Shown here piece after piece: positions 1-64,000 of a stretch of DNA of 64,000 nucleotides (the stretch's first letter is position 1; each line of letters begins with the position of its first letter). The notes under the pieces were generated by a model. That model was not told the DNA's origin, ran no database searches, and worked only from the letters and a program-made list of their open reading frames with translations. The position numbers and the translations under genes were made by a program. The DNA is from Proales similis (lineage: Eukaryota > Rotifera > Eurotatoria > Ploima > Proalidae), in assembly GCA_019059635.1 (NCBI GenBank), contig JAGVRJ010000004.1, positions 2,666,001-2,730,000 on the forward strand, in the 5' to 3' direction.

Positions 1-2064
1 ACTGGCTGTCGAGGTATTGACGAATAAGCGGCAGAATTCCGACAAATTCAGCGCTGCCGTTCATTATCTCGTCTATGCTCATCTCTCTTAGGTCAGCGCT
101 GCTCTTTGAGAGCAGATCGGTGCGGAAGTAGAAGCGCTCGCTCTTGCACGCGTCTCGTTTGCATGCACGTTGCATGTTCTCGTCCAGCTTAGTGATCGGT
201 ATTAGCGTGTTGAGGTCCTCTCTGGCGGCCAGCAAGCGAGCCAGCAGGATGATCAGAACGTTGAAGGCAGCATTCTCAAAGTCGGTCAACTGCAGCTCGG
301 TCGGTCTGAACTCAATTCTCCAGCCAATCTTCTCAGACGGAGGAGGCTTGAAGCGTAGCATTCGCCAGTTGGTGTTGATCAGCAGCTCAATGAGCGAGGC
401 CTCGCCCTCGGCCGGCTCGTTCTCGATCAGTTTCTTTTTGGCGACCAACAGCGGATCTCTGATCATCAATGAGGCGAAATGCTTGGCCAAGTTGTCGCCT
501 ATTTGCATCTGGCTCAGCTTCTCGTACGCCTCCTGGTCGAATGGAAAGTCGAAATCGTTGTACTCTGTGCTCTCGTCCGACACGTATGTCTCCATGGTGT
601 CGAAACGGGCTCGTTTAAGCAAATGCCTGCCATCGGGCAGCGGCAACTCTTGACCGAGTTCGAACGGACTTCGATCGTCGGCCGCCTGTTTAATCACATT
701 CCATCGACAGTCAATGTCGGCCAAGTAACCTTTCCAGATGGGCGAGCAAGCGCTCAACGCCAGCACAATCGGCGTGAGGGGCGCAATCTGGTCGTAGACT
801 CGTTGTGCTTCTTTTAAATTCTTCGCCTGAAACGTTACATGAATGCAGGAGCATCCGAAGCCGAACCCTTGACTAGAAGAAGCACAGAGCTCGTTAGACT
901 AGTCGAATTGCCAATGAAGGGAAATGGAAAAATAAATCAAGTTGGCGAGAGAAAGCAGCGATTCATGAAGGCCCCTGGCGAATAGAACGTCGAAAGATTG
1001 CCTTTCAAAACCATGAGCTCAACTGGCAGTTTGAGGCTACTCCAAGAGTTTACTCCAAGTGCCTATCTCGGCTTATCGTGCAATCTACCAGCACGCCCGA
1101 GCTTTAAAGTTACGTTAAGTTACTGCTTTAAATTACTATTGGCTTGCATGCAGCATTCGGCTGAATAAAATTTGCAGAAGCTGATTAGCGGAATCAGCTG
1201 CTCGCTACAAAACTCGATCTAGCTACAAAATCGGCGCCTAGCAGCCTAATCTCACAAGGGCATAAGTAGCGTGGGTGGGGCACGGAGCTGACCAGCCTAA
1301 TGCGGGCAGCTAGACAGCAGACGTCAAGTAAAGCGGACAAGAACCTACCAGTCCATGTAAATGTAGTCTTCTCTTGCAGGCACTTGGTCACCGCCGCCAG
1401 GCAGCTGTGTAGCAGGGTCGACAAAAGGCTTGGGCGTGTTTGTGTCGTGGAAGATAGGCACATGAATGCGAGGTATGTCTCCGTGCCGGTCGATCATGTT
1501 GATTGTGGCGGTGATCATGAACGGCTCTTGCAAGATGGCCTCGTCCGGGAAAAAGAGCGAGCGAGTGAAACTCTGCTCCACCGGCTTCGGCTTGTAGATT
1601 GGCCAGGTGAAGTTCTCGCAGCCCAGTCGAGGAAAGCTGGTGATGGATAGAACGCGAGCATTGTCGCCCTCCAGCAGCGGATTAATGATGTCTCGTCTCA
1701 GCTTGAAATGAGCCTCAATCCGCGCCAGATCGTTTAGATCGTCGGTGTAGGGCGCGCTCGGTATTGTCTCGATCGTGTAGTTGTTGTACTCCTTGTGAAA
1801 TTCGACTGCACCTTGTTGACCGTCTTTGGTCAGCTGGTTGTAGACCTGATCGGCCTTGAGCAGCAGGTGGGCTCGTCTCTTCTCATGATCGAACTTCACC
1901 AAGCTGAACTCAATCTCGTCGCCGAACTTGAACGCAAAATTGTCCACGCTGCGATAAGTGTTCAGCAGCCAGACGAGCTCCTGAACAATGCGCTTCTTCA
2001 GAGTCTGATTGGCCGCGTCCAGCTCGGCCCACGAGGCCATTTCAGAGCTGTCAAAGTTTACCAT
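1..2064 (-). CDS. GCLC: Glutamate-cysteine ligase catalytic subunit (3' part outside window)
   Basis: Catalyses the ATP-dependent ligation of glutamate and cysteine, the first step of cytosolic glutathione synthesis. Exons, 5' to 3': 2064-1349 and 872-1 (continues off the window); intron 873-1348. Seen: GDEIEFSLV near the N-terminus, SFPRLGCENF, SLFFPDEAI, VPIFHDTNTPKPF and YIYMD, then after the splice GFGFGCSCIHVTFQA, LSACSPIWKGYLADIDCRW and NTNWRMLRFKPPPSEKIGWRIEFRP. These follow animal GCLC in order and spacing. The splice joins YIYMD to CQGFGFG where animal enzymes have YMDAMGFGMG. The ATG at 2064 gives a normal-length N-terminus. About 510 residues are visible; the end of the C-terminal region lies before base 1. 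The family assignment is certain. Confidence 0.95.
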
Positions 2065-3649
2065 CTTTTTCTAGCAATAGTAAGTAGAATTAGAATTCTG
2101 ACAAAAGATCGCTGCAATCAGACAATTCCCACAACTAGAATCACCCTTTCTCTCTCTCTCTCTCTCCTGCGTGCAACTGATAAAACGAATTTAAAAAAAA
2201 TTCCATTCGCTGCGCGCCTCGTTTATGATCCTTTCATAATCAAACTGTAATAATAATTCGTAATAAATTGAAGGATTCGAGAGCCCATAATTCACTTCGA
2301 CTAAACCTGATTATTCGCTTGTCCCTGCCTTTCTCTCTCTCTCCCTCTCTCTCTATCTGTTCAGGGTCTCTCTTTGTTTGTTCAAGATGTGAGTCGTTGC
2401 TCTTTTATCAGCAGTCACATCCGACAATGACAACGCTCATTTATGAGCTTGAGTAAATGTGACGAGAAGAATGTTTGGTCAATTAAAGCAAAGTGCAGCA
2501 TCGACGGGCTAGGCCAAGTTTACAGTGTTCGCAAACAAACTTCGAGGCACAAGGGCAGCGATATTCGGTGGCGGCGCTAGAATCAAAGACACAAACAAAG
2601 AGTGAGAGAGAGAGAGAGAGAGGAGCATGGATTTAAGTATTCGGCTCGGATTCGATGCCTCGATCTAATTTGGCCAAATGAGCTGATCGAATGATGCGTG
2701 CAAGACGTGTATGGACGCCATCTGAAATCATGAAGCATAAACATGAGAAGATGATGAAAAATTGATGCTTCATTCGTCGTGACATTTCTTCTCGTCGATT
2801 AGCCCGACTTGCTGAGAGAAGCATCTGGGCATCTTTTCAAGTCGTCACTGGGCGGCCTTATTTGCAGGCTCGCTTCTTCCACTCTCTCCTTCTCTGTCTG
2901 TCTGTCTGTCTACGCCAGTGACTCTCTCGTTTCTCTCTATTGTTCTCGCTCGTGCTTGGCGACGAACGCAAGCGCGCAAGATGGCAAATTATTTCTCAAC
3001 ATTCGATTGAATGCGTTCTCATTTTAAATGCATAACATGTCACAAAAAGTGCCGCTGTAGCACTACAGGAGCAGACGCTGCCAGAGTGCCGAGCGAAATC
3101 AATTTGAACACATTGTTGGCTTGGCATTGGCCTGGATTCGATTTCCTTCTGTCAGGCGGCGGCGGCGACGGTCTTCCTCGCTAGACTTGCTAGGAGAAGG
3201 GCTCTCGCTAAAGAGTTTTGAAATATTTTCGATTTGGCTCGATGTGCGCTACGTGAGTTTGAGCGAATTGACACTCCAAAACGTATATTTGCACAACAAG
3301 AGCAGGAAGAAGGCGAAAAGAAAGGCCGACGCGAGACAATTGTCGTTTATTCTCTCGATTAAATTTCGAACGCTTGCTTGAGGCTCGCAAACGTGCGGCT
3401 AAATTTCAAAGACGAAGAGCGAGCAAGCGGTGGAAAAAGCAAAACAAAAGAGAAGAAGAAGAGAAAAATGTGAACAAGAGAAGGAAAATGCGAGACTCGT
3501 TACGAAGCGAATTGATGTCGTGGCCTCATTCAGGCAATATTAAAGCAGCGAGTGAAGAACGCCATAGCCACAGAGACAGAAAAGGCGTCAAGCCGTCAAT
3601 CGTCCAGAATGAGACCAAACACAGAGGAGAGAGAGAGAGAGAGGAGCCA
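2065..3649. other. Spacer upstream of GCLC with CT/GA microsatellites
   Basis: No convincing gene. It holds pyrimidine microsatellites (about 2149-2166 and 2331-2355), a GA run (about 2603-2622) and another GA run at about 3625-3643. It lies between the GCLC start and the 3' end of the CS-domain gene, so it probably contains the GCLC promoter. I could not identify a promoter element. Confidence 0.5.
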
Positions 3650-4077
3650 CTACTTTACCAAGTGAATGGTTTCGTAGTCGTTCTCGGCGAACGGACGCCA
3701 CGGCTCGTTCTCTCGCTTCTCCAAGTCGATTGTGACCTGGTCGCGTTCGTACTTGATCTTTGTCTTGTCGGAGAGGATTTCGCTGGGCAAGCGCTCGATT
3801 CGCAGCCGATAGACTCTTTGTCCGAATTGAATGGCGTAGTCCAATGACTGACGTTGAAACGTGGCTTTGAGGACGCGGGCGTTGCGCGGCACGAGCTTGA
3901 GCGGATTTCGCCAGGGCCGATGAACTTTGAGGCCATCGATCACCAGAGTGAACCGAGCCGACTTGTCCTTTTCCTCGAACGCGACTTGACAATCAAACGA
4001 GAACAATTTTGAGTGCGAGAGGACGAGGCTTGGCAAGGCGCTCTTCACTTACATTGCGGCTTTATTTCGTTGCTCAT
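3650..4077 (-). CDS. CS-domain protein, CacyBP/SIP-like
   Basis: Exons 4077-4053 and 3984-3650, intron 68 nt (GTAAGT donor). The spliced product is about 119 residues and is almost entirely one CS (p23-like) domain. Seen: a beta-strand-rich stretch ending in Y-x-L-x-I-E-x-L-P, then K-x-K-Y-E-R-D-Q-V-T-I-D-L-E-K and E-P-W-R-P-F, matching the end of CS domains in calcyclin-binding protein (strand, K-x-K-x-x-V-x-I-x-L, then W). CS domains act as Hsp90 co-chaperone or scaffold modules. The C-terminal SGS part of CacyBP is absent. The frame stays open upstream of the ATG to an AG acceptor near 4117, so an additional 5' exon may exist and the start is not fixed. Exact family is uncertain. Confidence 0.5.
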
Positions 4078-5300
4078 AGTCGCTGGCTGTTCGATGTCCT
4101 GTTTGATGAAAAGGCTGCTAGAGCTGAAAATAAATGAGAAAAAGAATTTAGAAAATCGAATAGCTAATGCGGCTGATGATTAATCGCAGGCGTTTGAAGA
4201 ATGCCTTTTAGTGAAATCAGGCAAGTTTTATCGTCACTCGCAGGCGTTCGTTCTCTTTGTGCCTCGCGCTCGAGCTCGAACTCTTCAAAGAGGCACCTAG
4301 CACCTGAACGCAAACACGTCGACAACAAGTCAAACAAGGTCATTCAACTATTCGACAAGCGTTCACTTCTATTCTTATTGTTTTGGTGGCGTGTTGTGGG
4401 CGGCTGGTTGGCTGTTGAACTCGCTCGATCGCGGCCTATTCACTCCATTTCAATTTGAACTTCGATCCGCTTCGAGCATAATATTCGGGGCCGAGTCAGC
4501 ACTTGAAGCCTCCCTGTAGGAACGGTTATAATTTATTCGGGCCGCCCAGCATTAGAAGACTCGACAGCTGTACGCGCGCGCCCTGTTTAGATGCGGCTGC
4601 CGACGACTGAGAAGAGGTACACACACACTCGCCGCTGCACCTTATCGCCATTAACCTTCAAGTCGGGCCGGATAAGAGAGACACTCGGCCGTCCTAAATG
4701 GTCCGATGCCTCACCTCTCTTTGCTCGTCGACCTTTATCGTCCACACACACACACGGCACTTACACACGCACAACTCACACACACACACACCTCAGAGAT
4801 AGAGGCTCGTCTGCGTCGATTTATATTAAAATTATTACTTTTATTATTATTATTAGTTGTATTGGTTGCTGCTTCTCTTGTATATATAGTATTAATAGTA
4901 GAGTAATTCCAAAGCGACCTGCTTCATAATTCCCGCCCCGGTTGGTATGCGCTCGATGAATGAAGAAAAAGCAAACTTGTCTCTAATCATCAGTTAGAGC
5001 GGGCCGACGATGATTTGGAGATTTATGCGTCAATTTCTGTTTTCTATTCGCTCGCTCTCTTGTTGACTCTGTCTGAGCGGGCGTGGATGCAGTTGTGTCG
5101 AGTTGAGACTGCAAAGACGGCCGCTGCCGGCCGCCGGCTCGAGTGTTCACTTTGTTTATTTAGAAAATTAGTAGAATAACAAGCGAAAACAAAGGTGATT
5201 GAAAGAGAAAAAAAAAAGTGCTGAACAGGCTGGCAGGATGAATAAGAGACGACGAGCGGCTGGATGCCGACACAAACAGGGTGCGAATCAATGAACTTGT
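4078..5300. other. Spacer with CA repeats
   Basis: Between the CS-domain gene and the aerolysin-like gene. It contains broken CA repeats at about 4741-4790 and an AT-rich TTATTATT stretch at about 4830-4860. A missed 5' exon of the CS-domain gene could lie here. Nothing else was recognised. Confidence 0.4.
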
Positions 5301-6304
5301 TTAGTTGAGCTTGTGCTCGTCCAGACTGACGTGCTGCTCGACGCCGAGACGAAACTTGCACTGGCCCTTTAGAGAGGTCTTGGCATACTTGATGCCGTCG
5401 ACGGTTGTGATCTCGAACACGTTCGACTGCGCCGGTATCCAATACTTGTCACTGGCAGTTGAAATTATGTCGACAATGTCGCCGGAAAAGGAGCGAACGA
5501 ACGCGTTGTTGTCGCGCTTGTTGAGCAGAGTGACCACAATGCGGCCCTTCATGCGAGTGTCGAGCGAAAAGTGCCGATCGAACTCGAGCTCGGTGATCAC
5601 CAGACTGGCGCTTGTCTTGGTCCGTGGCTTCACTTTGATGATGCTGTCCACACCCCAGGTGACCTCTTCCTCTTTGGTCTGGTCTTTGCCGCACTCGATC
5701 GAGTGCTCGCTGCGGATGCCGCCGCCAATTTCCACAATCTCCTGCGGCAGCTTGAACCACACGCCCGATTCTTTCTCGCGCGAGAAGCCCTTTGAGAAAG
5801 AGAAGCCGCACGACTGGCGCGTGACTCGCTCCGTCTTGAACGAGTACTCTTGCTCCTGGTCGGTGTTGTTGGTGAAGTAGGTTCTGAACAGCGTCTGTGA
5901 GGTCACGCTCCGATCGTTTAGCTTGTGCGCCGCTTCGAACTTGGCCTCTTCTTGTATGAGCTCCACCTTGCTCCAGTTCACCGTGATGTCCAAGTCTTCG
6001 AACTCGCACTTGCCGGCCAGCTGTTTCGGCTTGGTCTTTTCCCACATGTACATGATCCATTTCTCGACGACCAGGTCGAGGTCGACCACACTGCGCTCCT
6101 TCAGGCCGCTGCTCGAGTCGGGCCGCGAATGCATTGAGAGGCCCGAGTCCGGTCGGCTTTTGCTCGAGTCGTACACTTCGCCAAACTGTCAAGCGATTTA
6201 GACGATGCTTTTGGCTGAGCGCTCGAGTTGCTCTAACTCACCTCGGTGTGCTGGCCGAACTGTTTGTCGCGTTTTACTTTGTCAATGAGTGAGAATGCGT
6301 TCAT
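5301..6304 (-). CDS. Aerolysin/ETX-MTX2-fold-like protein, animal type
   Basis: Exons 6304-6242 and 6185-5301, intron 56 nt, 315 residues. The N-terminal about 45 residues are low complexity (Ser/Asp/Arg-rich). The rest is an all-beta pattern: long alternating strands rich in Thr/Ser/Glu (LFRTYFTNNTDQEQEYSF, RVTRQSCGFSFSKGFS), an internal hairpin-like stretch, then EEEVTWGVDSIIKVKPRTK and VVTLLNKRDNNAFV. This is the layout of the animal proteins grouped with the aerolysin-like beta-pore-forming fold. There is no signal peptide, so it is predicted cytosolic or non-classically released. Assignment rests on strand pattern and recalled similarity to uncharacterised arthropod proteins. Activity cannot be inferred. 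Confidence 0.45.
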
Positions 6305-8102
6305 GTTGAAATTGGCGTCTCTAAACAAATTTTCAAACTAGTTTGTTACGTGGTGATCATCATTGGCTCTGCAAGAGTGAACTCTGTGACGCGTTGATGC
6401 GAATGAAACCAGAAAGCGCGCTCGAAGGTTGAAGACAATGGACGACGATTGCGCTGAGAGCAATAAAGCAAGAGAGCAAAGATGAGAAAGAAGATCGGTT
6501 AGAAAAGAGGCTGCAAATTATTTGCCTTTACAAGACGTGATCCGCTTTGATTATTAAAGTGCTCGATTAGAGACGCGAACGCCAATCAAAGCGTCGACCT
6601 TTCCTCTCGGCGTCTAATTCACCCAAGAGTCGAGTGTTCTCGTTTTGAATTAAGTGATAATCGATTCTGAAGGCGATGACCTTCAATCGCTAATCCCCGT
6701 TGGCGGATGCTCGCATTCTGACGGCCCTGGCGCTCACTCGCATCTCCGTTAACTAGAGCACTCGAGTGTTGTGTGACTGCAGCAACTCTCAGATTAGAAA
6801 GGATTGTACGCCCTTGTGCGGCTAAACGAGCCGTGCTAGTCTTTTCGAGTGAGTTTGGCACCGTCAAACATCGCTTTCTAGTTCATATGAGCGCCTAGTC
6901 GTCGTCGTCGTCATCGAAATGATCGAAAGGCAAGCAATAATGAATTAATGAATGCGTCAGTCGATCGATGAAGCGGAGCGAAGCAGCCAAGGTTGAGAAA
7001 GCAGAAAGAACAAACAAAAACGAGAAAGAGAGACGCAAAACAACGACTATTAATCATCATCATCATCAGCGAAGAGTTTGACTTGGACGGAAAGAGAAAA
7101 GCAAAGAGAGGCAAAAGCGAGCAAACCGAAGAGAAGGAGACTGAAGGGACTGAAAACGAGAAGAACAAGGGAATTATAAGCGTCAATTATGCGTTGGCTG
7201 TTTAAATAAAGGCATCGATTGAACTAAATCGAGTGCTGTTTTTGAGCAAACTTAAAGAGGCCGGCCTCGTCTATCATCATCTCAATCGTTGTGGTGGCAG
7301 TCATCATCATTCGAGCAAATTAATTTAGATCGCTGTTTGTCAAACGGCTTCGGCGCCTAATGAGCCCTGTGTAATTGGCGGAGAAGTGCAGTCTAAGAGG
7401 TAAACATGAGCGGCATGCATTTTGTTGACCCAGCTCGGCTCCATCATGCTCCTACTCACACACACACACACAGGTCGAACACGCATACAAACACACACAC
7501 GCATCACTTTCAATTGGGCAGCCATAGAAGAGCCCGCGTCCAAGACATCCCGGTGCGAGTCTCGGCTGGAGACGGAAGCCGCGACCTCGGCCACTCCTTT
7601 CGCTTTTATTGAGTCTCAAACTGTTTCGATGGCTGGCCGTGATCAATGCGACACGATTGAAAGCCGAGCAGAAGCAGAGCTCACTCGACCCGAAATTTTA
7701 AGCGCTCACCGAGGCAGCGACAAAAGAGGCCATTGACAGAGAGAGGGTTAATAGAAGAGAGGTAGGGATTGATTGAAGGAGAGTATGGATGAAATCATCA
7801 TCAGAATGCGATTAAATAGAGAAATCATCACCGTACGCGTTTAATGAGCTGCGTTTGTGTGCGTTGAATTGCGGCCGACTAAATTTACAGCTGGCCTTGC
7901 CATGCAAATTCGCTTACTCACCTTAATCTAAATTCATGACGCTCAATGAGCTCTCGTCTCTTTCTCTCGTCCCTCTCTCTCTCTATGGCCTTCTCTCACA
8001 TATCACAGTCATCCGAGCGCATAAATAAAAAATTCCAATAAAAAAGGCAAAAATTTGAGAGATTTGCTCTGTGATGGCCGGTCGCGTCCATTTCGAGTGG
8101 TT

Positions 8103-8127
8103 TCTCTCTCTCTCTCTCTCTCTCTCT
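8103..8127. repeat. (CT)n microsatellite
   Basis: Uninterrupted CT dinucleotide run in the 6.3-8.9 kb spacer. Confidence 0.9.
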
Positions 8128-8468
8128 AAACATGAGCGCGTTCAGAATTTCAATTAGACAGCCACCGCGAACAAAAACAGCGCAAAGAGAACGACCAAGA
8201 GCGAGCGAACGAGAATAAAAAAAATACTTGAAACGACGCCTATTTGAATATTCGAGCAAACATGAGCACATAAAAAGAGAAAAGTCTAATCAGAATAAAA
8301 TTAATTTATCACCGAGGCGGCAGCTTGTCTATCTGTGAGTCAAAGAGTCATATTCCGATATAAACATGAACTTTGTCCAATTCATGTACATGGCTCAATT
8401 GGTGGCGTCAATTAAAGGGCCGGTCACTCTCAGCCGAGGCCAGGCCTGTGCGAAACAGCGAACGAGAC

Positions 8469-8472
<4 letters not shown>

Positions 8473-8504
<32 letters not shown>
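8473..8504. repeat. (GA)n microsatellite
   Basis: Uninterrupted GA dinucleotide run, the longest in the window. Such runs can bind GAGA-type factors in arthropods, but nothing here shows that. Confidence 0.9.
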
Positions 8505-8508
<4 letters not shown>

Positions 8509-8901
8509 AGGGGCAACAAGAACCGAAGAGACGCCACGACTTTTATACCGTTTGATGATTTATGAGCGCTGCGAGCAAACGCTTTCTATTTCGCCGCCGC
8601 TTCACGTGTTTGTGTTTAGAGGTTCTGTTTTCAATCTGACCAACCTAGGACGAGCATAGTCGAAACTAAAAGAGCAAACAAGCGCACATGCGTGCCTGTC
8701 GACCCCCCAATCAGGCTTCTGCACGATGCACTCCCCATCATGCCCTTTGTTCACTGGCTTTTGCTCGCGATTAGCAAAGCGACTCTTTGCCGAAGCTCAC
8801 CTTAAAAAGTGTACGCCATCATCATCAAATATATATTTATTCGTATTTATAAACAAAAACGACTTTTATCCGTGTGCTGACCGCCCACAGGTGCGCATCT
8901 C

Positions 8902-9912
8902 TCACACTCGTCCGCCCTGCTTTACCAGTATGCTGCCGAGCATGTTCTCGTCCGGCTCAAGGTCGGACAACGAGCTGGCCGCCGCTCTATTCCGCGGTCT
9001 AGTTGCGTCCACTTCAATTGGCTCGACCTCGCATGCTGCGCTCATTGATGATGTCTCGTCATTTAAATTCTGACGCTCGAACGAACAGCTCGCGTTGTTA
9101 TTGTTCTCGTACTCGCCATTGTTGTTGTTTTTGTTGTGGCCGGTGTTGTCAGCCTGTTCAAGAGTGGCTTCGTCGTGGCTGTTTGTTGATGACGCATCAA
9201 CTGATATGCCGCTGTTTGAGTCGGACTGCTCGTCGGCCTCTTGGCGTTTGAATGATGAGTCATTTGCGATCGACTCGGACTTGCTCGTCGTTCGTTTAAA
9301 CCAAGGCATTTGTCTCAGGCGAGAGTAAAAAGACTTTGGCGACTCTTTTAACTCGATGAGTTCGATGGGCTCGGAGTTTTCGTTGCGTAACGGTTCCTCG
9401 TCTTGCTGCTGCTGCTTAACTTGCTCTTGCTGCAGCTCTTGTTTGACCGGCTCTGCTTTCTTTTCTTCGACCTCACTCGTTTCGACTGCATTCTCAAGCA
9501 TGGGCTTTTCGTTCAGCTTGGCATTGCGCTGATCGGCCGAAGACGACAGGTCTAGATGAAGCACGGTCCGTTGGAATTTCTCGTTGCAGCGCTCGTTCTT
9601 TTTGATCATGCTCAACTCTTGAGGACTTAGCAACTCCTTGAGCGGCTTGTCGGCCAAGTCGATTGTCACTTGCTCCAATTGCTCGCCATCCACGTACTCG
9701 CCGTCGCTGCTGCTGCTGCTTTCACTGCTTGAGAGCTGGTCTCTTCTTTTTGACTTTGGACGCGCCGCTCTTCTCCTCCTCAACTCCTTGATGCCTTGCT
9801 TGAGCTGATTTAAACAGCACAGGAGATAGCAGACGACGCCGATCACCAACGAGGCGGCCACCATGGGGAAAACACCCACCCACACGGCGTTCAATATGTG
9901 ATAAGTTGACAT
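8902..9912 (-). CDS. Unrecognised single-pass membrane protein with disordered acidic tail
   Basis: Single open frame of 336 residues starting at an ATG (9912). Residues about 9-34 form one hydrophobic helix (VWVGVFPMVAASLVIGVVCY). It is followed by an Arg/Lys cluster (RRRRAARPKSKRR), which predicts a short extracellular or luminal N-terminus and a long cytosolic tail. The tail is low complexity: a Ser/Asp run, Glu/Gln-rich charged stretches, and Asn-rich segments near the C-terminus. I do not recognise a family. The Ser runs next to acidic residues resemble CK2 sites. An intronless gene of this kind could also be the last exon of a larger gene, but the start context and hydrophobic N-terminus argue for a complete frame. 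Confidence 0.6.
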   Translation of the reverse strand: MSTYHILNAVWVGVFPMVAASLVIGVVCYLLCCLNQLKQGIKELRRRRAARPKSKRRDQLSSSESSSSSDGEYVDGEQLEQVTIDLADKPLKELLSPQELSMIKKNERCNEKFQRTVLHLDLSSSADQRNAKLNEKPMLENAVETSEVEEKKAEPVKQELQQEQVKQQQQDEEPLRNENSEPIELIELKESPKSFYSRLRQMPWFKRTTSKSESIANDSSFKRQEADEQSDSNSGISVDASSTNSHDEATLEQADNTGHNKNNNNGEYENNNNASCSFERQNLNDETSSMSAACEVEPIEVDATRPRNRAAASSLSDLEPDENMLGSILVKQGGRV

Positions 9913-11549
9913 TGATCGCTCACAAGCTCATTCCTAAAGAGCAACTCAAAGATTAGAGCACCCAGGCATTGACTACATGCGGCTCTTGTTTGTAAACAAA
10001 TTTTGCGCTTATTTTGACGAGAATTAATTATGAAACTAGGGAGCGGCAGGCGAATTGTCAAAAGCAATGCCGTAATTATGAGCGAGATTGCAGAAATAAT
10101 CGATCGACTCGGCGTCAAACAAGAATGGCCATTCAATCAAAGTCGACACGAGCGTCGTTGTCATCTCATCATCATCCGCAGCAACAACATCGATCATTTG
10201 TACCTTATCGTGATGGCCTGGTCATGATTTTCATTCGGCTCGATCTCAGCGGATGGAAACCAGATGGTGCCATCCGGTCATCGCACGCAACTTTACACGC
10301 GCGGCCCATAGAGACGCGCTGGCTGGAAAGAACGCCACAAGACGAGCAAGAACGGGCATCAACTAGGCGAACCGAGTCTGCGCGCATTTGTGGCGCTTGA
10401 CTCGTCAGCAATAAGGGGCTAATCAGCGCCTCGCAGGCGTCGATTTATTGAGCACAACAAAACAATGGCCCTAATCAAAGTATGTTTTTGCCTTTTCACA
10501 CACACACACAACTAACGCATCGTGTCTTGGCCACACGAGCAACAGCTGGTCCGGCCAAATGAGATAATGGCTGCAATTGCCTCTAATTCCAAAATATTTA
10601 GGCCGTTCTAAACTGTTCTAGTGAGATAATTATTGAACCAATGCATCAATGAATGAATGAATGAATGAAAGGTTTAATAAGCGAAAGAGCCGCATAGAAA
10701 GGAAAATGGCGTCATGGAAGATGAGCCTGGTCCGATAAAGACGCTCAATGAAGGCTTAAAGGGGAGGGCGCGAGGCGAAATTGAGAAATTGAAATAGAAA
10801 GTCGAATAATGGAAGGGGCTTGAGGGCTTGGATACAAATCGGCAAGATAAGGCCCCACAGACGACTTGAAAGTGTGGAGAAGAGATGCAAAATAAACTCA
10901 ATGAAGAAGTGGAAGAAGCCGCGTGTGTGCGACTGGGAGCCAGTACAAGCGGCCTAGAATGAAAAATTGTAGTCAAATACGATTGAGCAAATATTTGAGC
11001 GAGTAAGGCTGAAAGTCGAGTAAAAATGGAAAGAGAGAGCGAGGGAGGCCAGAAGGCGATTTGATGTTGTCAGAGCAAACTGCAACTGATCGAACTGGAA
11101 CCAATTTGGCTGCCAATGAATAATAAAAGAGCACTTGAAGAAATATTAAAAGAAAAGACGAACACTTGAATGAGAGAATTGGAGAGAAAAGGCTCTCGCA
11201 ACTGGAACACACTTAACGCTGCTTGACGATTAAAGCGATCTTGACGCGTTCGCGATTAAACAAGCAAATTCACAATCGATTGCTTGCCGATCGCCTAATC
11301 AACGTCACGACCACCATTAGGCGAAATAAAAACGAAAATTTCCAATATTAAAACCGAATTATTCTGTGCATTTCAACTTAATTGAGTCGTGACCAAGCGC
11401 TTTTAATTAGCTCTTAATAATTCATTCAAATTAGAACAAAATGACGTTCGTCAAAAACAATTTCCGGCAGTGAAAATTTCACAATTAAGAAGAAACGAGC
11501 GGCGGGGCAGCAGACTTGTACGGGAAATCAGGCAAACTGCACTAAGCCA
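9913..11549. other. Spacer without recognised genes
   Basis: About 1.6 kb between the membrane-protein gene and the first acyl-CoA synthetase. It holds a CA run near 10499-10510, an ATGA/GAAT short tandem near 10650-10668 and purine-rich stretches. No coding exon could be supported. Confidence 0.4.
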
Positions 11550-13364
11550 TTAAGCGGGCTGCTGCTTCTCATAGACGCGCGTGAGCTCCTTCTTGTTGAC
11601 CTTGCCGAGCAGGTTGCGCGGCATCTTGTCGATGAGCCTGACCAGCCGAGGCACGCTGTACTTGGGCAGACGGTGCCGACACCAGTCGAGGAAGGCCGCC
11701 TCGTCAAAGTGGCCGGCCGCCTCCGCCTTGAGCACCAGCAGGGCAAACACCTTCTGGCCCCAGACAGGGTCGGCCAGGCCCATCACGGCCACGTCCTCGA
11801 CCGCCTCGTGCGCCAACAGCTCCTTCTCCACGTCCAGCGCGCTGATCTTGTAGCCGCCGCTCTTGATCACGTCGACCGAGGTGCGACCCACGATCTTGTA
11901 GGAGCGGTGTTGGCGCAGGAACTCGGCCGTGTCGCCTATGGGCCAGTCGATCAGCCTTCAGGCCGCATCTCAGATTCATTTTCACTCACCTGTCTTGAAC
12001 CAGCCGTCTGCAGTGAACGAACTGTCCGTTTGCTTTTGAGCGTTCATGTAGCCATTGAAGACGTTGGGGCCCTTGATTTGTAGCTCACCGAATAACCTAT
12101 TCTGATTATCGGGTTCAATCAAGTCCACGTCTCGAGACGACTCGATAAGAATTGAACCGTCAGTATCAACAAGTCGGCATCTGACTTTTCCGACTGGCCG
12201 TCCCACACAGCCTCCCATTCGTTTAGTCTTGTCTCGATAAGAATTGGACAGAGCCATGCCGACCTCGCTCATACCGTACCGTTCGAGCAGAGGATAGTCT
12301 GTCCAAGTCAGCCAGTCGGCAAAAGTCTTGGCGTTGAGCGGAGCCGAGCCGCTGGCAATGAATCGCATCTTCTCTCTTAGAATGCGTCTTATCTCCTCTG
12401 TCGCCCTGAATTCCCTACTCTCCAACACTCGCAGCATTTGAGTATAAATGGTCGGAACGGCGATGAACAGGTTTATAGAATTCGATGTGTCCAGCAGGGC
12501 AGACCAGGTCTTCACAGGATCGAATTTGCTCATCTGGACGCATTGGGCGCCGCTGAAAAAGGGCGTTAAATGCCCATAGACGAGGCCACTGTAATGATTC
12601 AATGGCAGCGGATTGAGCATCACGTCATTACAAGTCCATTCATACTCGCTCCTCATGAATTCAATTGAACTAAACAAGTTCTCAAATGTGACCAAACAGG
12701 CCTTGGGCGGCCCACTTGTGCCGCTTGTGTAGAGCAAAAAGCCCGGTCCGTTCTCGTCCTTTAAATCAAACGCGCGAATGAACTTTTCAATCGAGTCGAC
12801 GCCATACTCGCCCCGAAATCCTTGCGCCTTCACTTCAACGACTGAATTTCGTTCGAATACTTGCTGAATGTCGGAGCTTGTCTGACAGAGGCCGTTGATG
12901 ACGATTCGCGCATTCGAGTCTCGGATGTAATATTCGATTAGATTGGACGTGTGCACTGGACTCAGGCAGAACGGAACGGCATTGACAAGCCAAACGGCCA
13001 GAATGCTCGTCAAGTAAGACGAATCGTTCGGACAGTATATACCGATCCGGGCATTATTTAGCTCGTTTGAGCCAAATCTGCTGGTAAGTTTGGAACTCAA
13101 GTCGAAGCTGCGCTGAATCAACGAACCAAACGAATGCGCTCCGTGCTGGTCAAGAATAGACTCCTTGGCCAGCCCGATTTGCCTAAGGCGGTCGAATGAG
13201 CCAAAAGCGAACGAATCTCTTGAAAAATGCTTGACCAGACTCAGTAGCGGCTGTCTGGCTGCTTTCATTTCTCTTTCAAGAATTAGATTCTCTTCGCTTG
13301 GTCGGAGTCGCTTGGCTTTTGCGGGATTTAGGCCGCAGTTCGAGCACAGTTCAAGAGTCCTCAT
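11550..13364 (-). CDS. Acyl-CoA synthetase, ACSF3-like, copy 1
   Basis: Exons 13364-11990 and 11935-11550, intron 54 nt, 586 residues. ANL-family adenylate-forming enzyme of the ACSF3 (malonyl-CoA synthetase) type; ACSF3 activates malonate in mitochondria for lipoylation-linked fatty acid synthesis. Motifs: phosphate loop LLYTSGTSGPPKAC (the usual final KG is KA here), ERYGMSEVG, ELQIKGPNVFNGY, WFKTGD across the splice, and the C-terminal hinge/lysine region SGGYKISALDVEKELL and PRNLLGKVNKKEL. The N-terminus carries about 45 extra residues before the domain; targeting is unclear. It sits 50 bp downstream of copy 2 on the same strand and shares a near-identical last exon with it. Confidence 0.85.
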
Positions 13365-13414
13365 TTAACGGAACTGAGATTTTTATTTTTGAACAAATTT
13401 TAAGAGTCACAGGT

Positions 13415-15151
13415 TTAGAAAGAGCAGAGCTGCTTCTCATAGACGCGCGTGAGCTCCTTCTTGTTGACCTTGCCGAGCAGGTTGCGCGGCATCTTGTCGA
13501 TGAGCCGCACCAGCCGAGGCACGCTGTACTTGGGCAGACGGTGCCGGCACCAGTCGAGGAAGGCGGCCTCGTCAAAGTTGCCGGCCGCTTCCGCCTTGAG
13601 CACCAGCAGGGCAAACACCTTCTGGCCCCAGACAGGGTCGGCCAGGCCCATCACGGCCACGTCCTCGACCGCCTCGTGCGCCAACAGCTCCTTCTCCACG
13701 TCGAGCGCGCTGATCTTGTAGCCGCCGCTCTTGATCACGTCGACCGAGGTGCGGCCGACGATCTTGTAGGAGCGGTGTTGGCGCAGGAACTCGGCCGTGT
13801 CGCCTATGGGACAGTCGATTAGCCTTCAGGCCGCGTCTCAGGTTCATTTTCACTCACCTGTCTTGAACCAGCCGTCTGAAGTGAACGTGTCTCTGGTTGC
13901 CTCTGGCTTTCCCAGGTATTCCTTGAAGACCATTGGGCCTTTGATCTGCAGCTCGCCGAATAGGCTCTCGCTGTCTTCCACTTTGATTGAGTCTTTTTGA
14001 TCGTGAGATTCGACTAAAACTCGCTCGCCATCGCATATTCGCACTTGAGTGTTTCCGTACGGACGGCCAACAGCGCCCGCAATTCTGCCATTTACTTCAA
14101 GCGGATTGGTCAGGCCGAGACCGATTTCGGTCATTCCGTATCGCTCGAGTATTCGATAGCCGGTAATTTGATTCCATTCCTGGTGAGTCTTGACGTTCAA
14201 CGGCGCCGATCCAGAAACAATCAAACGAATCTTTTCTTCGAACACTTTGTGCACTTGCTCAACAGAATACTTTTGCGCAAGCTCTTTGAGATAAAAGTTG
14301 ACCAGTTGCACGTAGATGGTCGGCACGGCCATCATAACATTTACGTCATTCGGCTCGAGTAGCTTGGACCAGACCACTTGGGCACTGAACTTGGGCAACA
14401 TTTCCACACGAGCGCCCGCGTACATGAACGTGAGCAAACAATAGATCAAGCCGTGAACGTGGTTCAGCGGTAACGAGTGAAGAAGACAGTCACTGCTGCT
14501 TATCTTCCACGTGCTAATCAGCGTCTCCATCGTGTGCTTGAGATTGGACCGAGTGAGCACCACGCCCTTGGGCGGGCCACTGGTGCCACTTGTGTACAAA
14601 ATTATTGACTCTTTGTCTATGTGAGTGCTGAACAGACGCTTAAAGTCATTCCAGGCGTTCTCTTCTGAGCTGTTTTCCTCCGACGCTTGGATCAGTTTCG
14701 TCTCGTCCAGTTTGAGGCATCCGACGCCTAGTTTTCCCAAGAGCGTTTCGAGTTCCGGGTCGGCGCCTTGCTGGTCTACTCCGTTGATTACCAGCTGGCA
14801 TTTGGCATCGTTCACAAAGTACTCGACCAAATTCATCGGATAGAGCTTGTTGAGACCGAGCGGAACTCCGTTCGCCTTCCACACAGCCATCAAACTTGTC
14901 AAGTAGGTGTAGTTGTTCGAGCAGAGAACGGCCACCTTTTGGCCTTTGAGATCCAATTTTCCATCTGAAGCGCCCAATTCCTTGCCCATCTTCGCCTTGA
15001 TCTGTTCGCTCAATCCGTCCAGTTTGGCCATCGAGTGTTGGCCGTATTGATCGCGAAGCAACGGCTTCATTTGAACGCAGCTTGTTGCCGAAGTAAAGCG
15101 CCGCACTGATGCCGCAACGTTTCGCCTGAACAAGTGTCTCAGCTGATTCAT
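13415..15151 (-). CDS. ACSF3: Acyl-CoA synthetase, ACSF3-like, copy 2 (likely mitochondrial)
   Basis: Exons 15151-13858 and 13803-13415, intron 54 nt, 560 residues, close to the usual ACSF3 length. The N-terminus is rich in Arg/Ser/Ala without acidic residues (MNQLRHLFRRNVAASVRRF), typical of a mitochondrial presequence. Motifs: intact phosphate loop ILYTSGTSGPPKGVVLT, ERYGMTEIGLGL, ELQIKGPMVFKEYL, SGGYKISALDVEKELL, and the catalytic lysine region RNLLGKVNKKEL. This copy looks like the ancestral malonyl-CoA synthetase; copy 1 has a more divergent large exon. The role in mitochondrial malonate activation is family knowledge. Confidence 0.9.
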
Positions 15152-15240
15152 TCCTTCGCAAATGCTTGTCTCCGACTAGTCTCTCCGCGAAATGCACTCG
15201 CTAGCAATTTTGCCTGGTCGACTGACAACTTGCGTGCCCC

Positions 15241-15270
15241 TCTCTCTCTCTCTCTCTCTCTTTCTCTCTA
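15241..15270. repeat. (CT)n microsatellite between ACSF3 copy 2 and ERCC1
   Basis: CT run with one TTT interruption, just upstream of the ACSF3-like copy 2 start. Confidence 0.9.
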
Positions 15271-15422
15271 AATTCGTATTTAGAACTTGTCACGTGATGG
15301 AAGCTATTGCATAAAAGATAAAACAAAAAGACAGCAGCGGCGTCTCAGCAGAGTGGTCGATCATTGTTTTATTTACAAGTGCGAGATTGTGAATGACTTA
15401 GAGATTTGGCTGATTTGGCCGG

Positions 15423-16493
15423 CTATTTGGCAAGTTTGAACGGAGTGCGAAATATGTCGTAGACGCGGTTGACCTTCAATGGGCCGAGGCCAGGACACAA
15501 GTTGAGCTCTTGCTTGCCGGCCTCGCTCAGCATTCTTATTGAGCCGAATGTCTGGCGCAGAGTGGACGCGTCTGTTTTGTTCACCGATTTAATTTGACAC
15601 AAAAAGTCGCCGACTGCATTCACAAAGCTCTGCTGCATGTTCTTCTGCTGCTGAATGGCGTTGGTGGCTGTGGCCACGGTCCCTTTTTCCATTATTGCCT
15701 CGGCGCTCTTGAACTCGTAGGCTTTGTAGGTCTCGAGATAGCGAGCGACCTCTTCGCTCGTCCAGCACAGAACCATGGTCAGATTGGAGTAGATGCAGAT
15801 GCGCTCCAGCTCTTTGATGCAATGACGCGGCTCTTTGACGTCGACGAGCGCGAGCAGCACGCGCAGGTCGTAGGCCCGTCCGAGCTCTTTCACTCTCTGA
15901 TGGATATAAGTCGGATTGAGCAGGTGATACTTCATGCTCAAATAGAAAGCGCACGAGTTTCGGCTCATGCAATAGTCGGGCACCAGCGAGTCCGAGTATT
16001 TCCATTGCACGTTTCGTACGTGCTTGAGCAGAGGGTTGCCTCGCTGCTTTGCATTCACGACCATGGGTCCTCCGCCACCAGACTGATAGCCACCTGTTGG
16101 ATTCAGGCTTTTGATCGGCACTTCGGGTCGTTTGAACTCGAACGCTTTCTCTTCTTGCCTGCTCGAGCTCGTCGTTGTCTTCTTCTCTTCGCTCGTCCCC
16201 TTCTCCACAATGTCTTTGTTTTCAAGGCAAAATGCGCTCAGTAATGCGTCCTCGTCGTCCTCGTCAACTTTGCCTGTCTGTTTGTGTTCACCTGCATTCG
16301 AACAGATTTCATCGCCTGGCTTGGCAGTCGGGGCGGCTAAAATCGGCTTCTTAGACGAAACGGCTTGTTCATTTGGACTATCGTCGGCAGGCAACTTCCG
16401 CTTGCTGAACAAGTTCGCTTGGTAGCCTTTTCTCTCTTCGCTAAATGCTTTCTCTCGCTTCTCGAGCTCTTCATAAGTCGGAATTTTAAACAT
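15423..16493 (-). CDS. ERCC1: DNA excision repair protein ERCC-1
   Basis: Intronless, 356 residues, ATG at 16493. The open frame extends four codons further upstream but only through a TTG. ERCC1 is the non-catalytic partner of XPF in the structure-specific endonuclease that cuts 5' of lesions in nucleotide excision repair and interstrand crosslink repair. Seen: N-terminal low-complexity region, then the conserved central domain from NPLLKHVRNVQWKYSD through DYCMSRNSCAFYLSMKYH and LLALVDVKEP, CIYSNLTMVLCWTSEEVARYLE, and the C-terminal helix-hairpin-helix region ending in LCPGLGPLKVNRVYDIF. A minus-strand AATAAA lies at 15368-15373. Confident. Confidence 0.95.
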   Translation of the reverse strand: MFKIPTYEELEKREKAFSEERKGYQANLFSKRKLPADDSPNEQAVSSKKPILAAPTAKPGDEICSNAGEHKQTGKVDEDDEDALLSAFCLENKDIVEKGTSEEKKTTTSSSRQEEKAFEFKRPEVPIKSLNPTGGYQSGGGGPMVVNAKQRGNPLLKHVRNVQWKYSDSLVPDYCMSRNSCAFYLSMKYHLLNPTYIHQRVKELGRAYDLRVLLALVDVKEPRHCIKELERICIYSNLTMVLCWTSEEVARYLETYKAYEFKSAEAIMEKGTVATATNAIQQQKNMQQSFVNAVGDFLCQIKSVNKTDASTLRQTFGSIRMLSEAGKQELNLCPGLGPLKVNRVYDIFRTPFKLAK

Positions 16494-16638
16494 TACTTTG
16501 GACAATAGTCACTCTATCTCAAAATTGACCAAAGGGCCCTCAAAGACAAATCATTGTCTCCTGATTTGAGAATGCAAACATCCGCCACGAAGTTGTTTTG
16601 CAAGTTGTTTATTTACATTTGATTTGAGAGTCGAGAAC

Positions 16639-17091
16639 CTAGAACATATTTGAGCTCTTTGCCAGACCGCAAGATTTGAACAACAACATTCCCAAGTGAA
16701 AGTAGACGGGCAAGGCCACGTAGTAAAAGCTAAATGCCATGGCTCCTTTTCGAACGCTGCTTTCAATCAGGAAATAAAGCGCAAGTTTGAACAAGTGCCG
16801 CGCGAGAAGAAGCAGGCCTGATATGACCAGGCGGACGGATGCGTTTCGCTTTTGACGAGTTTTCAGCTGACGAATGAACACAATCGAACAAAAGTTGAGC
16901 TGAAGCAAATCGACCGCAAAGAGCGGCAGAAACACATGCAGCCAGGAGGGCATGAGCCAGCTGTCAGCCGGACTGTCGAGTTTGAAGCAGAGCAAAACAC
17001 TGCTGATCCCAAGTCCGACTAGATTCAGCATGAGCTCAAACTCGGTCATTACCATCCAGTGGCAAATGGTCTTGGTGTTCATCAATAGCAT
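16639..17091 (-). CDS. TMEM203: Transmembrane protein 203 homologue
   Basis: Intronless, 150 residues, four hydrophobic helices, no signal peptide. It matches TMEM203 in layout: FELMLNLVGLGISSVLLCFKLD, then W-L-H-V-F-L-P-L-F-A-V-D, a loop IVFIRQLKTRQKR and two more helices. The family protein is in the ER membrane and is linked to calcium store handling and STING signalling in mammals; that role is knowledge from vertebrates only. An AATAAA on the minus strand at about 16608-16613 ends the gene, and ERCC1 begins about 145 bp further on. Confidence 0.8.
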   Translation of the reverse strand: MLLMNTKTICHWMVMTEFELMLNLVGLGISSVLLCFKLDSPADSWLMPSWLHVFLPLFAVDLLQLNFCSIVFIRQLKTRQKRNASVRLVISGLLLLARHLFKLALYFLIESSVRKGAMAFSFYYVALPVYFHLGMLLFKSCGLAKSSNMF

Positions 17092-17256
17092 TTTGTCGGC
17101 TCTTTACAGACGGCACTGGCGCTTGCAGACACAAGAAAGCGTTCAGCGTTTCCTGTCTATGTCAGTTTTAAACTGATCACAGTACAAAACTAAGTTTGCA
17201 ACCGAACCGTCCAATTGCGCTTAATTTTTTTGTCAAATGCAACAAACAAATCTAAC

Positions 17257-17262
17257 TTTATT
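17257..17262 (-). terminator. PolyA signal of the chitinase gene
   Basis: AATAAA on the minus strand about 50 bp after the chitinase stop codon. Confidence 0.6.
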
Positions 17263-17308
17263 CTGTTTCTTAAAAGACATTGCTCAACCGACTAAAAAAC
17301 ATGCTGCC

Positions 17309-19517
17309 TTAATTGCACTGTGTTCGCCACTTCCAGTCGCATACCTGATGAATCTTGTTGAATATTGTGTTGGGCGGACACTTGAATCTGTATTTTTTAG
17401 CGTACAGCGTGTTGGTGAACATGCACTTGTAAAATATTTTGCAATTGGTGCTCAGGTCGGCAAATACGCCGTTTTGTCGGCACACAAAGTTGTCCGGATA
17501 TTCGATTTCATCATTCGGATCCAAGATCCGTGCGTTGTATTGCGCCACATTCGCCAGGGGAAGCTCCTCGTTCGAGTAAAACTCTCCACTCGGACTAGAA
17601 GGATGACTCGGTGCCAGCACAGGTGCGCTTTTGTATACTGAAGGCATGATCGGTTGAATGCCTGCTACCTGATAGGCTGCCGTCTCAGGTATGACCACTT
17701 GAATTGGATTTTGTGGCATTTGCACAGCCAGTGAGGGCTGTACAGGGGCCGCATATGGACGTGTCAGAGTGGAACCGTATTGCGCCTCCGGCACTTGGCT
17801 TCTAGCTGCAGACGGAGAATTGGGATTCAGTGTCATTTCGTAGGATGCGCCCTGGCTTGTTGGCGTGGAAGTTTGATTGCCGGCGAGAAGAATTGCCTTC
17901 TTCACACTGTTTATCAGCGGGTACTTGCCCTGAAAGCAAAATTTTCCGCTGAAATCGTCCAAATCGAGTGCCCAGAACATGACACCGCCGAGGCCCTTTT
18001 TCATCACATATTCGGCCTTGAAGCAGAAATTTGTATTCAAATCTACTTTTCAGAGCTAACACGGCAATTCACTTACTTTGAGTGTCAAACTCTGCTTGTC
18101 ATCGTAGCTGATCCATTCGTCGTTTTGAAACGTATAAGGAACCATTTCCTCGTCGGACCAGTACTTGGGCCAGCCCTCGTCCAACTTCTGACAGATCTCG
18201 TAGTAGCTCAAGAAGCCCTGCTCCCTGGTGAACTAAACTCCAAACAATGAGATTTGATACAGTTCTGATAAGTTGAGAGACGCACCTTTCCAGCTGTGCC
18301 GGGACCACTTGCCGCCGAGCCGACCACATTCTGCTGAGCACTGCTGAGCTTAAACGCGCGGCCGTAAGTGGCCAGGCCGAGAACGAGCTTCTCTCTTTCT
18401 ATTCCATTCTGCAGCCAATAGTTTACTGCATAGTCAACGTTCAGCAAGAGCTCGTCGCCCGTCGCTTTCGAGCAAGAATAGAGCGGCGCGTTGTGGTTCA
18501 CTTGGCTATCCCACGGTCCGTGCAGGTCCTTGAAACTTGTTTAATTTCGTGCCCGAATTAAATGTTTCGAAAATTACTCACATAAGCCATCAGATTGACA
18601 AAGTCGAGATATCTTAAATTTTCAGTCAATTTAATGATTATGAGCTGAGGTGACTCATGCCTTCGTGCCTACTTGGATATCTTGTCAATCTCGTAGCCAT
18701 TGTCTATGTTTGACTTGCCAGCAGCCACAGCTGCAGCCAGAATGAAGCCGTACGGCTCAAACGCCTCTTTCAGTTCCTTTTCAATTTGCAACCTGACACT
18801 CAACCGATGAGAACAAAAGTGACGCGAAACGCTTACTTTGAGCAAGACAGTGAGTAGCTGTTTGTCTGAAGGTCGAGCACCGTCACGCGAGCCCGGGTAC
18901 TCCCAGTCCAAGTCTAAAACGGAATTTGAATCATGTTGGATGTTTGCGGCCGAATCCAGCCAAGGCGTTGAGCATTTACCAAGGCCGTCAAAGTTGTGCT
19001 TGAGCATGAAATAAATCGAGTTTTTGACAAACGCTTGGCGCAGCTCTTCGTCGTGAACCATGTCAGAGAAGCTCTTGGGTCCATGGTTCCAGCCGCCGAG
19101 ACCGATCAGAATTTTCAACTTCGGATTGGACTTTTTCAATGCGACAGTGCGCGAGTACAAGCCTAAGAGGCCAAGAATAAGAAGCTGAACGTGAATCGCA
19201 ACGGACCAAGTGCGACCAATTACCCTGAGTGCTGCCGTAGTCTTCGTCGTTCCATTCGTACGGAATTATGTCGTCGCCGACCACTTTGGCAAATGCGTAG
19301 ATCAAATGTGTGCATAGATGCGGATCGACTTGCTCGGGCATGAACTTTCCATCCGACGGCCGATACTGAGACCAGTTGGTCAAATAGCAGACGAACACTT
19401 TTTCTCTACAAACTTGAGCGAGACGTTGTGGCCACTGTGCTTTGGTCTGAATTGCTCTAATTTTGACTTACCTGCAACCGAAACAATCGATGCCAACAAA
19501 AATAACAAAAAATGCAT
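17309..19517 (-). CDS. Secreted GH18 chitinase with C-terminal CBM14 domain
   Basis: Nine exons: 19517-19472, 19403-19224, 19162-18980, 18913-18837, 18776-18673, 18612-18582, 18528-18286, 18232-18077, 18016-17309; 575 residues. A signal peptide ([15 protein letters not shown]) is followed by a GH18 TIM barrel: [25 protein letters not shown], the catalytic [12 protein letters not shown] with the acid Glu intact, [31 protein letters not shown] and [14 protein letters not shown] Pro/Ser/Thr-rich linker leads to a six-Cys CBM14 (peritrophin-A) domain ending in [10 protein letters not shown]. It hydrolyses chitin outside the cell (cuticle or gut lining). Two short introns lack in-frame stops; the acceptors chosen (before ELKEAFE and before AEYVMKK) restore the spacing of known chitinases. 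Confidence 0.93.
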
Positions 19518-20184
19518 TTTCTCTACAAAAACAAGATCAAATGGTTCAATTTGAGATCAAGTCGGAAAAAGAGAAAAATCTGACGAGTGACCTCGAACAG
19601 CAGTTGAGTAATGAAGGCAAAGTGAGAAAATAGCAGCCGAACTCATTCGGATGTATAAATTGTTTATGTGAGCCAAATGAGTGGGAGAGCGCTCAGTGCG
19701 GGCGTTTGGAGATCGGGTCAAGATTGACGGCCTCGAGCGCCTGATGAGGATGCCACTCTTGACACGCTCTCACTTATGCAATGCACTTATCAATCCGATA
19801 ATCTCTGCGAATAAGTGCGACTTGAGAGGCTTTGCGAAGAGTCGAGTCCACCACAAAGCGGGTAGATGGTTCAATGAGCCAATCAATCGACTGAACATTC
19901 AATTCGTCATCAATATTTTATTAACATTTAATTGAGTGGCGCCGGAAGTTGCAATCATTTATTTCTTCCTTCTCTCTTTGGCCCTCATGAACGCTAGCTC
20001 GTTTTACCACGGCCATCGGCTTGTTCAAACAGGCTCATTTGGGTGGGGACAGATAATTAGCGCAAACAAGGGAATTACGGACTGTTTACTGTACGTTAGA
20101 ACTGTACGTGTTTGTACGAGTGTGTGTGTGTGTGTCGGTGTCTTTTTATTTTTCAATTCTTGTAAACAAAGCAAATGAATGAAT
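19518..20184. other. Spacer upstream of chitinase
   Basis: Upstream of the chitinase start and at the 3' side of the next minus-strand gene. It contains a GT run near 20120-20133. No exon or clear minus-strand TATA box was recognised. Confidence 0.4.
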
Positions 20185-20712
20185 TCAAGCGCCCTCTGAG
20201 TGGACTTCGGTTCGAGACACTCTCGACTGCGCTTGGCGTTTGAGCTCAGCCAGCTCTTCGATTTTGGGATGTCTGTCGGCAAATGACTGAATCTCGTGAG
20301 CGGTGCTCTCGTCCACCTGTTCGAGTCCAATGCTGGTAAAGTCAACTCCGATCTGTTTGAGCCTATCAACCAGCAGATGCTTGTTGACGCGATCCAAGTC
20401 GACAAACGCATTGCGCGCGTAGTCCTTTTCACTTGACGCGCAGATTATTTCCCTCAGGCCTCCTTTGGTCAGCTCTGGCTCTTTGTCAAGCTCCTGCAAA
20501 AAGCGCTCACGCTTATCCTGATCAACGCTTTTCATAGTTATGATCAGAATGCGATCGAGCGCCTTTTCTGAGCCTCCTTCTCTCGCTTGCTCCTCGCTTG
20601 CCTGGTTCAGAAGGGGCCGAGTCGTGCCGCTCGCAGCCTGTCCAACATCGCTGCCTCCATCGGCTTTCGGTTCTCCACCGCCGCGCCGCAATCGGCTCAT
20701 CAACGAACCCAT
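20185..20712 (-). CDS. Unrecognised protein with N-myristoylation signal
   Basis: Intronless, 175 residues. It begins MGSLMSRLRRGGG: Gly2, Ser6 and following basic residues fit an N-myristoylation plus basic-patch membrane anchor. Residues about 50-165 are mostly amphipathic helices with many charged residues (KALDRILIITMKSVDQDKR, CASSEKDYARNAFVDLDRV, IEELAELKRQAQSRVSRT). I do not recognise the family. It is predicted peripheral to the cytosolic face of a membrane. A CT run at 20781-20802 lies about 70 bp upstream. Confidence 0.55.
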   Translation of the reverse strand: MGSLMSRLRRGGGEPKADGGSDVGQAASGTTRPLLNQASEEQAREGGSEKALDRILIITMKSVDQDKRERFLQELDKEPELTKGGLREIICASSEKDYARNAFVDLDRVNKHLLVDRLKQIGVDFTSIGLEQVDESTAHEIQSFADRHPKIEELAELKRQAQSRVSRTEVHSEGA

Positions 20713-21330
20713 TTGAAGAATTTTTGTATTCTTGATTTCTCGCTTCTTTTCTACGCTCTAAGCTTTAAATTCCGTATATGTCTCTCTCTCTCTCTCTCTC
20801 TCCGTCTTTATTTAATGGCATTGAATGCGGCTGCTTGAATTCGGAAGAGGAACGGCCACCGCTGGCCTGGATTCATTCATCCTAAAATAGACGTGCGACT
20901 GCAGCTAGACTGAAGGGAATGGCTATCATACGTCTCTTGAAGGCAAAGCTTATCTTCTGCATATTTCGCTAATCTAATTTCCCCAGACGTTGAGTCTCGC
21001 CAATCGTGTTGGCAGCAAACGAAAAAATTTAATCAAACTCGATCGGATAGACAGCAGCCTTAAGAGGCACTGAAGTTGGAGCATGAGGGCAGAAGTGAAT
21101 GGCACACCCTTTCCACGTTGTAGAGGCAAAAATTGATTATCACCGATCAGAAATGTAGAGGAGTTGAAGAGCTACTACGACTGATTAATTAAACGTAAGA
21201 CTGCGGCATCACCTTCGACTTTTGCTTACAAGGCACATTTTTGGCCATAAATGAGGTGAAAAGAGGCAACTAATGAAATGTGACAGAGATCACATTGCTG
21301 TCAGAGGAGAAGAAAAATAAGGGGGGAAAA
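20713..21330. other. Divergent spacer with CT run
   Basis: Lies between the divergently transcribed myristoylated-type protein and the first 7TM receptor. It includes the CT run at 20781-20802 and probably both promoters. No gene seen. Confidence 0.45.
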
Positions 21331-22305
21331 ATGAGCGAAGAAAGCCCGTTGCAAGGCGTGGAGTTACTTTGGTGGATATACGTGATGCCAGTGCTGGCCA
21401 CGTTCGGAATGATCACAAACAGCCTGAGCATAGTCGTAATCGCCCAAATCCGAGTGAAGGACACCACCTACTTTCTCATGCTGGTTACCTCGTGCGCCGA
21501 TCTAATCTACTTGACGCTCCAGCTCTTCAACTCGTTTGCCACCGGCGGCCCATACAGCTCGTTCAGCGATTTCTACTTGATGCAAGCGATTCGCCACGCC
21601 ACTTACTACTTGACGTCGGCGCTTGCTTTGTTCAATGTGATCATTGAGCTGGTAATTTGCGTGCGTCGTTACATGATCCTTGTAAACCGCAAAAATCGAT
21701 TCTTAAATTTACCCAATTCTATTGTGGTCCTTCTGGCCACAGTGATCGCCCTGCTCGTCTATTTGCCGAAATTTTTCGTCTACCGGGTTGTAGAAAAAGA
21801 GAGCGGCTCGAGCAGATTCGCCATGATTGTCAGCGAATTCGGTCGGAGCGGTCTTGGCCGATTTCTGTTGATCTCTATCACTGTGCTGAGAGCTCACGTC
21901 ACTTTGCTACTCATGCTCGTAATCAACTTGGTCACCATGTTCAAGTTCAATTCGCTGGTCAACAGAAAGAGAAAAATGCAATCAGCTCAACCGGACGCCG
22001 ACTCAATTGTATCTGTGCAGACTCACAGCAGACAGAGACGGGAGAGGCGCGTGAATGCGAGCATGACTCGCATGATCTTGTGCATGAACTTTCTCTACAT
22101 CATCTGCAACCTGCCCTACTCGATCACGTTCATTCTGGACAATGCGCTTCCGCCTTCCAGCTATTTGACTTGTCTCAACTTTGTCGCGCTCGCTTTTCTA
22201 TTTGCCTATCACAGTGTTTTCTTTTTTATTTACTTGAACTACAACCGGCACTTTAGACGCAGCTACGAGTCGACTATTTCCACGCTGTTTTCGCGCAGCT
22301 GCTGA
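21331..22305 (+). CDS. Orphan rhodopsin-like 7TM receptor 1
   Basis: Intronless, 324 residues, ATG at 21331. The frame is open further upstream, but only from a GTG. Seven hydrophobic helices are visible: TM1 with GMITNSLSIVVIA, TM2 with LMLVTSCADLIYLTLQ (the usual N of TM1 and D of TM2), TM3 ending CVRRYMILVNRK in place of D/E-R-Y, TM4 LLVYLPKFF, TM5 near VTLLLMLVINLVTMF, a basic third loop, TM6 LCMNFLYIICNLPYS, and TM7 ending FFFIYLNYNRHFRRSY. This is the pattern of divergent peptide-type class A receptors of invertebrates. It is a paralogue of the receptor at 37487-38470, with shared S-x-L-A-L-F-N and L-V-Y-(L/V)-P-K-F. The ligand is unknown. Confidence 0.75.
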   Translation: MSEESPLQGVELLWWIYVMPVLATFGMITNSLSIVVIAQIRVKDTTYFLMLVTSCADLIYLTLQLFNSFATGGPYSSFSDFYLMQAIRHATYYLTSALALFNVIIELVICVRRYMILVNRKNRFLNLPNSIVVLLATVIALLVYLPKFFVYRVVEKESGSSRFAMIVSEFGRSGLGRFLLISITVLRAHVTLLLMLVINLVTMFKFNSLVNRKRKMQSAQPDADSIVSVQTHSRQRRERRVNASMTRMILCMNFLYIICNLPYSITFILDNALPPSSYLTCLNFVALAFLFAYHSVFFFIYLNYNRHFRRSYESTISTLFSRSC

Positions 22306-22736
22306 CCAAATATGCATTTGAGCAGCTCAGACCCTCCTCAGCCAAGAATCCGTCATTCAGATTGTTGGCTGCTGAGAACAGATTGCGTCGAGCCGCATGT
22401 TTGCATAAAAGCAAAAATTTATTTTACTGAAAGTGCAATGACGCACATTCGACTGGAATGAGTCTGTTACCCTCTCTCTTGCAACCAATTCAAACGCAAG
22501 AAGCTAAATAGAGATTAATGAATAATTGAATAAAAAACAGCTCAATTGAAGCTTCTTTTCAATCGCGCCTTTTCTTCTGTTTACTCTTTCAGGCTAAGAA
22601 AAACGTATGCAGGCAAGTTACCGCTTCGTTGAAATCGATTTCTGAAAAATTGCTTTTCATTTAGAATTGGGAAGGAGAATATAAAAAGCTGGAGATTCTA
22701 GCCGAGAGGAATTTCTCTGAAGCAATTTAGCTTGAA
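22306..22736. other. Spacer and promoter region of WE1
   Basis: AT-rich spacer between the 7TM receptor and WE1. It contains the WE1 TATA box near its end. Nothing else recognised. Confidence 0.5.
22680..22687 (+). promoter_or_regulatory. TATA box of WE1
   Basis: TATAAAAA, 50 bp before the WE1 start codon; comparable boxes precede most WE genes. Confidence 0.55.
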
Positions 22737-25431
22737 ATGGATTCTTGGCTTCTCTTGCTCATGTTGAGCTACGTCAGATTGGCTTCTGCAATTCCTCATT
22801 GTAAGCAGCATCTCTTTTCGTTCGCTTCAGGTCAACTCTAAATTAGAACTAATTCAAGTGGCCACAGTTACTAATGGCGGTAATGCAATCAAACTATGGA
22901 ACGCTGAGACTCGCTCAACGGCTGGGACCCTCTCAGGACACTCTGGAGTTGTACGCGCAATGAAATACTTGAGCAACGGACGTTTGGCAAGCGTGGCCTC
23001 TGACGGCAATTTAAAAGTCTGGAACTTGAGCTCTGAGACGGCGGTGAATTATGTTGTCGGCGCCAATGTTTGGTGTGTTGAGGAACTCGGCAATGGAAAT
23101 ATTGTGACCGGAAATTCTCAATCTAAATTGCACGTTTGGGGCGCTTTAAATCGATTCATAACATTAGCGAGTGAAGTTAAGAAGATACTTGCTCTAGGCA
23201 CCAGTCGAATGGCCGCTGCATTGGATAATGGCGAAATTCAAATATTAGATCAGAATTCTGACTCGGCGGAGTACAATATTTCAAGTTATTCTTCGCCCGT
23301 ATCGTGCATGGTTCACGTAGGAAACAATCGAATAGCCAGTGGTTATGCCTCGGGAAGGATCACAGTCTGGTCAGACTTGACAAAAGCCGTCATTTGGTCG
23401 CATGTACATCACTCAGGCCAAGTGAACAGCATCGTTCCTGTTTCACTCACACAAATGCTAGCAAGTTCTAATGATCACACAGTCAAAATAATGAATATCC
23501 AAGATAATGGCGGAGTGAGTGCTAAGGTTTCCAGTAATAAACCAATGATGGGAATGGCTCTCATGCCCAGCAATAGAGTGGCCGTGGCAAGCATTGACAA
23601 AGATTTGAAAATAATAAGCCAAACTTTAGCAACGCAATCATTCTCACTCTCTAAAGAATTGATAGATGTGGCAATGGCAACACAAAATCTTTTGGCTGCT
23701 TGCGACAATCATGGATATATTTACGTTTGGAGGCAAAGCGATTTGGTTCATGAAGGAAATATCAATAGCGGACAAACGGCTTTGATGACGCCATTGAATC
23801 GAATAGGTAAAACACCAAGCAGGTTAAACAAAATTTCTGCAAATAATTAAAAAACACATAGAAAATCAGCTTTTGGAGCAAATTATACCGCCAGCCGTCC
23901 CGGAGACCACATCAGCTCCGACCACGATCCCGGAGACCACATCAACAGCAACCACGATCCCGGAGACCACATCAGCTCCGACCACGATCCCGGAGACCAC
24001 ATCAACAGCAACCACGATCCCGGATACCACAAAGGCTCCGACCACGATCCCAGTCGTGGACGAAAGTCATCTCTCTGAGGGAATCATACACCCAGCCATC
24101 CCAGAGACAACAACAGCTCCGACCACTGTCCCAGAGACTACAATGGCAGAGACAACAGAGGATCCGACCACGATCCCGGAGACTACATCAACAGCAACCA
24201 CGATCCCGGAGACCACATCAGCTCCGACTACGATCCCGGAGACTACATCAGCTCCGACTACGATCCCGGAGACTACATCAACAGCAACCACGATCCCGGA
24301 GACCACATCAGCTCCGACTACGATCCCGGAGACTACATCAGCTCCGACTACGATCCCGGAGACTACATCAGCTCCGACTACGATCCCGGAGACTACATCA
24401 ACAGCAACCACGATCCCGGAGACCACAAAGGCTCCGACCACGATCCCAGTCGTGGACGAAAGTCATCTCTCTGAGGGAATCATACACCCAGCCATCCCAG
24501 AGACAACAACAGCTCCGACCACGATCCCGGGGACCAGAACAGCGTCAACCACTGTCCCAAGGACCACCATGGCAGAGACAACCAAGGCTCCGACAACTGT
24601 CCACGAGACCGCTACAACGCCATCCACGGTAACTACGGCAACCACAACCACCACAACAGCAACCACAACCACCACAACAGCAACCACAACCACCACAACA
24701 GCAACCAATCTGCCCTCCGTCCCTGGTAAGCGCCTCCTTTGCTCGCCCATCCATCTCTGCCCCAAACTAATGCCCTCCTCCTCCAACCCTAAAAATCAAC
24801 AGTCGACCAAGAGTTTTCCATCTCCAGTCTGAGCGAGGCCGCTATCTCGACTCTGCTCGAGTCGGGCGCAGACATCTCCGTCTGCGTGATAAACTGCACC
24901 AACGCCGGCAACTGCTTCTACTCAGGCGGGCAGTTCTCTTGCGTCTGCGAGCTTCACTTTGCAGGCGACGCGTGTCAAATAGCCCAGCTGCAGTGCGCCT
25001 CCTCTCCTTGCTTGAACAACGGCACTTGTGTGGACCTGGTCAACAACAGCTCCTACTCGTTCGAATGCAAGTGCGGGCCGTACCACAAAGGCGCCAACTG
25101 CCAGATCGAGGTGGACGTGTGCGCGAACGAGACGTGCTCGGGCCACGGAAAGTGCCGGGCACAGAACTACGTGCCCAGCTGTGACTGCTTCTACAACTTC
25201 GAGGGCGACAGGTGCGAGAGCGAGTCCGAGCAGGGAAAGGCGGTGAAGGCGGTGGTGAGCACCGCGTCGATTGTGGCCATCGCATTCATGGTGCTGTTCG
25301 CGCTTCTCATCGTGGCCATGGACATATTCGAGTACTGCATCCGCGATCGGCCCAAGAAGAAGCGACGCGTCAAGAAACCCCCGAAGAAGTCGGCCTACAA
25401 ACTGGTCTATGTTAACCAGACGTCCGAATGA
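22737..25431 (+). CDS. WE1: secreted-type WD40 propeller - mucin-like linker - 3 EGF - TM receptor
   Basis: Exons 22737-22800, 22859-23806, 23862-24725, 24803-25431; 834 residues. Exon 1 encodes a signal peptide (MDSWLLLLMLSYVRLASA). Exon 2 encodes the propeller of about 316 residues, probably seven WD40-type blades (IKLWNAET, LSGHSGVVRAMKYL, LASVASDGNLKVWNL, family signature CVEELGNGNIVTG). Exon 3 encodes 288 residues of Thr/Pro repeats. Exon 4 encodes three EGF-like repeats (about residues 652-765), a TM helix (about 774-800) and a basic tail (KKKRRVKK) ending near LVYVN. All introns are phase 1. Topology predicts the propeller outside the cell, unusual for WD40. Gene order places it just after a 7TM gene. 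Function unknown; adhesion or recognition is inferred from architecture. I know no named family with this layout. Confidence 0.85.
23896..24600 (+). repeat. 30-bp coding tandem repeat encoding PETTS(A/T)(P/A)TTI
   Basis: Within WE1 exon 3. The unit codes for ten residues, PETTSAPTTI or PETTSTATTI, in two blocks. A larger unit containing VVDESHLSEGIIHPA occurs twice, starting at about 24051 and 24447, 396 bp apart. It encodes a densely O-glycosylatable stalk. Confidence 0.9.
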
Positions 25432-25905
25432 TCAATTTGATGAATCGTATTCTAAAATGAGATTCTTACCTTCTCAGAGCAAACTACCTTATATTTACCA
25501 AAACTTGAAACTTGCCCGATGAGAGTGTATTTGAAATGAATTTTCATTTTTTTGTTCTTTTTTAGTGATCATTAGAATGATTTTCATATTCATAAAAATA
25601 TCCGTCTGATTTAATTATAGAATTTAATTAAAATTAAAATAAAGAATCGCCAAGAGACATGAAAATTTGCATCGGCTGATTAAAATGCGCTTACACATCA
25701 GGGGCCCTATTTATATAGCTTGGCCTGGCCGGTCGATTGTTGTTTGAGCAGGGACGATGCCGCCATCGAATCGAGTGCGCTCTGCGACACATTAAATGGG
25801 TCTCGTAGCAACGACTGCGATTATGCCAGGTCTTCTTGGGCTATTTTAGGCAGCTGGGGTTTCTCTTGATCGCTTTATCGAACTCTTTTCACCACTGTTG
25901 TCAAT
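25432..25905. other. AT-rich spacer between WE1 and the galactosyltransferase
   Basis: Contains the WE1 polyA signal and, at 25711-25718, TTATATAG, a possible TATA element for the following gene. No coding sequence. Confidence 0.45.
25638..25643 (+). terminator. PolyA signal of WE1
   Basis: AATAAA about 200 bp after the WE1 stop codon. Confidence 0.5.
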
Positions 25906-27153
25906 ATGCCACCGGTCCGGCTCAATAGGGCCTTTGCTCGACTCATCCTCTTGCTATTGATCATCACAGTGCTCGTATTCGTTCACTTGTACAACGCTCC
26001 CGATCGAATCGAAAAGATTGCAGCAATGTGTGCATCATATCCAAACGAACTGGGTAAAGTTCAATTTCGTCTTGACGATTGTCTCTCAATTTATCATCGT
26101 TCTCAAGTGAAAAAAGTCAAGCAAGAGGCGAATATGAGCTGGAGCGATATTGAACGAGAGCTCTCAGTCTACCCGTTGCTGAATGGAAAGCGAATTCGGA
26201 CGGGTGGCCAACGCCTTGCCCGAGTGGCCATCATTGTGCCCTATAGGGCCCGACCGACAAATCTAAAAGCGTTTGTTCGCTACATGCACGCATTTCTCGA
26301 TCTTCAGAATGTCAACTACGGCATTTATTTAGTGGAGCCCGACTCTCCACTAGTGTTTAACCGAGCGCTGCTCTTGAACATCGGCTTTATCGAGTCGGTG
26401 CGCGATCAAAGCGACTGGGACTGCTTCATATTTCACGACGTCGACATGCTGCCCGAGATGCAGACAAACTTGTACGAGTGCGATCAGCATAGGCCCAAAC
26501 AAATGGCGGTGGCCATCAGCTCTTACAATTACTCGTAACTAGTCTTTTCCAATCTCGCTTGTCTTTCGCCTGTCTAACAATGCCCGACTGATTGCTGCTC
26601 GCCTTGAAGACAAATCGATTATCTGAAACGGCTGTACATGGGCGGAGTGACTGCACTGAGCAAGAGGCAATTTCTGGCGATCAACGGCTATTCGAACAAA
26701 TTCTTCGGCTGGGGAGGTGAAGGTATTTAGTATTTTGTTCTGTTTACGGCTACTTCTCCACTCGAAACTAACCAAATGGTTCATAAACTAGACGACGATT
26801 TGAGACAAAGGTTTGCTTCTCGACTGGTCTATTTTACCGCTCAGCTTCTAAGTGCTCCTGCGTTAGATGTGAGAAAGTGTTTGGCCGGGTAACAAGACTC
26901 AATCATGAGGTTGGCCGCTATTATGCCAATTGTCATTTGGAAGAGCCAGGAAACAGTGACAGGTAACAGATCTATTCAGCTGCTTCAATTGAGTCGCTCA
27001 CTTAAACCAACACAATTCAATCGTATGCGCAGGCACAAGCTCATCCACACGGCGGTGCAGCGAATGTTTGACGACGGCTTGAACTCAATCGACTACCAAG
27101 TGATCAAGAAGCAGCAGTCCGTCATGTTCACCAGATTCGTGATCACTTACTGA
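25906..27153 (+). CDS. Beta-1,4-galactosyl/N-acetylgalactosaminyltransferase (GT7)
   Basis: Five exons: 25906-26534, 26610-26722, 26792-26810, 26867-26962, 27033-27153; 325 residues. Type II Golgi membrane enzyme: short cytosolic N-terminus, TM helix at about residues 13-29 (LILLLLIITVLVFVHLY), then the catalytic domain. Motifs in order: VAIIVPYRAR (UDP-sugar site), RALLLNIGF, FHDVDMLPE (DVD metal site), YMGGVTALSKRQF, FGWGGEDDDLRQR, LNHEVGRYYANCH and DGLNSIDYQV. These are the hallmarks of the B4GALT1-6 / arthropod beta4GalNAcT group rather than B4GALT7. It adds Gal or GalNAc to terminal GlcNAc of glycans. It lies inside the glycan-rich receptor cluster, which may be coincidence. Confidence 0.9.
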
Positions 27154-27851
27154 CTCGTTTGTCTTAAGCACATCGGCTTGGGTGGCTTCTAGCAACTCGA
27201 ATCTACTCGCTGCGATCTCATTCTTTTTCTTCGATCCGGTCCTGCTCTCCTCAATTCAGCGGCTCATCTTTTTATTCGTTTTTTCTTCAGTTTGAACAAG
27301 ACTCGGGCGCTATTTGACTTGTCTTCGTAAAATATCGGCCTCGAACCATCTTGCTTGAGTGGCATTCGCTTTGTTACTTTGATGATGACGCCATTCTGTT
27401 TGACTGTTCTGTGTGTCAACAAAGAGTAAAACATTTTCATGAATTCAAATTTCTGTTATGAACGTCTAGCACTCATCATTAATAATCGATTAAAAATTTA
27501 TTTCCTCACCAAATCAGGCTACTCGATGTTCTGCTTTGTTTATTCACATCACCCCATTCCAAAATTTTTAGCCATCCGAACTCGAGAGAAAGAAAGAGAA
27601 AGGTACATTTTGCATGTTTTCTCTGGTAGCTGTTTGTCCATGCTTCGATCACTCTTCAAGTTGTCAGTGAGTAAACGAGTTGTCCACGGGTTTCTCATTT
27701 GCTTGTTTTAAGCAGCTTCTTGAACTTTAGACTCTTTGTTCCACAAGAAGAGTAAGACATTTAAAAGCAATAATTCAGTTTTCCTTAATCAGTGGTAACT
27801 TGATATAAAAGCGGCGAGACTGATCTTCTGAGAGCGCATTTCGGATTTTTC
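27154..27851. other. Spacer and promoter of WE2
   Basis: AT-rich, no gene recognised. The WE2 TATA box lies near the end. Confidence 0.45.
27804..27810 (+). promoter_or_regulatory. TATA box of WE2
   Basis: TATAAAA, 42 bp before the WE2 start codon. Confidence 0.55.
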
Positions 27852-29819
27852 ATGATGACGCACACTTTCAAATTGGTGATACTCGGCATCTGCTTACTGA
27901 GGCTTGGATCATGCACTTTGCGCAGTAACTCGATCTTAAAAGCATTCTTTTGCCAAATAACATTTAAATTTCTTGTTGTTGCTCAAGTTGCTGCAGCAAT
28001 CAGCGATTACGTTGAAGTCTGGGATCTTGTCTCGGGTCGATTGCTTTTTGATTTTGAACATTACGACGACATCAATGACATGAAGCTTCTGAGCAATGGC
28101 AATCTTGCCACAGTCTCAGAAGACGGACATACGCGAATCTGGAACCCAATTAGCGGGATTCTTGAAAATGATTTCAACTATGGCAAAGAGACGACCTGTG
28201 TTGAAGAATTGGGGAATGGATTTATAGTCAGTGGCTTGATCAACAATTCGGCTATGGTTCAAAATTCTCTGACTGGTCACCTAATTACGAGCATTGACTT
28301 TGGTCAGGCAGTTAAAAAGCTCTTGGCTTTGGCGTCCGACAAGATTGTGATCGGTGGACAACTCGGAAAGTTGGCCGTTTACGACCATGACTCAAATTCG
28401 CCGCTATTTTCAGTGTCCGGCTGTGAAGCATCGAGTAGTCCAGTCAAGGTCATTGCAAATGTGCACCACGGCAAGGTGGCCACCTCTTGCTCCTATGGAG
28501 AATTGATCGTTTGGAAGCAGAGTGATGGCGCACAAGTCTGGAACGGCTCAGACATTAGTGACACCATATACGACATTATCGCCTTGGACTCAGCTCTTAT
28601 GGCAACGGCCGGCGAAAATGGCCGCATAAAAATCTGGGCAATCAATAGTGGGACACTGGAGCGAACTCTTGAAATAGAGGGGGATCCAGTCATTGGCCTT
28701 CTTTTCTTGTCTGGTTCTAGATTCGCAAGTTTATCGCAACCGGACCAAATTCATGTGTGGCAAATGAGTGACTGGAGTTCTGCTCTGATGCCAGGGGTCA
28801 CGTCGACTGCCATAGGACTCGCTCTGATCAACTTGGATATAATAGCCTGTGCGGTGGCAAATAATCAGATCACATCATGGACCGTGGGAAATGGCACTGT
28901 CTACAAAACCATCACTACTGTAGGCTCAGTTAGACGAATAATCTCCCTTTCTCGGATTGAGGGTAAGAGAATCAGATTTGACAATTCAGTAACTCGATTC
29001 AAATGCCAGTCTTAAATCATAAACAGAAGAGACAACGACTTCCGTCCCAGAGACTACTACGGTAACCACAACCACCACAACAGCAACCAATCTGCCCTCC
29101 GTCCCTGGTAAGCGCCTCCTTTGCTCGCCCATTCTTCTCTGCCCCAAACTAATGCCCTCCTCCTCCAACCCTAAAAATCAACAGTCGACCAAGAGTTTTC
29201 CATCTCCAGTCTGAGCGAGGCCGCCATCTCGACTCTGCTCGAGTCGGGCGCAGACATCTCCGTCTGCGTGATAAACTGCACCAACGCCGGCAACTGCTTC
29301 TACTCAGGCGGACAGTTCTCTTGCGTCTGCGAGGCCCACTTTGCAGGCGACGCGTGTCAAATAGCCCAGCTGCAGTGCGCCTCCTCTCCTTGCTTGAACA
29401 ACGGCACTTGTGTGGACCTGGTCAACAACAGCTCCTACTCGTTCGAATGCCAGTGCGGGCCGTACCACAAAGGCGCCAACTGCCAGATCGAGGTGGACGT
29501 GTGCGCGAACGAGACGTGCTCGGGCCACGGAAAGTGCCGGGCACAGAACTACGTGCCCAGCTGTGACTGCTTCTACAACTACGAAGGCGACAGGTGCGAG
29601 AGCGAGTCCGAGCAGGGAAAGATGACCAAGACAGTGATGAGAACCACATCAATAATTGCAATCTTTGTAATGATTTCTTTCTTCGTATTTATCGTCGGCA
29701 TGGACCTTTTTAAGTTTTTCACGCGAACAAAATCCCAGCCTAAAAAGAGAAAATTAAAACCGAAGCCTGTTCGAGCGATCATTTTCAAGCCTGTTTACGT
29801 GAATTTCAAGCCCGAATAG
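27852..29819 (+). CDS. WE2: WD40 propeller - short linker - 3 EGF - TM receptor
   Basis: Exons 27852-27924, 27988-28962, 29027-29107, 29185-29819; 587 residues. Signal peptide MMTHTFKLVILGICLLRLGS. The first intron (63 nt) has no stop and can be read through, but splicing joins CTLR to IAAAISDY at the same phase-1 position as in all paralogues. Exon 2 is the propeller (VEVWDLVSG, HTRIWNPISG, TCVEELGNGFIVSG, GRIKIWAINSG, HVWQMSDWSS). The linker is only 27 residues. EGF repeats are almost identical to WE1 up to SEQGK, then TM and tail differ (IIAIFVMISFFVFIVGMDLF) and end PVYVNFKPE. Convergent with WE3. Confidence 0.83.
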
Positions 29820-30291
29820 CATATTTGGCCTGCAATTCCAAGAGCCTATTAATCTTCCTTTCCATTTTGTGTACTTTTTATTTCCGAGCATTAATGGCCA
29901 GGTCGTAAATTCTTTGAGAAAAAGAAATAAAAAACCATCATTTTTGATAGTGTTGGGCGTTTGACGCACTATTGATGCAGCGTCAAACGACGCGAGTCAA
30001 TTGACGCAGAAGGATTTTTTTGCGTCAAATGATTTGACTCAGCTCAACTATCGAACTGAGTCATTTGACGCGGCTGGTCAAAAAAAAGTGCGTCAAACAA
30101 CTTTTGGTAATCGCGTCATTTGACTTTTGAGTCATTTTTCCAACAATAATTTTTGACTTGATTAAATAAGTTTATTTAAGCATTTTCCTTTAATTCTGAA
30201 CTTTGTTTCTTTTCTTTTAAGGAACTTTTGGAGAAGAGTTGAATTTAAGAGACCACTCTGAACTGAAAGCTTTTGTCCGTTTTGTCGGTTG
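29820..30291. other. Convergent spacer between WE2 and WE3
   Basis: Holds a polyA signal for WE2 (AATAAA, 29926-29931) and the dense TGACGC/GCGTCA motif cluster described separately. No coding sequence. Confidence 0.6.
29946..30134. promoter_or_regulatory. Cluster of TGACGC / GCGTCA and TGA(C/G)TCA motifs
   Basis: TGACGC at 29962, 30002 and 30066; GCGTCA at 29980, 30022, 30090 and 30113; TGACTCA at 30035; TGAGTCA at 30057 and 30128. Both orientations are mixed. The motifs match CRE half-sites and AP-1 sites of bZIP factors, but the stretch could equally be a decayed foldback element. It lies between two convergent 3' ends, not at a known promoter. Confidence 0.45.
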
Positions 30292-33200
30292 TTAGTTTAT
30301 GTAAACCGGCTTGTACGTAGTTGGCGGTTGATTTTTGCGCGCGATTTTCTTCACCGGTTTTGGTTTCATGAGAAGAGTTGAAATATCTGCAAAAATTATG
30401 AGAAGAGCAAAAAAGGCCAAGATCGAGATGGCAACAATGGCCGACACCGTCATCACGTTTTGCACAGACTTTTTCTCATTCGACGCTATTTCGCAGTTCT
30501 CGCCCTCATAGAGGTAAAAGCAGCTGCATTTTGGCTGGAAATTGCTGGCTCGGCAAACTCCATTGTTAGAGCAGAGGATGCCGGCACATGCGTCGATCTC
30601 TTGTTCGCAGTTGGGGCCCGTATGAAATTCATCGCATTCGCATCGATAGGAGTAGGAGGTTTCGTTCACTAAATCGTGGCATGTGGCGTTGTTTAGACAA
30701 GGCCTCGACTCACACTTAAGCAAAGGCGTCTCGCATGCCTTGCCTCCATAGTCCGGTGCGCAGGCGCACTTTAACTCTCCCGACTCGTAAAAGCATGAGC
30801 CCAAATTAGAGCAGTTGACGATGCAATAGCTCAGATCTATCGGGCTGCTCATCAATACGCTCAGTGCTTGAATGTGAAGGTCGCCGAGAAGAAATCTTCC
30901 TTCTTTGACTGTTTTCATTTGGATTAGGAATAGAGACCGATTGAAGGGTCTAGAACTCAAACTACCCAAACTCTGCAAAACAGCCTCGACAGAGGTAAAT
31001 TTGTCCAGCATATCGCTCGTGTTTTGCGCTGATTTACTCGACTTGACTGTTGATGGTTCAGTCGAGGTCAATTCCGGTTGAGTGGAAGCCTCGGATGTGG
31101 TTTGCACTTTAAATTGAAATTCACTTACTACTTGATCTATGGTGTCTTGTTAAAACAGCTTACAAGACGGAATTTTCGATCTAATGCTAATCAACAGCTT
31201 GATCGGTTTGGGGTTTGCTAAAATTCTCATAACCCGGAATGAATCGAAAATATTGTACCGATAAATATTTCGATTTTCATCGCCAGTGGCAATGCTCCTC
31301 GGGCCAATCTGCGTCATACGAGTTAACTTGTGCGGATGAGTGATCTCAAACAAATACTTGGTCAAATTTTGAAAATTAAAGCCGATAATTGAGTTATTTT
31401 TAGTCGAAATAAGCATTGATTGGTTGAGGGGTAGTTGAATGTGTATTTGACTACTAGCACATAGATCAAGCTGAAACTGGACATCTTTTCCGTTGTTTAA
31501 ATCGACCAGGACTGTGCCAATTGAATTGCAAGCAGCGAGTGTGTTCAAGTTATTTAAGGTATATCCAGTTCTGGCTAAGTCTATAATCGCCGCGCCCTCT
31601 AATCTCGATTGAGTCCACACTAGGCTCATGTTGGTCATGATCCATCCGTGAACTTGCCCGTCTTCGGATGCACTCACCAGATGAGTGCTGTTCACTGCCA
31701 GCAAATGAGTAATTGCATATCGCCCTGGGGTTTGTGATTGGCATTTGTCCACCTGCCTGACGAGCGTTATCGTTCCATCACCCAAACCGACCACAAACTC
31801 TCCTTGATTGACAGCCAGCAACGCAGTTATGTTTTGTTCAAATGTGTAATTCTGAATATCGTTCGGCTCAAACCACTTGCGTACGACTTGATCGCTTCCG
31901 GCTGTGAGCAAGAACAAGTCAGTCAAGGCGAGAAACAGAACACTTGCACCGTGGTTGCCCTCGATGCGTTCCAAAGTATCTAACTGCCAGACTATCACTT
32001 TGCCGTCTGATGCGCCACTCGCAAGAGAGTCCAGCTGCCTATTATATTCGATTGCATTTATCGTAGCCTCATGTCCGGTGAGAACTCTGACCGGACTTGG
32101 CTCACCTAGCCACCAAAGCTCAATTGTCTTAGCGTCTCTTTGAACCGAGGCCACTTGGACAAGTAGAAACGAATTTTATTTTTTCCTCGACAAGAGAGCG
32201 GCACATTGCTTACAACTGACAGCCGTCTTGCCGTTTGGCAAGCTTGTCTCATCTTGAGTTTCTGACGCCAAAGTCGTCAACTGCTGACCTTCTGAAGGAA
32301 GGGCGGAACATTCTGTTTGGATGTTTGAACTCAAGTTCATCACTTGTTTGAATAAATCGATTTCTGACAAGAGCAAGATGAAAGTCGCGCAAATAAACAA
32401 CAATTAGGAAAATATTGCTCACCGATTGTATTCAGACTGACTAAAAGTCGTAGCGCGCCTTGAAAAAATCGTGGCGATTGACTTAGATCATTTTTGTTCC
32501 ATAAATAGGCCGGTGTTCCAATCGTGACCATTAAGTCGCCGGTGGCATGAGCCATACCGTTTATACTCATCGTCACGCTTTCAATTTCAGTCCATTGTTG
32601 CGTAATCAAATTGAACAATTTCAACTGACCGCCACTTAGAGCAATCATCAAGTGCTCAGGATCCATCAGTAGCATGTCGGTTATTTCTTTGCCCGCAAAC
32701 TCCTTGGAGTTATTCAAAGCTCCGTTTTGAGTGTTCAAAATTTGAATTCGACCATTTCGATCAGCGCTCGCCATCGAAAAAGGGCCTAGAGCTTGAATAT
32801 CAGAAATAGGCGCCTTTGAATCTGAATCTCTGTGCCATAACTTGCGACCATCGATAGCGTTCCAGACAATTAATTTTCCCTGCGAGTCACCGCTGGCGAT
32901 CCAATCGACGCCGACTCGAGATAGAGCCTCTATTCGGCCTGAGTGTCCGTCTATGCGGTGAACGGGCTCGAGGGCGTAGCAGTCTCTTATCAGTACCAGA
33001 CCACCGAATATGTATCCAACTACGAACATGTCAAAGCCGAACGCCAAAACTTTTGTTATTTCGTCCGAATAGACAGCAATCGAGCGGTTCGAAGGCCAGA
33101 GGAGAACTTTCCCATCTTGGCCGCCCGATATGACTTGCCCGTTACCCAGTTGGTCTATACACTGAATCTTACTATCGGTCGAATACCAAGCTTCCAAGTC

Positions 33201-33496
33201 TGCTGTTTCGACGTTCCAGATTTTAATCATCTTATCATGAGAGCCACTGGCAAGTCGTCCATCCAATAAATACTTTAAAGCGCTCACGTACTCGGTGTGG
33301 CCGGTCAGTGATTGGGATCTGTTTCCAGAATTGAAGTCGAAGACGAATATTTCATTCGTATGGGCGACAGCGGCGACTAACCAGAGTGGACAATATTTTG
33401 ACAAGAAAGAATTTGACACAAGCCAAGCTTACCTTTATCGGCATGCGCGGTTGCGCTCACAAGAAAAATGCCAAGAAAAGCCAAATAAGCTTTCAT
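30292..33496 (-). CDS. WE3: double WD40 propeller - 3 EGF - TM receptor
   Basis: Exons 33496-33433 (signal peptide MKAYLAFLGIFLVSATAHA), 33376-32423 (propeller 1), 32363-32214 (linker), 32153-31164 (propeller 2), 31106-30966 (linker), 30908-30292 (EGF-TM); 971 residues. The last intron (57 nt, no stop) may be retained, giving 990. All junctions are phase 1. Propeller 1: LTGHTEYVSALKYL, LASGSHDKMIKIWNVET, CIDQLGNGQVISGG, LIVWNAIDG. Propeller 2: LTGHEATINAIEY, LASGASDGKVIVWQLD, then more divergent blades. No second signal-peptide exon or TATA box precedes propeller 2, so this is one gene. The EGF region is diverged from WE1. The tail ends exactly at KPVYIN. Divergent from WE4, convergent with WE2. 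Confidence 0.78.
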
Positions 33497-34535
33497 ATTG
33501 GCTCTCTCTTGGCTTTGAAAAGTTCGATCAATTAAAAAATAAAGAGTCAAGATCAGAAGCGTTGCATGAATTTATAGAAGCCGATTGCAATTAACTCACA
33601 CATCTGCTTCATGGACTTAGTTTATTAAGCTTTTGGACAAACGAGAACTCAAGCTAATCGACGCCAAACCATCTTGTTGTTTGCTTGAGTAGACTTCCTC
33701 AATATACTTTCAGATATTCTCAGAGGACAATTTCTTTTTATTACTTCTGGCGATTGAGACGAGTCGAGAAAGAAAATCGCTTTCTCTTCCTCCCTGTCAT
33801 TCTCCGATAATTGGGTAAAACCAAATGGAATACGGTCACAGAGAAGCAAATTTCGTCAGATTTATTTGAGTGCCACTTTTCATAAAGTGCACAACTCTTC
33901 TAGCAGAACGTAGTCCATGTCGCTGATTTTTAGCACGTTCAAAGTCAAATTAAGCATTTTTGAAGCGATCATAGCATTTATATTTTGAAAGCAAAAATCT
34001 CGGCGTTATTGCAACATGTGGAACTGTTGCTTGCTCTTTACGACTTTTGCATGTGGGCGTTAGAAAACCAGGAAAAGCTGGTTGCCCCAGTGGCTGGATT
34101 TCTAATCGATTACTAAATTTTATTGCCCAGGAACAACCGACAGAATCGAATTTCGCTCATTTGTGTTAGGCATATTTGATCACTTGCTGACTTACGGTAC
34201 CTTTTTTTGGCCGGCTTGTCGCAAACTGAAGGCTCCCCTCACGAATGTAGCGAATACACAAACACTTTTTAATAGATTGAATTATTTATAAGGCAAGAAA
34301 AATGGCGTGAGATGACTAAAGACGCCTTGTTGTCTGAATCGGTCGACTCAATTCAAAGTCACTGTCACTCCAGGCGAGTGATGTTTAAACAACTGCGAAA
34401 TAAATTCTTTCTGAATCAACAGCATCTCGTTCGACCTGGCCAAAAAGCATTCGAGGCAAGCATGGATCTGAAGAAAATGTGGAGAATAAAAACGAGCGGC
34501 AAGAGAAATCTTGAACCACATTTGAGTCAATCATC
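33497..34535. other. Divergent promoter region of WE3 and WE4
   Basis: About 1 kb between two divergent WE genes. A minus-strand TATAAAT (33570-33576) lies about 75 bp upstream of the WE3 start. For WE4 only a weak AATAAAAA near 34486 is seen. No gene recognised. Confidence 0.45.
33570..33576 (-). promoter_or_regulatory. TATA box of WE3
   Basis: TATAAAT on the minus strand, 74 bp before the WE3 start codon. Confidence 0.45.
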
Positions 34536-36528
34536 ATGCATTTTGGCCAAGTTTTTCTAATCTTTTCGGCGCTTTATTCGCACAGCTCAGCGATCGATCA
34601 TGGTAAGAAATCAATCCATTTGGCTCTTTTTTTACTTGAATTCAGTGGAAATATTCAAGTTGCGACTACAAGCTCTGCAGGGCTTCAAGTGGCCGTCTGG
34701 GATCTAATCACAACCAACAAGCAGCATACTTTTTTTCATTCAAACCAGGTGAACGAGATGAAATATTTCAGCGGAGACAGGATAGCGACAGCATCTCAAG
34801 ATGGCCACATTCGAACATTTGATTTGAACTCGGGAGGCGCAGGCATTGATTACAATCACGGCGGGGCATTGAACTGCGTTGAGGAGCTCGATAATGCGTT
34901 CATTGCAACTGGAGGAACAGACGGGAAAGTGGTCATTTGGAATCCTTCTGACGGCTCAAAGTCACTTGATCACAGTTTCGGCCAAACGGTGGTTAAACTC
35001 ATGGCCATTCAAACCAACAGGGTTGTAGCCGGAGGAGGCAATGGAAAGATTGCGGTCTATTCAGTCAGTGCCGAGCTGTTCATTGTCACTGGTTGTCAAG
35101 GAGGAGGAAACATCATTGTGGCACTGGCACAGGTGGGCGCAGGCAGAGTGGCAAGTTCGTGCCAAGACGGGAAGTTGATCGTCTGGAACAACAACGACGG
35201 CTCGCATGTTTGGAGCACAACAATCGCCTCAAACAAGGCCCGCGATATCATCACCCTAGACTCGAGCCGTATTGCTACGGGCCATCAAGACGGGAAGATA
35301 AAAATATGGACGACGAGCAATGGCACATTAATTCACACAATCAATGCTCATAGCAGTCAAGTGAACGATTTGCTCTGGCTTCCTGGTTCGAGGTTCGCAA
35401 GTGCCTCAAATGACCACAAAGTTAGAGTGTGGCAGATGAGCGATTGGAGCTCAACTGACATGCCAGGAGTGGGCTCAATTGCAAATGAGCTTGCATTGGT
35501 CACTTCAGATCTCATCGCAGCGGCTCTAGAGGGAGGCGAAATCAGAACGTGGACTTTTGCCAATAGCACTGACTTTAGCTCAATACCTTTCATATTCCCA
35601 GTTCGAAGAATAATAGCTCTGAGAGTCCAAATATCAGGTAATCCAAGAAATTTATTGATAGAATAGAAAACCTTATCGACTTGTGTGAACAATTCAAGCG
35701 GACGCCCTAACAAATATTGAAAGCACTTTATCAAGTGAATCGCCCACTTCTCTCTCAGAGGCGACGACAGTCACCCAAACCACAACCACCACAACAGCAA
35801 CCAATCTGCCCTCCGTCCCTGGTAAGCGCCTCCTTTTTCTCGTCCATTCTTCTCTACGCCAAACTAATGCCCTCCTCCTCCAACCCTAAAAATCAACAGC
35901 CGACCAAGAGTTTTCCATCTCCAGTCTGAGCGAGGCCGCCATCTCGACTCTGCTCGAGTCGGGCGCAGACATCTCCGTCTGCGTGATAAACTGCACCAAC
36001 GCCGGCAACTGCTTCTACTCAGGCGGGCAGTTCTCTTGCGTCTGCGAGCTTCACTTTGCAGGCCACGCGTGTCAAATAGCCCAGCTGCAGTGCGCCTCCT
36101 CTCCTTGCTTGAACAACGGCACTTGTGTGGACCTGGTCAACAACAGCTCCTACTCGTTCGAATGCCAGTGCGGGCCGTACCACAAAGGCGCCAACTGCCA
36201 GATGGAGGTGGACGTGTGCGCCAACGAGACGTGCTCGGGGCACGGAAAGTGCCGGGCACAGAACTACGTACCCAGCTGTGACTGCTTCTACAACTACGAG
36301 GGCGACAGGTGCGAGAGCGAGTCCGAGCAGGGAAAGGCGGTGAAGGCGGTGGTGAGCACCGCGTCGATTGTGGCCATCGCATTCATGGTGCTGTTCGCGC
36401 TTCTCATCGTGGCCATGGACATATTCGAGTACTGCATCCGCGATCGGTCCAAGAAGAAGCGACGCGTCAAGAAACATCAGAAGAAGGCGGCCTTCAAACC
36501 TGTGTACGTTAACCGGCCGTCCGAATAA
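34536..36528 (+). CDS. WE4: WD40 propeller - linker - 3 EGF - TM receptor
   Basis: Exons 34536-34602, 34660-35637, 35699-35821, 35900-36528; 598 residues. Signal peptide MHFGQVFLIFSALYSHSSA. Propeller blades: LQVAVWDLITT, IATASQDGHIRTFDLNSG, NCVEELDNAFIATGGTDGKVVIWN, GKLIVWNNNDGSHVW, IATGHQDGKIKIWTTSNG, FASASNDHKVRVWQMSDW. The linker is about 41 residues ending in a Thr run shared with WE1 and WE2. The EGF-TM exon is nearly identical to WE1 including the tail KKKRRVKK; it ends KPVYVNRPSE. The start of exon 3 (acceptor before the CG at 35699) is the only frame-consistent choice I found. Function as for WE1. Confidence 0.83.
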
Positions 36529-36582
36529 AAGACTTGTGTATGTGTGTGTGAGACTTAATTGACCAACGACTGGATGAGATCA

Positions 36583-36588
36583 AATAAA
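36583..36588 (+). terminator. PolyA signal of WE4
   Basis: AATAAA 55 bp after the WE4 stop, in the 81-bp convergent gap to the Rac-like gene. Confidence 0.6.
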
Positions 36589-36609
36589 AAATAGGCTTTT
36601 ATTGGCTGA

Positions 36610-37164
36610 TTAAAGCAATCTACACCTTCGCTTGGCTTTTTGGCTTTGTTTTCTGGGTAATAAGGCGATTCGTATGGCTTCTTCAAACACGCGCTGGAGG
36701 CCTTCTTGAGTGAGTGATGAGCATTCGATGTATCTTGCGGCATCAATGTCCCTTATCAACGAGTTTATCTTGGCTCTGTCGACTTGCTCGCTGCCCGGCT
36801 GGTTCTTGAGATCGAGCTTTGAACCGACCAGTATCACAGGTGTGTGCGGACAGTAGTGTCTCACTTCGGGACTCCATTTGAATCTGATGTTCTCCAACGA
36901 GGTCTCCGACACAAGTGAAAAGACGAGGAGAAACACGCCGGTTTGCTGGTAACTCAATGGCCTCAGTCGGTCGTAGTCGTCTTGGCCGGACGTGTCCCAG
37001 AGATTGAGGCAGACAGGCTGCTCGTCGACCATCACGCAGGTCGAATGGTTGTCAAACACGGTCGGAATGTATTCGGTCGGGAACTTGTTGGTCGTGTAGG
37101 AGATGAGCATGCACGTCTTGCCCACAGCTCCGTCGCCGACTATAACGCACTTAACCGTTTGCAT
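36610..37164 (-). CDS. Rac-type Rho family small GTPase
   Basis: Intronless, 184 residues. G1 GDGAVGKT, switch [10 protein letters not shown]3/switch [20 protein letters not shown]4 GSKLDLKN, and a C-terminal polybasic stretch ending in CAAX box CRLL (geranylgeranyl type because of Leu). The body ([33 protein letters not shown]) is closest to Rac/Mtl/RhoG. Rho GTPases are membrane-bound switches for actin dynamics. Oddities: DTSGQ instead of DTAGQ, and SKLDL instead of TKLDL in the guanine-base motif. Absence of introns may indicate a retrocopy or a generally intron-poor genome; neighbouring short genes are also intronless. Confidence 0.9.
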
Positions 37165-37486
37165 TTTGGCCGCGCGACGCTACTAATGAGCGACCACGCA
37201 ATAACAAGCTCATTGTGCCTCTAAAATAATTTATGCGACGTAGAGGTGAGTCAACTTTGAGTTTTTTTTTTATCTTGCCACTCCATGCTGCTCTTTGTCA
37301 GCGCCTCTAATTATTTTCTTTTCGTTTGGATCTCGGTCGCGATTGTAAGAGTTTTTGTTGAGCGATTTCATGATGATCAGAGATCTACGAGCAGGAGACG
37401 CTCTCTAGATGCCGATTATTTCACGATCACACACTGGCCCGAAGCCCTTCTCTGCTCCTCTCAAGTCTAGGTCGGTCCGCCTCATT
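37165..37486. other. Spacer between the Rac-like gene and 7TM receptor 2
   Basis: Upstream of the Rac-like gene and 3' of the receptor. A poly-T tract lies at about 37262-37271. No gene seen. Confidence 0.4.
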
Positions 37487-38470
37487 TCATTTAAGCGACT
37501 TTTTATTATTCGAATTTAAGCGGCACAAACACAGACGACAATGACGACAGTTGTAAATGCGTTTGGCGCACTTACGAAATATCTTGTTGAACGAGTAGAA
37601 AACGAAAAATGACGACGAATGGTAAATGAACAGAACACAGACAGAGACTGTGTAGAAGTAGTTGAAAGCGATCGTCTTGCTCACAGTCGTCCAGCTGAGC
37701 GCGTAGGCGATTGAGTGCGGAATGTTGGTCAACAAGTAGAGCAGACTGATGGATACTGTCATCCGAACGAGGCTGCTTTGCTTTCGATTGGACGCGCTGA
37801 GCAGCTTGAGCTTTCTTCTCTCGATGCTCTTCTGACGGTAGATTGTCAGAATTGTGAACGCGAACATGATTAGCCAAGTGAAATAGGACCGCACTGCGCC
37901 AGAAACGATAAGCAGCACTTGTCCGACGACACTTTGACTGAATTCAGACGCCGTGGTTGTGTAAATGCCCGATCGATTCGACGCGCTCGCTGAGTCCAGT
38001 TCGGTGATATTGAACGCAACGAACTTTGGCACATAGACCAAAATAGAAGTGGAGGCCAAAACGAGCACAAGAGTGAGCAGCTTTACTCTTAAAAATCGAC
38101 TGCTCTTATTGGCCATTAGAAAATAGCATTTGGCCAACAAGACTATCTGAAGCTGAATGTTGAACAGAGCGAGTGGCGAAGTGATCCAAAGTGCGAGCAA
38201 GTAGTAAAATTGGTTGGCAAACGAGTGGCGGATGTAGCTCGGAGAGAGGATGTTGAATATCGGGCAGAAAAATTGAACGAGCGAGTAGAGAAAATCGACG
38301 CTCGATATAAGCAGCATGTAGTAGAACAAAACTTCTTTCGTCCGATCAGAGCGAATCAGCTTTATGAGAACGTGAGCGCTCGCCAAATTGCTCAGGACTC
38401 CAGTCAGTGAGATGGCCGGCGCCCAATAGCCCCAAGCGATTCGAACAAACTGGTCGAGCGCTGTGCTCAT
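37487..38470 (-). CDS. Orphan rhodopsin-like 7TM receptor 2
   Basis: Intronless, 327 residues from the ATG at 38470. The frame is open further upstream, but alignment to receptor 1 starts at this Met (MSTALDQ versus MSEESPL, both preceded by a GK codon pair). Seven helices: TM1 LTGVLSNLASAHVLIK, TM2 YYMLLISSVDFLYSLVQF, TM3 ending LAKCYFLMANK without any D/E-R-Y, TM4 TSILVYVPKFVAF, TM5 WLIMFAFTILTIYR, TM6 VSISLLYLLTNIPHS and TM7 SSFFVFYSFNKIFRK. Putative N-glycosylation sites sit in extracellular loop 2 (NITE, NRSG). Paralogue of the receptor at 21331; ligand unknown. Confidence 0.72.
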   Translation of the reverse strand: MSTALDQFVRIAWGYWAPAISLTGVLSNLASAHVLIKLIRSDRTKEVLFYYMLLISSVDFLYSLVQFFCPIFNILSPSYIRHSFANQFYYLLALWITSPLALFNIQLQIVLLAKCYFLMANKSSRFLRVKLLTLVLVLASTSILVYVPKFVAFNITELDSASASNRSGIYTTTASEFSQSVVGQVLLIVSGAVRSYFTWLIMFAFTILTIYRQKSIERRKLKLLSASNRKQSSLVRMTVSISLLYLLTNIPHSIAYALSWTTVSKTIAFNYFYTVSVCVLFIYHSSSFFVFYSFNKIFRKCAKRIYNCRHCRLCLCRLNSNNKKSLK

Positions 38471-38511
38471 TTTCCCCTCTTTTTCAGCAGCAAACAGAGT
38501 CAAAGAGTTTA

Positions 38512-39192
38512 TTAGTTTTGAGGAGATCGAAACAAGTGGTCGGATCGTCTGTATGTGTTGGCTGTGATCACACTCGGTGCGCGTGACAGGCTTACGCACG
38601 ACGCTGATCGCCTGAAATGTCGCTTTGTTTCGGCACGAATTAGACTTGCTTGAACACTTCCTCGGCCGCCTGAGGTCGATTTCAGCAAATATATGTACAA
38701 CGCGACCGACGGGCTAGAAGAGTGAAAGAGTCGGGTAGGCAACGACTGACGTCCCATCACTGCTGCCTGGGCCATTTTTTCAGTTTGAGGAGCGCTCGAG
38801 GCCTGCGCCGATTGCGAACGTGGCATTGAATTGTTGGAAGAGTTTACCTCCATTGAGCTGAAGAAAAATTTCCGGTTCAGGCGGTTAGCTCGAGCCTCGT
38901 TTATGTTGACAGGATTCTGGCGGTTATTTGACAATTGACAATTCGGGCTGGCTAGCAACACAGAAGGCCGAGCCTCTGACGCGGACCCAATGTTCTCTGC
39001 TTTGATCGATTCTTTTATCACGCGCGACTGGTGACTGTTTGTAAATGAATTATCTTTGTCGTTGTAGTGTGTCACTTGGCCGAATCGAACGCTTTTGCGA
39101 AGCGAACTCGAGCTTCTTAGTCCAGTTCTGCTTATCGAGTCTATTCTCACTGAACAAGAGCTTCGACTTGGACTTTTGAGAATTGATTGCAT
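38512..39192 (-). CDS. Unrecognised Ser/Arg-rich protein with PP1-docking-like motif
   Basis: Single open frame of 226 residues from an ATG at 39192, ending 41 bp before the 7TM receptor 2 start on the same strand. It is Ser/Arg/Asn-rich and predicted mostly disordered. Notable is SSSLRKSVRFGQVTHY near residue 30: K-S-V-R-F fits the protein phosphatase 1 docking consensus [RK]-x-[VI]-x-[FW]. ILKSPSRSS and RSQSAQ resemble basophilic kinase sites. No family recognised. Part of this frame could instead be 5' UTR of the receptor transcript. Confidence 0.45.
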   Translation of the reverse strand: MQSILKSPSRSSCSVRIDSISRTGLRSSSSLRKSVRFGQVTHYNDKDNSFTNSHQSRVIKESIKAENIGSASEARPSVLLASPNCQLSNNRQNPVNINEARANRLNRKFFFSSMEVNSSNNSMPRSQSAQASSAPQTEKMAQAAVMGRQSLPTRLFHSSSPSVALYIYLLKSTSGGRGSVQASLIRAETKRHFRRSASCVSLSRAPSVITANTYRRSDHLFRSPQN

Positions 39193-40746
39193 TCAAGCAG
39201 AGATCGCATGGAGCAAACAGACCAACCGGAGGAGAGGGAGTGCGAAGATTGAATGAGCTGAAAGCATAATCGAAACCGTGCCTACAGCCAACGAGTCAAG
39301 ATGTATTACGTTCAATCGTTTAAAAATAGCTGAGATGGAAACTAAAGAGCCGACTCTGTTTGGCAATTTTCGACTTGAGGCAAACGCTCTGAGAACTGCT
39401 TTGAAGAGTCTAAATTGAGAGACTTGAGAAGAGAAAGTAAGAGGCGAACGAGTGAAGTGTAAATCAAAAAGCAAGCAAATGCGGTGATCAAGTTTATTTT
39501 TCATTCACTTGCTTGAGTACTCAAAGCGAATTCAATTCAAAGGCCACGAGCTGAATGTAAACCATCTTGAAGTAAGAGGCGTCAGTTTTTCAGTTGCTTT
39601 ATTCACCCTAATTTACTTAGATCAGAGTATTAGGTAAGATTCGGATTAGGAGAGAATTAGCTAACAGATTTTTACTCGATTCTGTTTTCCAATTCTTGAT
39701 CTAAATCACCATTTTATTGACTGCCAAATAATGTTTCGGCTTGGCCAAAGCTGAAAAAAGTAAAACCAAGTAAATAGATGTGAATTGCTGATGTTGGATT
39801 TGGATATCAGAGTTTGGTTCTTGCCTTTGAGTATTGTTTTTGTGTTCTTTTCGGGTTTGATCAATTTATCTTAAATCGTTCGCTCAAACGATTAAAGCGC
39901 CAGACTAACCAAAACAGCGAGTAGCTCAATTACTCATGCCCTGGTAGTGCCTTTGGTCAAGCTGTTTTACGCAGAAACTTTTACTGCTTTCGAAATAGTT
40001 GTCTACCAAAAAAACAATCAAATTTTGGCCTTTAAGTCCTTGTGCGACATGGTCCAAGACAAAAACACACTATTCTCGACAAACGGTCACTTGAAGGTGC
40101 CTCGAAGAGCATTTTCGCAAGAGCTTGAATTGCGCCGGAGAAAATATGCCTGCATACCAAAGACTAGTAGACCTGTATAGCTTGTGAGATCGGCTGAGTT
40201 CAGCGAGAACGCTCAGAAGCACGAATTATTTTCTATTCTCTGAATTTCGATAGACCCAATCAGAACCCACGACCTAAACGAATCAAGCAGAGAAAGGAAA
40301 GTTCCCGAGGCAATAAGATTAACAAAAAATTGTTTGAGCGTGTTAGTTACTAGGAGCTGGTCCATAACGAATCAGCATTAACTGTCAAGCCTGTCTTGGC
40401 TAACATTTGTCAATACCAACTCATTAAATTTTTAATATCACCCAATTTGGCCTCAAGCAAGCAAATGAGAGAATAACTAAGCAGAGTAGACTTTTGTTCA
40501 AGACTCTCACGATTTTTTCGATCGGCTTCTTTTCTAAAAACGCTAAAAATTGGTCGGTATTCCTGAATAAACATGTGAAAGGGTCCAATGAGCGAGAAGC
40601 ATGAAGAACAACATGACATCAAAAATGAACAGTGTTTGCTCAGTTATGTGAAGTTCGCCGAAAAGGGAAATTATCGATCAATTTTGACTAGAAAAAGAGA
40701 CGCGAAATAGCCAACTCGAAGAAAAGTGTTCACGTTTCCGAAAAAA
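39193..40746. other. Spacer upstream of WE5, duplicated at 46.4-47.8 kb
   Basis: No gene recognised. Several stretches resemble the spacer upstream of WE6 in the same order, for example around 39705-39740 versus 46765-46800 (TTGACTGCC...TTATGTTTCC-like) and 40410-40600 versus 47380-47560 (CCAACTCATTAA...). It is the left part of a segmental duplication. Confidence 0.5.
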
Positions 40747-42260
40747 ATGAGCCGAAACCGGAAAAGAAACGTTAAAATTTTTCTGCTGCTGTCGACGTTC
40801 AGCGGCTTGTTTTTGATTTGTACCGCACAGACTGCGCCTTATGGTAAATTTTATTCAAACAAATCATCTTGATCAAAGAAATCAGCAAACACGACTTAGT
40901 GGGTGTGGTCCCAAAAAATACGAGAGACATTCAAATATGGAATGTCGAGACCGGAATTAAATGAGAAATGTAAGAAATGAGAAAACTCGGCTTTTTCAAA
41001 GTGGCTGTGGTCCCAAAAGGTTCAGCAGACATACATGTATGGAACGTCGAGACTGGAACTATGATCAGAAAATTACAACATGGCGGTGTTAATCAAGTAA
41101 AAGCTCACGAAATGACGGATTTGGCCCTTCTGCCCGGAGAAAGAGTTGCAATTGTGTCGAAAGATAGTGAACTAAGAGTGGCCCAGTTCGGAAGCTCTTT
41201 CTCTGTTACAAATTACACTGATCCAATTGACGAAATTTACGGAGTAGTTTTGGCTACTTCTAATCTGATTGCCTTGATAGGCAAAAACCCCAATGTGCAT
41301 GTTTACAATTTGAATAACTTTAATCGGGAACGAATGTTTAAAGATGCCAACATTCAGAATTCAATGATAGCTGCACTAAATTATTTAGGTAAGCTCGTAA
41401 AGTAAGAGTTTGTGTACATACCACTTGATTGAATTGACACTGAAGATGAAAACCTACGGGAAGCATTAGACGGAAATAACCAGTTCACTGTACCCAATAC
41501 GCCGACTGCTTTGATTGGAGTTACGACGACGACACAGGCATCGTCTGGACCGATAACTTTTTTAATTGGTGAGACTAGAGAACCGACGATAAAAAAAGTT
41601 TTTCTCAATGTCGGTTAAGCAAACCAAGTCTTCATGGTCGAACAGTTGGACGATCAGTTCGTTGCTTCCCTCCTCGAATCAAACGCCGACTTTTCGGTTT
41701 GCGTAGTCAACTGCACAAATGCAGGAAGCTGCTTCTACTCTGGATCCAAGTTTTCGTGCTTGTGCGAGCCTAGCTACGCCGGAGATGCCTGTCAACTGCA
41801 TCTCCTTCAATGTGCTTCGAGTCCGTGTCTGAACAACGGGACTTGCCTCGATCTCGTCAACGGCACCTCCTACTCTTACACATGTGAATGCGGCCAGTAC
41901 CACGAGGGAGCTAATTGCCAGCTAGAAGTCGATGTGTGCGCTGGAGTCACATGCTCCAATCATGGGGTGTGCAAGGCCAAGGACTTTGTGCCTGTCTGCC
42001 ACTGCTTTTACATGTACGAGGGTGAGAACTGTGAGATCGAGTCTCAACAGCGAAAAGTTGCCAAGATTGTAATCAGCACTGCCTCGATTGTTGCCATTGT
42101 GTTCATAATATTTTCTGCAATGGTTATAGTCGCATTAGACATTTCTCATTATCTTTGTCGCGAAAAGCCCAGAAAAGTCAAACGCAAAATCAAAAAGATG
42201 ACCAAAAAGGTTATATTCAAGCCTGTTTATATCAATCGAACCACTGTGACCGAGAATTGA
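40747..42260 (+). CDS. WE5: shortened WD40 - linker - 3 EGF - TM gene
   Basis: Exons 40747-40843, 41002-41388, 41446-41568, 41629-42260; 412 residues, frame intact. Signal peptide region MSRNRKRNVKIFLLLSTFSG is paralogous to WE6. Exon 2 has only 129 codons against 324 in WE6: it joins the first blade (VVPKGSADIHVWNVETG) to the last blades (MTDLALLPGERVAIVSKD) by an in-frame loss of about 195 codons near 41095, so a closed propeller is impossible. EGF repeats, TM and tail (KPVYINRTTVTEN) are complete. The TATA box of WE6 is altered here. Either a decaying gene or an EGF-TM protein with a minimal ectodomain. Confidence 0.6.
40900..40964 (+). pseudogene. Relic copy of the first WD40 exon start inside WE5 intron 1
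   Basis: After an AG acceptor, the sequence reads VGVVPKNTRDIQIWNVETGIK and then TGA. It repeats the beginning of the functional exon that starts 102 bp later at 41002. It is a duplicated exon head that can no longer be used. Confidence 0.65.
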
Positions 42261-42437
42261 CTCTGTCAGTATCAAAGCACTTCAACATATTAATCTCCCT
42301 ATTAGTAGTCGAAATAAACAACTTCTTTGCATTTATTCAAAAAATATTTTTCCAAGTCTTCTTGAATATTTGATTATTCGGTTCTGAGGGTTTAAAAGAA
42401 TCAGAAGAGCATCAAAGATTCTTAACTTATAAAATAA

Positions 42438-45400
42438 TCAAGGAATGTATTTATAGCGTTTTTCAGCTTTGCCCTTTTTGCCTTTTGGCTTTTTAGGTAC
42501 ATTTGGCTTGTCGGGGCGCATGAACAGCTTGGAAATGTCCAAGGCAAGCGTGGTCACATACACAGACACGATCATAATTATGGCGATGATCGCAGACACC
42601 GATATCACGCTCTTGATCGTCTTGGCTTCGTCCGATTCTATTTCGCATCGCTCGCCCGAGTAGAGCGGGAAGCAGCGGCACTGCGTCGCTCCTGACTTGA
42701 GCGCTTCGCATTTTCCATTTGAGGAGCAGTCGACGCCCGCACACAAGTCAGGCGCATTCTGGCAACTGGCTCCTGTGAAGCCAGCTTCACATTGACAAGT
42801 GGCGTGGGTCGAGTTCACTTGAGAACAGTTGCCCCCGTTGAGGCAAGCAAGCAGACTGCAAGGTCGTCTGTCTTGTTGACACGAGTCGCCAAAGAAGCCT
42901 GCAACGCATGAGCACACATAGCGTGTTCCCAGTAGCTGACACGCTCCTTGATTGCTGCAGTTGGCCAAACAGCCGCTCAAGTCCTGGTCGTCACTCTCCA
43001 GAATCGAAGTGAGTGTGGGCGAGTCAAGCTCTGCGATGTTCACACCGGGTCCCTGGGTCGGTTGAGTTGTCGTCTGTGTTGTTTGGGTGGATTCCTCTGC
43101 AATGTGGACTTTTACTTAACAAAGCTTTCGTGTCGGTTTAAAATGAAAAGCCGAACCATTTGGGATAAACACAGTAAGTGTTGCGCTGTCAGCGTACGGG
43201 CTAGAAGCCTCTAGCGTGAAATTGCCAGAAAAAGAGTACTGCTTGACAACAGAAACAGTCCCATCGGTCAAGCTGAAAGCGAATGGAGATGAGCCGTCAT
43301 TGAAATCTAACGAAACTGGGAGGCTCTGGTTGAATGTAACCGCTCTCAGTCGGCAAGTCAACTCCTTCTCAGCCGAAAGCTGGCAATCAAGAAATAATGC
43401 AGGCCCGTCTTTGAGTTCGGAAGAAAAGACTTCAGCGAGGGCATGAATGCAATTTTGTAGAATCCATCCTTACTTAAGATCCTGTAGATTGGAAAGGCAT
43501 TTTGACTTGAGCAGGTTTCGTAAAAGCCGGGCCAATTTTGCATTTCACAATTGCATCTGTCTGTGTCTACCCTGGATGCTTGACTTGGCTTTGTATTTGT
43601 ACACTCACACCTATTTCTGTAATCGTGTTGTTTCAGGATCAAGACCAACACTTTTGTTTCTCTTTGTTTGTTCGTTTAACTTACTGATTATCCATCACAA
43701 AAAAGGTCATTTTCAAATGCCGGCACATGGCAGCGCACCGATTCAAGTCTTGGGATTCGAGTAGGATTCTTTGTTGCATCTGACCCGAGCTGAAGCAGCC
43801 CTCGAAGGCAGTCCATTTTGATTCGAGCGTGAGATTGGGATTATTGCCTGAGACAAAACAATTGTTTCAGTCCTAATGCTTCCAATTAAGCTTGCCTACC
43901 TGTGTTTTTCAAGATCCTGCTGTCATGAGCATAATACCCGCCACAGATCTGGCTTGCATTGCCTGGGCATTTCGTCCAGCAGTAGTCTTCGCTCGGTGGA
44001 TGCAGTTCTGACAATTGCATACTCCGGCCACAATAACATAAACTTGTTTCATTTCGATCAGTCTCATAGTAACCTTTTGGAGTTTTGTCGATTCCTTACT
44101 TGCCTCTTAGGCCAGCCACTGTAAAATTCCGCTGTCGGCATGTGTCTCTACAGAGTTCAAGCGAGTTTTCATTCACATCTCGCATGTTCCATTCAAACTC
44201 TCGATAATTTGAGCTCACGGCACATTTTGTCTCAAATGGAGCCGCGACTGTTGACGGTTAGATTTTATTTAAACAAGAGATAGCGATTTGTTGAAGAATA
44301 GAAATGGCCCTCTTACCTTGAGTGACCGTGATGCCCTGAAATTGAGCGCCACCGCACATTTGAGTTGAATCACCTGCGCATTTAAATGAACATCTTGACT
44401 CATCAACTTCTTTGATGATACCATGCGACCGTGCGCACATGCAGAGGTTTCTGCAAATGACCATGATGTTCAAGCACATTGATTCAACTGCAGCCACAGT
44501 CGATGTCTCACCCTTCTATCAATAGCGAGTAGAGGTAATTGCCTGAAGAACAAAATCCGGCGCAGGAATCGGGCTTCATGGGGAAAAAACTGGTGTGATA
44601 GATCCAGGAAGAAGGAGTCCAATCTTGGGAATAGCAGCCAAGTTCATCGTAAAGCACTTGGTTTTAATAAGCATCTTTAAATTTGAACGTGCGAGAATTC
44701 AAGCGAAGTGTACCAGAGAAGTGCACTGTTTGATTGGCACTCATCACATTGGCCTGGTTAATCATGCGCGCCTGCACCAGGAATCGGCCATGCTGCGCGT
44801 AAGTATGTCTCACCGAGATCGCCTCGTCTTTCAAGTTGAACTGCTCAGGCTGTCCAACTTGATCACCGAAATCGAGTTCTATTGCTTCCAATCGGTCGAA
44901 TGTGATGGCTCTGAGGGTGCAGTTGACCTGCCTCATTGGCATCTGCTCACATTCGAGCTGCAAGTGCTGGGTGTCTAACGAAAGCATTTCAAGCACAATC
45001 CGATTAAGTCACAAGTGTGCAGAGTCACTCACAATGCACTCGGTAGACCGGAAAGGCCACTGGGCTCTGTGAAGAATCGCCGCAATAGAAGCCAGGCGAA
45101 TTAGGACATTCATTGTCACAGTGCTGTTTGTCCAGCTCTCCGGTTGGCGTCGAATCGCTGCAATAGCAAAAAAAGACCGGTCGTCTTCAGATATTTGATT
45201 CAAAAACGTGCTTTCAAAAGCTCTCGAGTCAAGTGATTACTCGAAATTAATTTGAGAAAATTGCAAGCCGACAGTCCTGCAAGCAGCTGGACAGTCGTTC
45301 ATGTTGCTCAAATGAGATATTCTGATTTGGTGAGTGAATGAAGAAAAACAGCCCTCGAATGTGATCCATTTGTGCTCTTTGTCAAGTAGACTATTGTTGC

Positions 45401-46304
45401 CTGCAAATTCAATATTAAAAGAGGAAACTAGTCAAAATCGATTAATAGGCTTTGCTTACTGTTCAGTCTGAGGAGTACGGCATTGTTGTAATACTGCCCG
45501 CCACACTCCTGACTTGCATTTCCTGGACATCGCACACCACAGCTCGGCTCATACGGATCAAGCGGAGTCGTATTGTTGCCACAATTGCATCGGCTGAACA
45601 AACGATTAAAGCGGCTCGATAGATGGTTATCGCATGCCAACATCACCTGTATCTCGCCGAAGCAAATAAAAAGCCCTCGCTCTTGCATTCTTCAATGCAT
45701 TTGGTCGCAGTGGCGTCCGACTTCCATCCGTAAGCGTAAAAGGGAAGAACACGCCAATTTGTATCAAGAACGCAGCCAATGTAGGAGCCGTTTTCAGCTG
45801 AGCCGAGATCATTTGAGCTCTTCTAGATGGCCATATTAGTCTCATTTACCTGAATAGACGCTCACTGAATAATATTCAGAACCCGAGCAGTATTGAGACG
45901 TGTTGCCGCTACATGTTATATCACACACCGGAGTTAAGTCGCTATTCAGGCTTGGATTGTAGGGATAGCATTGACATTGTCTTTTGTTAATTCAAATATA
46001 GAGAGAGCAAAAGCGAAAAAGATCTAAAAGAGAATTCAAACCTTTGCTTGAACGAAGCGAACGGTCGATTCAGATTGGCACAAAGATGAGCGCAATTCTC
46101 AAAGTTCACTTGAATGTTTCCTGGATTCGCCAATCCAGAAGACCCGGAAGGAAAACCTATTATCCGACAGCCCAGATTTTCGAAATCAACTGCAATCAAG
46201 TTGAGATGTTAAGAGATTCCTTTGGTCTGAGATGCTGACAACTGACCTGACTGAGTAAGAATGCCCAAACCGAGTCCCAACAATATCAAACTGACTCTTT
46301 GCAT
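42438..46304 (-). CDS. WP1: (WSC x3 - PKD) x2 - 3 EGF - TM receptor
   Basis: Sixteen exons: 46304-46247, 46189-46042, 45980-45850, 45797-45647, 45593-45460, 45400-45241, 45157-45033, 44974-44714, 44656-44512, 44450-44317, 44247-44100, 44042-43900, 43847-43685, 43616-43474, 43429-43157, 43096-42438; 991 residues. Exon 1 is a signal peptide (MQRVSLILLGLGLGI). Six Cys-rich WSC-like domains each use two exons split by a phase-2 intron, e.g. LGCYSQDW then CMCARSHG...CGGAQFQGITV. Each third WSC is followed by a one-exon PKD-like beta-sandwich (RAITFDRLEAIELDFGDQ...HTYAQHGRFLVQA). The last exon has a Thr/Gln linker, three EGF repeats, TM and a Lys-rich tail ending YKYIP. WSC domains are thought to bind carbohydrate. 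Confidence 0.83.
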
Positions 46305-47837
46305 GTTTTTTTTTTTTCGTCAGGCTTTTACAGCACTCGAGACAGACTGAGGAGAATTCAACCAAGAAATGAATTTTCAGATTTTAGTTGCCGGAATTAA
46401 TGAGAAGCTGACGCAAATTAATTGAATGCTATTTACCTAGCCCTCGAAAAACATTTGCTAACTGTCAAGAGGCCCAAATGATTTGTTAGTTTTGGACGGG
46501 AGATTGCGATTTTCTTGCTACATGAACAACGAAAACGTTGAATAAACTTATGGAGAGCTGAAACGCCAGAGGGCATGAGCATGGCATTCCTCAATTCAAG
46601 CAACAAGGCCATTCGTGCTGCAAAGAAAACAGTTGCCTCATAAAATTTTTAGAAACCTAAAGCCTAGACCTAACGACCCCACGGACTAATTGCGCCTTAA
46701 AACTTTTTAATAACCAGCTTGATTCGGCTCGCAACCAGAATCGATTCTTGTGCTAACTCAGCATTTTTTTGACTGCCTGATTATGTTTCCGGATAGTGGA
46801 TAGCTAAAAATAGTCAACAAATCACAATTGGTTTAAATCGAATAAAGAAAGCTCGATTATCTGAAGCCCGACTTCTAGTTCTCGCTTACCAAAATAAATC
46901 GAGCTCGAGCCGCGCTCCAAAGACTTGAGCTGTTGCAATATCTATCACGGTTTGGTTAATTGTAAGGCTGATGCCGGTGAAACAAGTAGCGATCAGATCG
47001 GCTCAATATGTTGTTTCTCTCGTTGTTATCGTTAGCATTTTAGCCAATGTCGCTACAGCCAATTGCTCGCGTTAATTGACAGGTTTGGGAATTAGCTAAA
47101 GATCTTTACAGAGTAGAACTCTTATTTCAACTTAAGTAAGTAGGAAAAGTAGGAATTTTCTTGAAGCGGTTTGTGTCGACTGATCTGCGACAAGCCTGTT
47201 GGACCAGATCATTGCGGCTTTATGTAAGCTACCAATGCACTTGAGTCGACGAGAGTCCTGATCAAGAGAACGCCTTGAGCCGAGCTATTTTTAGAAAAAA
47301 AAGCTGTTGAACTCAGTTGAGAGTCTTGGGCTGCTGAATTGCGATTCGCCTTGAACAGTCGAGCTTTGCTTGGTTCAGGTTTGTCGATGCCAACTCATTA
47401 ATTTTTAAAAAACAAACTCAATTTAGCTTGGAGCAAACGAACGTGAGAATTAACAGATAAAGCAATGTTCTGCTCAAGATTCTCTTACGATGTTTGCGAT
47501 CTCGGCCGGTCGTATGGTCTGATGAACGCGAGCATGAAGTGAATAAACAATGAAAACCTGAACAAGCAGTTGCGTCAAGTTCTCCGGAAGGGGCGCGACG
47601 GATCTTTAGAACATATTGTTTCCTGTTATGTTTCTAATGGTTTGTTTTTCCCGGAAAGACGTGTTTCATAAAAGACTAACATTAAAGGGTAAGAGAGAGT
47701 GGAACCAAGAGGCAAATGAAAAATTTATGCTCTGATTCTCAACGCTTGGTCGGAGAGTATAATTATTGATCAATTTAAACTATAAATTGCGATGCAAGGC
47801 AGCCAGTTTTTATTCAGTATAAAATTTTTCTCATAAA
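46305..47837. other. Divergent spacer of WP1 and WE6, paralogous to 39.2-40.7 kb
   Basis: About 1.5 kb, no gene recognised. The right part resembles the WE5 upstream spacer. The WE6 TATA box is at 47781. Confidence 0.5.
47781..47787 (+). promoter_or_regulatory. TATA box of WE6
   Basis: TATAAAT, 51 bp upstream of the WE6 start. The aligned WE5 sequence reads CTAGAAAA instead of CTATAAAT. Confidence 0.55.
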
Positions 47838-50157
47838 ATGAGTCGAAATCGGAAGAATTTTGAAATTGGCATCTTGATTTCAACCTTGAGTGGCTTATTT
47901 TTGTTCTGGACGGCAGAAGCTGCGTCGCATGGTAATCACCTAGAAATAGCTCTTTTTGATTACAGGCCTCTGCAAAACATTGTTTTGTCCAAGTGGCTGT
48001 AGTTCCCAAAGATTCAACTGGCATTCAATTATGGAACGTCGAGACAGGAACTATTCTGATGACTTTGTATCACAACTCGGGAGGTAAGGTTCAAGCTCTC
48101 AAGTATATGAGCTCTGGCCTGTTGGCGGCCGGAGACAAAAAGGGCGAAGTGATAGTCTGGGACGTAACCATCGGAAATAGAGAAGCATTTTACCAAACCA
48201 ACAGTGAGGTCGAAGCGGTTGAGGAGCTCGGCAATGGCCGAGTAGTATCAGGACACAAAAATGGACAAATCATCAGTTGGCAGCCTTCACTGAATTTGAT
48301 AAAATATCATAACACAGAGATTAAGAAGTTGCTTGCAGTTGAACTCAATCAAGTGGTGGTCGGAGATAAGGACGGAAATCTGATGATTTTCCGAGAGACG
48401 AGCAGCACGGCGATTTACACGATGAGCGGACTAAGCAAGGAAGTAACAGTATTGACTCACGTCGGCCAAGGTCGAATAGCTGCTGGAGATGACCATGGAA
48501 ACATTGTTGTCTGGTCGCACAGCACTCAGACGTTATTGTGGAACCAACGAGTTCATAACAAAAAGGTCACTGACATTGTGGCCTTGAGCACGGTGAGAAT
48601 GGTGAGCAGTTCGGAAGATAAAAGTGTTGACATCATGAACATTGCGGACGGAAACAGCCAAAGTCAAGTTTGTTCAAGCGATGAAGAAATGACGGACTTG
48701 GCTCTTCTGCCCGGAGGCAGAGTAGCCATTGCGTCAATAGATGATAAATTGAGAGTTGCCCAGTTCGGAAGCTCTACTTCAATCACATCAAGGAGTCAGC
48801 CAGATGCTGATATTACTGGAGTTGTTTTGGCTACTCCCGATCTAATAGCCCTGATTGACAAAGAACCTCGTGTGCATGTTTTTAATCAAGGCGATTTAAA
48901 TTGGAGACGGAAGTTCACAAGTGGAAGCGAAGAATATATGATGATAGTTGCCCTGAATCATTTAGGTAAGCTCAAAAAAGGGTTTATTGTGCCTTAAAAG
49001 CTAAAGCGAATTGATACTGAAGAAAGCCAACTCCTCGAAGAAATATTTACAACAAGTACCCCGACCCCAACACCAACCCCAGCACCAATCATGACCACGA
49101 CGCCAACCACAACTACGACGCCAACCACAACTACGACCACAACACCATCGCCAACTACGACCACAACCACAACCACAACTACGACGCCAACCACCACACC
49201 GACCACAACCACAACCGCAACTACGACGCCAACCACAACTACGACCACAACCACAACCACAACTACGACGCCAACCACAACCACAACCACAACATCATCG
49301 CCAACCACAACTACGACCACAACACCATCGCCAACTACGACGCCAACCACAACTACGACGCCAACCACAACTACGACGCCAACCACAACCACAACCACAA
49401 CCACAACATCATCGCCAACCACAACCACAACTGCGACGGGAACGATTTCCTCTTTAACTGGTGAGTCGAGAGAACAGATCAGGACGAGTGTTTTCTCTAA
49501 GCCGATCTAGCAAATCAAGCGTTCAAGGTCGAACAGTTGGACGATCAGTTCGTTGCTTCCCTCCTCGAATCAAACGCTGACTTTTCGGTTTGCGTAGTCA
49601 ACTGCACCAATGCAGGAAGCTGCTTCTACTCTGGATCCGAGTTTTCCTGCTTGTGCGAGCCTCATTACAGCGGAGACGCCTGTCAACTGCATCTCCTTCA
49701 ATGTGCTTCGAGTCCCTGCATGAACAACGGGACTTGCCTCGATCTCATCAACGGCACCTCCTATTCTTACACGTGTGAATGCGGCCAGTTCCACGAGGGA
49801 GCTAATTGCCAGCTAGAAGTCGATGTGTGCGCTGGAGTCACATGCTCCAATCATGGCGTGTGCAAGGCCAAGGACTTTGTGCCCGCCTGCGACTGCTTTT
49901 ACATGTACGAGGGTGAGAACTGTGAGATCGAGTCCGAGGGCCAGAAAGCGGTCAAGGCAGTGGTGAGCACTGCCTCCATAGTGGCCATCGTATTCATGGT
50001 CTCTTTTGCGATATTCATAGTCGCTTTAGACATCCTTGAGTATTGTTGTCGCGAGAAAACCAGAAGATTAAGGCCAAAGCGTAAGACCACTCGGCGAAGG
50101 AAAAGCGCTATATTCAAACCGGTTTACATAAATGAAGTCACAGTGACCGAAAATTGA
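47838..50157 (+). CDS. WE6: WD40 propeller - Thr/Pro stalk - 3 EGF - TM receptor
   Basis: Exons 47838-47931, 47994-48965, 49023-49460, 49520-50157; 713 residues. Signal-anchor-like N-terminus with basic start (MSRNRKNFEIGILISTLSG). The propeller exon has 324 codons: IQLWNVETG, LLAAGDKKGEVIVWDVTIG, AVEELGNGRVVSGHKNGQIISW, GNIVVWSHSTQ, SVDIMNIADGN, MTDLALLPGGRVAIAS. The 146-residue linker is almost only Thr and Pro. EGF exon: NCTNAGSCFYSGSEFSC, CASSPCMNNGTC, CAGVTCSNHGVC and CDCFYMYEGENC, then TM IVAIVFMVSFAIFIVALDI and a basic tail ending KPVYINEVTVTEN. Convergent with WP2, like WE5 with WP1. Confidence 0.85.
49061..49440 (+). repeat. ACC/ACA/ACG-rich coding repeat (Thr/Pro stalk of WE6)
   Basis: Irregular short tandem of ACNACNACG-CCA codons giving runs of Thr with spaced Pro. 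It is a candidate mucin-like O-glycosylated stalk and a slippage-prone region. Confidence 0.9.
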
Positions 50158-50197
50158 CTCCGTCGTAATCGGAGCCACTTTAAACTATTACCCAGAT

Positions 50198-50203
50198 AAT
50201 AAA
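50198..50203 (+). terminator. PolyA signal of WE6
   Basis: AATAAA 40 bp after the WE6 stop codon, in the convergent gap to WP2. Confidence 0.6.
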
Positions 50204-50320
50204 AAGTTTAAAGAAACTATTATCATGACATTTTTCAAAAACGTTTTTTTGAATATTTGATTTTTTGTTTCTTTTGGTTTGGAGAATTTGAAAAAAATCG
50301 AATAATTGACTTGAGAATAA

Positions 50321-53300
50321 TCAAGGAACGTATTTGTGCCGTTTGCCATTAGCCTTGCCCTTTTTGCCTTTTGGCTTTTTAGGTACCTTTGGCTTGAACT
50401 TCTCGGGACGCATGAAGAGTTTTGAAATGTCCAAGGCAAGCGTGGTCACATACACAGACACGATCATAATTATGGCGATGATCGCAGACACCGATATCAC
50501 GCTCTTGATCGTCTTGGCCTCGTCCGATTCTATTTCGCATCGCTCGCCCGAGTAGAGCGGGAAGCAGCGGCACTGCGTCGCTCCTGACTTGAGCGCTTCG
50601 CATTTTCCATTTGAGGAACAGTCGACGCCCGCACACAAGTCAGGCGCATTCTGGCAACTGGCTCCTGTAAAGCCAACTGGACACTGACAAGTGGCGTGGG
50701 TCGAGTTCACTTGAGAACAGTTGCCACCGTTGAGGCAAGCAAGCAGACTGCAAGGTCGTCTGTCTTGTTGACACGAGTCGCCAGAGAAGCCAGCAGCGCA
50801 TGAGCACACATAGCGTGTTCCCAGAAGCTGACACGCTCCTTGATTGCTGCAGTTGGCCAAACAGCCGCTCAAGTCCTGGTCCTCACTCTCCAGAATCGAA
50901 GTGAGTGTGGGCGAGTCAAGCTCTGCGATGTTCACACCGGGTCCCTGGGTCGGTTGAGTTGTCGTCTGTGTTATTTGGGTGACCGTGGTCGATGTCTCAC
51001 TTGTTTGACCAGTTGTCTCGATCTGTCCTTGAGTCGTGGATTCATCTGCAAAGTCATTATTACTTTAGATTATCTTAAGCTGCCTTTTTAGAAGCCGAAA
51101 TACACTAACCTTCTCGAGTGCTCGTTTCCCGCGGATGTTCGCCAACAGATGACTCTGTGCTTCCTCGAGACTTTTCTTGATCGGTTGAAGTCGGCCATTC
51201 AAGAATCGCATACTGAAGTGATTGACTGCTGGTCTTTATTTCTGTCGTTTCAGCCCACAATTTGCTCGTTGTAAACTCGTCTTGGTAACTTGATCGGGCA
51301 CTTGGACTTGCTGAAGCCGACGCTTGCACACTCTCGCTCATACTCGTTGTTGTTCCTTCTATTTTTTATTTTTTAAATTATTAAATCTGAACTCAGGTGA
51401 TCAAATGCAAAACCTGATTCAAAGCTGATTGCCTGTTCGGCTCTCACAACGGGATGATTCAACATTTGAGCCGAAACAATGAATATTCCATTTGTTTGAA
51501 ATGTAAACACTTTTTCCAGAATCTCGTCCTCCATCTCAAACACAATCGGACCATCATCAGCAACAACCTGAATTTTCTCCTTTTGGCCGAATGTGATCGC
51601 TTTGATTGTGCAATAAACAGTTTTGAATGAACTTGCTCTTGAAAAGAGCTCTAGGAGAACGGAGAATGACCTCCGAACTAACCTGAGTAGACGCTCATGG
51701 TGAATAAATCGCTTCCGCCGCAATTCCATTCTCTGTCGCCAGCACATGCTTCGTCGCATCTGCCCTCGTCTATATGTCGAATGGGCATAATCGATGCCGA
51801 GCATAAGCATGTCCATCTTTGATAATTAGAAAAAACTTGAAAATTTTTCCCAATTTCTCGAGCAATGCTTACTGTCGCCTGATAATAGCGAAGCGCTTTC
51901 CACGCGCAGCACACACCCCGGCACAAGTCTTCCAATCGAGACTGTAGTTTGCAGAATGCACCAGTTGAGGCAGCGAAATTAAATTGAACAAATAGCAGCC
52001 AGAATTGGTTAGTTGATCTTGACCATCAGCTTGAAATTTGACTCGTTAAAAAGGAAACGAGAGATGCCTTTTACCGTTTAGAATGGTCACTCGAGTCTCG
52101 GCAAACACAGACGGTTCAGCAGTCATCTGCGCTCTAACAGTGTACTTTCCCATTTGGGCGTACGAGCGAACAAATTCGATTGTTTGGTCGTTCAAGATAA
52201 AGTCAAGTGAAGTCGAAAAGTCGCCGAATTCAACCTGAATAGACCGGTTTTGACCGATCGTAATGGCTTGCAATGTGCATTCTATCGCTGTTTTGTTCAG
52301 ATTGGCGCATTCCAAACGCAAGTGATCGGAGTCTGCTCGATAAGGACCGAATTGTTTTGAAATGGAAAAAGACAATGCCCAGAAGGTTACCGTGAATTCG
52401 ATAGACTGGTGAATACAAAACATCCGAAATCCACCAGCCGCAAACGTGGCTACTCGGCACCGAGCATTTTGTTCTGCATTTTTCAGGCTCTGCTCGGACC
52501 AAAGAATCTAGGTCACTTGGACACCAACAGTTCCTATATGATTTACGTTTGTCTTTTTGTCCTCTTCTATCAGAGTCACACATTTTCCTACCCTCCAGCA
52601 GTGGTGACAAATGGCTTTAAATTGCTTTTACAATACGAGCTGCAGACGATTAGATTGTTGTCGCCGGCCATCACTCGCGTGTCGATTTGGCGGCCAACAG
52701 ATGTGAAACATCCTTCAACAGTCAAATGCTCGAGCACTCGATTGAAATTGCTTCCTGAATGCATTTTAGAAAGCGCTAGCAAATGTGAAGAGAGTGAACT
52801 GTTTCAAATCGTTCTACTTTGAATGCTGAGGTGAGACTGAATTTCTAGCTCTTCTCCCCCGCAATTTTGAGAGCTGTTTCCTGCACAACGTTGGTCACAG
52901 CCGCTATCCAGTTTCCTCAGTGCAGGATAGTTATTCACACAAATGCACGACCTGAACTCGAAATTGTGATGAGTCGGTATCTAGTGCTGGCGATAATTCA
53001 ACTCACTTTTCTGAAATGGCGGCGTAAGTAAAATTGACGCATTTAATTACGCACTGGTCTACTGTCATTGCTTCAATCTCATGCTTATTTTTATTAAAAT
53101 CATGGCCAAGTCGGTTCATCAAATGACAGCCCAAATGTGACTTTGAGGTTACTTTAAATTAAGTTTAGTCTGCGTATTTCGTCTGATTTTAGCTGCCGAC
53201 TGATAATTTCACCTGTATAGACGTCAACTGCTGGGCCCCTAAAACCCGAACAGCTTTGTCCTGAATCGCCTTGGCAATTTCCTCGACATGCTTGATTGCC

Positions 53301-55150
53301 ATAACCGAGGGCAATCGATTTATGGGTAAAGTAGAAGCATCGGCAGCTCACTCTTATTCGAAAAGTGAAGAATAAAAATTTTATTTATTCTTTTCGAACG
53401 GTTCTTACTTGCCGGTCAAAGCGGCGAACGGCGTAAGCATGGCCCCACAATTGTTCACGCAATTTTCCCAGCTCATTTCTTTTGTATTAATCGCTGTACT
53501 GAAATTTCTAAGCTTCGAAACAAAGCAGCCCAAGTAGCGATAAGCCCCTTTTATAACGCATGTTCTGATCCAATATTGAAATAAATGCCTTGAAACAAAT
53601 TCTGACCTTCGAGACCGTCGACTTGACTGATGGCATTGACTCTTCTGTCAGACTGTAGGATAGCGCTTATGTTGAACTGGCCACTCTGGTTGTATTGGCG
53701 CACAATCGACTGCCCTTTGAAGTTTACTTGTACGTCGACTGGCTCGTAGCCATCGCCATAGTCTATTTGAACCAGCTGGGTTTGTTCCGTGCCAAACAGT
53801 CTTAGATCACAATTGACTGCCGAAGAATTAACCAGAGCACATCCAAGTGACAAGGTCGCATTATCTTTTAAATAAACGCTTGGATTAAAATTTCAATTTT
53901 GTCATTCGTCCGTTTACTGTAAATTTGATAGAACGGAATTTCTTGGGGGAAACTGTTTGCATTTCCGCACAAATATTTTGGTCTGCCTTCGCACTCTCGC
54001 CCGCATTTTGCCGATTGACTAGAATTACCAAGGTCGTTGCCGCATAAGCAATCTCTTGAACACGATCAGATAAAGCAGAAATACTGGGTGCATACTTTAA
54101 CTTAAATTCTCACTTTCCAGTTATAGCAGCCAGGACGAAATTGAGCTCTCGGCAAATGTGCACACAACTGAACAGATCAGATCCGTGTTCGGCTATGGTA
54201 AGCACACGTATGGCAAGTGCCGTCAACAGCCTAAAGCAGCCTTTAAAATCAACTAGCGCTGCCATACTTTCCACGTCACGTGGAACAGCTAAAGTAAAAA
54301 GAAATGCAAATTCAATCGGAATGGTTTTAAACCCATCGAGTTCACCATCGAATTTGAGAAGGACTTTGGTCATGAAGCCTCTATCACCGCAAATTTGACT
54401 CTTATTCCCTTGGCATTTTCCGCTGCATTGGAAGCTATGAGCACATTCGGTTAAATAGGTGTTGCCGCATTCACAAACACTTGAGCTCAAGTTTAGCATC
54501 GAAGCAGCGAATGCACATATCTGACTGAATCACTTACCGCTCCCGAACGCCGGCCAACGAAAACGAGTTGTTAGCGCAGTGACCAACGCACATTTCAATC
54601 GTCATCAAAGCGGTCTCTAATTTCCTTTGGTCTAACTGCTCTCCGTCTTTGTCGGCGAAACAGGAGCTCATCTCCGAACCATTCATAGCTTTGAATCAAT
54701 CTTTCCAATCCCGTAGATTTTGAGGCTCATAAAACACAAACCATTATAAACAGCTTTAAGTTCCATTCCGTAGCCACCGCAGATTTGACTCGAATTTCCT
54801 GGACATGGCTTGTTGCACCATTCCGGTCGACAATGATCGTAAAGCTCATTGAGCTTGCTTTCTTTTACGCATTCGCAATCACTAGTAAATGAATGGTGAG
54901 AAGATAGGAAATCGCTTTGAGTTGAAAGTCGCTACCTTTCCGAGGTCGCTGCAGCCGAATATCCCAAGTTGGAGCAGACTTTAATGCAACTTTGATGGTC
55001 AAGCGTGAACAGGGGTCCATTTTTTATCAACAGCCTATTGTATTCTTTATTTTGCATTTTGCATGCCGAGTTGAAGTTGGCTGCAGAGTAACGACTCCAA
55101 AGAGTGCAGCCGGTCAAGAAGAGTAGTGTTAAGCTTAGCAATCGTTTCAT
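50321..55150 (-). CDS. WP2: WSC x3 - PKD - WSC x3 - PKD - WSC - PKD - 3 EGF - TM receptor
   Basis: Nineteen exons: 55150-54936, 54881-54742, 54688-54538, 54479-54346, 54288-54114, 54054-53918, 53864-53607, 53547-53409, 53352-53213, 53151-53007, 52951-52818, 52754-52592, 52533-52391, 52332-52075, 52029-51873, 51816-51683, 51650-51414, 51358-51110, 51045-50321; 1277 residues. Exon 1 carries a signal peptide (MKRLLSLTLLFLTGCTLW) fused directly to the first WSC half. Seven WSC-like domains (e.g. CECVKESK...CPGNSSQICGGY) are each split by a phase-2 intron. Three PKD-like exons: VQIDYGDGYEPVDVQ, IQVEFGDFSTSLDF and IQVVADDGPIVFEM. A Ser/Thr linker exon follows, then EGF-TM almost identical to WP1; the tail ends HKYVP. 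Presumed glycan-binding surface receptor. Confidence 0.83.
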
Positions 55151-55671
55151 TTTGTTTCGGATATCGAATTTGGTAATTCAATAATTACTGACTTGAGTTT
55201 AACTTGCAACCAGCATTTTTATAGTCTGAGGCTTTCCTCAAATTATTAAACAGCTCTGAAAGTTCTCTAGGCAGCTAAGGGCAGAAAAATTGCTCGGCTT
55301 CTGGCGTCACTTGGTTGAGCTCGCTGAGTAAGTAATTTGTTCTTTTTTTCGACTTTTATTTACTTAATTGCGCTTTTTCTCGACCTGTGCCATCAAGAAT
55401 TCACCGAATTTCCTTGAAAATGATTTCACTAGTCGAAAAAATCTATCTGAACAAACAAGGCTTCGAAACAGCAAAACAAAGCAATTAGCTAGAATAAATA
55501 GGGGAAAGCAATAAGAATCAAGTGGCAGTCTTGAATGTTGCCGAGAGCTTTAAAGGCGATCGATTTCATGAAACATACAATGTCATTTTCTTTTTCTTGT
55601 CAGCAGGTAGAAACGAGCCGCTTTCTTTATTCAGAAAGAAAACCAAGTAAAAATAACAAGATGGCAGTTGC
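55151..55671. other. Promoter region of WP2 and 3' flank of the EF-hand-like gene
   Basis: Holds a minus-strand TATAAAAA at 55216-55223, 66 bp before the WP2 start. The rest is AT-rich without recognised features. Confidence 0.45.
55216..55223 (-). promoter_or_regulatory. TATA box of WP2
   Basis: TATAAAAA on the minus strand, 66 bp upstream of the WP2 start codon. Confidence 0.5.
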
Positions 55672-57283
55672 TCATTTACTCAACTGTCGGAATATTTCGG
55701 CTAAAGTTTTGTCGTCCGGCGCCGTCAGACCATTCCAGAGTGAGTCGCTGTATTTGATCAAATCTGGCGCCAGTCGACGCAGGCAGCTTTGAAACAGCTC
55801 CCGGTCGCGCTGTTTTATTTCTTCTCTTTTTAGCTCAATCCAGTTTGGCTGATCTTGGACTTTTCCTGGCTTGAAAGCCGGTGTCGCATTCAAAGAATTG
55901 AGCGATGCGGCGCTACTGCTTCGGTTCGCATGCCTTGAAAAGTCCGGATAGCGTTCTTTGCCTGTGTCGACTTTCGGAAGTTGCAATAAATTTGTTGACG
56001 ACTGACGCAAGTTTTCAAGGTCTAAATGAACAAAATTATTATTGACTTAGCATTGAAATTAGGATTGGAAAAAAAAAAATTTCATTTTGCTACCGTTCGA
56101 TGTTTTTAGCAAGGCGTTCTCGTTCTCAAGCGAGGAGAGAGCTTCTGCGACAGGCGCTGTTTGATAAAAACTGCTTTCATCTGAACTTGTTGTTGTTTTC
56201 GGCCTGTTTACATTCAATCTCTTGGCGGTGGCGCATTCACGTTCCTCCAAGAGCAGATTTCGTCTCGCCTGTGATAAGCTGCGATAATTCAGCCTTCCGA
56301 CGGCCTGCCCGCGCTTGTTGTGCTCTCCGATCACTTGCATCAGCTCTTCGATCATTGCCTTGTTTACTTTGAGTCGGCCTCGTTGCATTTCGCGTCTAAA
56401 GTCCGAATCTTTGGCCCACCAGTCTTTGATTTTGTCCAAATCGCGGAAAAAGTCAAGCAAGCGCCACTTGTTCTTGCGCAAGAACTCTTCAATGTGCTGC
56501 AGAGCCTCCGGAGTTGGCTGCTTGATGCTTGGCTTTGTGTCCATTTGAACTTTTCTTTTCCGCAACTTGCTCGTCTAAAGCCAAAAAAATCATTTTAACT
56601 CAAGTTCGGAACGAATGACCTTAATTGCTTGATTACGATCGGATCTGTTTGGGTTGACTTGTCAACGAACATCATGTGCGCCAGTATTCGCTTTTCTGCT
56701 TCGGTCAGATTTGCTTTTCGTTTAAGATAGTCCAAGTTCAAGTCGATTTTGTCCAGCGAGCGTCTGAGTTCGCGCCGTTTGTTCATCATTTCTTCGTAAG
56801 TTTGGTCTTTTTCATCGGCCTCTTTGTTGCTTTTGATTTCACCCCCTTCGTCGTGGAAGCAAGACCTTGGCTCCTACAAATTTAAAATCCAGCTTTGTTT
56901 AATCAATTGCGCTTGTTCAGGCCCTCACTCTAGGTTTGGTGCAAAAGTGAACTTTTTGCGGTAATTTAAAAGGTTCCTGAATGTCGTCTTGTCTGTATCT
57001 TGCTCTTGGTATCTTGGGCGCAATTATATGTCGAACTCGATCAGCCTTGACAAAGCCATATTTGCTCGCCAGGTTAAATACTCTGACCGGCCTTGAAGAG
57101 AAAAGTTTTTGTGAAAATTATTAACTTTGAATTAAAAGCCAGTATTCACCTCAAGTCGCGTTGTTTAAATTTCGCAATGAGCTCATTCATGGGCGTGAAG
57201 TAAATTTGCTCCGGATCGAACAAACGGTCCAAGTAGACGTTCGAGTCTGTGCTGGACGCTCGACTCGAATCAGGCTCGCTCAT
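55672..57283 (-). CDS. Unrecognised helical protein, possibly degenerate EF-hand (EFCAB-like)
   Basis: Exons 57283-57150, 57091-56929, 56873-56620, 56569-56094, 56021-55672; 458 residues if the exon 3-4 junction uses the GAG acceptor, the only one that keeps phase with the GTCATT donor. The protein is cytosolic, without signal peptide. N-terminal part: YFTPMNELIAKFKQRDLR then PVRVFNLASKYGFVKADRV. A coiled, charged middle includes DKSTQTDP. Then comes a helix-loop-helix-like stretch, LLDFFRDLDKIKDWWAK followed by LKVNKAMIEELMQVI, that resembles an EF-hand pair with lost calcium ligands. Cilium-linked EFCAB proteins share this style, but I cannot assign a family. Confidence 0.5.
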
Positions 57284-57747
57284 TTTGCGTTAACTTAAGA
57301 TCAAATGAGACCTTTGCCAATAAGCATCGCCACATTACACTTACATAATCAAAGGTGCTGAGTTCTGAAGATCGTCTCCATGGATATTGTCAACTATTGC
57401 TTGAAGCATTGACGCTCTAATAGACTTTGAATAAGCTTCATAAAAAAAAAGCTTATTTTAAGCATTTCTTCATCAAGGCTCTTCCTTTTGAAACTTGCTT
57501 GATGTTTGTTTAATTTTATTAAACTTTCTGCTCCTTTATTAAAATACTCGCAACCGCTTACTGTTGGCTGCTATAAAAATCAATATGAAACCAAATGTGG
57601 AGAAGAAAAGCTTGTTTAAGGGATAAAGGGCGCAAAATTAACAAAAGAGTTTAATATAAAAATTGATCGATGCGGACTAAAATTGAATTAGTCGACTCTT
57701 TTAAATCATTTTAGCAGTATCGGCCGAGAGGTTTTGCACGCTTCAAA
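57284..57747. other. Spacer and promoter of WE7
   Basis: AT-rich. It carries the WE7 TATA box at 57655. No gene recognised. Confidence 0.45.
57655..57661 (+). promoter_or_regulatory. TATA box of WE7
   Basis: TATAAAA about 90 bp before the WE7 start codon, followed by ATTGATCGATGCGG, which resembles the WE6 promoter. Confidence 0.45.
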
Positions 57748-59732
57748 ATGAGCTTTATGCTCTCAATATTCGGCTGCTTGCTTTTTATTTTCATGGCAGA
57801 GGCTGTACCGCATGGTAATGATCTTGAAACAGCTCTTTTGGATCTTAGGCATCTACAAGCATGATTTTTTTTAAGTGGCTGTGGTTCCCAAAGATTCAAC
57901 TGGAATTCAATTATGGGACGTCGAGGCCGGATTCCTCCAGATGACTTTACATCATCCTGCTCGAGTTCTAGCTCTCAAGTATCTGAGTGCTGGCCACTTG
58001 GCGGTTGGCTACGACTGTGGTGAAGTGCTCGTCTGGAACATAAACACGGGAGCTGAAGTTGCTACTTATGCTTCCAGCAGTGAAGTTCTAGCAGTTGAAG
58101 AGCTTGGCAATGGTCATGTTGTCTCGGGTCACAGAAATGGACAGATCTTCAGTTGGCATCACTCGCCAAACTTGATAAAAAATTATAACAATGATATTAC
58201 AAAGCTGTTTGCAGTCGATCTCGATCAAGTGGTGGTCGGAGATGAGGACGGAAATCTAATGATTTTCCGAGAGACAAGCAGCACGCCGGTTTACACAATT
58301 ACGGGGCTGAGCGACGAAGTGACAGTATTGAGTCACGTCGGCCAAGATCGAATAGCTGCTGGGGACAGGAATGGAGAAATTGTTATCTGGTCGCACAGCA
58401 CCCAAGTCAAACTGTGGAACAAACGACTTTATAATGATCGGGTTACTGACATTGTTGCCTTGAACAGCATGAGTATGGTGAGCAGTTCGTTCGACAAGAG
58501 GGTCGACATCATGAACATTGCGGACGGAAACAGTCAAAGTCAAGTTTGTTCAAGCAATCAAGCAGTGACGGACTTGGCTCTTCTGCCTGGAGGACGAATA
58601 GCCATTGCATCGCTGGATGGAAGGTTAAGAGTGGCCCAGTTCGGAAGCTCTATTTCGATCTCAATTTACAATCAACCAAGAGACAGAATTTACGGAGTAG
58701 TTTTGGCTACCCCTGATCTACTTGCCCTGATTGACGATGAACCTTCTGTGCATGTTTTTAATCAAGGCGATTTAAATTGGATAATGAAGTTGCGAAGCGG
58801 AAGCGTAGAGTATAGGATGATAGTTGCTCTGAATCATTTAGGTAAGCAAGAAATGGGAGGTTTGCGGTTTGAATGGTGAATTGAATTGACTCTGAAGAAA
58901 AACAACTCTTGGAGGAAATATTCGTTACAACAACTGTGATGACACCGGCAGCTACCAATTCAACTTTTGGGACAACAGCAGCTAGCAGTTCCACCTCTGG
59001 GGCAGTGCAGATGTTGCCTCCGCTAATTTCCTCAATAACTGGTGAGTCGAGAGAAGCGATCTGAACGATCTTTTTCTCTAAGCCGATCTAGCAAATCAAG
59101 CGTTCAAGATCGAACAGTTGGACAGTCAGTTAATTGCTGCTCTCCTCGAATCAAACGCTGACTTTTCGGTTTGCGTTGTGAACTGCACCAATGTAGGAAG
59201 CTGCTTTTACTCTGGATCCGAGTTTTCCTGCTTGTGCGAGCCTCATTACAGCGGAGACGCCTGCCAGCTGCATCTCCTCCAATGTGCTTCGAGTCCGTGT
59301 CTGAACAACGGGACTTGCCTCGATCTCATCAACGGCACCTCCTACTCTTACACGTGTGAATGCGGCCAGTACCACGAGGGAGCTAACTGTCAGCTAGAAG
59401 TCGATGTGTGCGCTGGAGTCACATGCTCCAATCATGGGGTGTGCAAGGCCAAAGACTTTGTGCCCGTCTGCGAATGCTTTTACATGTACGAGGGTGAGAA
59501 CTGTGAGATCGAGTCCGAACGGCAAAAAGTGGCCAAAGTTATCATCAGCACTTCCTCGACTGTAGCGATTGGATTCATGATATCTTTCGCAATAATTATT
59601 CTCGGGATGGATATCTTCAAATATTGTGGCCCAGAGAAAAGCAAAAAGACCAGAGCGAAGCCCAAGAACATTCAAATCAAGAAAAAGGTCGTTTTCAAGC
59701 CTGTCTATATCAATCAAACAAGAGATGCTTAA
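57748..59732 (+). CDS. WE7: WD40 propeller - linker - 3 EGF - TM receptor
   Basis: Exons 57748-57814, 57876-58841, 58898-59041, 59101-59732; 602 residues. Signal peptide MSFMLSIFGCLLFIFMAEA. The propeller is closely related to WE6 (VVPKDSTGIQLWDVEAG, LAVEELGNGHVVSGHRNGQIFSWH, GEIVIWSHSTQ, RVDIMNIADGN, VTDLALLPGGRIAIASLD). The linker is 48 residues, Thr/Ser-rich without tandem repeats. The EGF exon is near-identical to WE6 up to CEIESE; TM and tail differ (TVAIGFMISFAIIILGMDIF) and end KPVYINQTRDA. It stands apart from WE5/WE6 beyond WP2 and has no WSC-PKD partner downstream. Confidence 0.85.
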
Positions 59733-60103
59733 AACGCCGCTCTTGATTTAAATCCTGATTAATCAATTCATCATTTACTCACAATTTAGCTCGATTGGCC
59801 ATTTAACCAACTTTTTTGTTGTAGCTTTAAACAATTTGAAATTAAATAGAGTAAAAATAAGAATCATGAAGTATCTCTTTTTGAACAAAGGCATTTGGAC
59901 TTTTGGAGCGAAACAGCAAAAGAACTGAATTGATACACGGGCACACAGTCTATTATGCCGTGAGTGAGTAAGATGAAAATTTTAAAGTCGAAGGGAGAGA
60001 GCGCGCTGTAGACAGAGTGTTTTGCACACGGCATGCATTTGTGCGCGCGCGCGCGTTCTATTTGACGCTGAATCAGAGCCGCAATTGAAGTAAATCAAAG
60101 ACA
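59733..60103. other. Spacer upstream of TOP3B with (GC)n tract
   Basis: Contains the alternating GC tract at 60042-60055 about 50 bp before the TOP3B start. No TATA box is obvious and no other gene is seen. Confidence 0.45.
60042..60055. repeat. (GC)n alternating tract
   Basis: GCGCGCGCGCGCGC, seven GC steps preceded by GT: a sequence able to adopt Z-DNA, in the proximal promoter or 5' UTR of TOP3B. Confidence 0.85.
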
Positions 60104-62896
60104 ATGATTGTGTTTATGGTGGCGGAAAAGCCCTCGCTGGCGCAGAGCATCAGCAAGATTCTTTCCAATGGGCAAATGTCCACTCGGAAAGGCTTCAACA
60201 ACGCGTGCAGTGTCCATGAGTGGTCTGGCCGTTTCATGAACATGTCGTGCAGATTCAAAATGAGCTCGGTCTGTGGTCATGTGATGAGTCTTGATTTCAC
60301 TGCCAAATACAACAACTGGGACAAGATAGACCCGGTAGGCATCTCCATTTGATCGTAGCACTTGCCTCAACTCGACTGGGCAAACTTCACCAGGCGGAAC
60401 TGTTTAAAGCCGACACTGTGAAAAAAGAAGCAAGTCCCGGGCTGAAGATGCCAGCGTTTCTGGAAAAAGAGGCTCGAGGCTGCGACTATTTGGTGCTGTG
60501 GCTCGATTGCGATCGAGAAGGAGAGAACATTTGCTTTGAGGTCATCGACTCTGTCAGACATGCCATGAACAGGCCCAACGACGATGTAAGCTCATAACCA
60601 GTCAGCCGAGTCAGAGCTCTTAACTCACAACCGTGAACGAGAGTAGAAGTGCATTCTGAGAGCCAAGTTCAGCTCGATCACTGACCAAGACATCCGCAAA
60701 GCGATGAATTCGCTCGTTTATCCCGACAAGAATGAGTCGCTGTCGGTGGATGCGCGTCAAGAAATCGATTTGCGCATTGGCTGTGCGTTCACTCGCTTCC
60801 AAACTCGCTTCTTTCAGGGCAAATACGGCGATTTGGACAGTAGTCTTGTGAGCTATGGTCCGTGCCAAACGCCCACCCTCTCCTTCTGTGTGCAGCGAAT
60901 GGACAAAATAAACTCGTTCAAACCAGAGACGTACTGGTATCTGGATGTAGAGCTCGAGCATCCTGAAACTGGACGCAAATTTTCTGTCAAATGGTCGCGG
61001 GTGCATCTATTTGAGCGTGAAATTGTCTACATGTTCTACAACCACCTCAAGCCTCAGTCTCAGGCGATTGTCACCAACGTGAGCCTTCAGCAAAAGTCCA
61101 AGCCACGGCCAATAGCCCTCAATACGGTCGAATTGCTCAGAGCGGCCAGTTCAGGCCTCGGCATGAGCCCGATGCATGCAATGCATACAGCCGAGCGTCT
61201 TTACACTCAAGGCTACATCAGCTATCCAAGAACAGAAACAACTCAGTACGCGCCAAATTTCGACTTCAAACAAGTTATCAAGCAGCAGACTCAGAGCGCC
61301 ATGTGGGGCCCGTTTAGCGAACGTCTACTTGCCGGTGAAATGCAAGCGCCCAAAAAGGGCACCGACGTTGGTGACCACCCGCCCATCACTCCGACCGCAT
61401 TTGCCACCCCTGACATGGTCGGAGGAGGAGATGCTTGGCGTCTCTATGAATTCGTAACTCGACACTTTCTTGCCACTGTGAGTTTGTTGAATTTTACATT
61501 TTTGTCTGCTTCGCTGGTTTCATTAACTGACTACTTTGAAGTTGAGTCCCGATGCCAAGTACGAAGAGCTCACAGTCAAGATTCAGATCGGCGACGAAGA
61601 ATTCACGGCCAGTGGAACCAATGTCATATCAAAAGGCTGGACTGAACTAATGAGCTGGAAGCAAATGGAAAACAAAGAAATGCCCAGTTTGAGAAAAGGC
61701 GATCGTCTCGCAATCGCCAATGTGAGTATTCTTTGAAGCATTTCTATTCTGTCATTCCTTCTCATGCTGAAATCCGAAAGATGAAAATTTCCGATCGCCT
61801 GACCTCACCTCCTGACTATCTCACCGAGAGTGAGCTGATTTCGTTGATGGAGAAACATGGCATTGGAACTGACGCTTCCATTCCGGTGCACATAAACAAC
61901 ATTTGTGAGAGGAATTACGTGAAACTTGAGAAAGATCGAAGACTGGTGCCCACAAAGCTCGGAATCGTTCTGGTCCACGGATACGAACGAATCGATCCGG
62001 AGCTTTGTTTGCCGCAAATGCGATCACAAGTAGAGCAACAGCTGAATCTGATCGCAGTCGGCAAGGCAAATTACAGGGATGTGCTCAGACATACTCTGAA
62101 AATTTTCGAGCAAAAATTTCACTTTTTTGTGCAAAACATCGGCTTCATGGACTCGTTGTTCGAAGACTCTTTCTCGCCGCTGGCTGCTTCCGGTCGACCA
62201 ATGAGCCGTTGCGGTAAATGCCGCCGCTATATGAAACTGATTGAGAGCAGGCCTCAGCGACTTTATTGTGAAACTTGCCGCGACACTTACAGTCTTCCCA
62301 ACAACGGAACAATCAAACTTTACAAAGAGCTCAAATGCCCCCTTGACGACTTTGAGCTCTTGATTAACTCAGTGGACAAGAACACGAACAATCCATTTTG
62401 CCCGTACTGCTACAACAATGCGCCATTTCCCGACATGGCTGCTGGGTCCGCATGCAAGAACTGCTCTCATCCGACTTGTCCTCACTCGTTCATTTCGCTC
62501 GGAATCTCAAAGTGCTTCGAGTGCGAACAAGGCATTTTAGTGCTCGAGCCAAGCGGCGCTCCAAAGTATCGTGTCATATGCAATCGATGTGAAGTAAACA
62601 TAAAAATGCCATCAACGGTGAACAAACTGGAGGTCACAGAGAAAGCATGTGACAGCTGCGGAGCTAAACTCTTCGCTGTCACTTATCTGCAGGACAAAAC
62701 CCCGCTGGAAGAGGGCAAGGTCAAGACCAAGGCGTGTTTGTTCTGCGAGCCTTCCTTCAAGGCTCAACTCGAAGCCTACATTAAAACAGCCAACAGCAAG
62801 GCCAATTCAAATTCGGCAGGGCCTCGTCACTCAGGAGCCAGACGAGGCGGACGGTCAGGTGCACCGAAGCACAATAAATTTCGGGGAAAAAAATAA
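60104..62896 (+). CDS. TOP3B: DNA/RNA topoisomerase 3-beta
   Basis: Exons 60104-60334, 60394-60585, 60650-61477, 61542-61721, 61781-62896; 848 residues, near the human length. Type IA topoisomerase that passes single strands of DNA or RNA, working with TDRD3 on mRNPs and R-loops (family knowledge). Toprim domain: FMVAEKPSLAQSISKIL and YLVLWLDCDREGENICFEV (DxDxE metal site). Core: SVDARQEIDLRIGCAFTRFQT, SYGPCQTPTLSFC, active-site tyrosine in GYISYPRTETTQY, GDHPPITPT, and PPDYLTESELISLMEKHGIGTDASIP. The C-terminal part has several Cys pairs (CGKCRRYM, CPYCYNN, CDSCGAKL) and a short Arg/Gly tail (ARRGGRSG) like an RGG box. Confident. Confidence 0.96.
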
Positions 62897-63190
62897 GTCT
62901 CAAATAAAATATATCTATTCTCCCGACGGTCCAAAGCCCTTTTTTTTATTCACATTGCGCTCCTCCTTACCGGTCTCTGCTGACTTGACAGTGCCATGAA
63001 AGAGTTTTTAAACTTAGCCCTGCCGATTGGATTCGATCACAATCGAGTTAAAAGCAGTTTGGAGTGGACAATTTGAATAATCGCTATTATGCAAGGGTGA
63101 ATGATGTTACTTAAAATTTGCTGTCTTGTTCAGTCAAGTTGATTTCACATTTCTAAATTGACTTGTTTCTCTCCTTTTCGATTCAGAAAA
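62897..63190. other. Gap between TOP3B and eIF2D
   Basis: Holds the TOP3B polyA signal (AATAAA, 62903-62908) and the eIF2D 5' region. Nothing else is seen. Confidence 0.5.
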
Positions 63191-64000
63191 ATGTTCACTC
63201 GCGAGCTTAAGGTTCGATCCAGCAACCAGATTAAGTCGTCGGAAAAGTGAGATCTCATCACCATCCCTCTCTTTGTCCCTTGAAAACTTACTCGCTTCTC
63301 AACTTAGGAAAGGCTTGCTGAAGGACGTTTGCGAACAGTACGAAGGCAAAGTAGATGAGGAAAGTCTGCGTCAACTTATCAACCCAAAGACCAGTGAAAT
63401 CACATTGAACAAACTAACCACCTATGACTCTACTGACTTGGTTGCTTATGTTGTGGACAAGGTTCCTTACTTTTTCAGATACGAAAAGGACAAGGCTCTC
63501 TACCCGACCGGTAAGAGGTCTTTGTCAATCGACTTTGTTTAGTTTTTAATCGGCTTTTATTACTGGCAAGTTTACTTTCTATGGAAGTATCCGGACCTCT
63601 TGCCGAAAATATTCACGCCCAAGCCGGTGTTCAACAAGTTGCTCAACGGTGCAGGTAAAACTTCTCGCGCACTTGATTTGCGGTGATGTGACTCGGTTTT
63701 CGAATCTTCGCCTAAAGACCTCATGCTGCCCGGAGTGGTCACACCTGGACCAGTAGATCTCTACACATTCAAACATTTGAGTAAAAATCAACTGTGCAGC
63801 GTCTGCTTAGTCGGAAACGAGTAAGAGGAAAGAAAAGAAATTCGAAGACCAAGAGAAGCTTAAGCTCGATGCTACAGTGCGCCAATTGCAGTCGGTACCA
63901 CTTACTTATCGGGCGAGGACATGTACATGAGCGGAATGAAAGGAAAAGGCGTCAGAATTCTGCATATTTACCAGGACCAACTTTGGGCCTTGGGCGACAA
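63191..64000 (+). CDS. EIF2D: Translation initiation factor eIF2D (ligatin), 5' part
   Basis: Exons 63191-63246, 63308-63510, 63571-63654, 63718-63820 and 63877-64000 (continues off the window). eIF2D delivers or releases tRNA at the 40S P-site independently of GTP and recycles post-termination 40S subunits in the cytosol. Seen: MFTRELKVRSSNQIKSSEKK, then the DUF1947-type N-terminal fold ending YFFRYEKDKALYPT, VYFLWKYPDLLP, DLMLPGVVTPGPV, and the PUA domain start DAPIAVGTTYLSGEDM with MKGKGVRILHIYQDQLWALGD. Order and spacing follow animal eIF2D. The SUI1 and SWIB domains would lie beyond base 64000. Confidence 0.92.

Follow-up and report, generated by a model that had tools for sequence, protein, structure and literature searches.

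Known propeller receptors and tandem receptor genes

The LDL receptor/LRP proteins are type I transmembrane (TM) proteins that combine six-bladed YWTD beta-propellers with EGF repeats and a short tail. Teneurins also place a propeller and EGF repeats outside the cell, in a type II orientation and with an NHL propeller and a YD shell. In the LGI/EPTP proteins, EPTP repeats occur together with LRRs, and no EGF repeats or TM helix are known in them. ODA16, Notchless/Rsa4 and Fbw7 are intracellular, and to our knowledge WD40 repeats as a class are usually found inside the cell and treated as intracellular scaffolds. As for gene arrangement, the clustered protocadherins of fugu and zebrafish are reported (PMC1852091) to be tandem surface genes with a diverse outer ectodomain and a membrane-proximal ectodomain that is homogenised by gene conversion and raised in GC3.

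We consider here a window of 64,000 nucleotides (the whole stretch of DNA analysed) from the rotifer Proales similis, contig JAGVRJ010000004.1. Seven of its genes (WE1 to WE7, six on the plus strand and WE3 on the minus strand) very probably encode type I cell-surface receptors with an extracellular WD40 architecture, judging from the sequence. WD40 propellers, seen as intracellular scaffolds, would appear here as the heads of surface receptors. The predicted type I topology and the EGF repeats beside the propeller are shared with the LDL receptor/LRP proteins, from which the WE proteins differ in that the WE4 propeller is modelled as an eight-bladed WD40 propeller and not a six-bladed YWTD one. 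The YWTD model (Ldl_recept_b) has no Pfam match at E<=0.001 in WE1, WE2, WE6, WE7 or the two propellers of WE3 (WE3a and WE3b) and none among 25 of the 35 WE4 matches, and neither LDL-A nor NHL is among the Pfam matches listed. EGF_Teneurin scores above the cut-off in WE3, WE5, WE6, WE7 and two further genes of the window (WP1 and WP2) that share the three-EGF-TM chassis, and not in WE1, WE2 or WE4; the EGF_TEN matches of the chassis EGFs always stay under it. Unlike the teneurins, the WE proteins are type I by hydropathy, with an N-terminal hydrophobic signal and a TM helix near the C-terminus, and carry a WD40 propeller.

The LGI/EPTP proteins, reported to be secreted propeller proteins, resemble them in this and differ in that the WE proteins have WD40 repeats, EGF repeats and a TM helix. 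With ODA16, Notchless/Rsa4, Fbw7 and others the WE propellers share the fold and the WD40 repeat family; unlike ODA16, Notchless/Rsa4 and Fbw7, the WE proteins have a signal peptide, EGF repeats and a TM helix. As reported for the clustered protocadherins, the membrane-proximal block (here of EGF repeats) is homogenised and the outer head is diverse. The protocadherins, however, have cadherin repeats and a role in the nervous system where the WE proteins have a WD40 head and an EGF block (cadherin is not among the Pfam matches listed for the WE propeller and EGF exons), and their alpha and gamma clusters share constant exons whereas each WE gene, in splice models from genomic DNA, owns its EGF-TM-tail exon. 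Our literature search on extracellular WD40 with EGF and TM, rotifers included, found no account of the WE architecture, and by a term count WD40 is absent from a rotifer lectin paper (PMC8878817).

Gene models and propellers

The models are collected in Table 1. Five genes (WE1, WE2, WE4, WE6 and WE7) have the layout that an earlier note on this DNA had ascribed to all seven: first an exon for the signal peptide, then one that holds the entire propeller, one for the stalk, and last one that encodes three EGF repeats, a TM helix and a basic tail. WE3 departs from it with two propellers in two exons and six exons in total; a model of this gene with an 18-nt intron was dropped and replaced by one with a 57-nt intron, a downstream acceptor and one extra intron. 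WE5 has a propeller of only 129 residues, with a first-blade remnant upstream that ends in a stop, and is perhaps a decaying copy. The earlier count of seven complete propellers is therefore rejected, WE5 being cut short and WE3 having two.

Each of the 23 introns in the models has GT-AG borders and lies in phase 1, a common phase that exceeds chance, though the genes are homologous and the splice sites were picked by eye. Stalk length is very variable (27 codons in WE2, 21 in WE4, long in WE1). By hydropathy, all seven genes have a hydrophobic N-terminal stretch and a TM helix near the C-terminus, and the tail behind the helix carries a net charge of +5 to +11; the signal peptides are called from hydropathy and by eye, and weaker hydrophobic stretches also lie within the WE2 and WE3 propellers. 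The proposal that the propellers are extracellular, on a TM receptor, is well supported as a prediction from the sequence.

Table 1. Modelled exons of WE1 to WE7 and last ORFs of WP1 and WP2 (positions in the window)
Feature	Positions	Strand	Basis
WE1 exon 1, signal peptide	22737..22800	+	splice model, hydropathy
WE1 exon 2, WD40 propeller	22859..23806	+	splice model, Pfam
WE1 exon 3, long Thr/Pro/Ser stalk	23862..24725	+	splice model
WE1 exon 4, EGFx3-TM-basic tail, C-terminus YVNQTSE	24803..25431	+	splice model, hydropathy, Pfam
WE2 exon 1, signal peptide	27855..27924	+	splice model
WE2 exon 2, WD40 propeller	27988..28962	+	splice model, Pfam
WE2 exon 3, short stalk	29027..29107	+	splice model
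WE2 exon 4, EGFx3-TM-tail	29185..29819	+	splice model, Pfam
WE3 exon 1, signal peptide (gene span 30292-33496)	33433..33496	-	splice model
WE3 exon 2, first WD40 propeller (WE3a)	32423..33376	-	splice model, Pfam
WE3 exon 3, linker	32214..32342	-	splice model
WE3 exon 4, second WD40 propeller (WE3b)	31164..32153	-	splice model, Pfam
WE3 exon 5, stalk	30966..31106	-	splice model
WE3 exon 6, EGFx3-TM-tail, C-terminus PVYIN	30292..30908	-	splice model, Pfam
WE4 exon 1, signal peptide	34536..34602	+	splice model
WE4 exon 2, WD40 propeller	34660..35637	+	splice model, Pfam, AlphaFold2
WE4 exon 3, short stalk	35759..35821	+	splice model
WE4 exon 4, EGFx3-TM-tail	35900..36528	+	splice model, Pfam
WE5 exon 1, signal peptide (gene span 40747-42260)	40747..40843	+	splice model
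WE5 exon 2, truncated propeller, 129 residues	41002..41388	+	splice model
WE5 exon 3, stalk	41446..41568	+	splice model
WE5 exon 4, EGFx3-TM-tail	41620..42260	+	splice model, Pfam
WE6 exon 1, signal peptide	47838..47931	+	splice model
WE6 exon 2, WD40 propeller	47994..48965	+	splice model, Pfam
WE6 exon 3, Thr/Pro stalk	49023..49460	+	splice model
WE6 exon 4, EGFx3-TM-tail	49511..50157	+	splice model, Pfam
WE7 exon 1, signal peptide	57748..57814	+	splice model
WE7 exon 2, WD40 propeller	57876..58841	+	splice model, Pfam
WE7 exon 3, stalk	58898..59041	+	splice model
WE7 exon 4, EGFx3-TM-tail	59092..59732	+	splice model, Pfam
WP1, last ORF of WSC/PKD-type gene on EGFx3-TM chassis; upstream exons perhaps to ~46300	42438..43115	-	
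WP2, last ORF of second WSC/PKD-type gene (by eye), same chassis; upstream exons perhaps to ~54900	50321..51064	-	

By Pfam, the propeller exons of WE1, WE2, WE4, WE6 and WE7 contain WD40-class repeats, as do both WE3 propellers. The PF00400 scores (cut-off 27 bits) are 50.1 for WE1, 33.3 for WE2, 69.9 for WE4, 56.1 for WE3a and 44.9 for WE3b; WE7 (26.4) and WE6 (23.3) lie just under the cut-off and both match other WD40 propeller models, and the truncated WE5 propeller has no PF00400 match. For the one copy modelled with AlphaFold2, WE4, a confident closed eight-bladed WD40 fold is obtained (32 strands, pLDDT 91.8, pTM 0.88), and the top matches of this model are WD40 propellers. A third-blade signature, taken in the earlier note to be private to these genes, occurs unchanged in WE1, WE2, WE6 and WE7 and nearly so in WE3a; WE4 has part of it, and WE3b and the truncated WE5 lack it. 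Similar turns repeat within the same propellers, and the signature corresponds to the a-strand/turn/b-strand stretch that WD40 blades usually have; it was over-read as private and is rejected as such in favour of an ordinary blade consensus. The repeat register among all WD40 propellers is unreliable.

WE6 and WE7 are the closest pair, and their propeller substitutions are concentrated on the presumed top face, the two faces being assigned from the strand-order topology of WD40 propellers and not from coordinates. Two other pairs, WE2/WE4 (p=0.10) and WE1/WE6 (p=0.04, both uncorrected), show this contrast of top against bottom less strongly. For WE6/WE7, the one pair tested, dN/dS is below 1 in every site class (0.57 in the top loops), so that adaptive diversification is not shown.

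Homogenised EGF block

The propellers differ strongly between copies, as had been claimed, with 76-81% synonymous differences among WE1, WE2 and WE4 and 4-6% in their EGF blocks. The GC3 of the block in these genes is 0.83 vs 0.42-0.50. The TM and tail diverge again in five of the six pairs tested, so the likeness that had been attributed to the whole EGF-TM part holds for the three EGF repeats. A gene-conversion signature is present in three clusters. From such comparisons it is very probable that gene conversion, or some exchange equivalent to it, has homogenised the EGF block between neighbours, together with the preceding intron in WE1, WE2 and WE4.

Distribution in the genome

The last exon of every WE gene and of both WSC/PKD genes scores above the Pfam cut-off for EGF (PF00008), and the EGF-TM module has matches at 44 places in the P. 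similis genome; an enrichment of the chassis near chromosome ends, considered by eye, is not claimed. In at least 12 genes the chassis bears WD40; other chassis genes have WSC/PKD-like or unnamed ectodomains. As to the two WSC-PKD-EGF-TM genes that had been described in the window, the EGF chassis is common to both. The unspliced pieces of WP1 match PKD once and WSC twice, each time under the cut-off, and two pieces of the WP2 region give no Pfam match, WSC/PKD being read there by eye. Among the non-WD40 chassis genes, Pfam names no ectodomain in L028, L029 and L032, and finds only a sub-threshold WSC in L033.

In nine further ORFs of the genome, WD40 shares a single frame with an apparent signal peptide, so that extracellular WD40 does not depend on the splice models alone. 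With WD40 thus present at other loci in proteins that look secreted, the rotifer seems to own a whole set of extracellular WD40 proteins. The scan counted motifs loosely and includes false rows, so that only Pfam-checked rows are used; L051 and L066 were missed by it, and their signal peptides are read by eye. The relatives detected are not all exported (L049 and L050, for example, have no signal peptide). At the N-terminus of L066, PAN_3 is supported by Pfam (24.6 vs 21.1 bits); PAN/apple-like N-termini seen by eye have no such support in L061, L046, L064, L047 and L056, which lack a Pfam match there, or in L065, where Pfam gives no more than a weak match to defensin. N-glycosylation sequons show no clear enrichment: the propellers of the window have 0.76 per 100 aa (18 in 2382 aa), and a mixed comparison set has 0.83. 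They are uninformative as proof of export since five of the 12 ORFs in that set (L055, L056, L059, L063 and L065; 23 in 2242 aa) have an apparent signal peptide; the other seven have 21 in 3057 aa.

Proposed function and alternatives

Taken as a whole, the locus is probably best explained as a set of diversified WD40-headed surface receptors. Each would be a type I protein with a signal peptide, a WD40 propeller as its outer head and a variable stalk, and its membrane part would consist of three EGF repeats, one TM helix and a basic tail, in which a tyrosine motif lies close to the C-terminus. By comparison of the genes, the EGF block is copied between neighbours as the propellers and most tails go on diverging, and elsewhere in the genome the same chassis bears other ectodomains. 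The top face of the propeller may bind ligand, with members differing in their ligand; the stalk and EGFs may act as a spacer, and the tail may anchor or signal. The likely task would be to recognise or adhere to microbes, partners, gametes or matrix. Mosaic evolution, the top-face substitutions and the wider family argue for the diversified recognition or adhesion system that had been proposed, and the lack of a dN/dS class above 1 in WE6/WE7 argues against it; we give a role built on ligand diversity an even chance. More tentatively, WD40 may have moved outside the cell in rotifers and become the variable head in a large superfamily of modular receptors. Gene conversion would keep the EGFx3-TM carrier of these receptors alike, their ectodomains (WD40, WSC/PKD, unnamed) would be interchangeable, and together they would form a recognition repertoire diversified in the germline of an animal that lacks adaptive immunity. 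Exchangeable ectodomains on a conversion-maintained stem would offer a testable model for surface diversification in an invertebrate with a 33-Mb genome, with the propeller top faces as defined targets for ligand screens.

It could be argued that the WD40 exons are separate intracellular genes, as the usual place of WD40 repeats would suggest, and that the exons for the signal peptide and for EGF-TM come from other genes. We consider this highly improbable: exon order and intron phase recur in all seven genes, in WE2 and WE4 the signal peptide is in frame with the propeller (in WE2 even with intron 1 retained), and three propeller exons lack a usable start. The nine single ORFs speak against it as well, as does the signal-peptide-like exon read by eye at all three WD40-EGF-TM loci outside the window with enough upstream DNA. 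The likeness of the EGF blocks might, in turn, reflect strong purifying selection or a very recent whole-gene duplication without gene conversion, given that EGF repeats are structurally constrained and that one pair outside the window (L027/L031) resembles a recent whole duplication. Such an origin is scarcely credible for WE1, WE2 and WE4, in which synonymous sites of the block and intron 3 (91-97% identical) are nearly the same and yet the propeller is saturated; the tail is also saturated in synonymous differences in pairs with WE2, and GC3 in WE2 is raised in the block alone (0.83, against 0.53 in the tail and 0.49 in the propeller).

A structural or adhesive role at the surface (cuticle, glycocalyx, ciliary or foot-gland matrix) would make the propeller an interchangeable scaffold and its variety a product of drift after duplication, with no specific recognition. 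The differing ectodomain types on one chassis, the dN/dS values of WE6/WE7 and the long Thr/Pro stalks of WE1 and WE6 are in keeping with it. The concentration of WE6/WE7 substitutions on one face is not obviously predicted by drift on an inert scaffold, though this is not decisive, and we regard the structural role as rather unlikely.

The tail may hold an SH2-docking site, Y-x-N being a Grb2-like motif of this kind. Among 41 chassis ORFs, which include related and thus not independent genes, P or S stands in place of N in 16, the motif is missing in 11 and Y-x-N itself occurs in only 14, so that SH2 docking by the tail tyrosine stays a lead; all seven WE genes are among these 14.

Domain architecture and fold

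At the level of sequence, the domain order of the WE genes is real and unusual. In our splice models the six plus-strand genes (WE1, WE2, WE4, WE5, WE6, WE7) have four exons each, coding for a signal peptide, a propeller, a stalk, and the three EGF repeats with TM helix and tail; the minus-strand WE3 has six exons and two propellers. The 23 modelled introns, with splice sites picked by eye and not independent because the WE genes are homologous, are all GT-AG, in phase 1 and 50-158 nt long. In WE2 and WE4, however, one open frame spans signal peptide and propeller even when unspliced; the first start codon in the propeller exon comes no earlier than residue 34 in WE1 and residue 22 in WE6 and in WE7. 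Each of the seven proteins has a hydrophobic stretch at its N-terminus and, close to the C-terminus, a strong TM helix followed by a basic tail; the WE2 and WE3 propellers also contain weaker hydrophobic stretches. Pfam finds WD40-class repeats in WE1, WE2, WE4, WE6, WE7 and both WE3 propellers, and EGF above cut-off in the final exon of all seven genes and of both WSC/PKD-type window genes. The earlier note had claimed seven genes with complete propellers and a private third-blade signature; the domain order stands, the count does not (the WE5 propeller has just 129 residues, with a broken first blade upstream, and WE3 has two propellers), and the signature as described needs correction.

AlphaFold2, given the WE4 propeller together with six paralogues from the window, yields a model with a mean pLDDT of 91.8, a pTM of 0.88 and 32 strands, and so eight blades. 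Its best matches among solved structures are WD40 propellers, including ODA16, Notchless/Rsa4, Fbw7 and eight-bladed designed proteins. Delta-like 1 and Notch have EGF repeats similar to those of WE7.

The family across the genome

The assembly searched, in which the window is C4:2666001-2730000, has 15 contigs and 32,716,893 bases (C1, 3,837,811; C6, 2,428,301). For the minute marine rotifer Proales similis, a published table lists 15 contigs, 45.5% GC, a longest contig of 3,837,811, an N50 of 2,428,301 and 32,722,929 bases, 6 kb more than analysed here (PMC11954553).

With the WE1 EGF-TM exon as query, the EGF-TM-tail module (the chassis) is found at 44 places at E<2e-23. At 41 of these an ORF was read, with EGF repeats, a TM helix (by eye) and a mostly basic tail. 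WD40 sits on the chassis in at least 12 genes, the seven WE genes and L016, L017, L018, L020 and L025; all three non-window members with enough upstream sequence have a signal-peptide-like exon (by eye). Other chassis genes, several of them read only a limited distance upstream, have unnamed or WSC/PKD-like ectodomains, the latter called mostly by eye, with such Pfam matches as there are below cut-off. The surface-gene family proposed from the window extends beyond it, is larger than first described, and evolves as a mosaic. Contig C4, about 9% of the genome, holds 30 of the 44 places.

In nine relatives of the WE4 propeller a single frame codes for both WD40 repeats and an apparent signal peptide (see the table); some of the other propeller relatives, e.g. 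L049 and L050, have no such peptide. These nine ORFs do not depend on the splice models and support WD40 export in their own right, and L051 is apparently an extracellular WD40 membrane protein that requires no splicing. By eye only, L061 and L046, L060 and L064 (C4 cluster at 1.39-1.41 Mb) have cysteine-rich N-termini like that of L066; Pfam gave no match for those of L061, L046 and L064.

Coordinates and features of single-frame WD40 ORFs and of window segments
Feature	Location	Strand	Description
L047, L051, L055, L056, L061, L063, L065, L066, L068			Apparent signal peptide and WD40 in same frame; PF00400 above cut-off in all nine
L051 (C4, about 1.88 Mb)	910-2112		Single ORF; apparent signal peptide, WD40 propeller, C-terminal TM helix
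L066	751-1956		Single ORF; apparent signal peptide, PAN_3 (above cut-off) N-terminal to WD40 propeller
WE6 against WE1 and WE4	window 49511-50157 vs 24803-25431		0.85 identical to both in one 40-column stretch at TM-segment start
Tandem AMP-binding-enzyme-like genes (by eye)	window 11550-11957, 13415-13825	-	Near-identical C-terminal ORF
GPCR-like ORF (by eye)	window 21277-22305	+	Flanks WE1-WE4 block
GPCR-like ORF (by eye)	window 37487-38713	-	Flanks WE1-WE4 block

Mosaic evolution and gene conversion

Among WE1, WE2 and WE4 synonymous change has reached saturation in the propellers (pS 0.76-0.81) whereas the EGF block is near-identical (0.04-0.06); in the TM-tail, pS is again saturated in pairs with WE2 (0.68-0.76) but 0.08 in WE1/WE4. 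Intron 3, which adjoins the EGF exon, is 91-97% identical, against 35-59% for introns 1 and 2, and identity drops steeply where the stalk exon ends and, on the other side, where the third EGF ends or within the tail. The EGF block has a GC3 of 0.83, the propellers 0.42-0.50. Purifying selection on the protein does not explain such likeness at synonymous sites and in an intron; gene conversion accounts for both. Conversion was argued for the fugu protocadherins by the same reasoning and with the same GC3 test (PMC1852091). WE5, WE6 and WE7 show the same pattern more weakly (pS 0.14-0.20 in EGF, 0.37-0.53 in propeller, 0.56-0.74 in tail).

Elsewhere, synonymous divergence is lower in the EGF block than just upstream, at p<0.01 per pair, in 27 of 28 pairs from the cluster at 0.2 Mb on C4 (eight of its ten chassis places) and in 6/6 pairs from the four-gene cluster at 1.2 Mb on C3; since one gene enters several pairs, the pairs are not independent. 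The two genes of the one exceptional pair, L027/L031, are similar along their whole length.

Where the TM segment begins, WE6 is closer to WE1 and WE4 than to WE7 (0.62 in the same columns), possibly through a short separate exchange. The AMP-binding-enzyme-like pair, whose N-terminal ORFs are unlike each other, hints at a second case of local homogenisation.

Propeller surface, tail and role

The likeliest role of the WE family is recognition or adhesion. WD40 propellers usually bind through their top face; top and bottom were assigned here by strand order. When WE6/WE7 substitutions are mapped onto the modelled WE4 secondary structure, the top (d-a and b-c) loops differ at 35/66 residues, the bottom loops at 16/56 and the strands at 43/185 (top against bottom, p=0.010). 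The top-loop excess lies in nonsynonymous (p=3e-4) and not synonymous sites (p=0.26), and the same lean appears in WE2/WE4 (p=0.10) and WE1/WE6 (p=0.04). Because the WE6/WE7 top-loop dN/dS is 0.57, positive selection is not demonstrated; all these comparisons are within the WE family.

The last 16 residues contain Y-x-[N/P/S] in 30 of the 41 chassis ORFs, against 3.9 by shuffling, and all seven WE tails have Y-[V/I]-N; the motif could be a docking site, a lead only.
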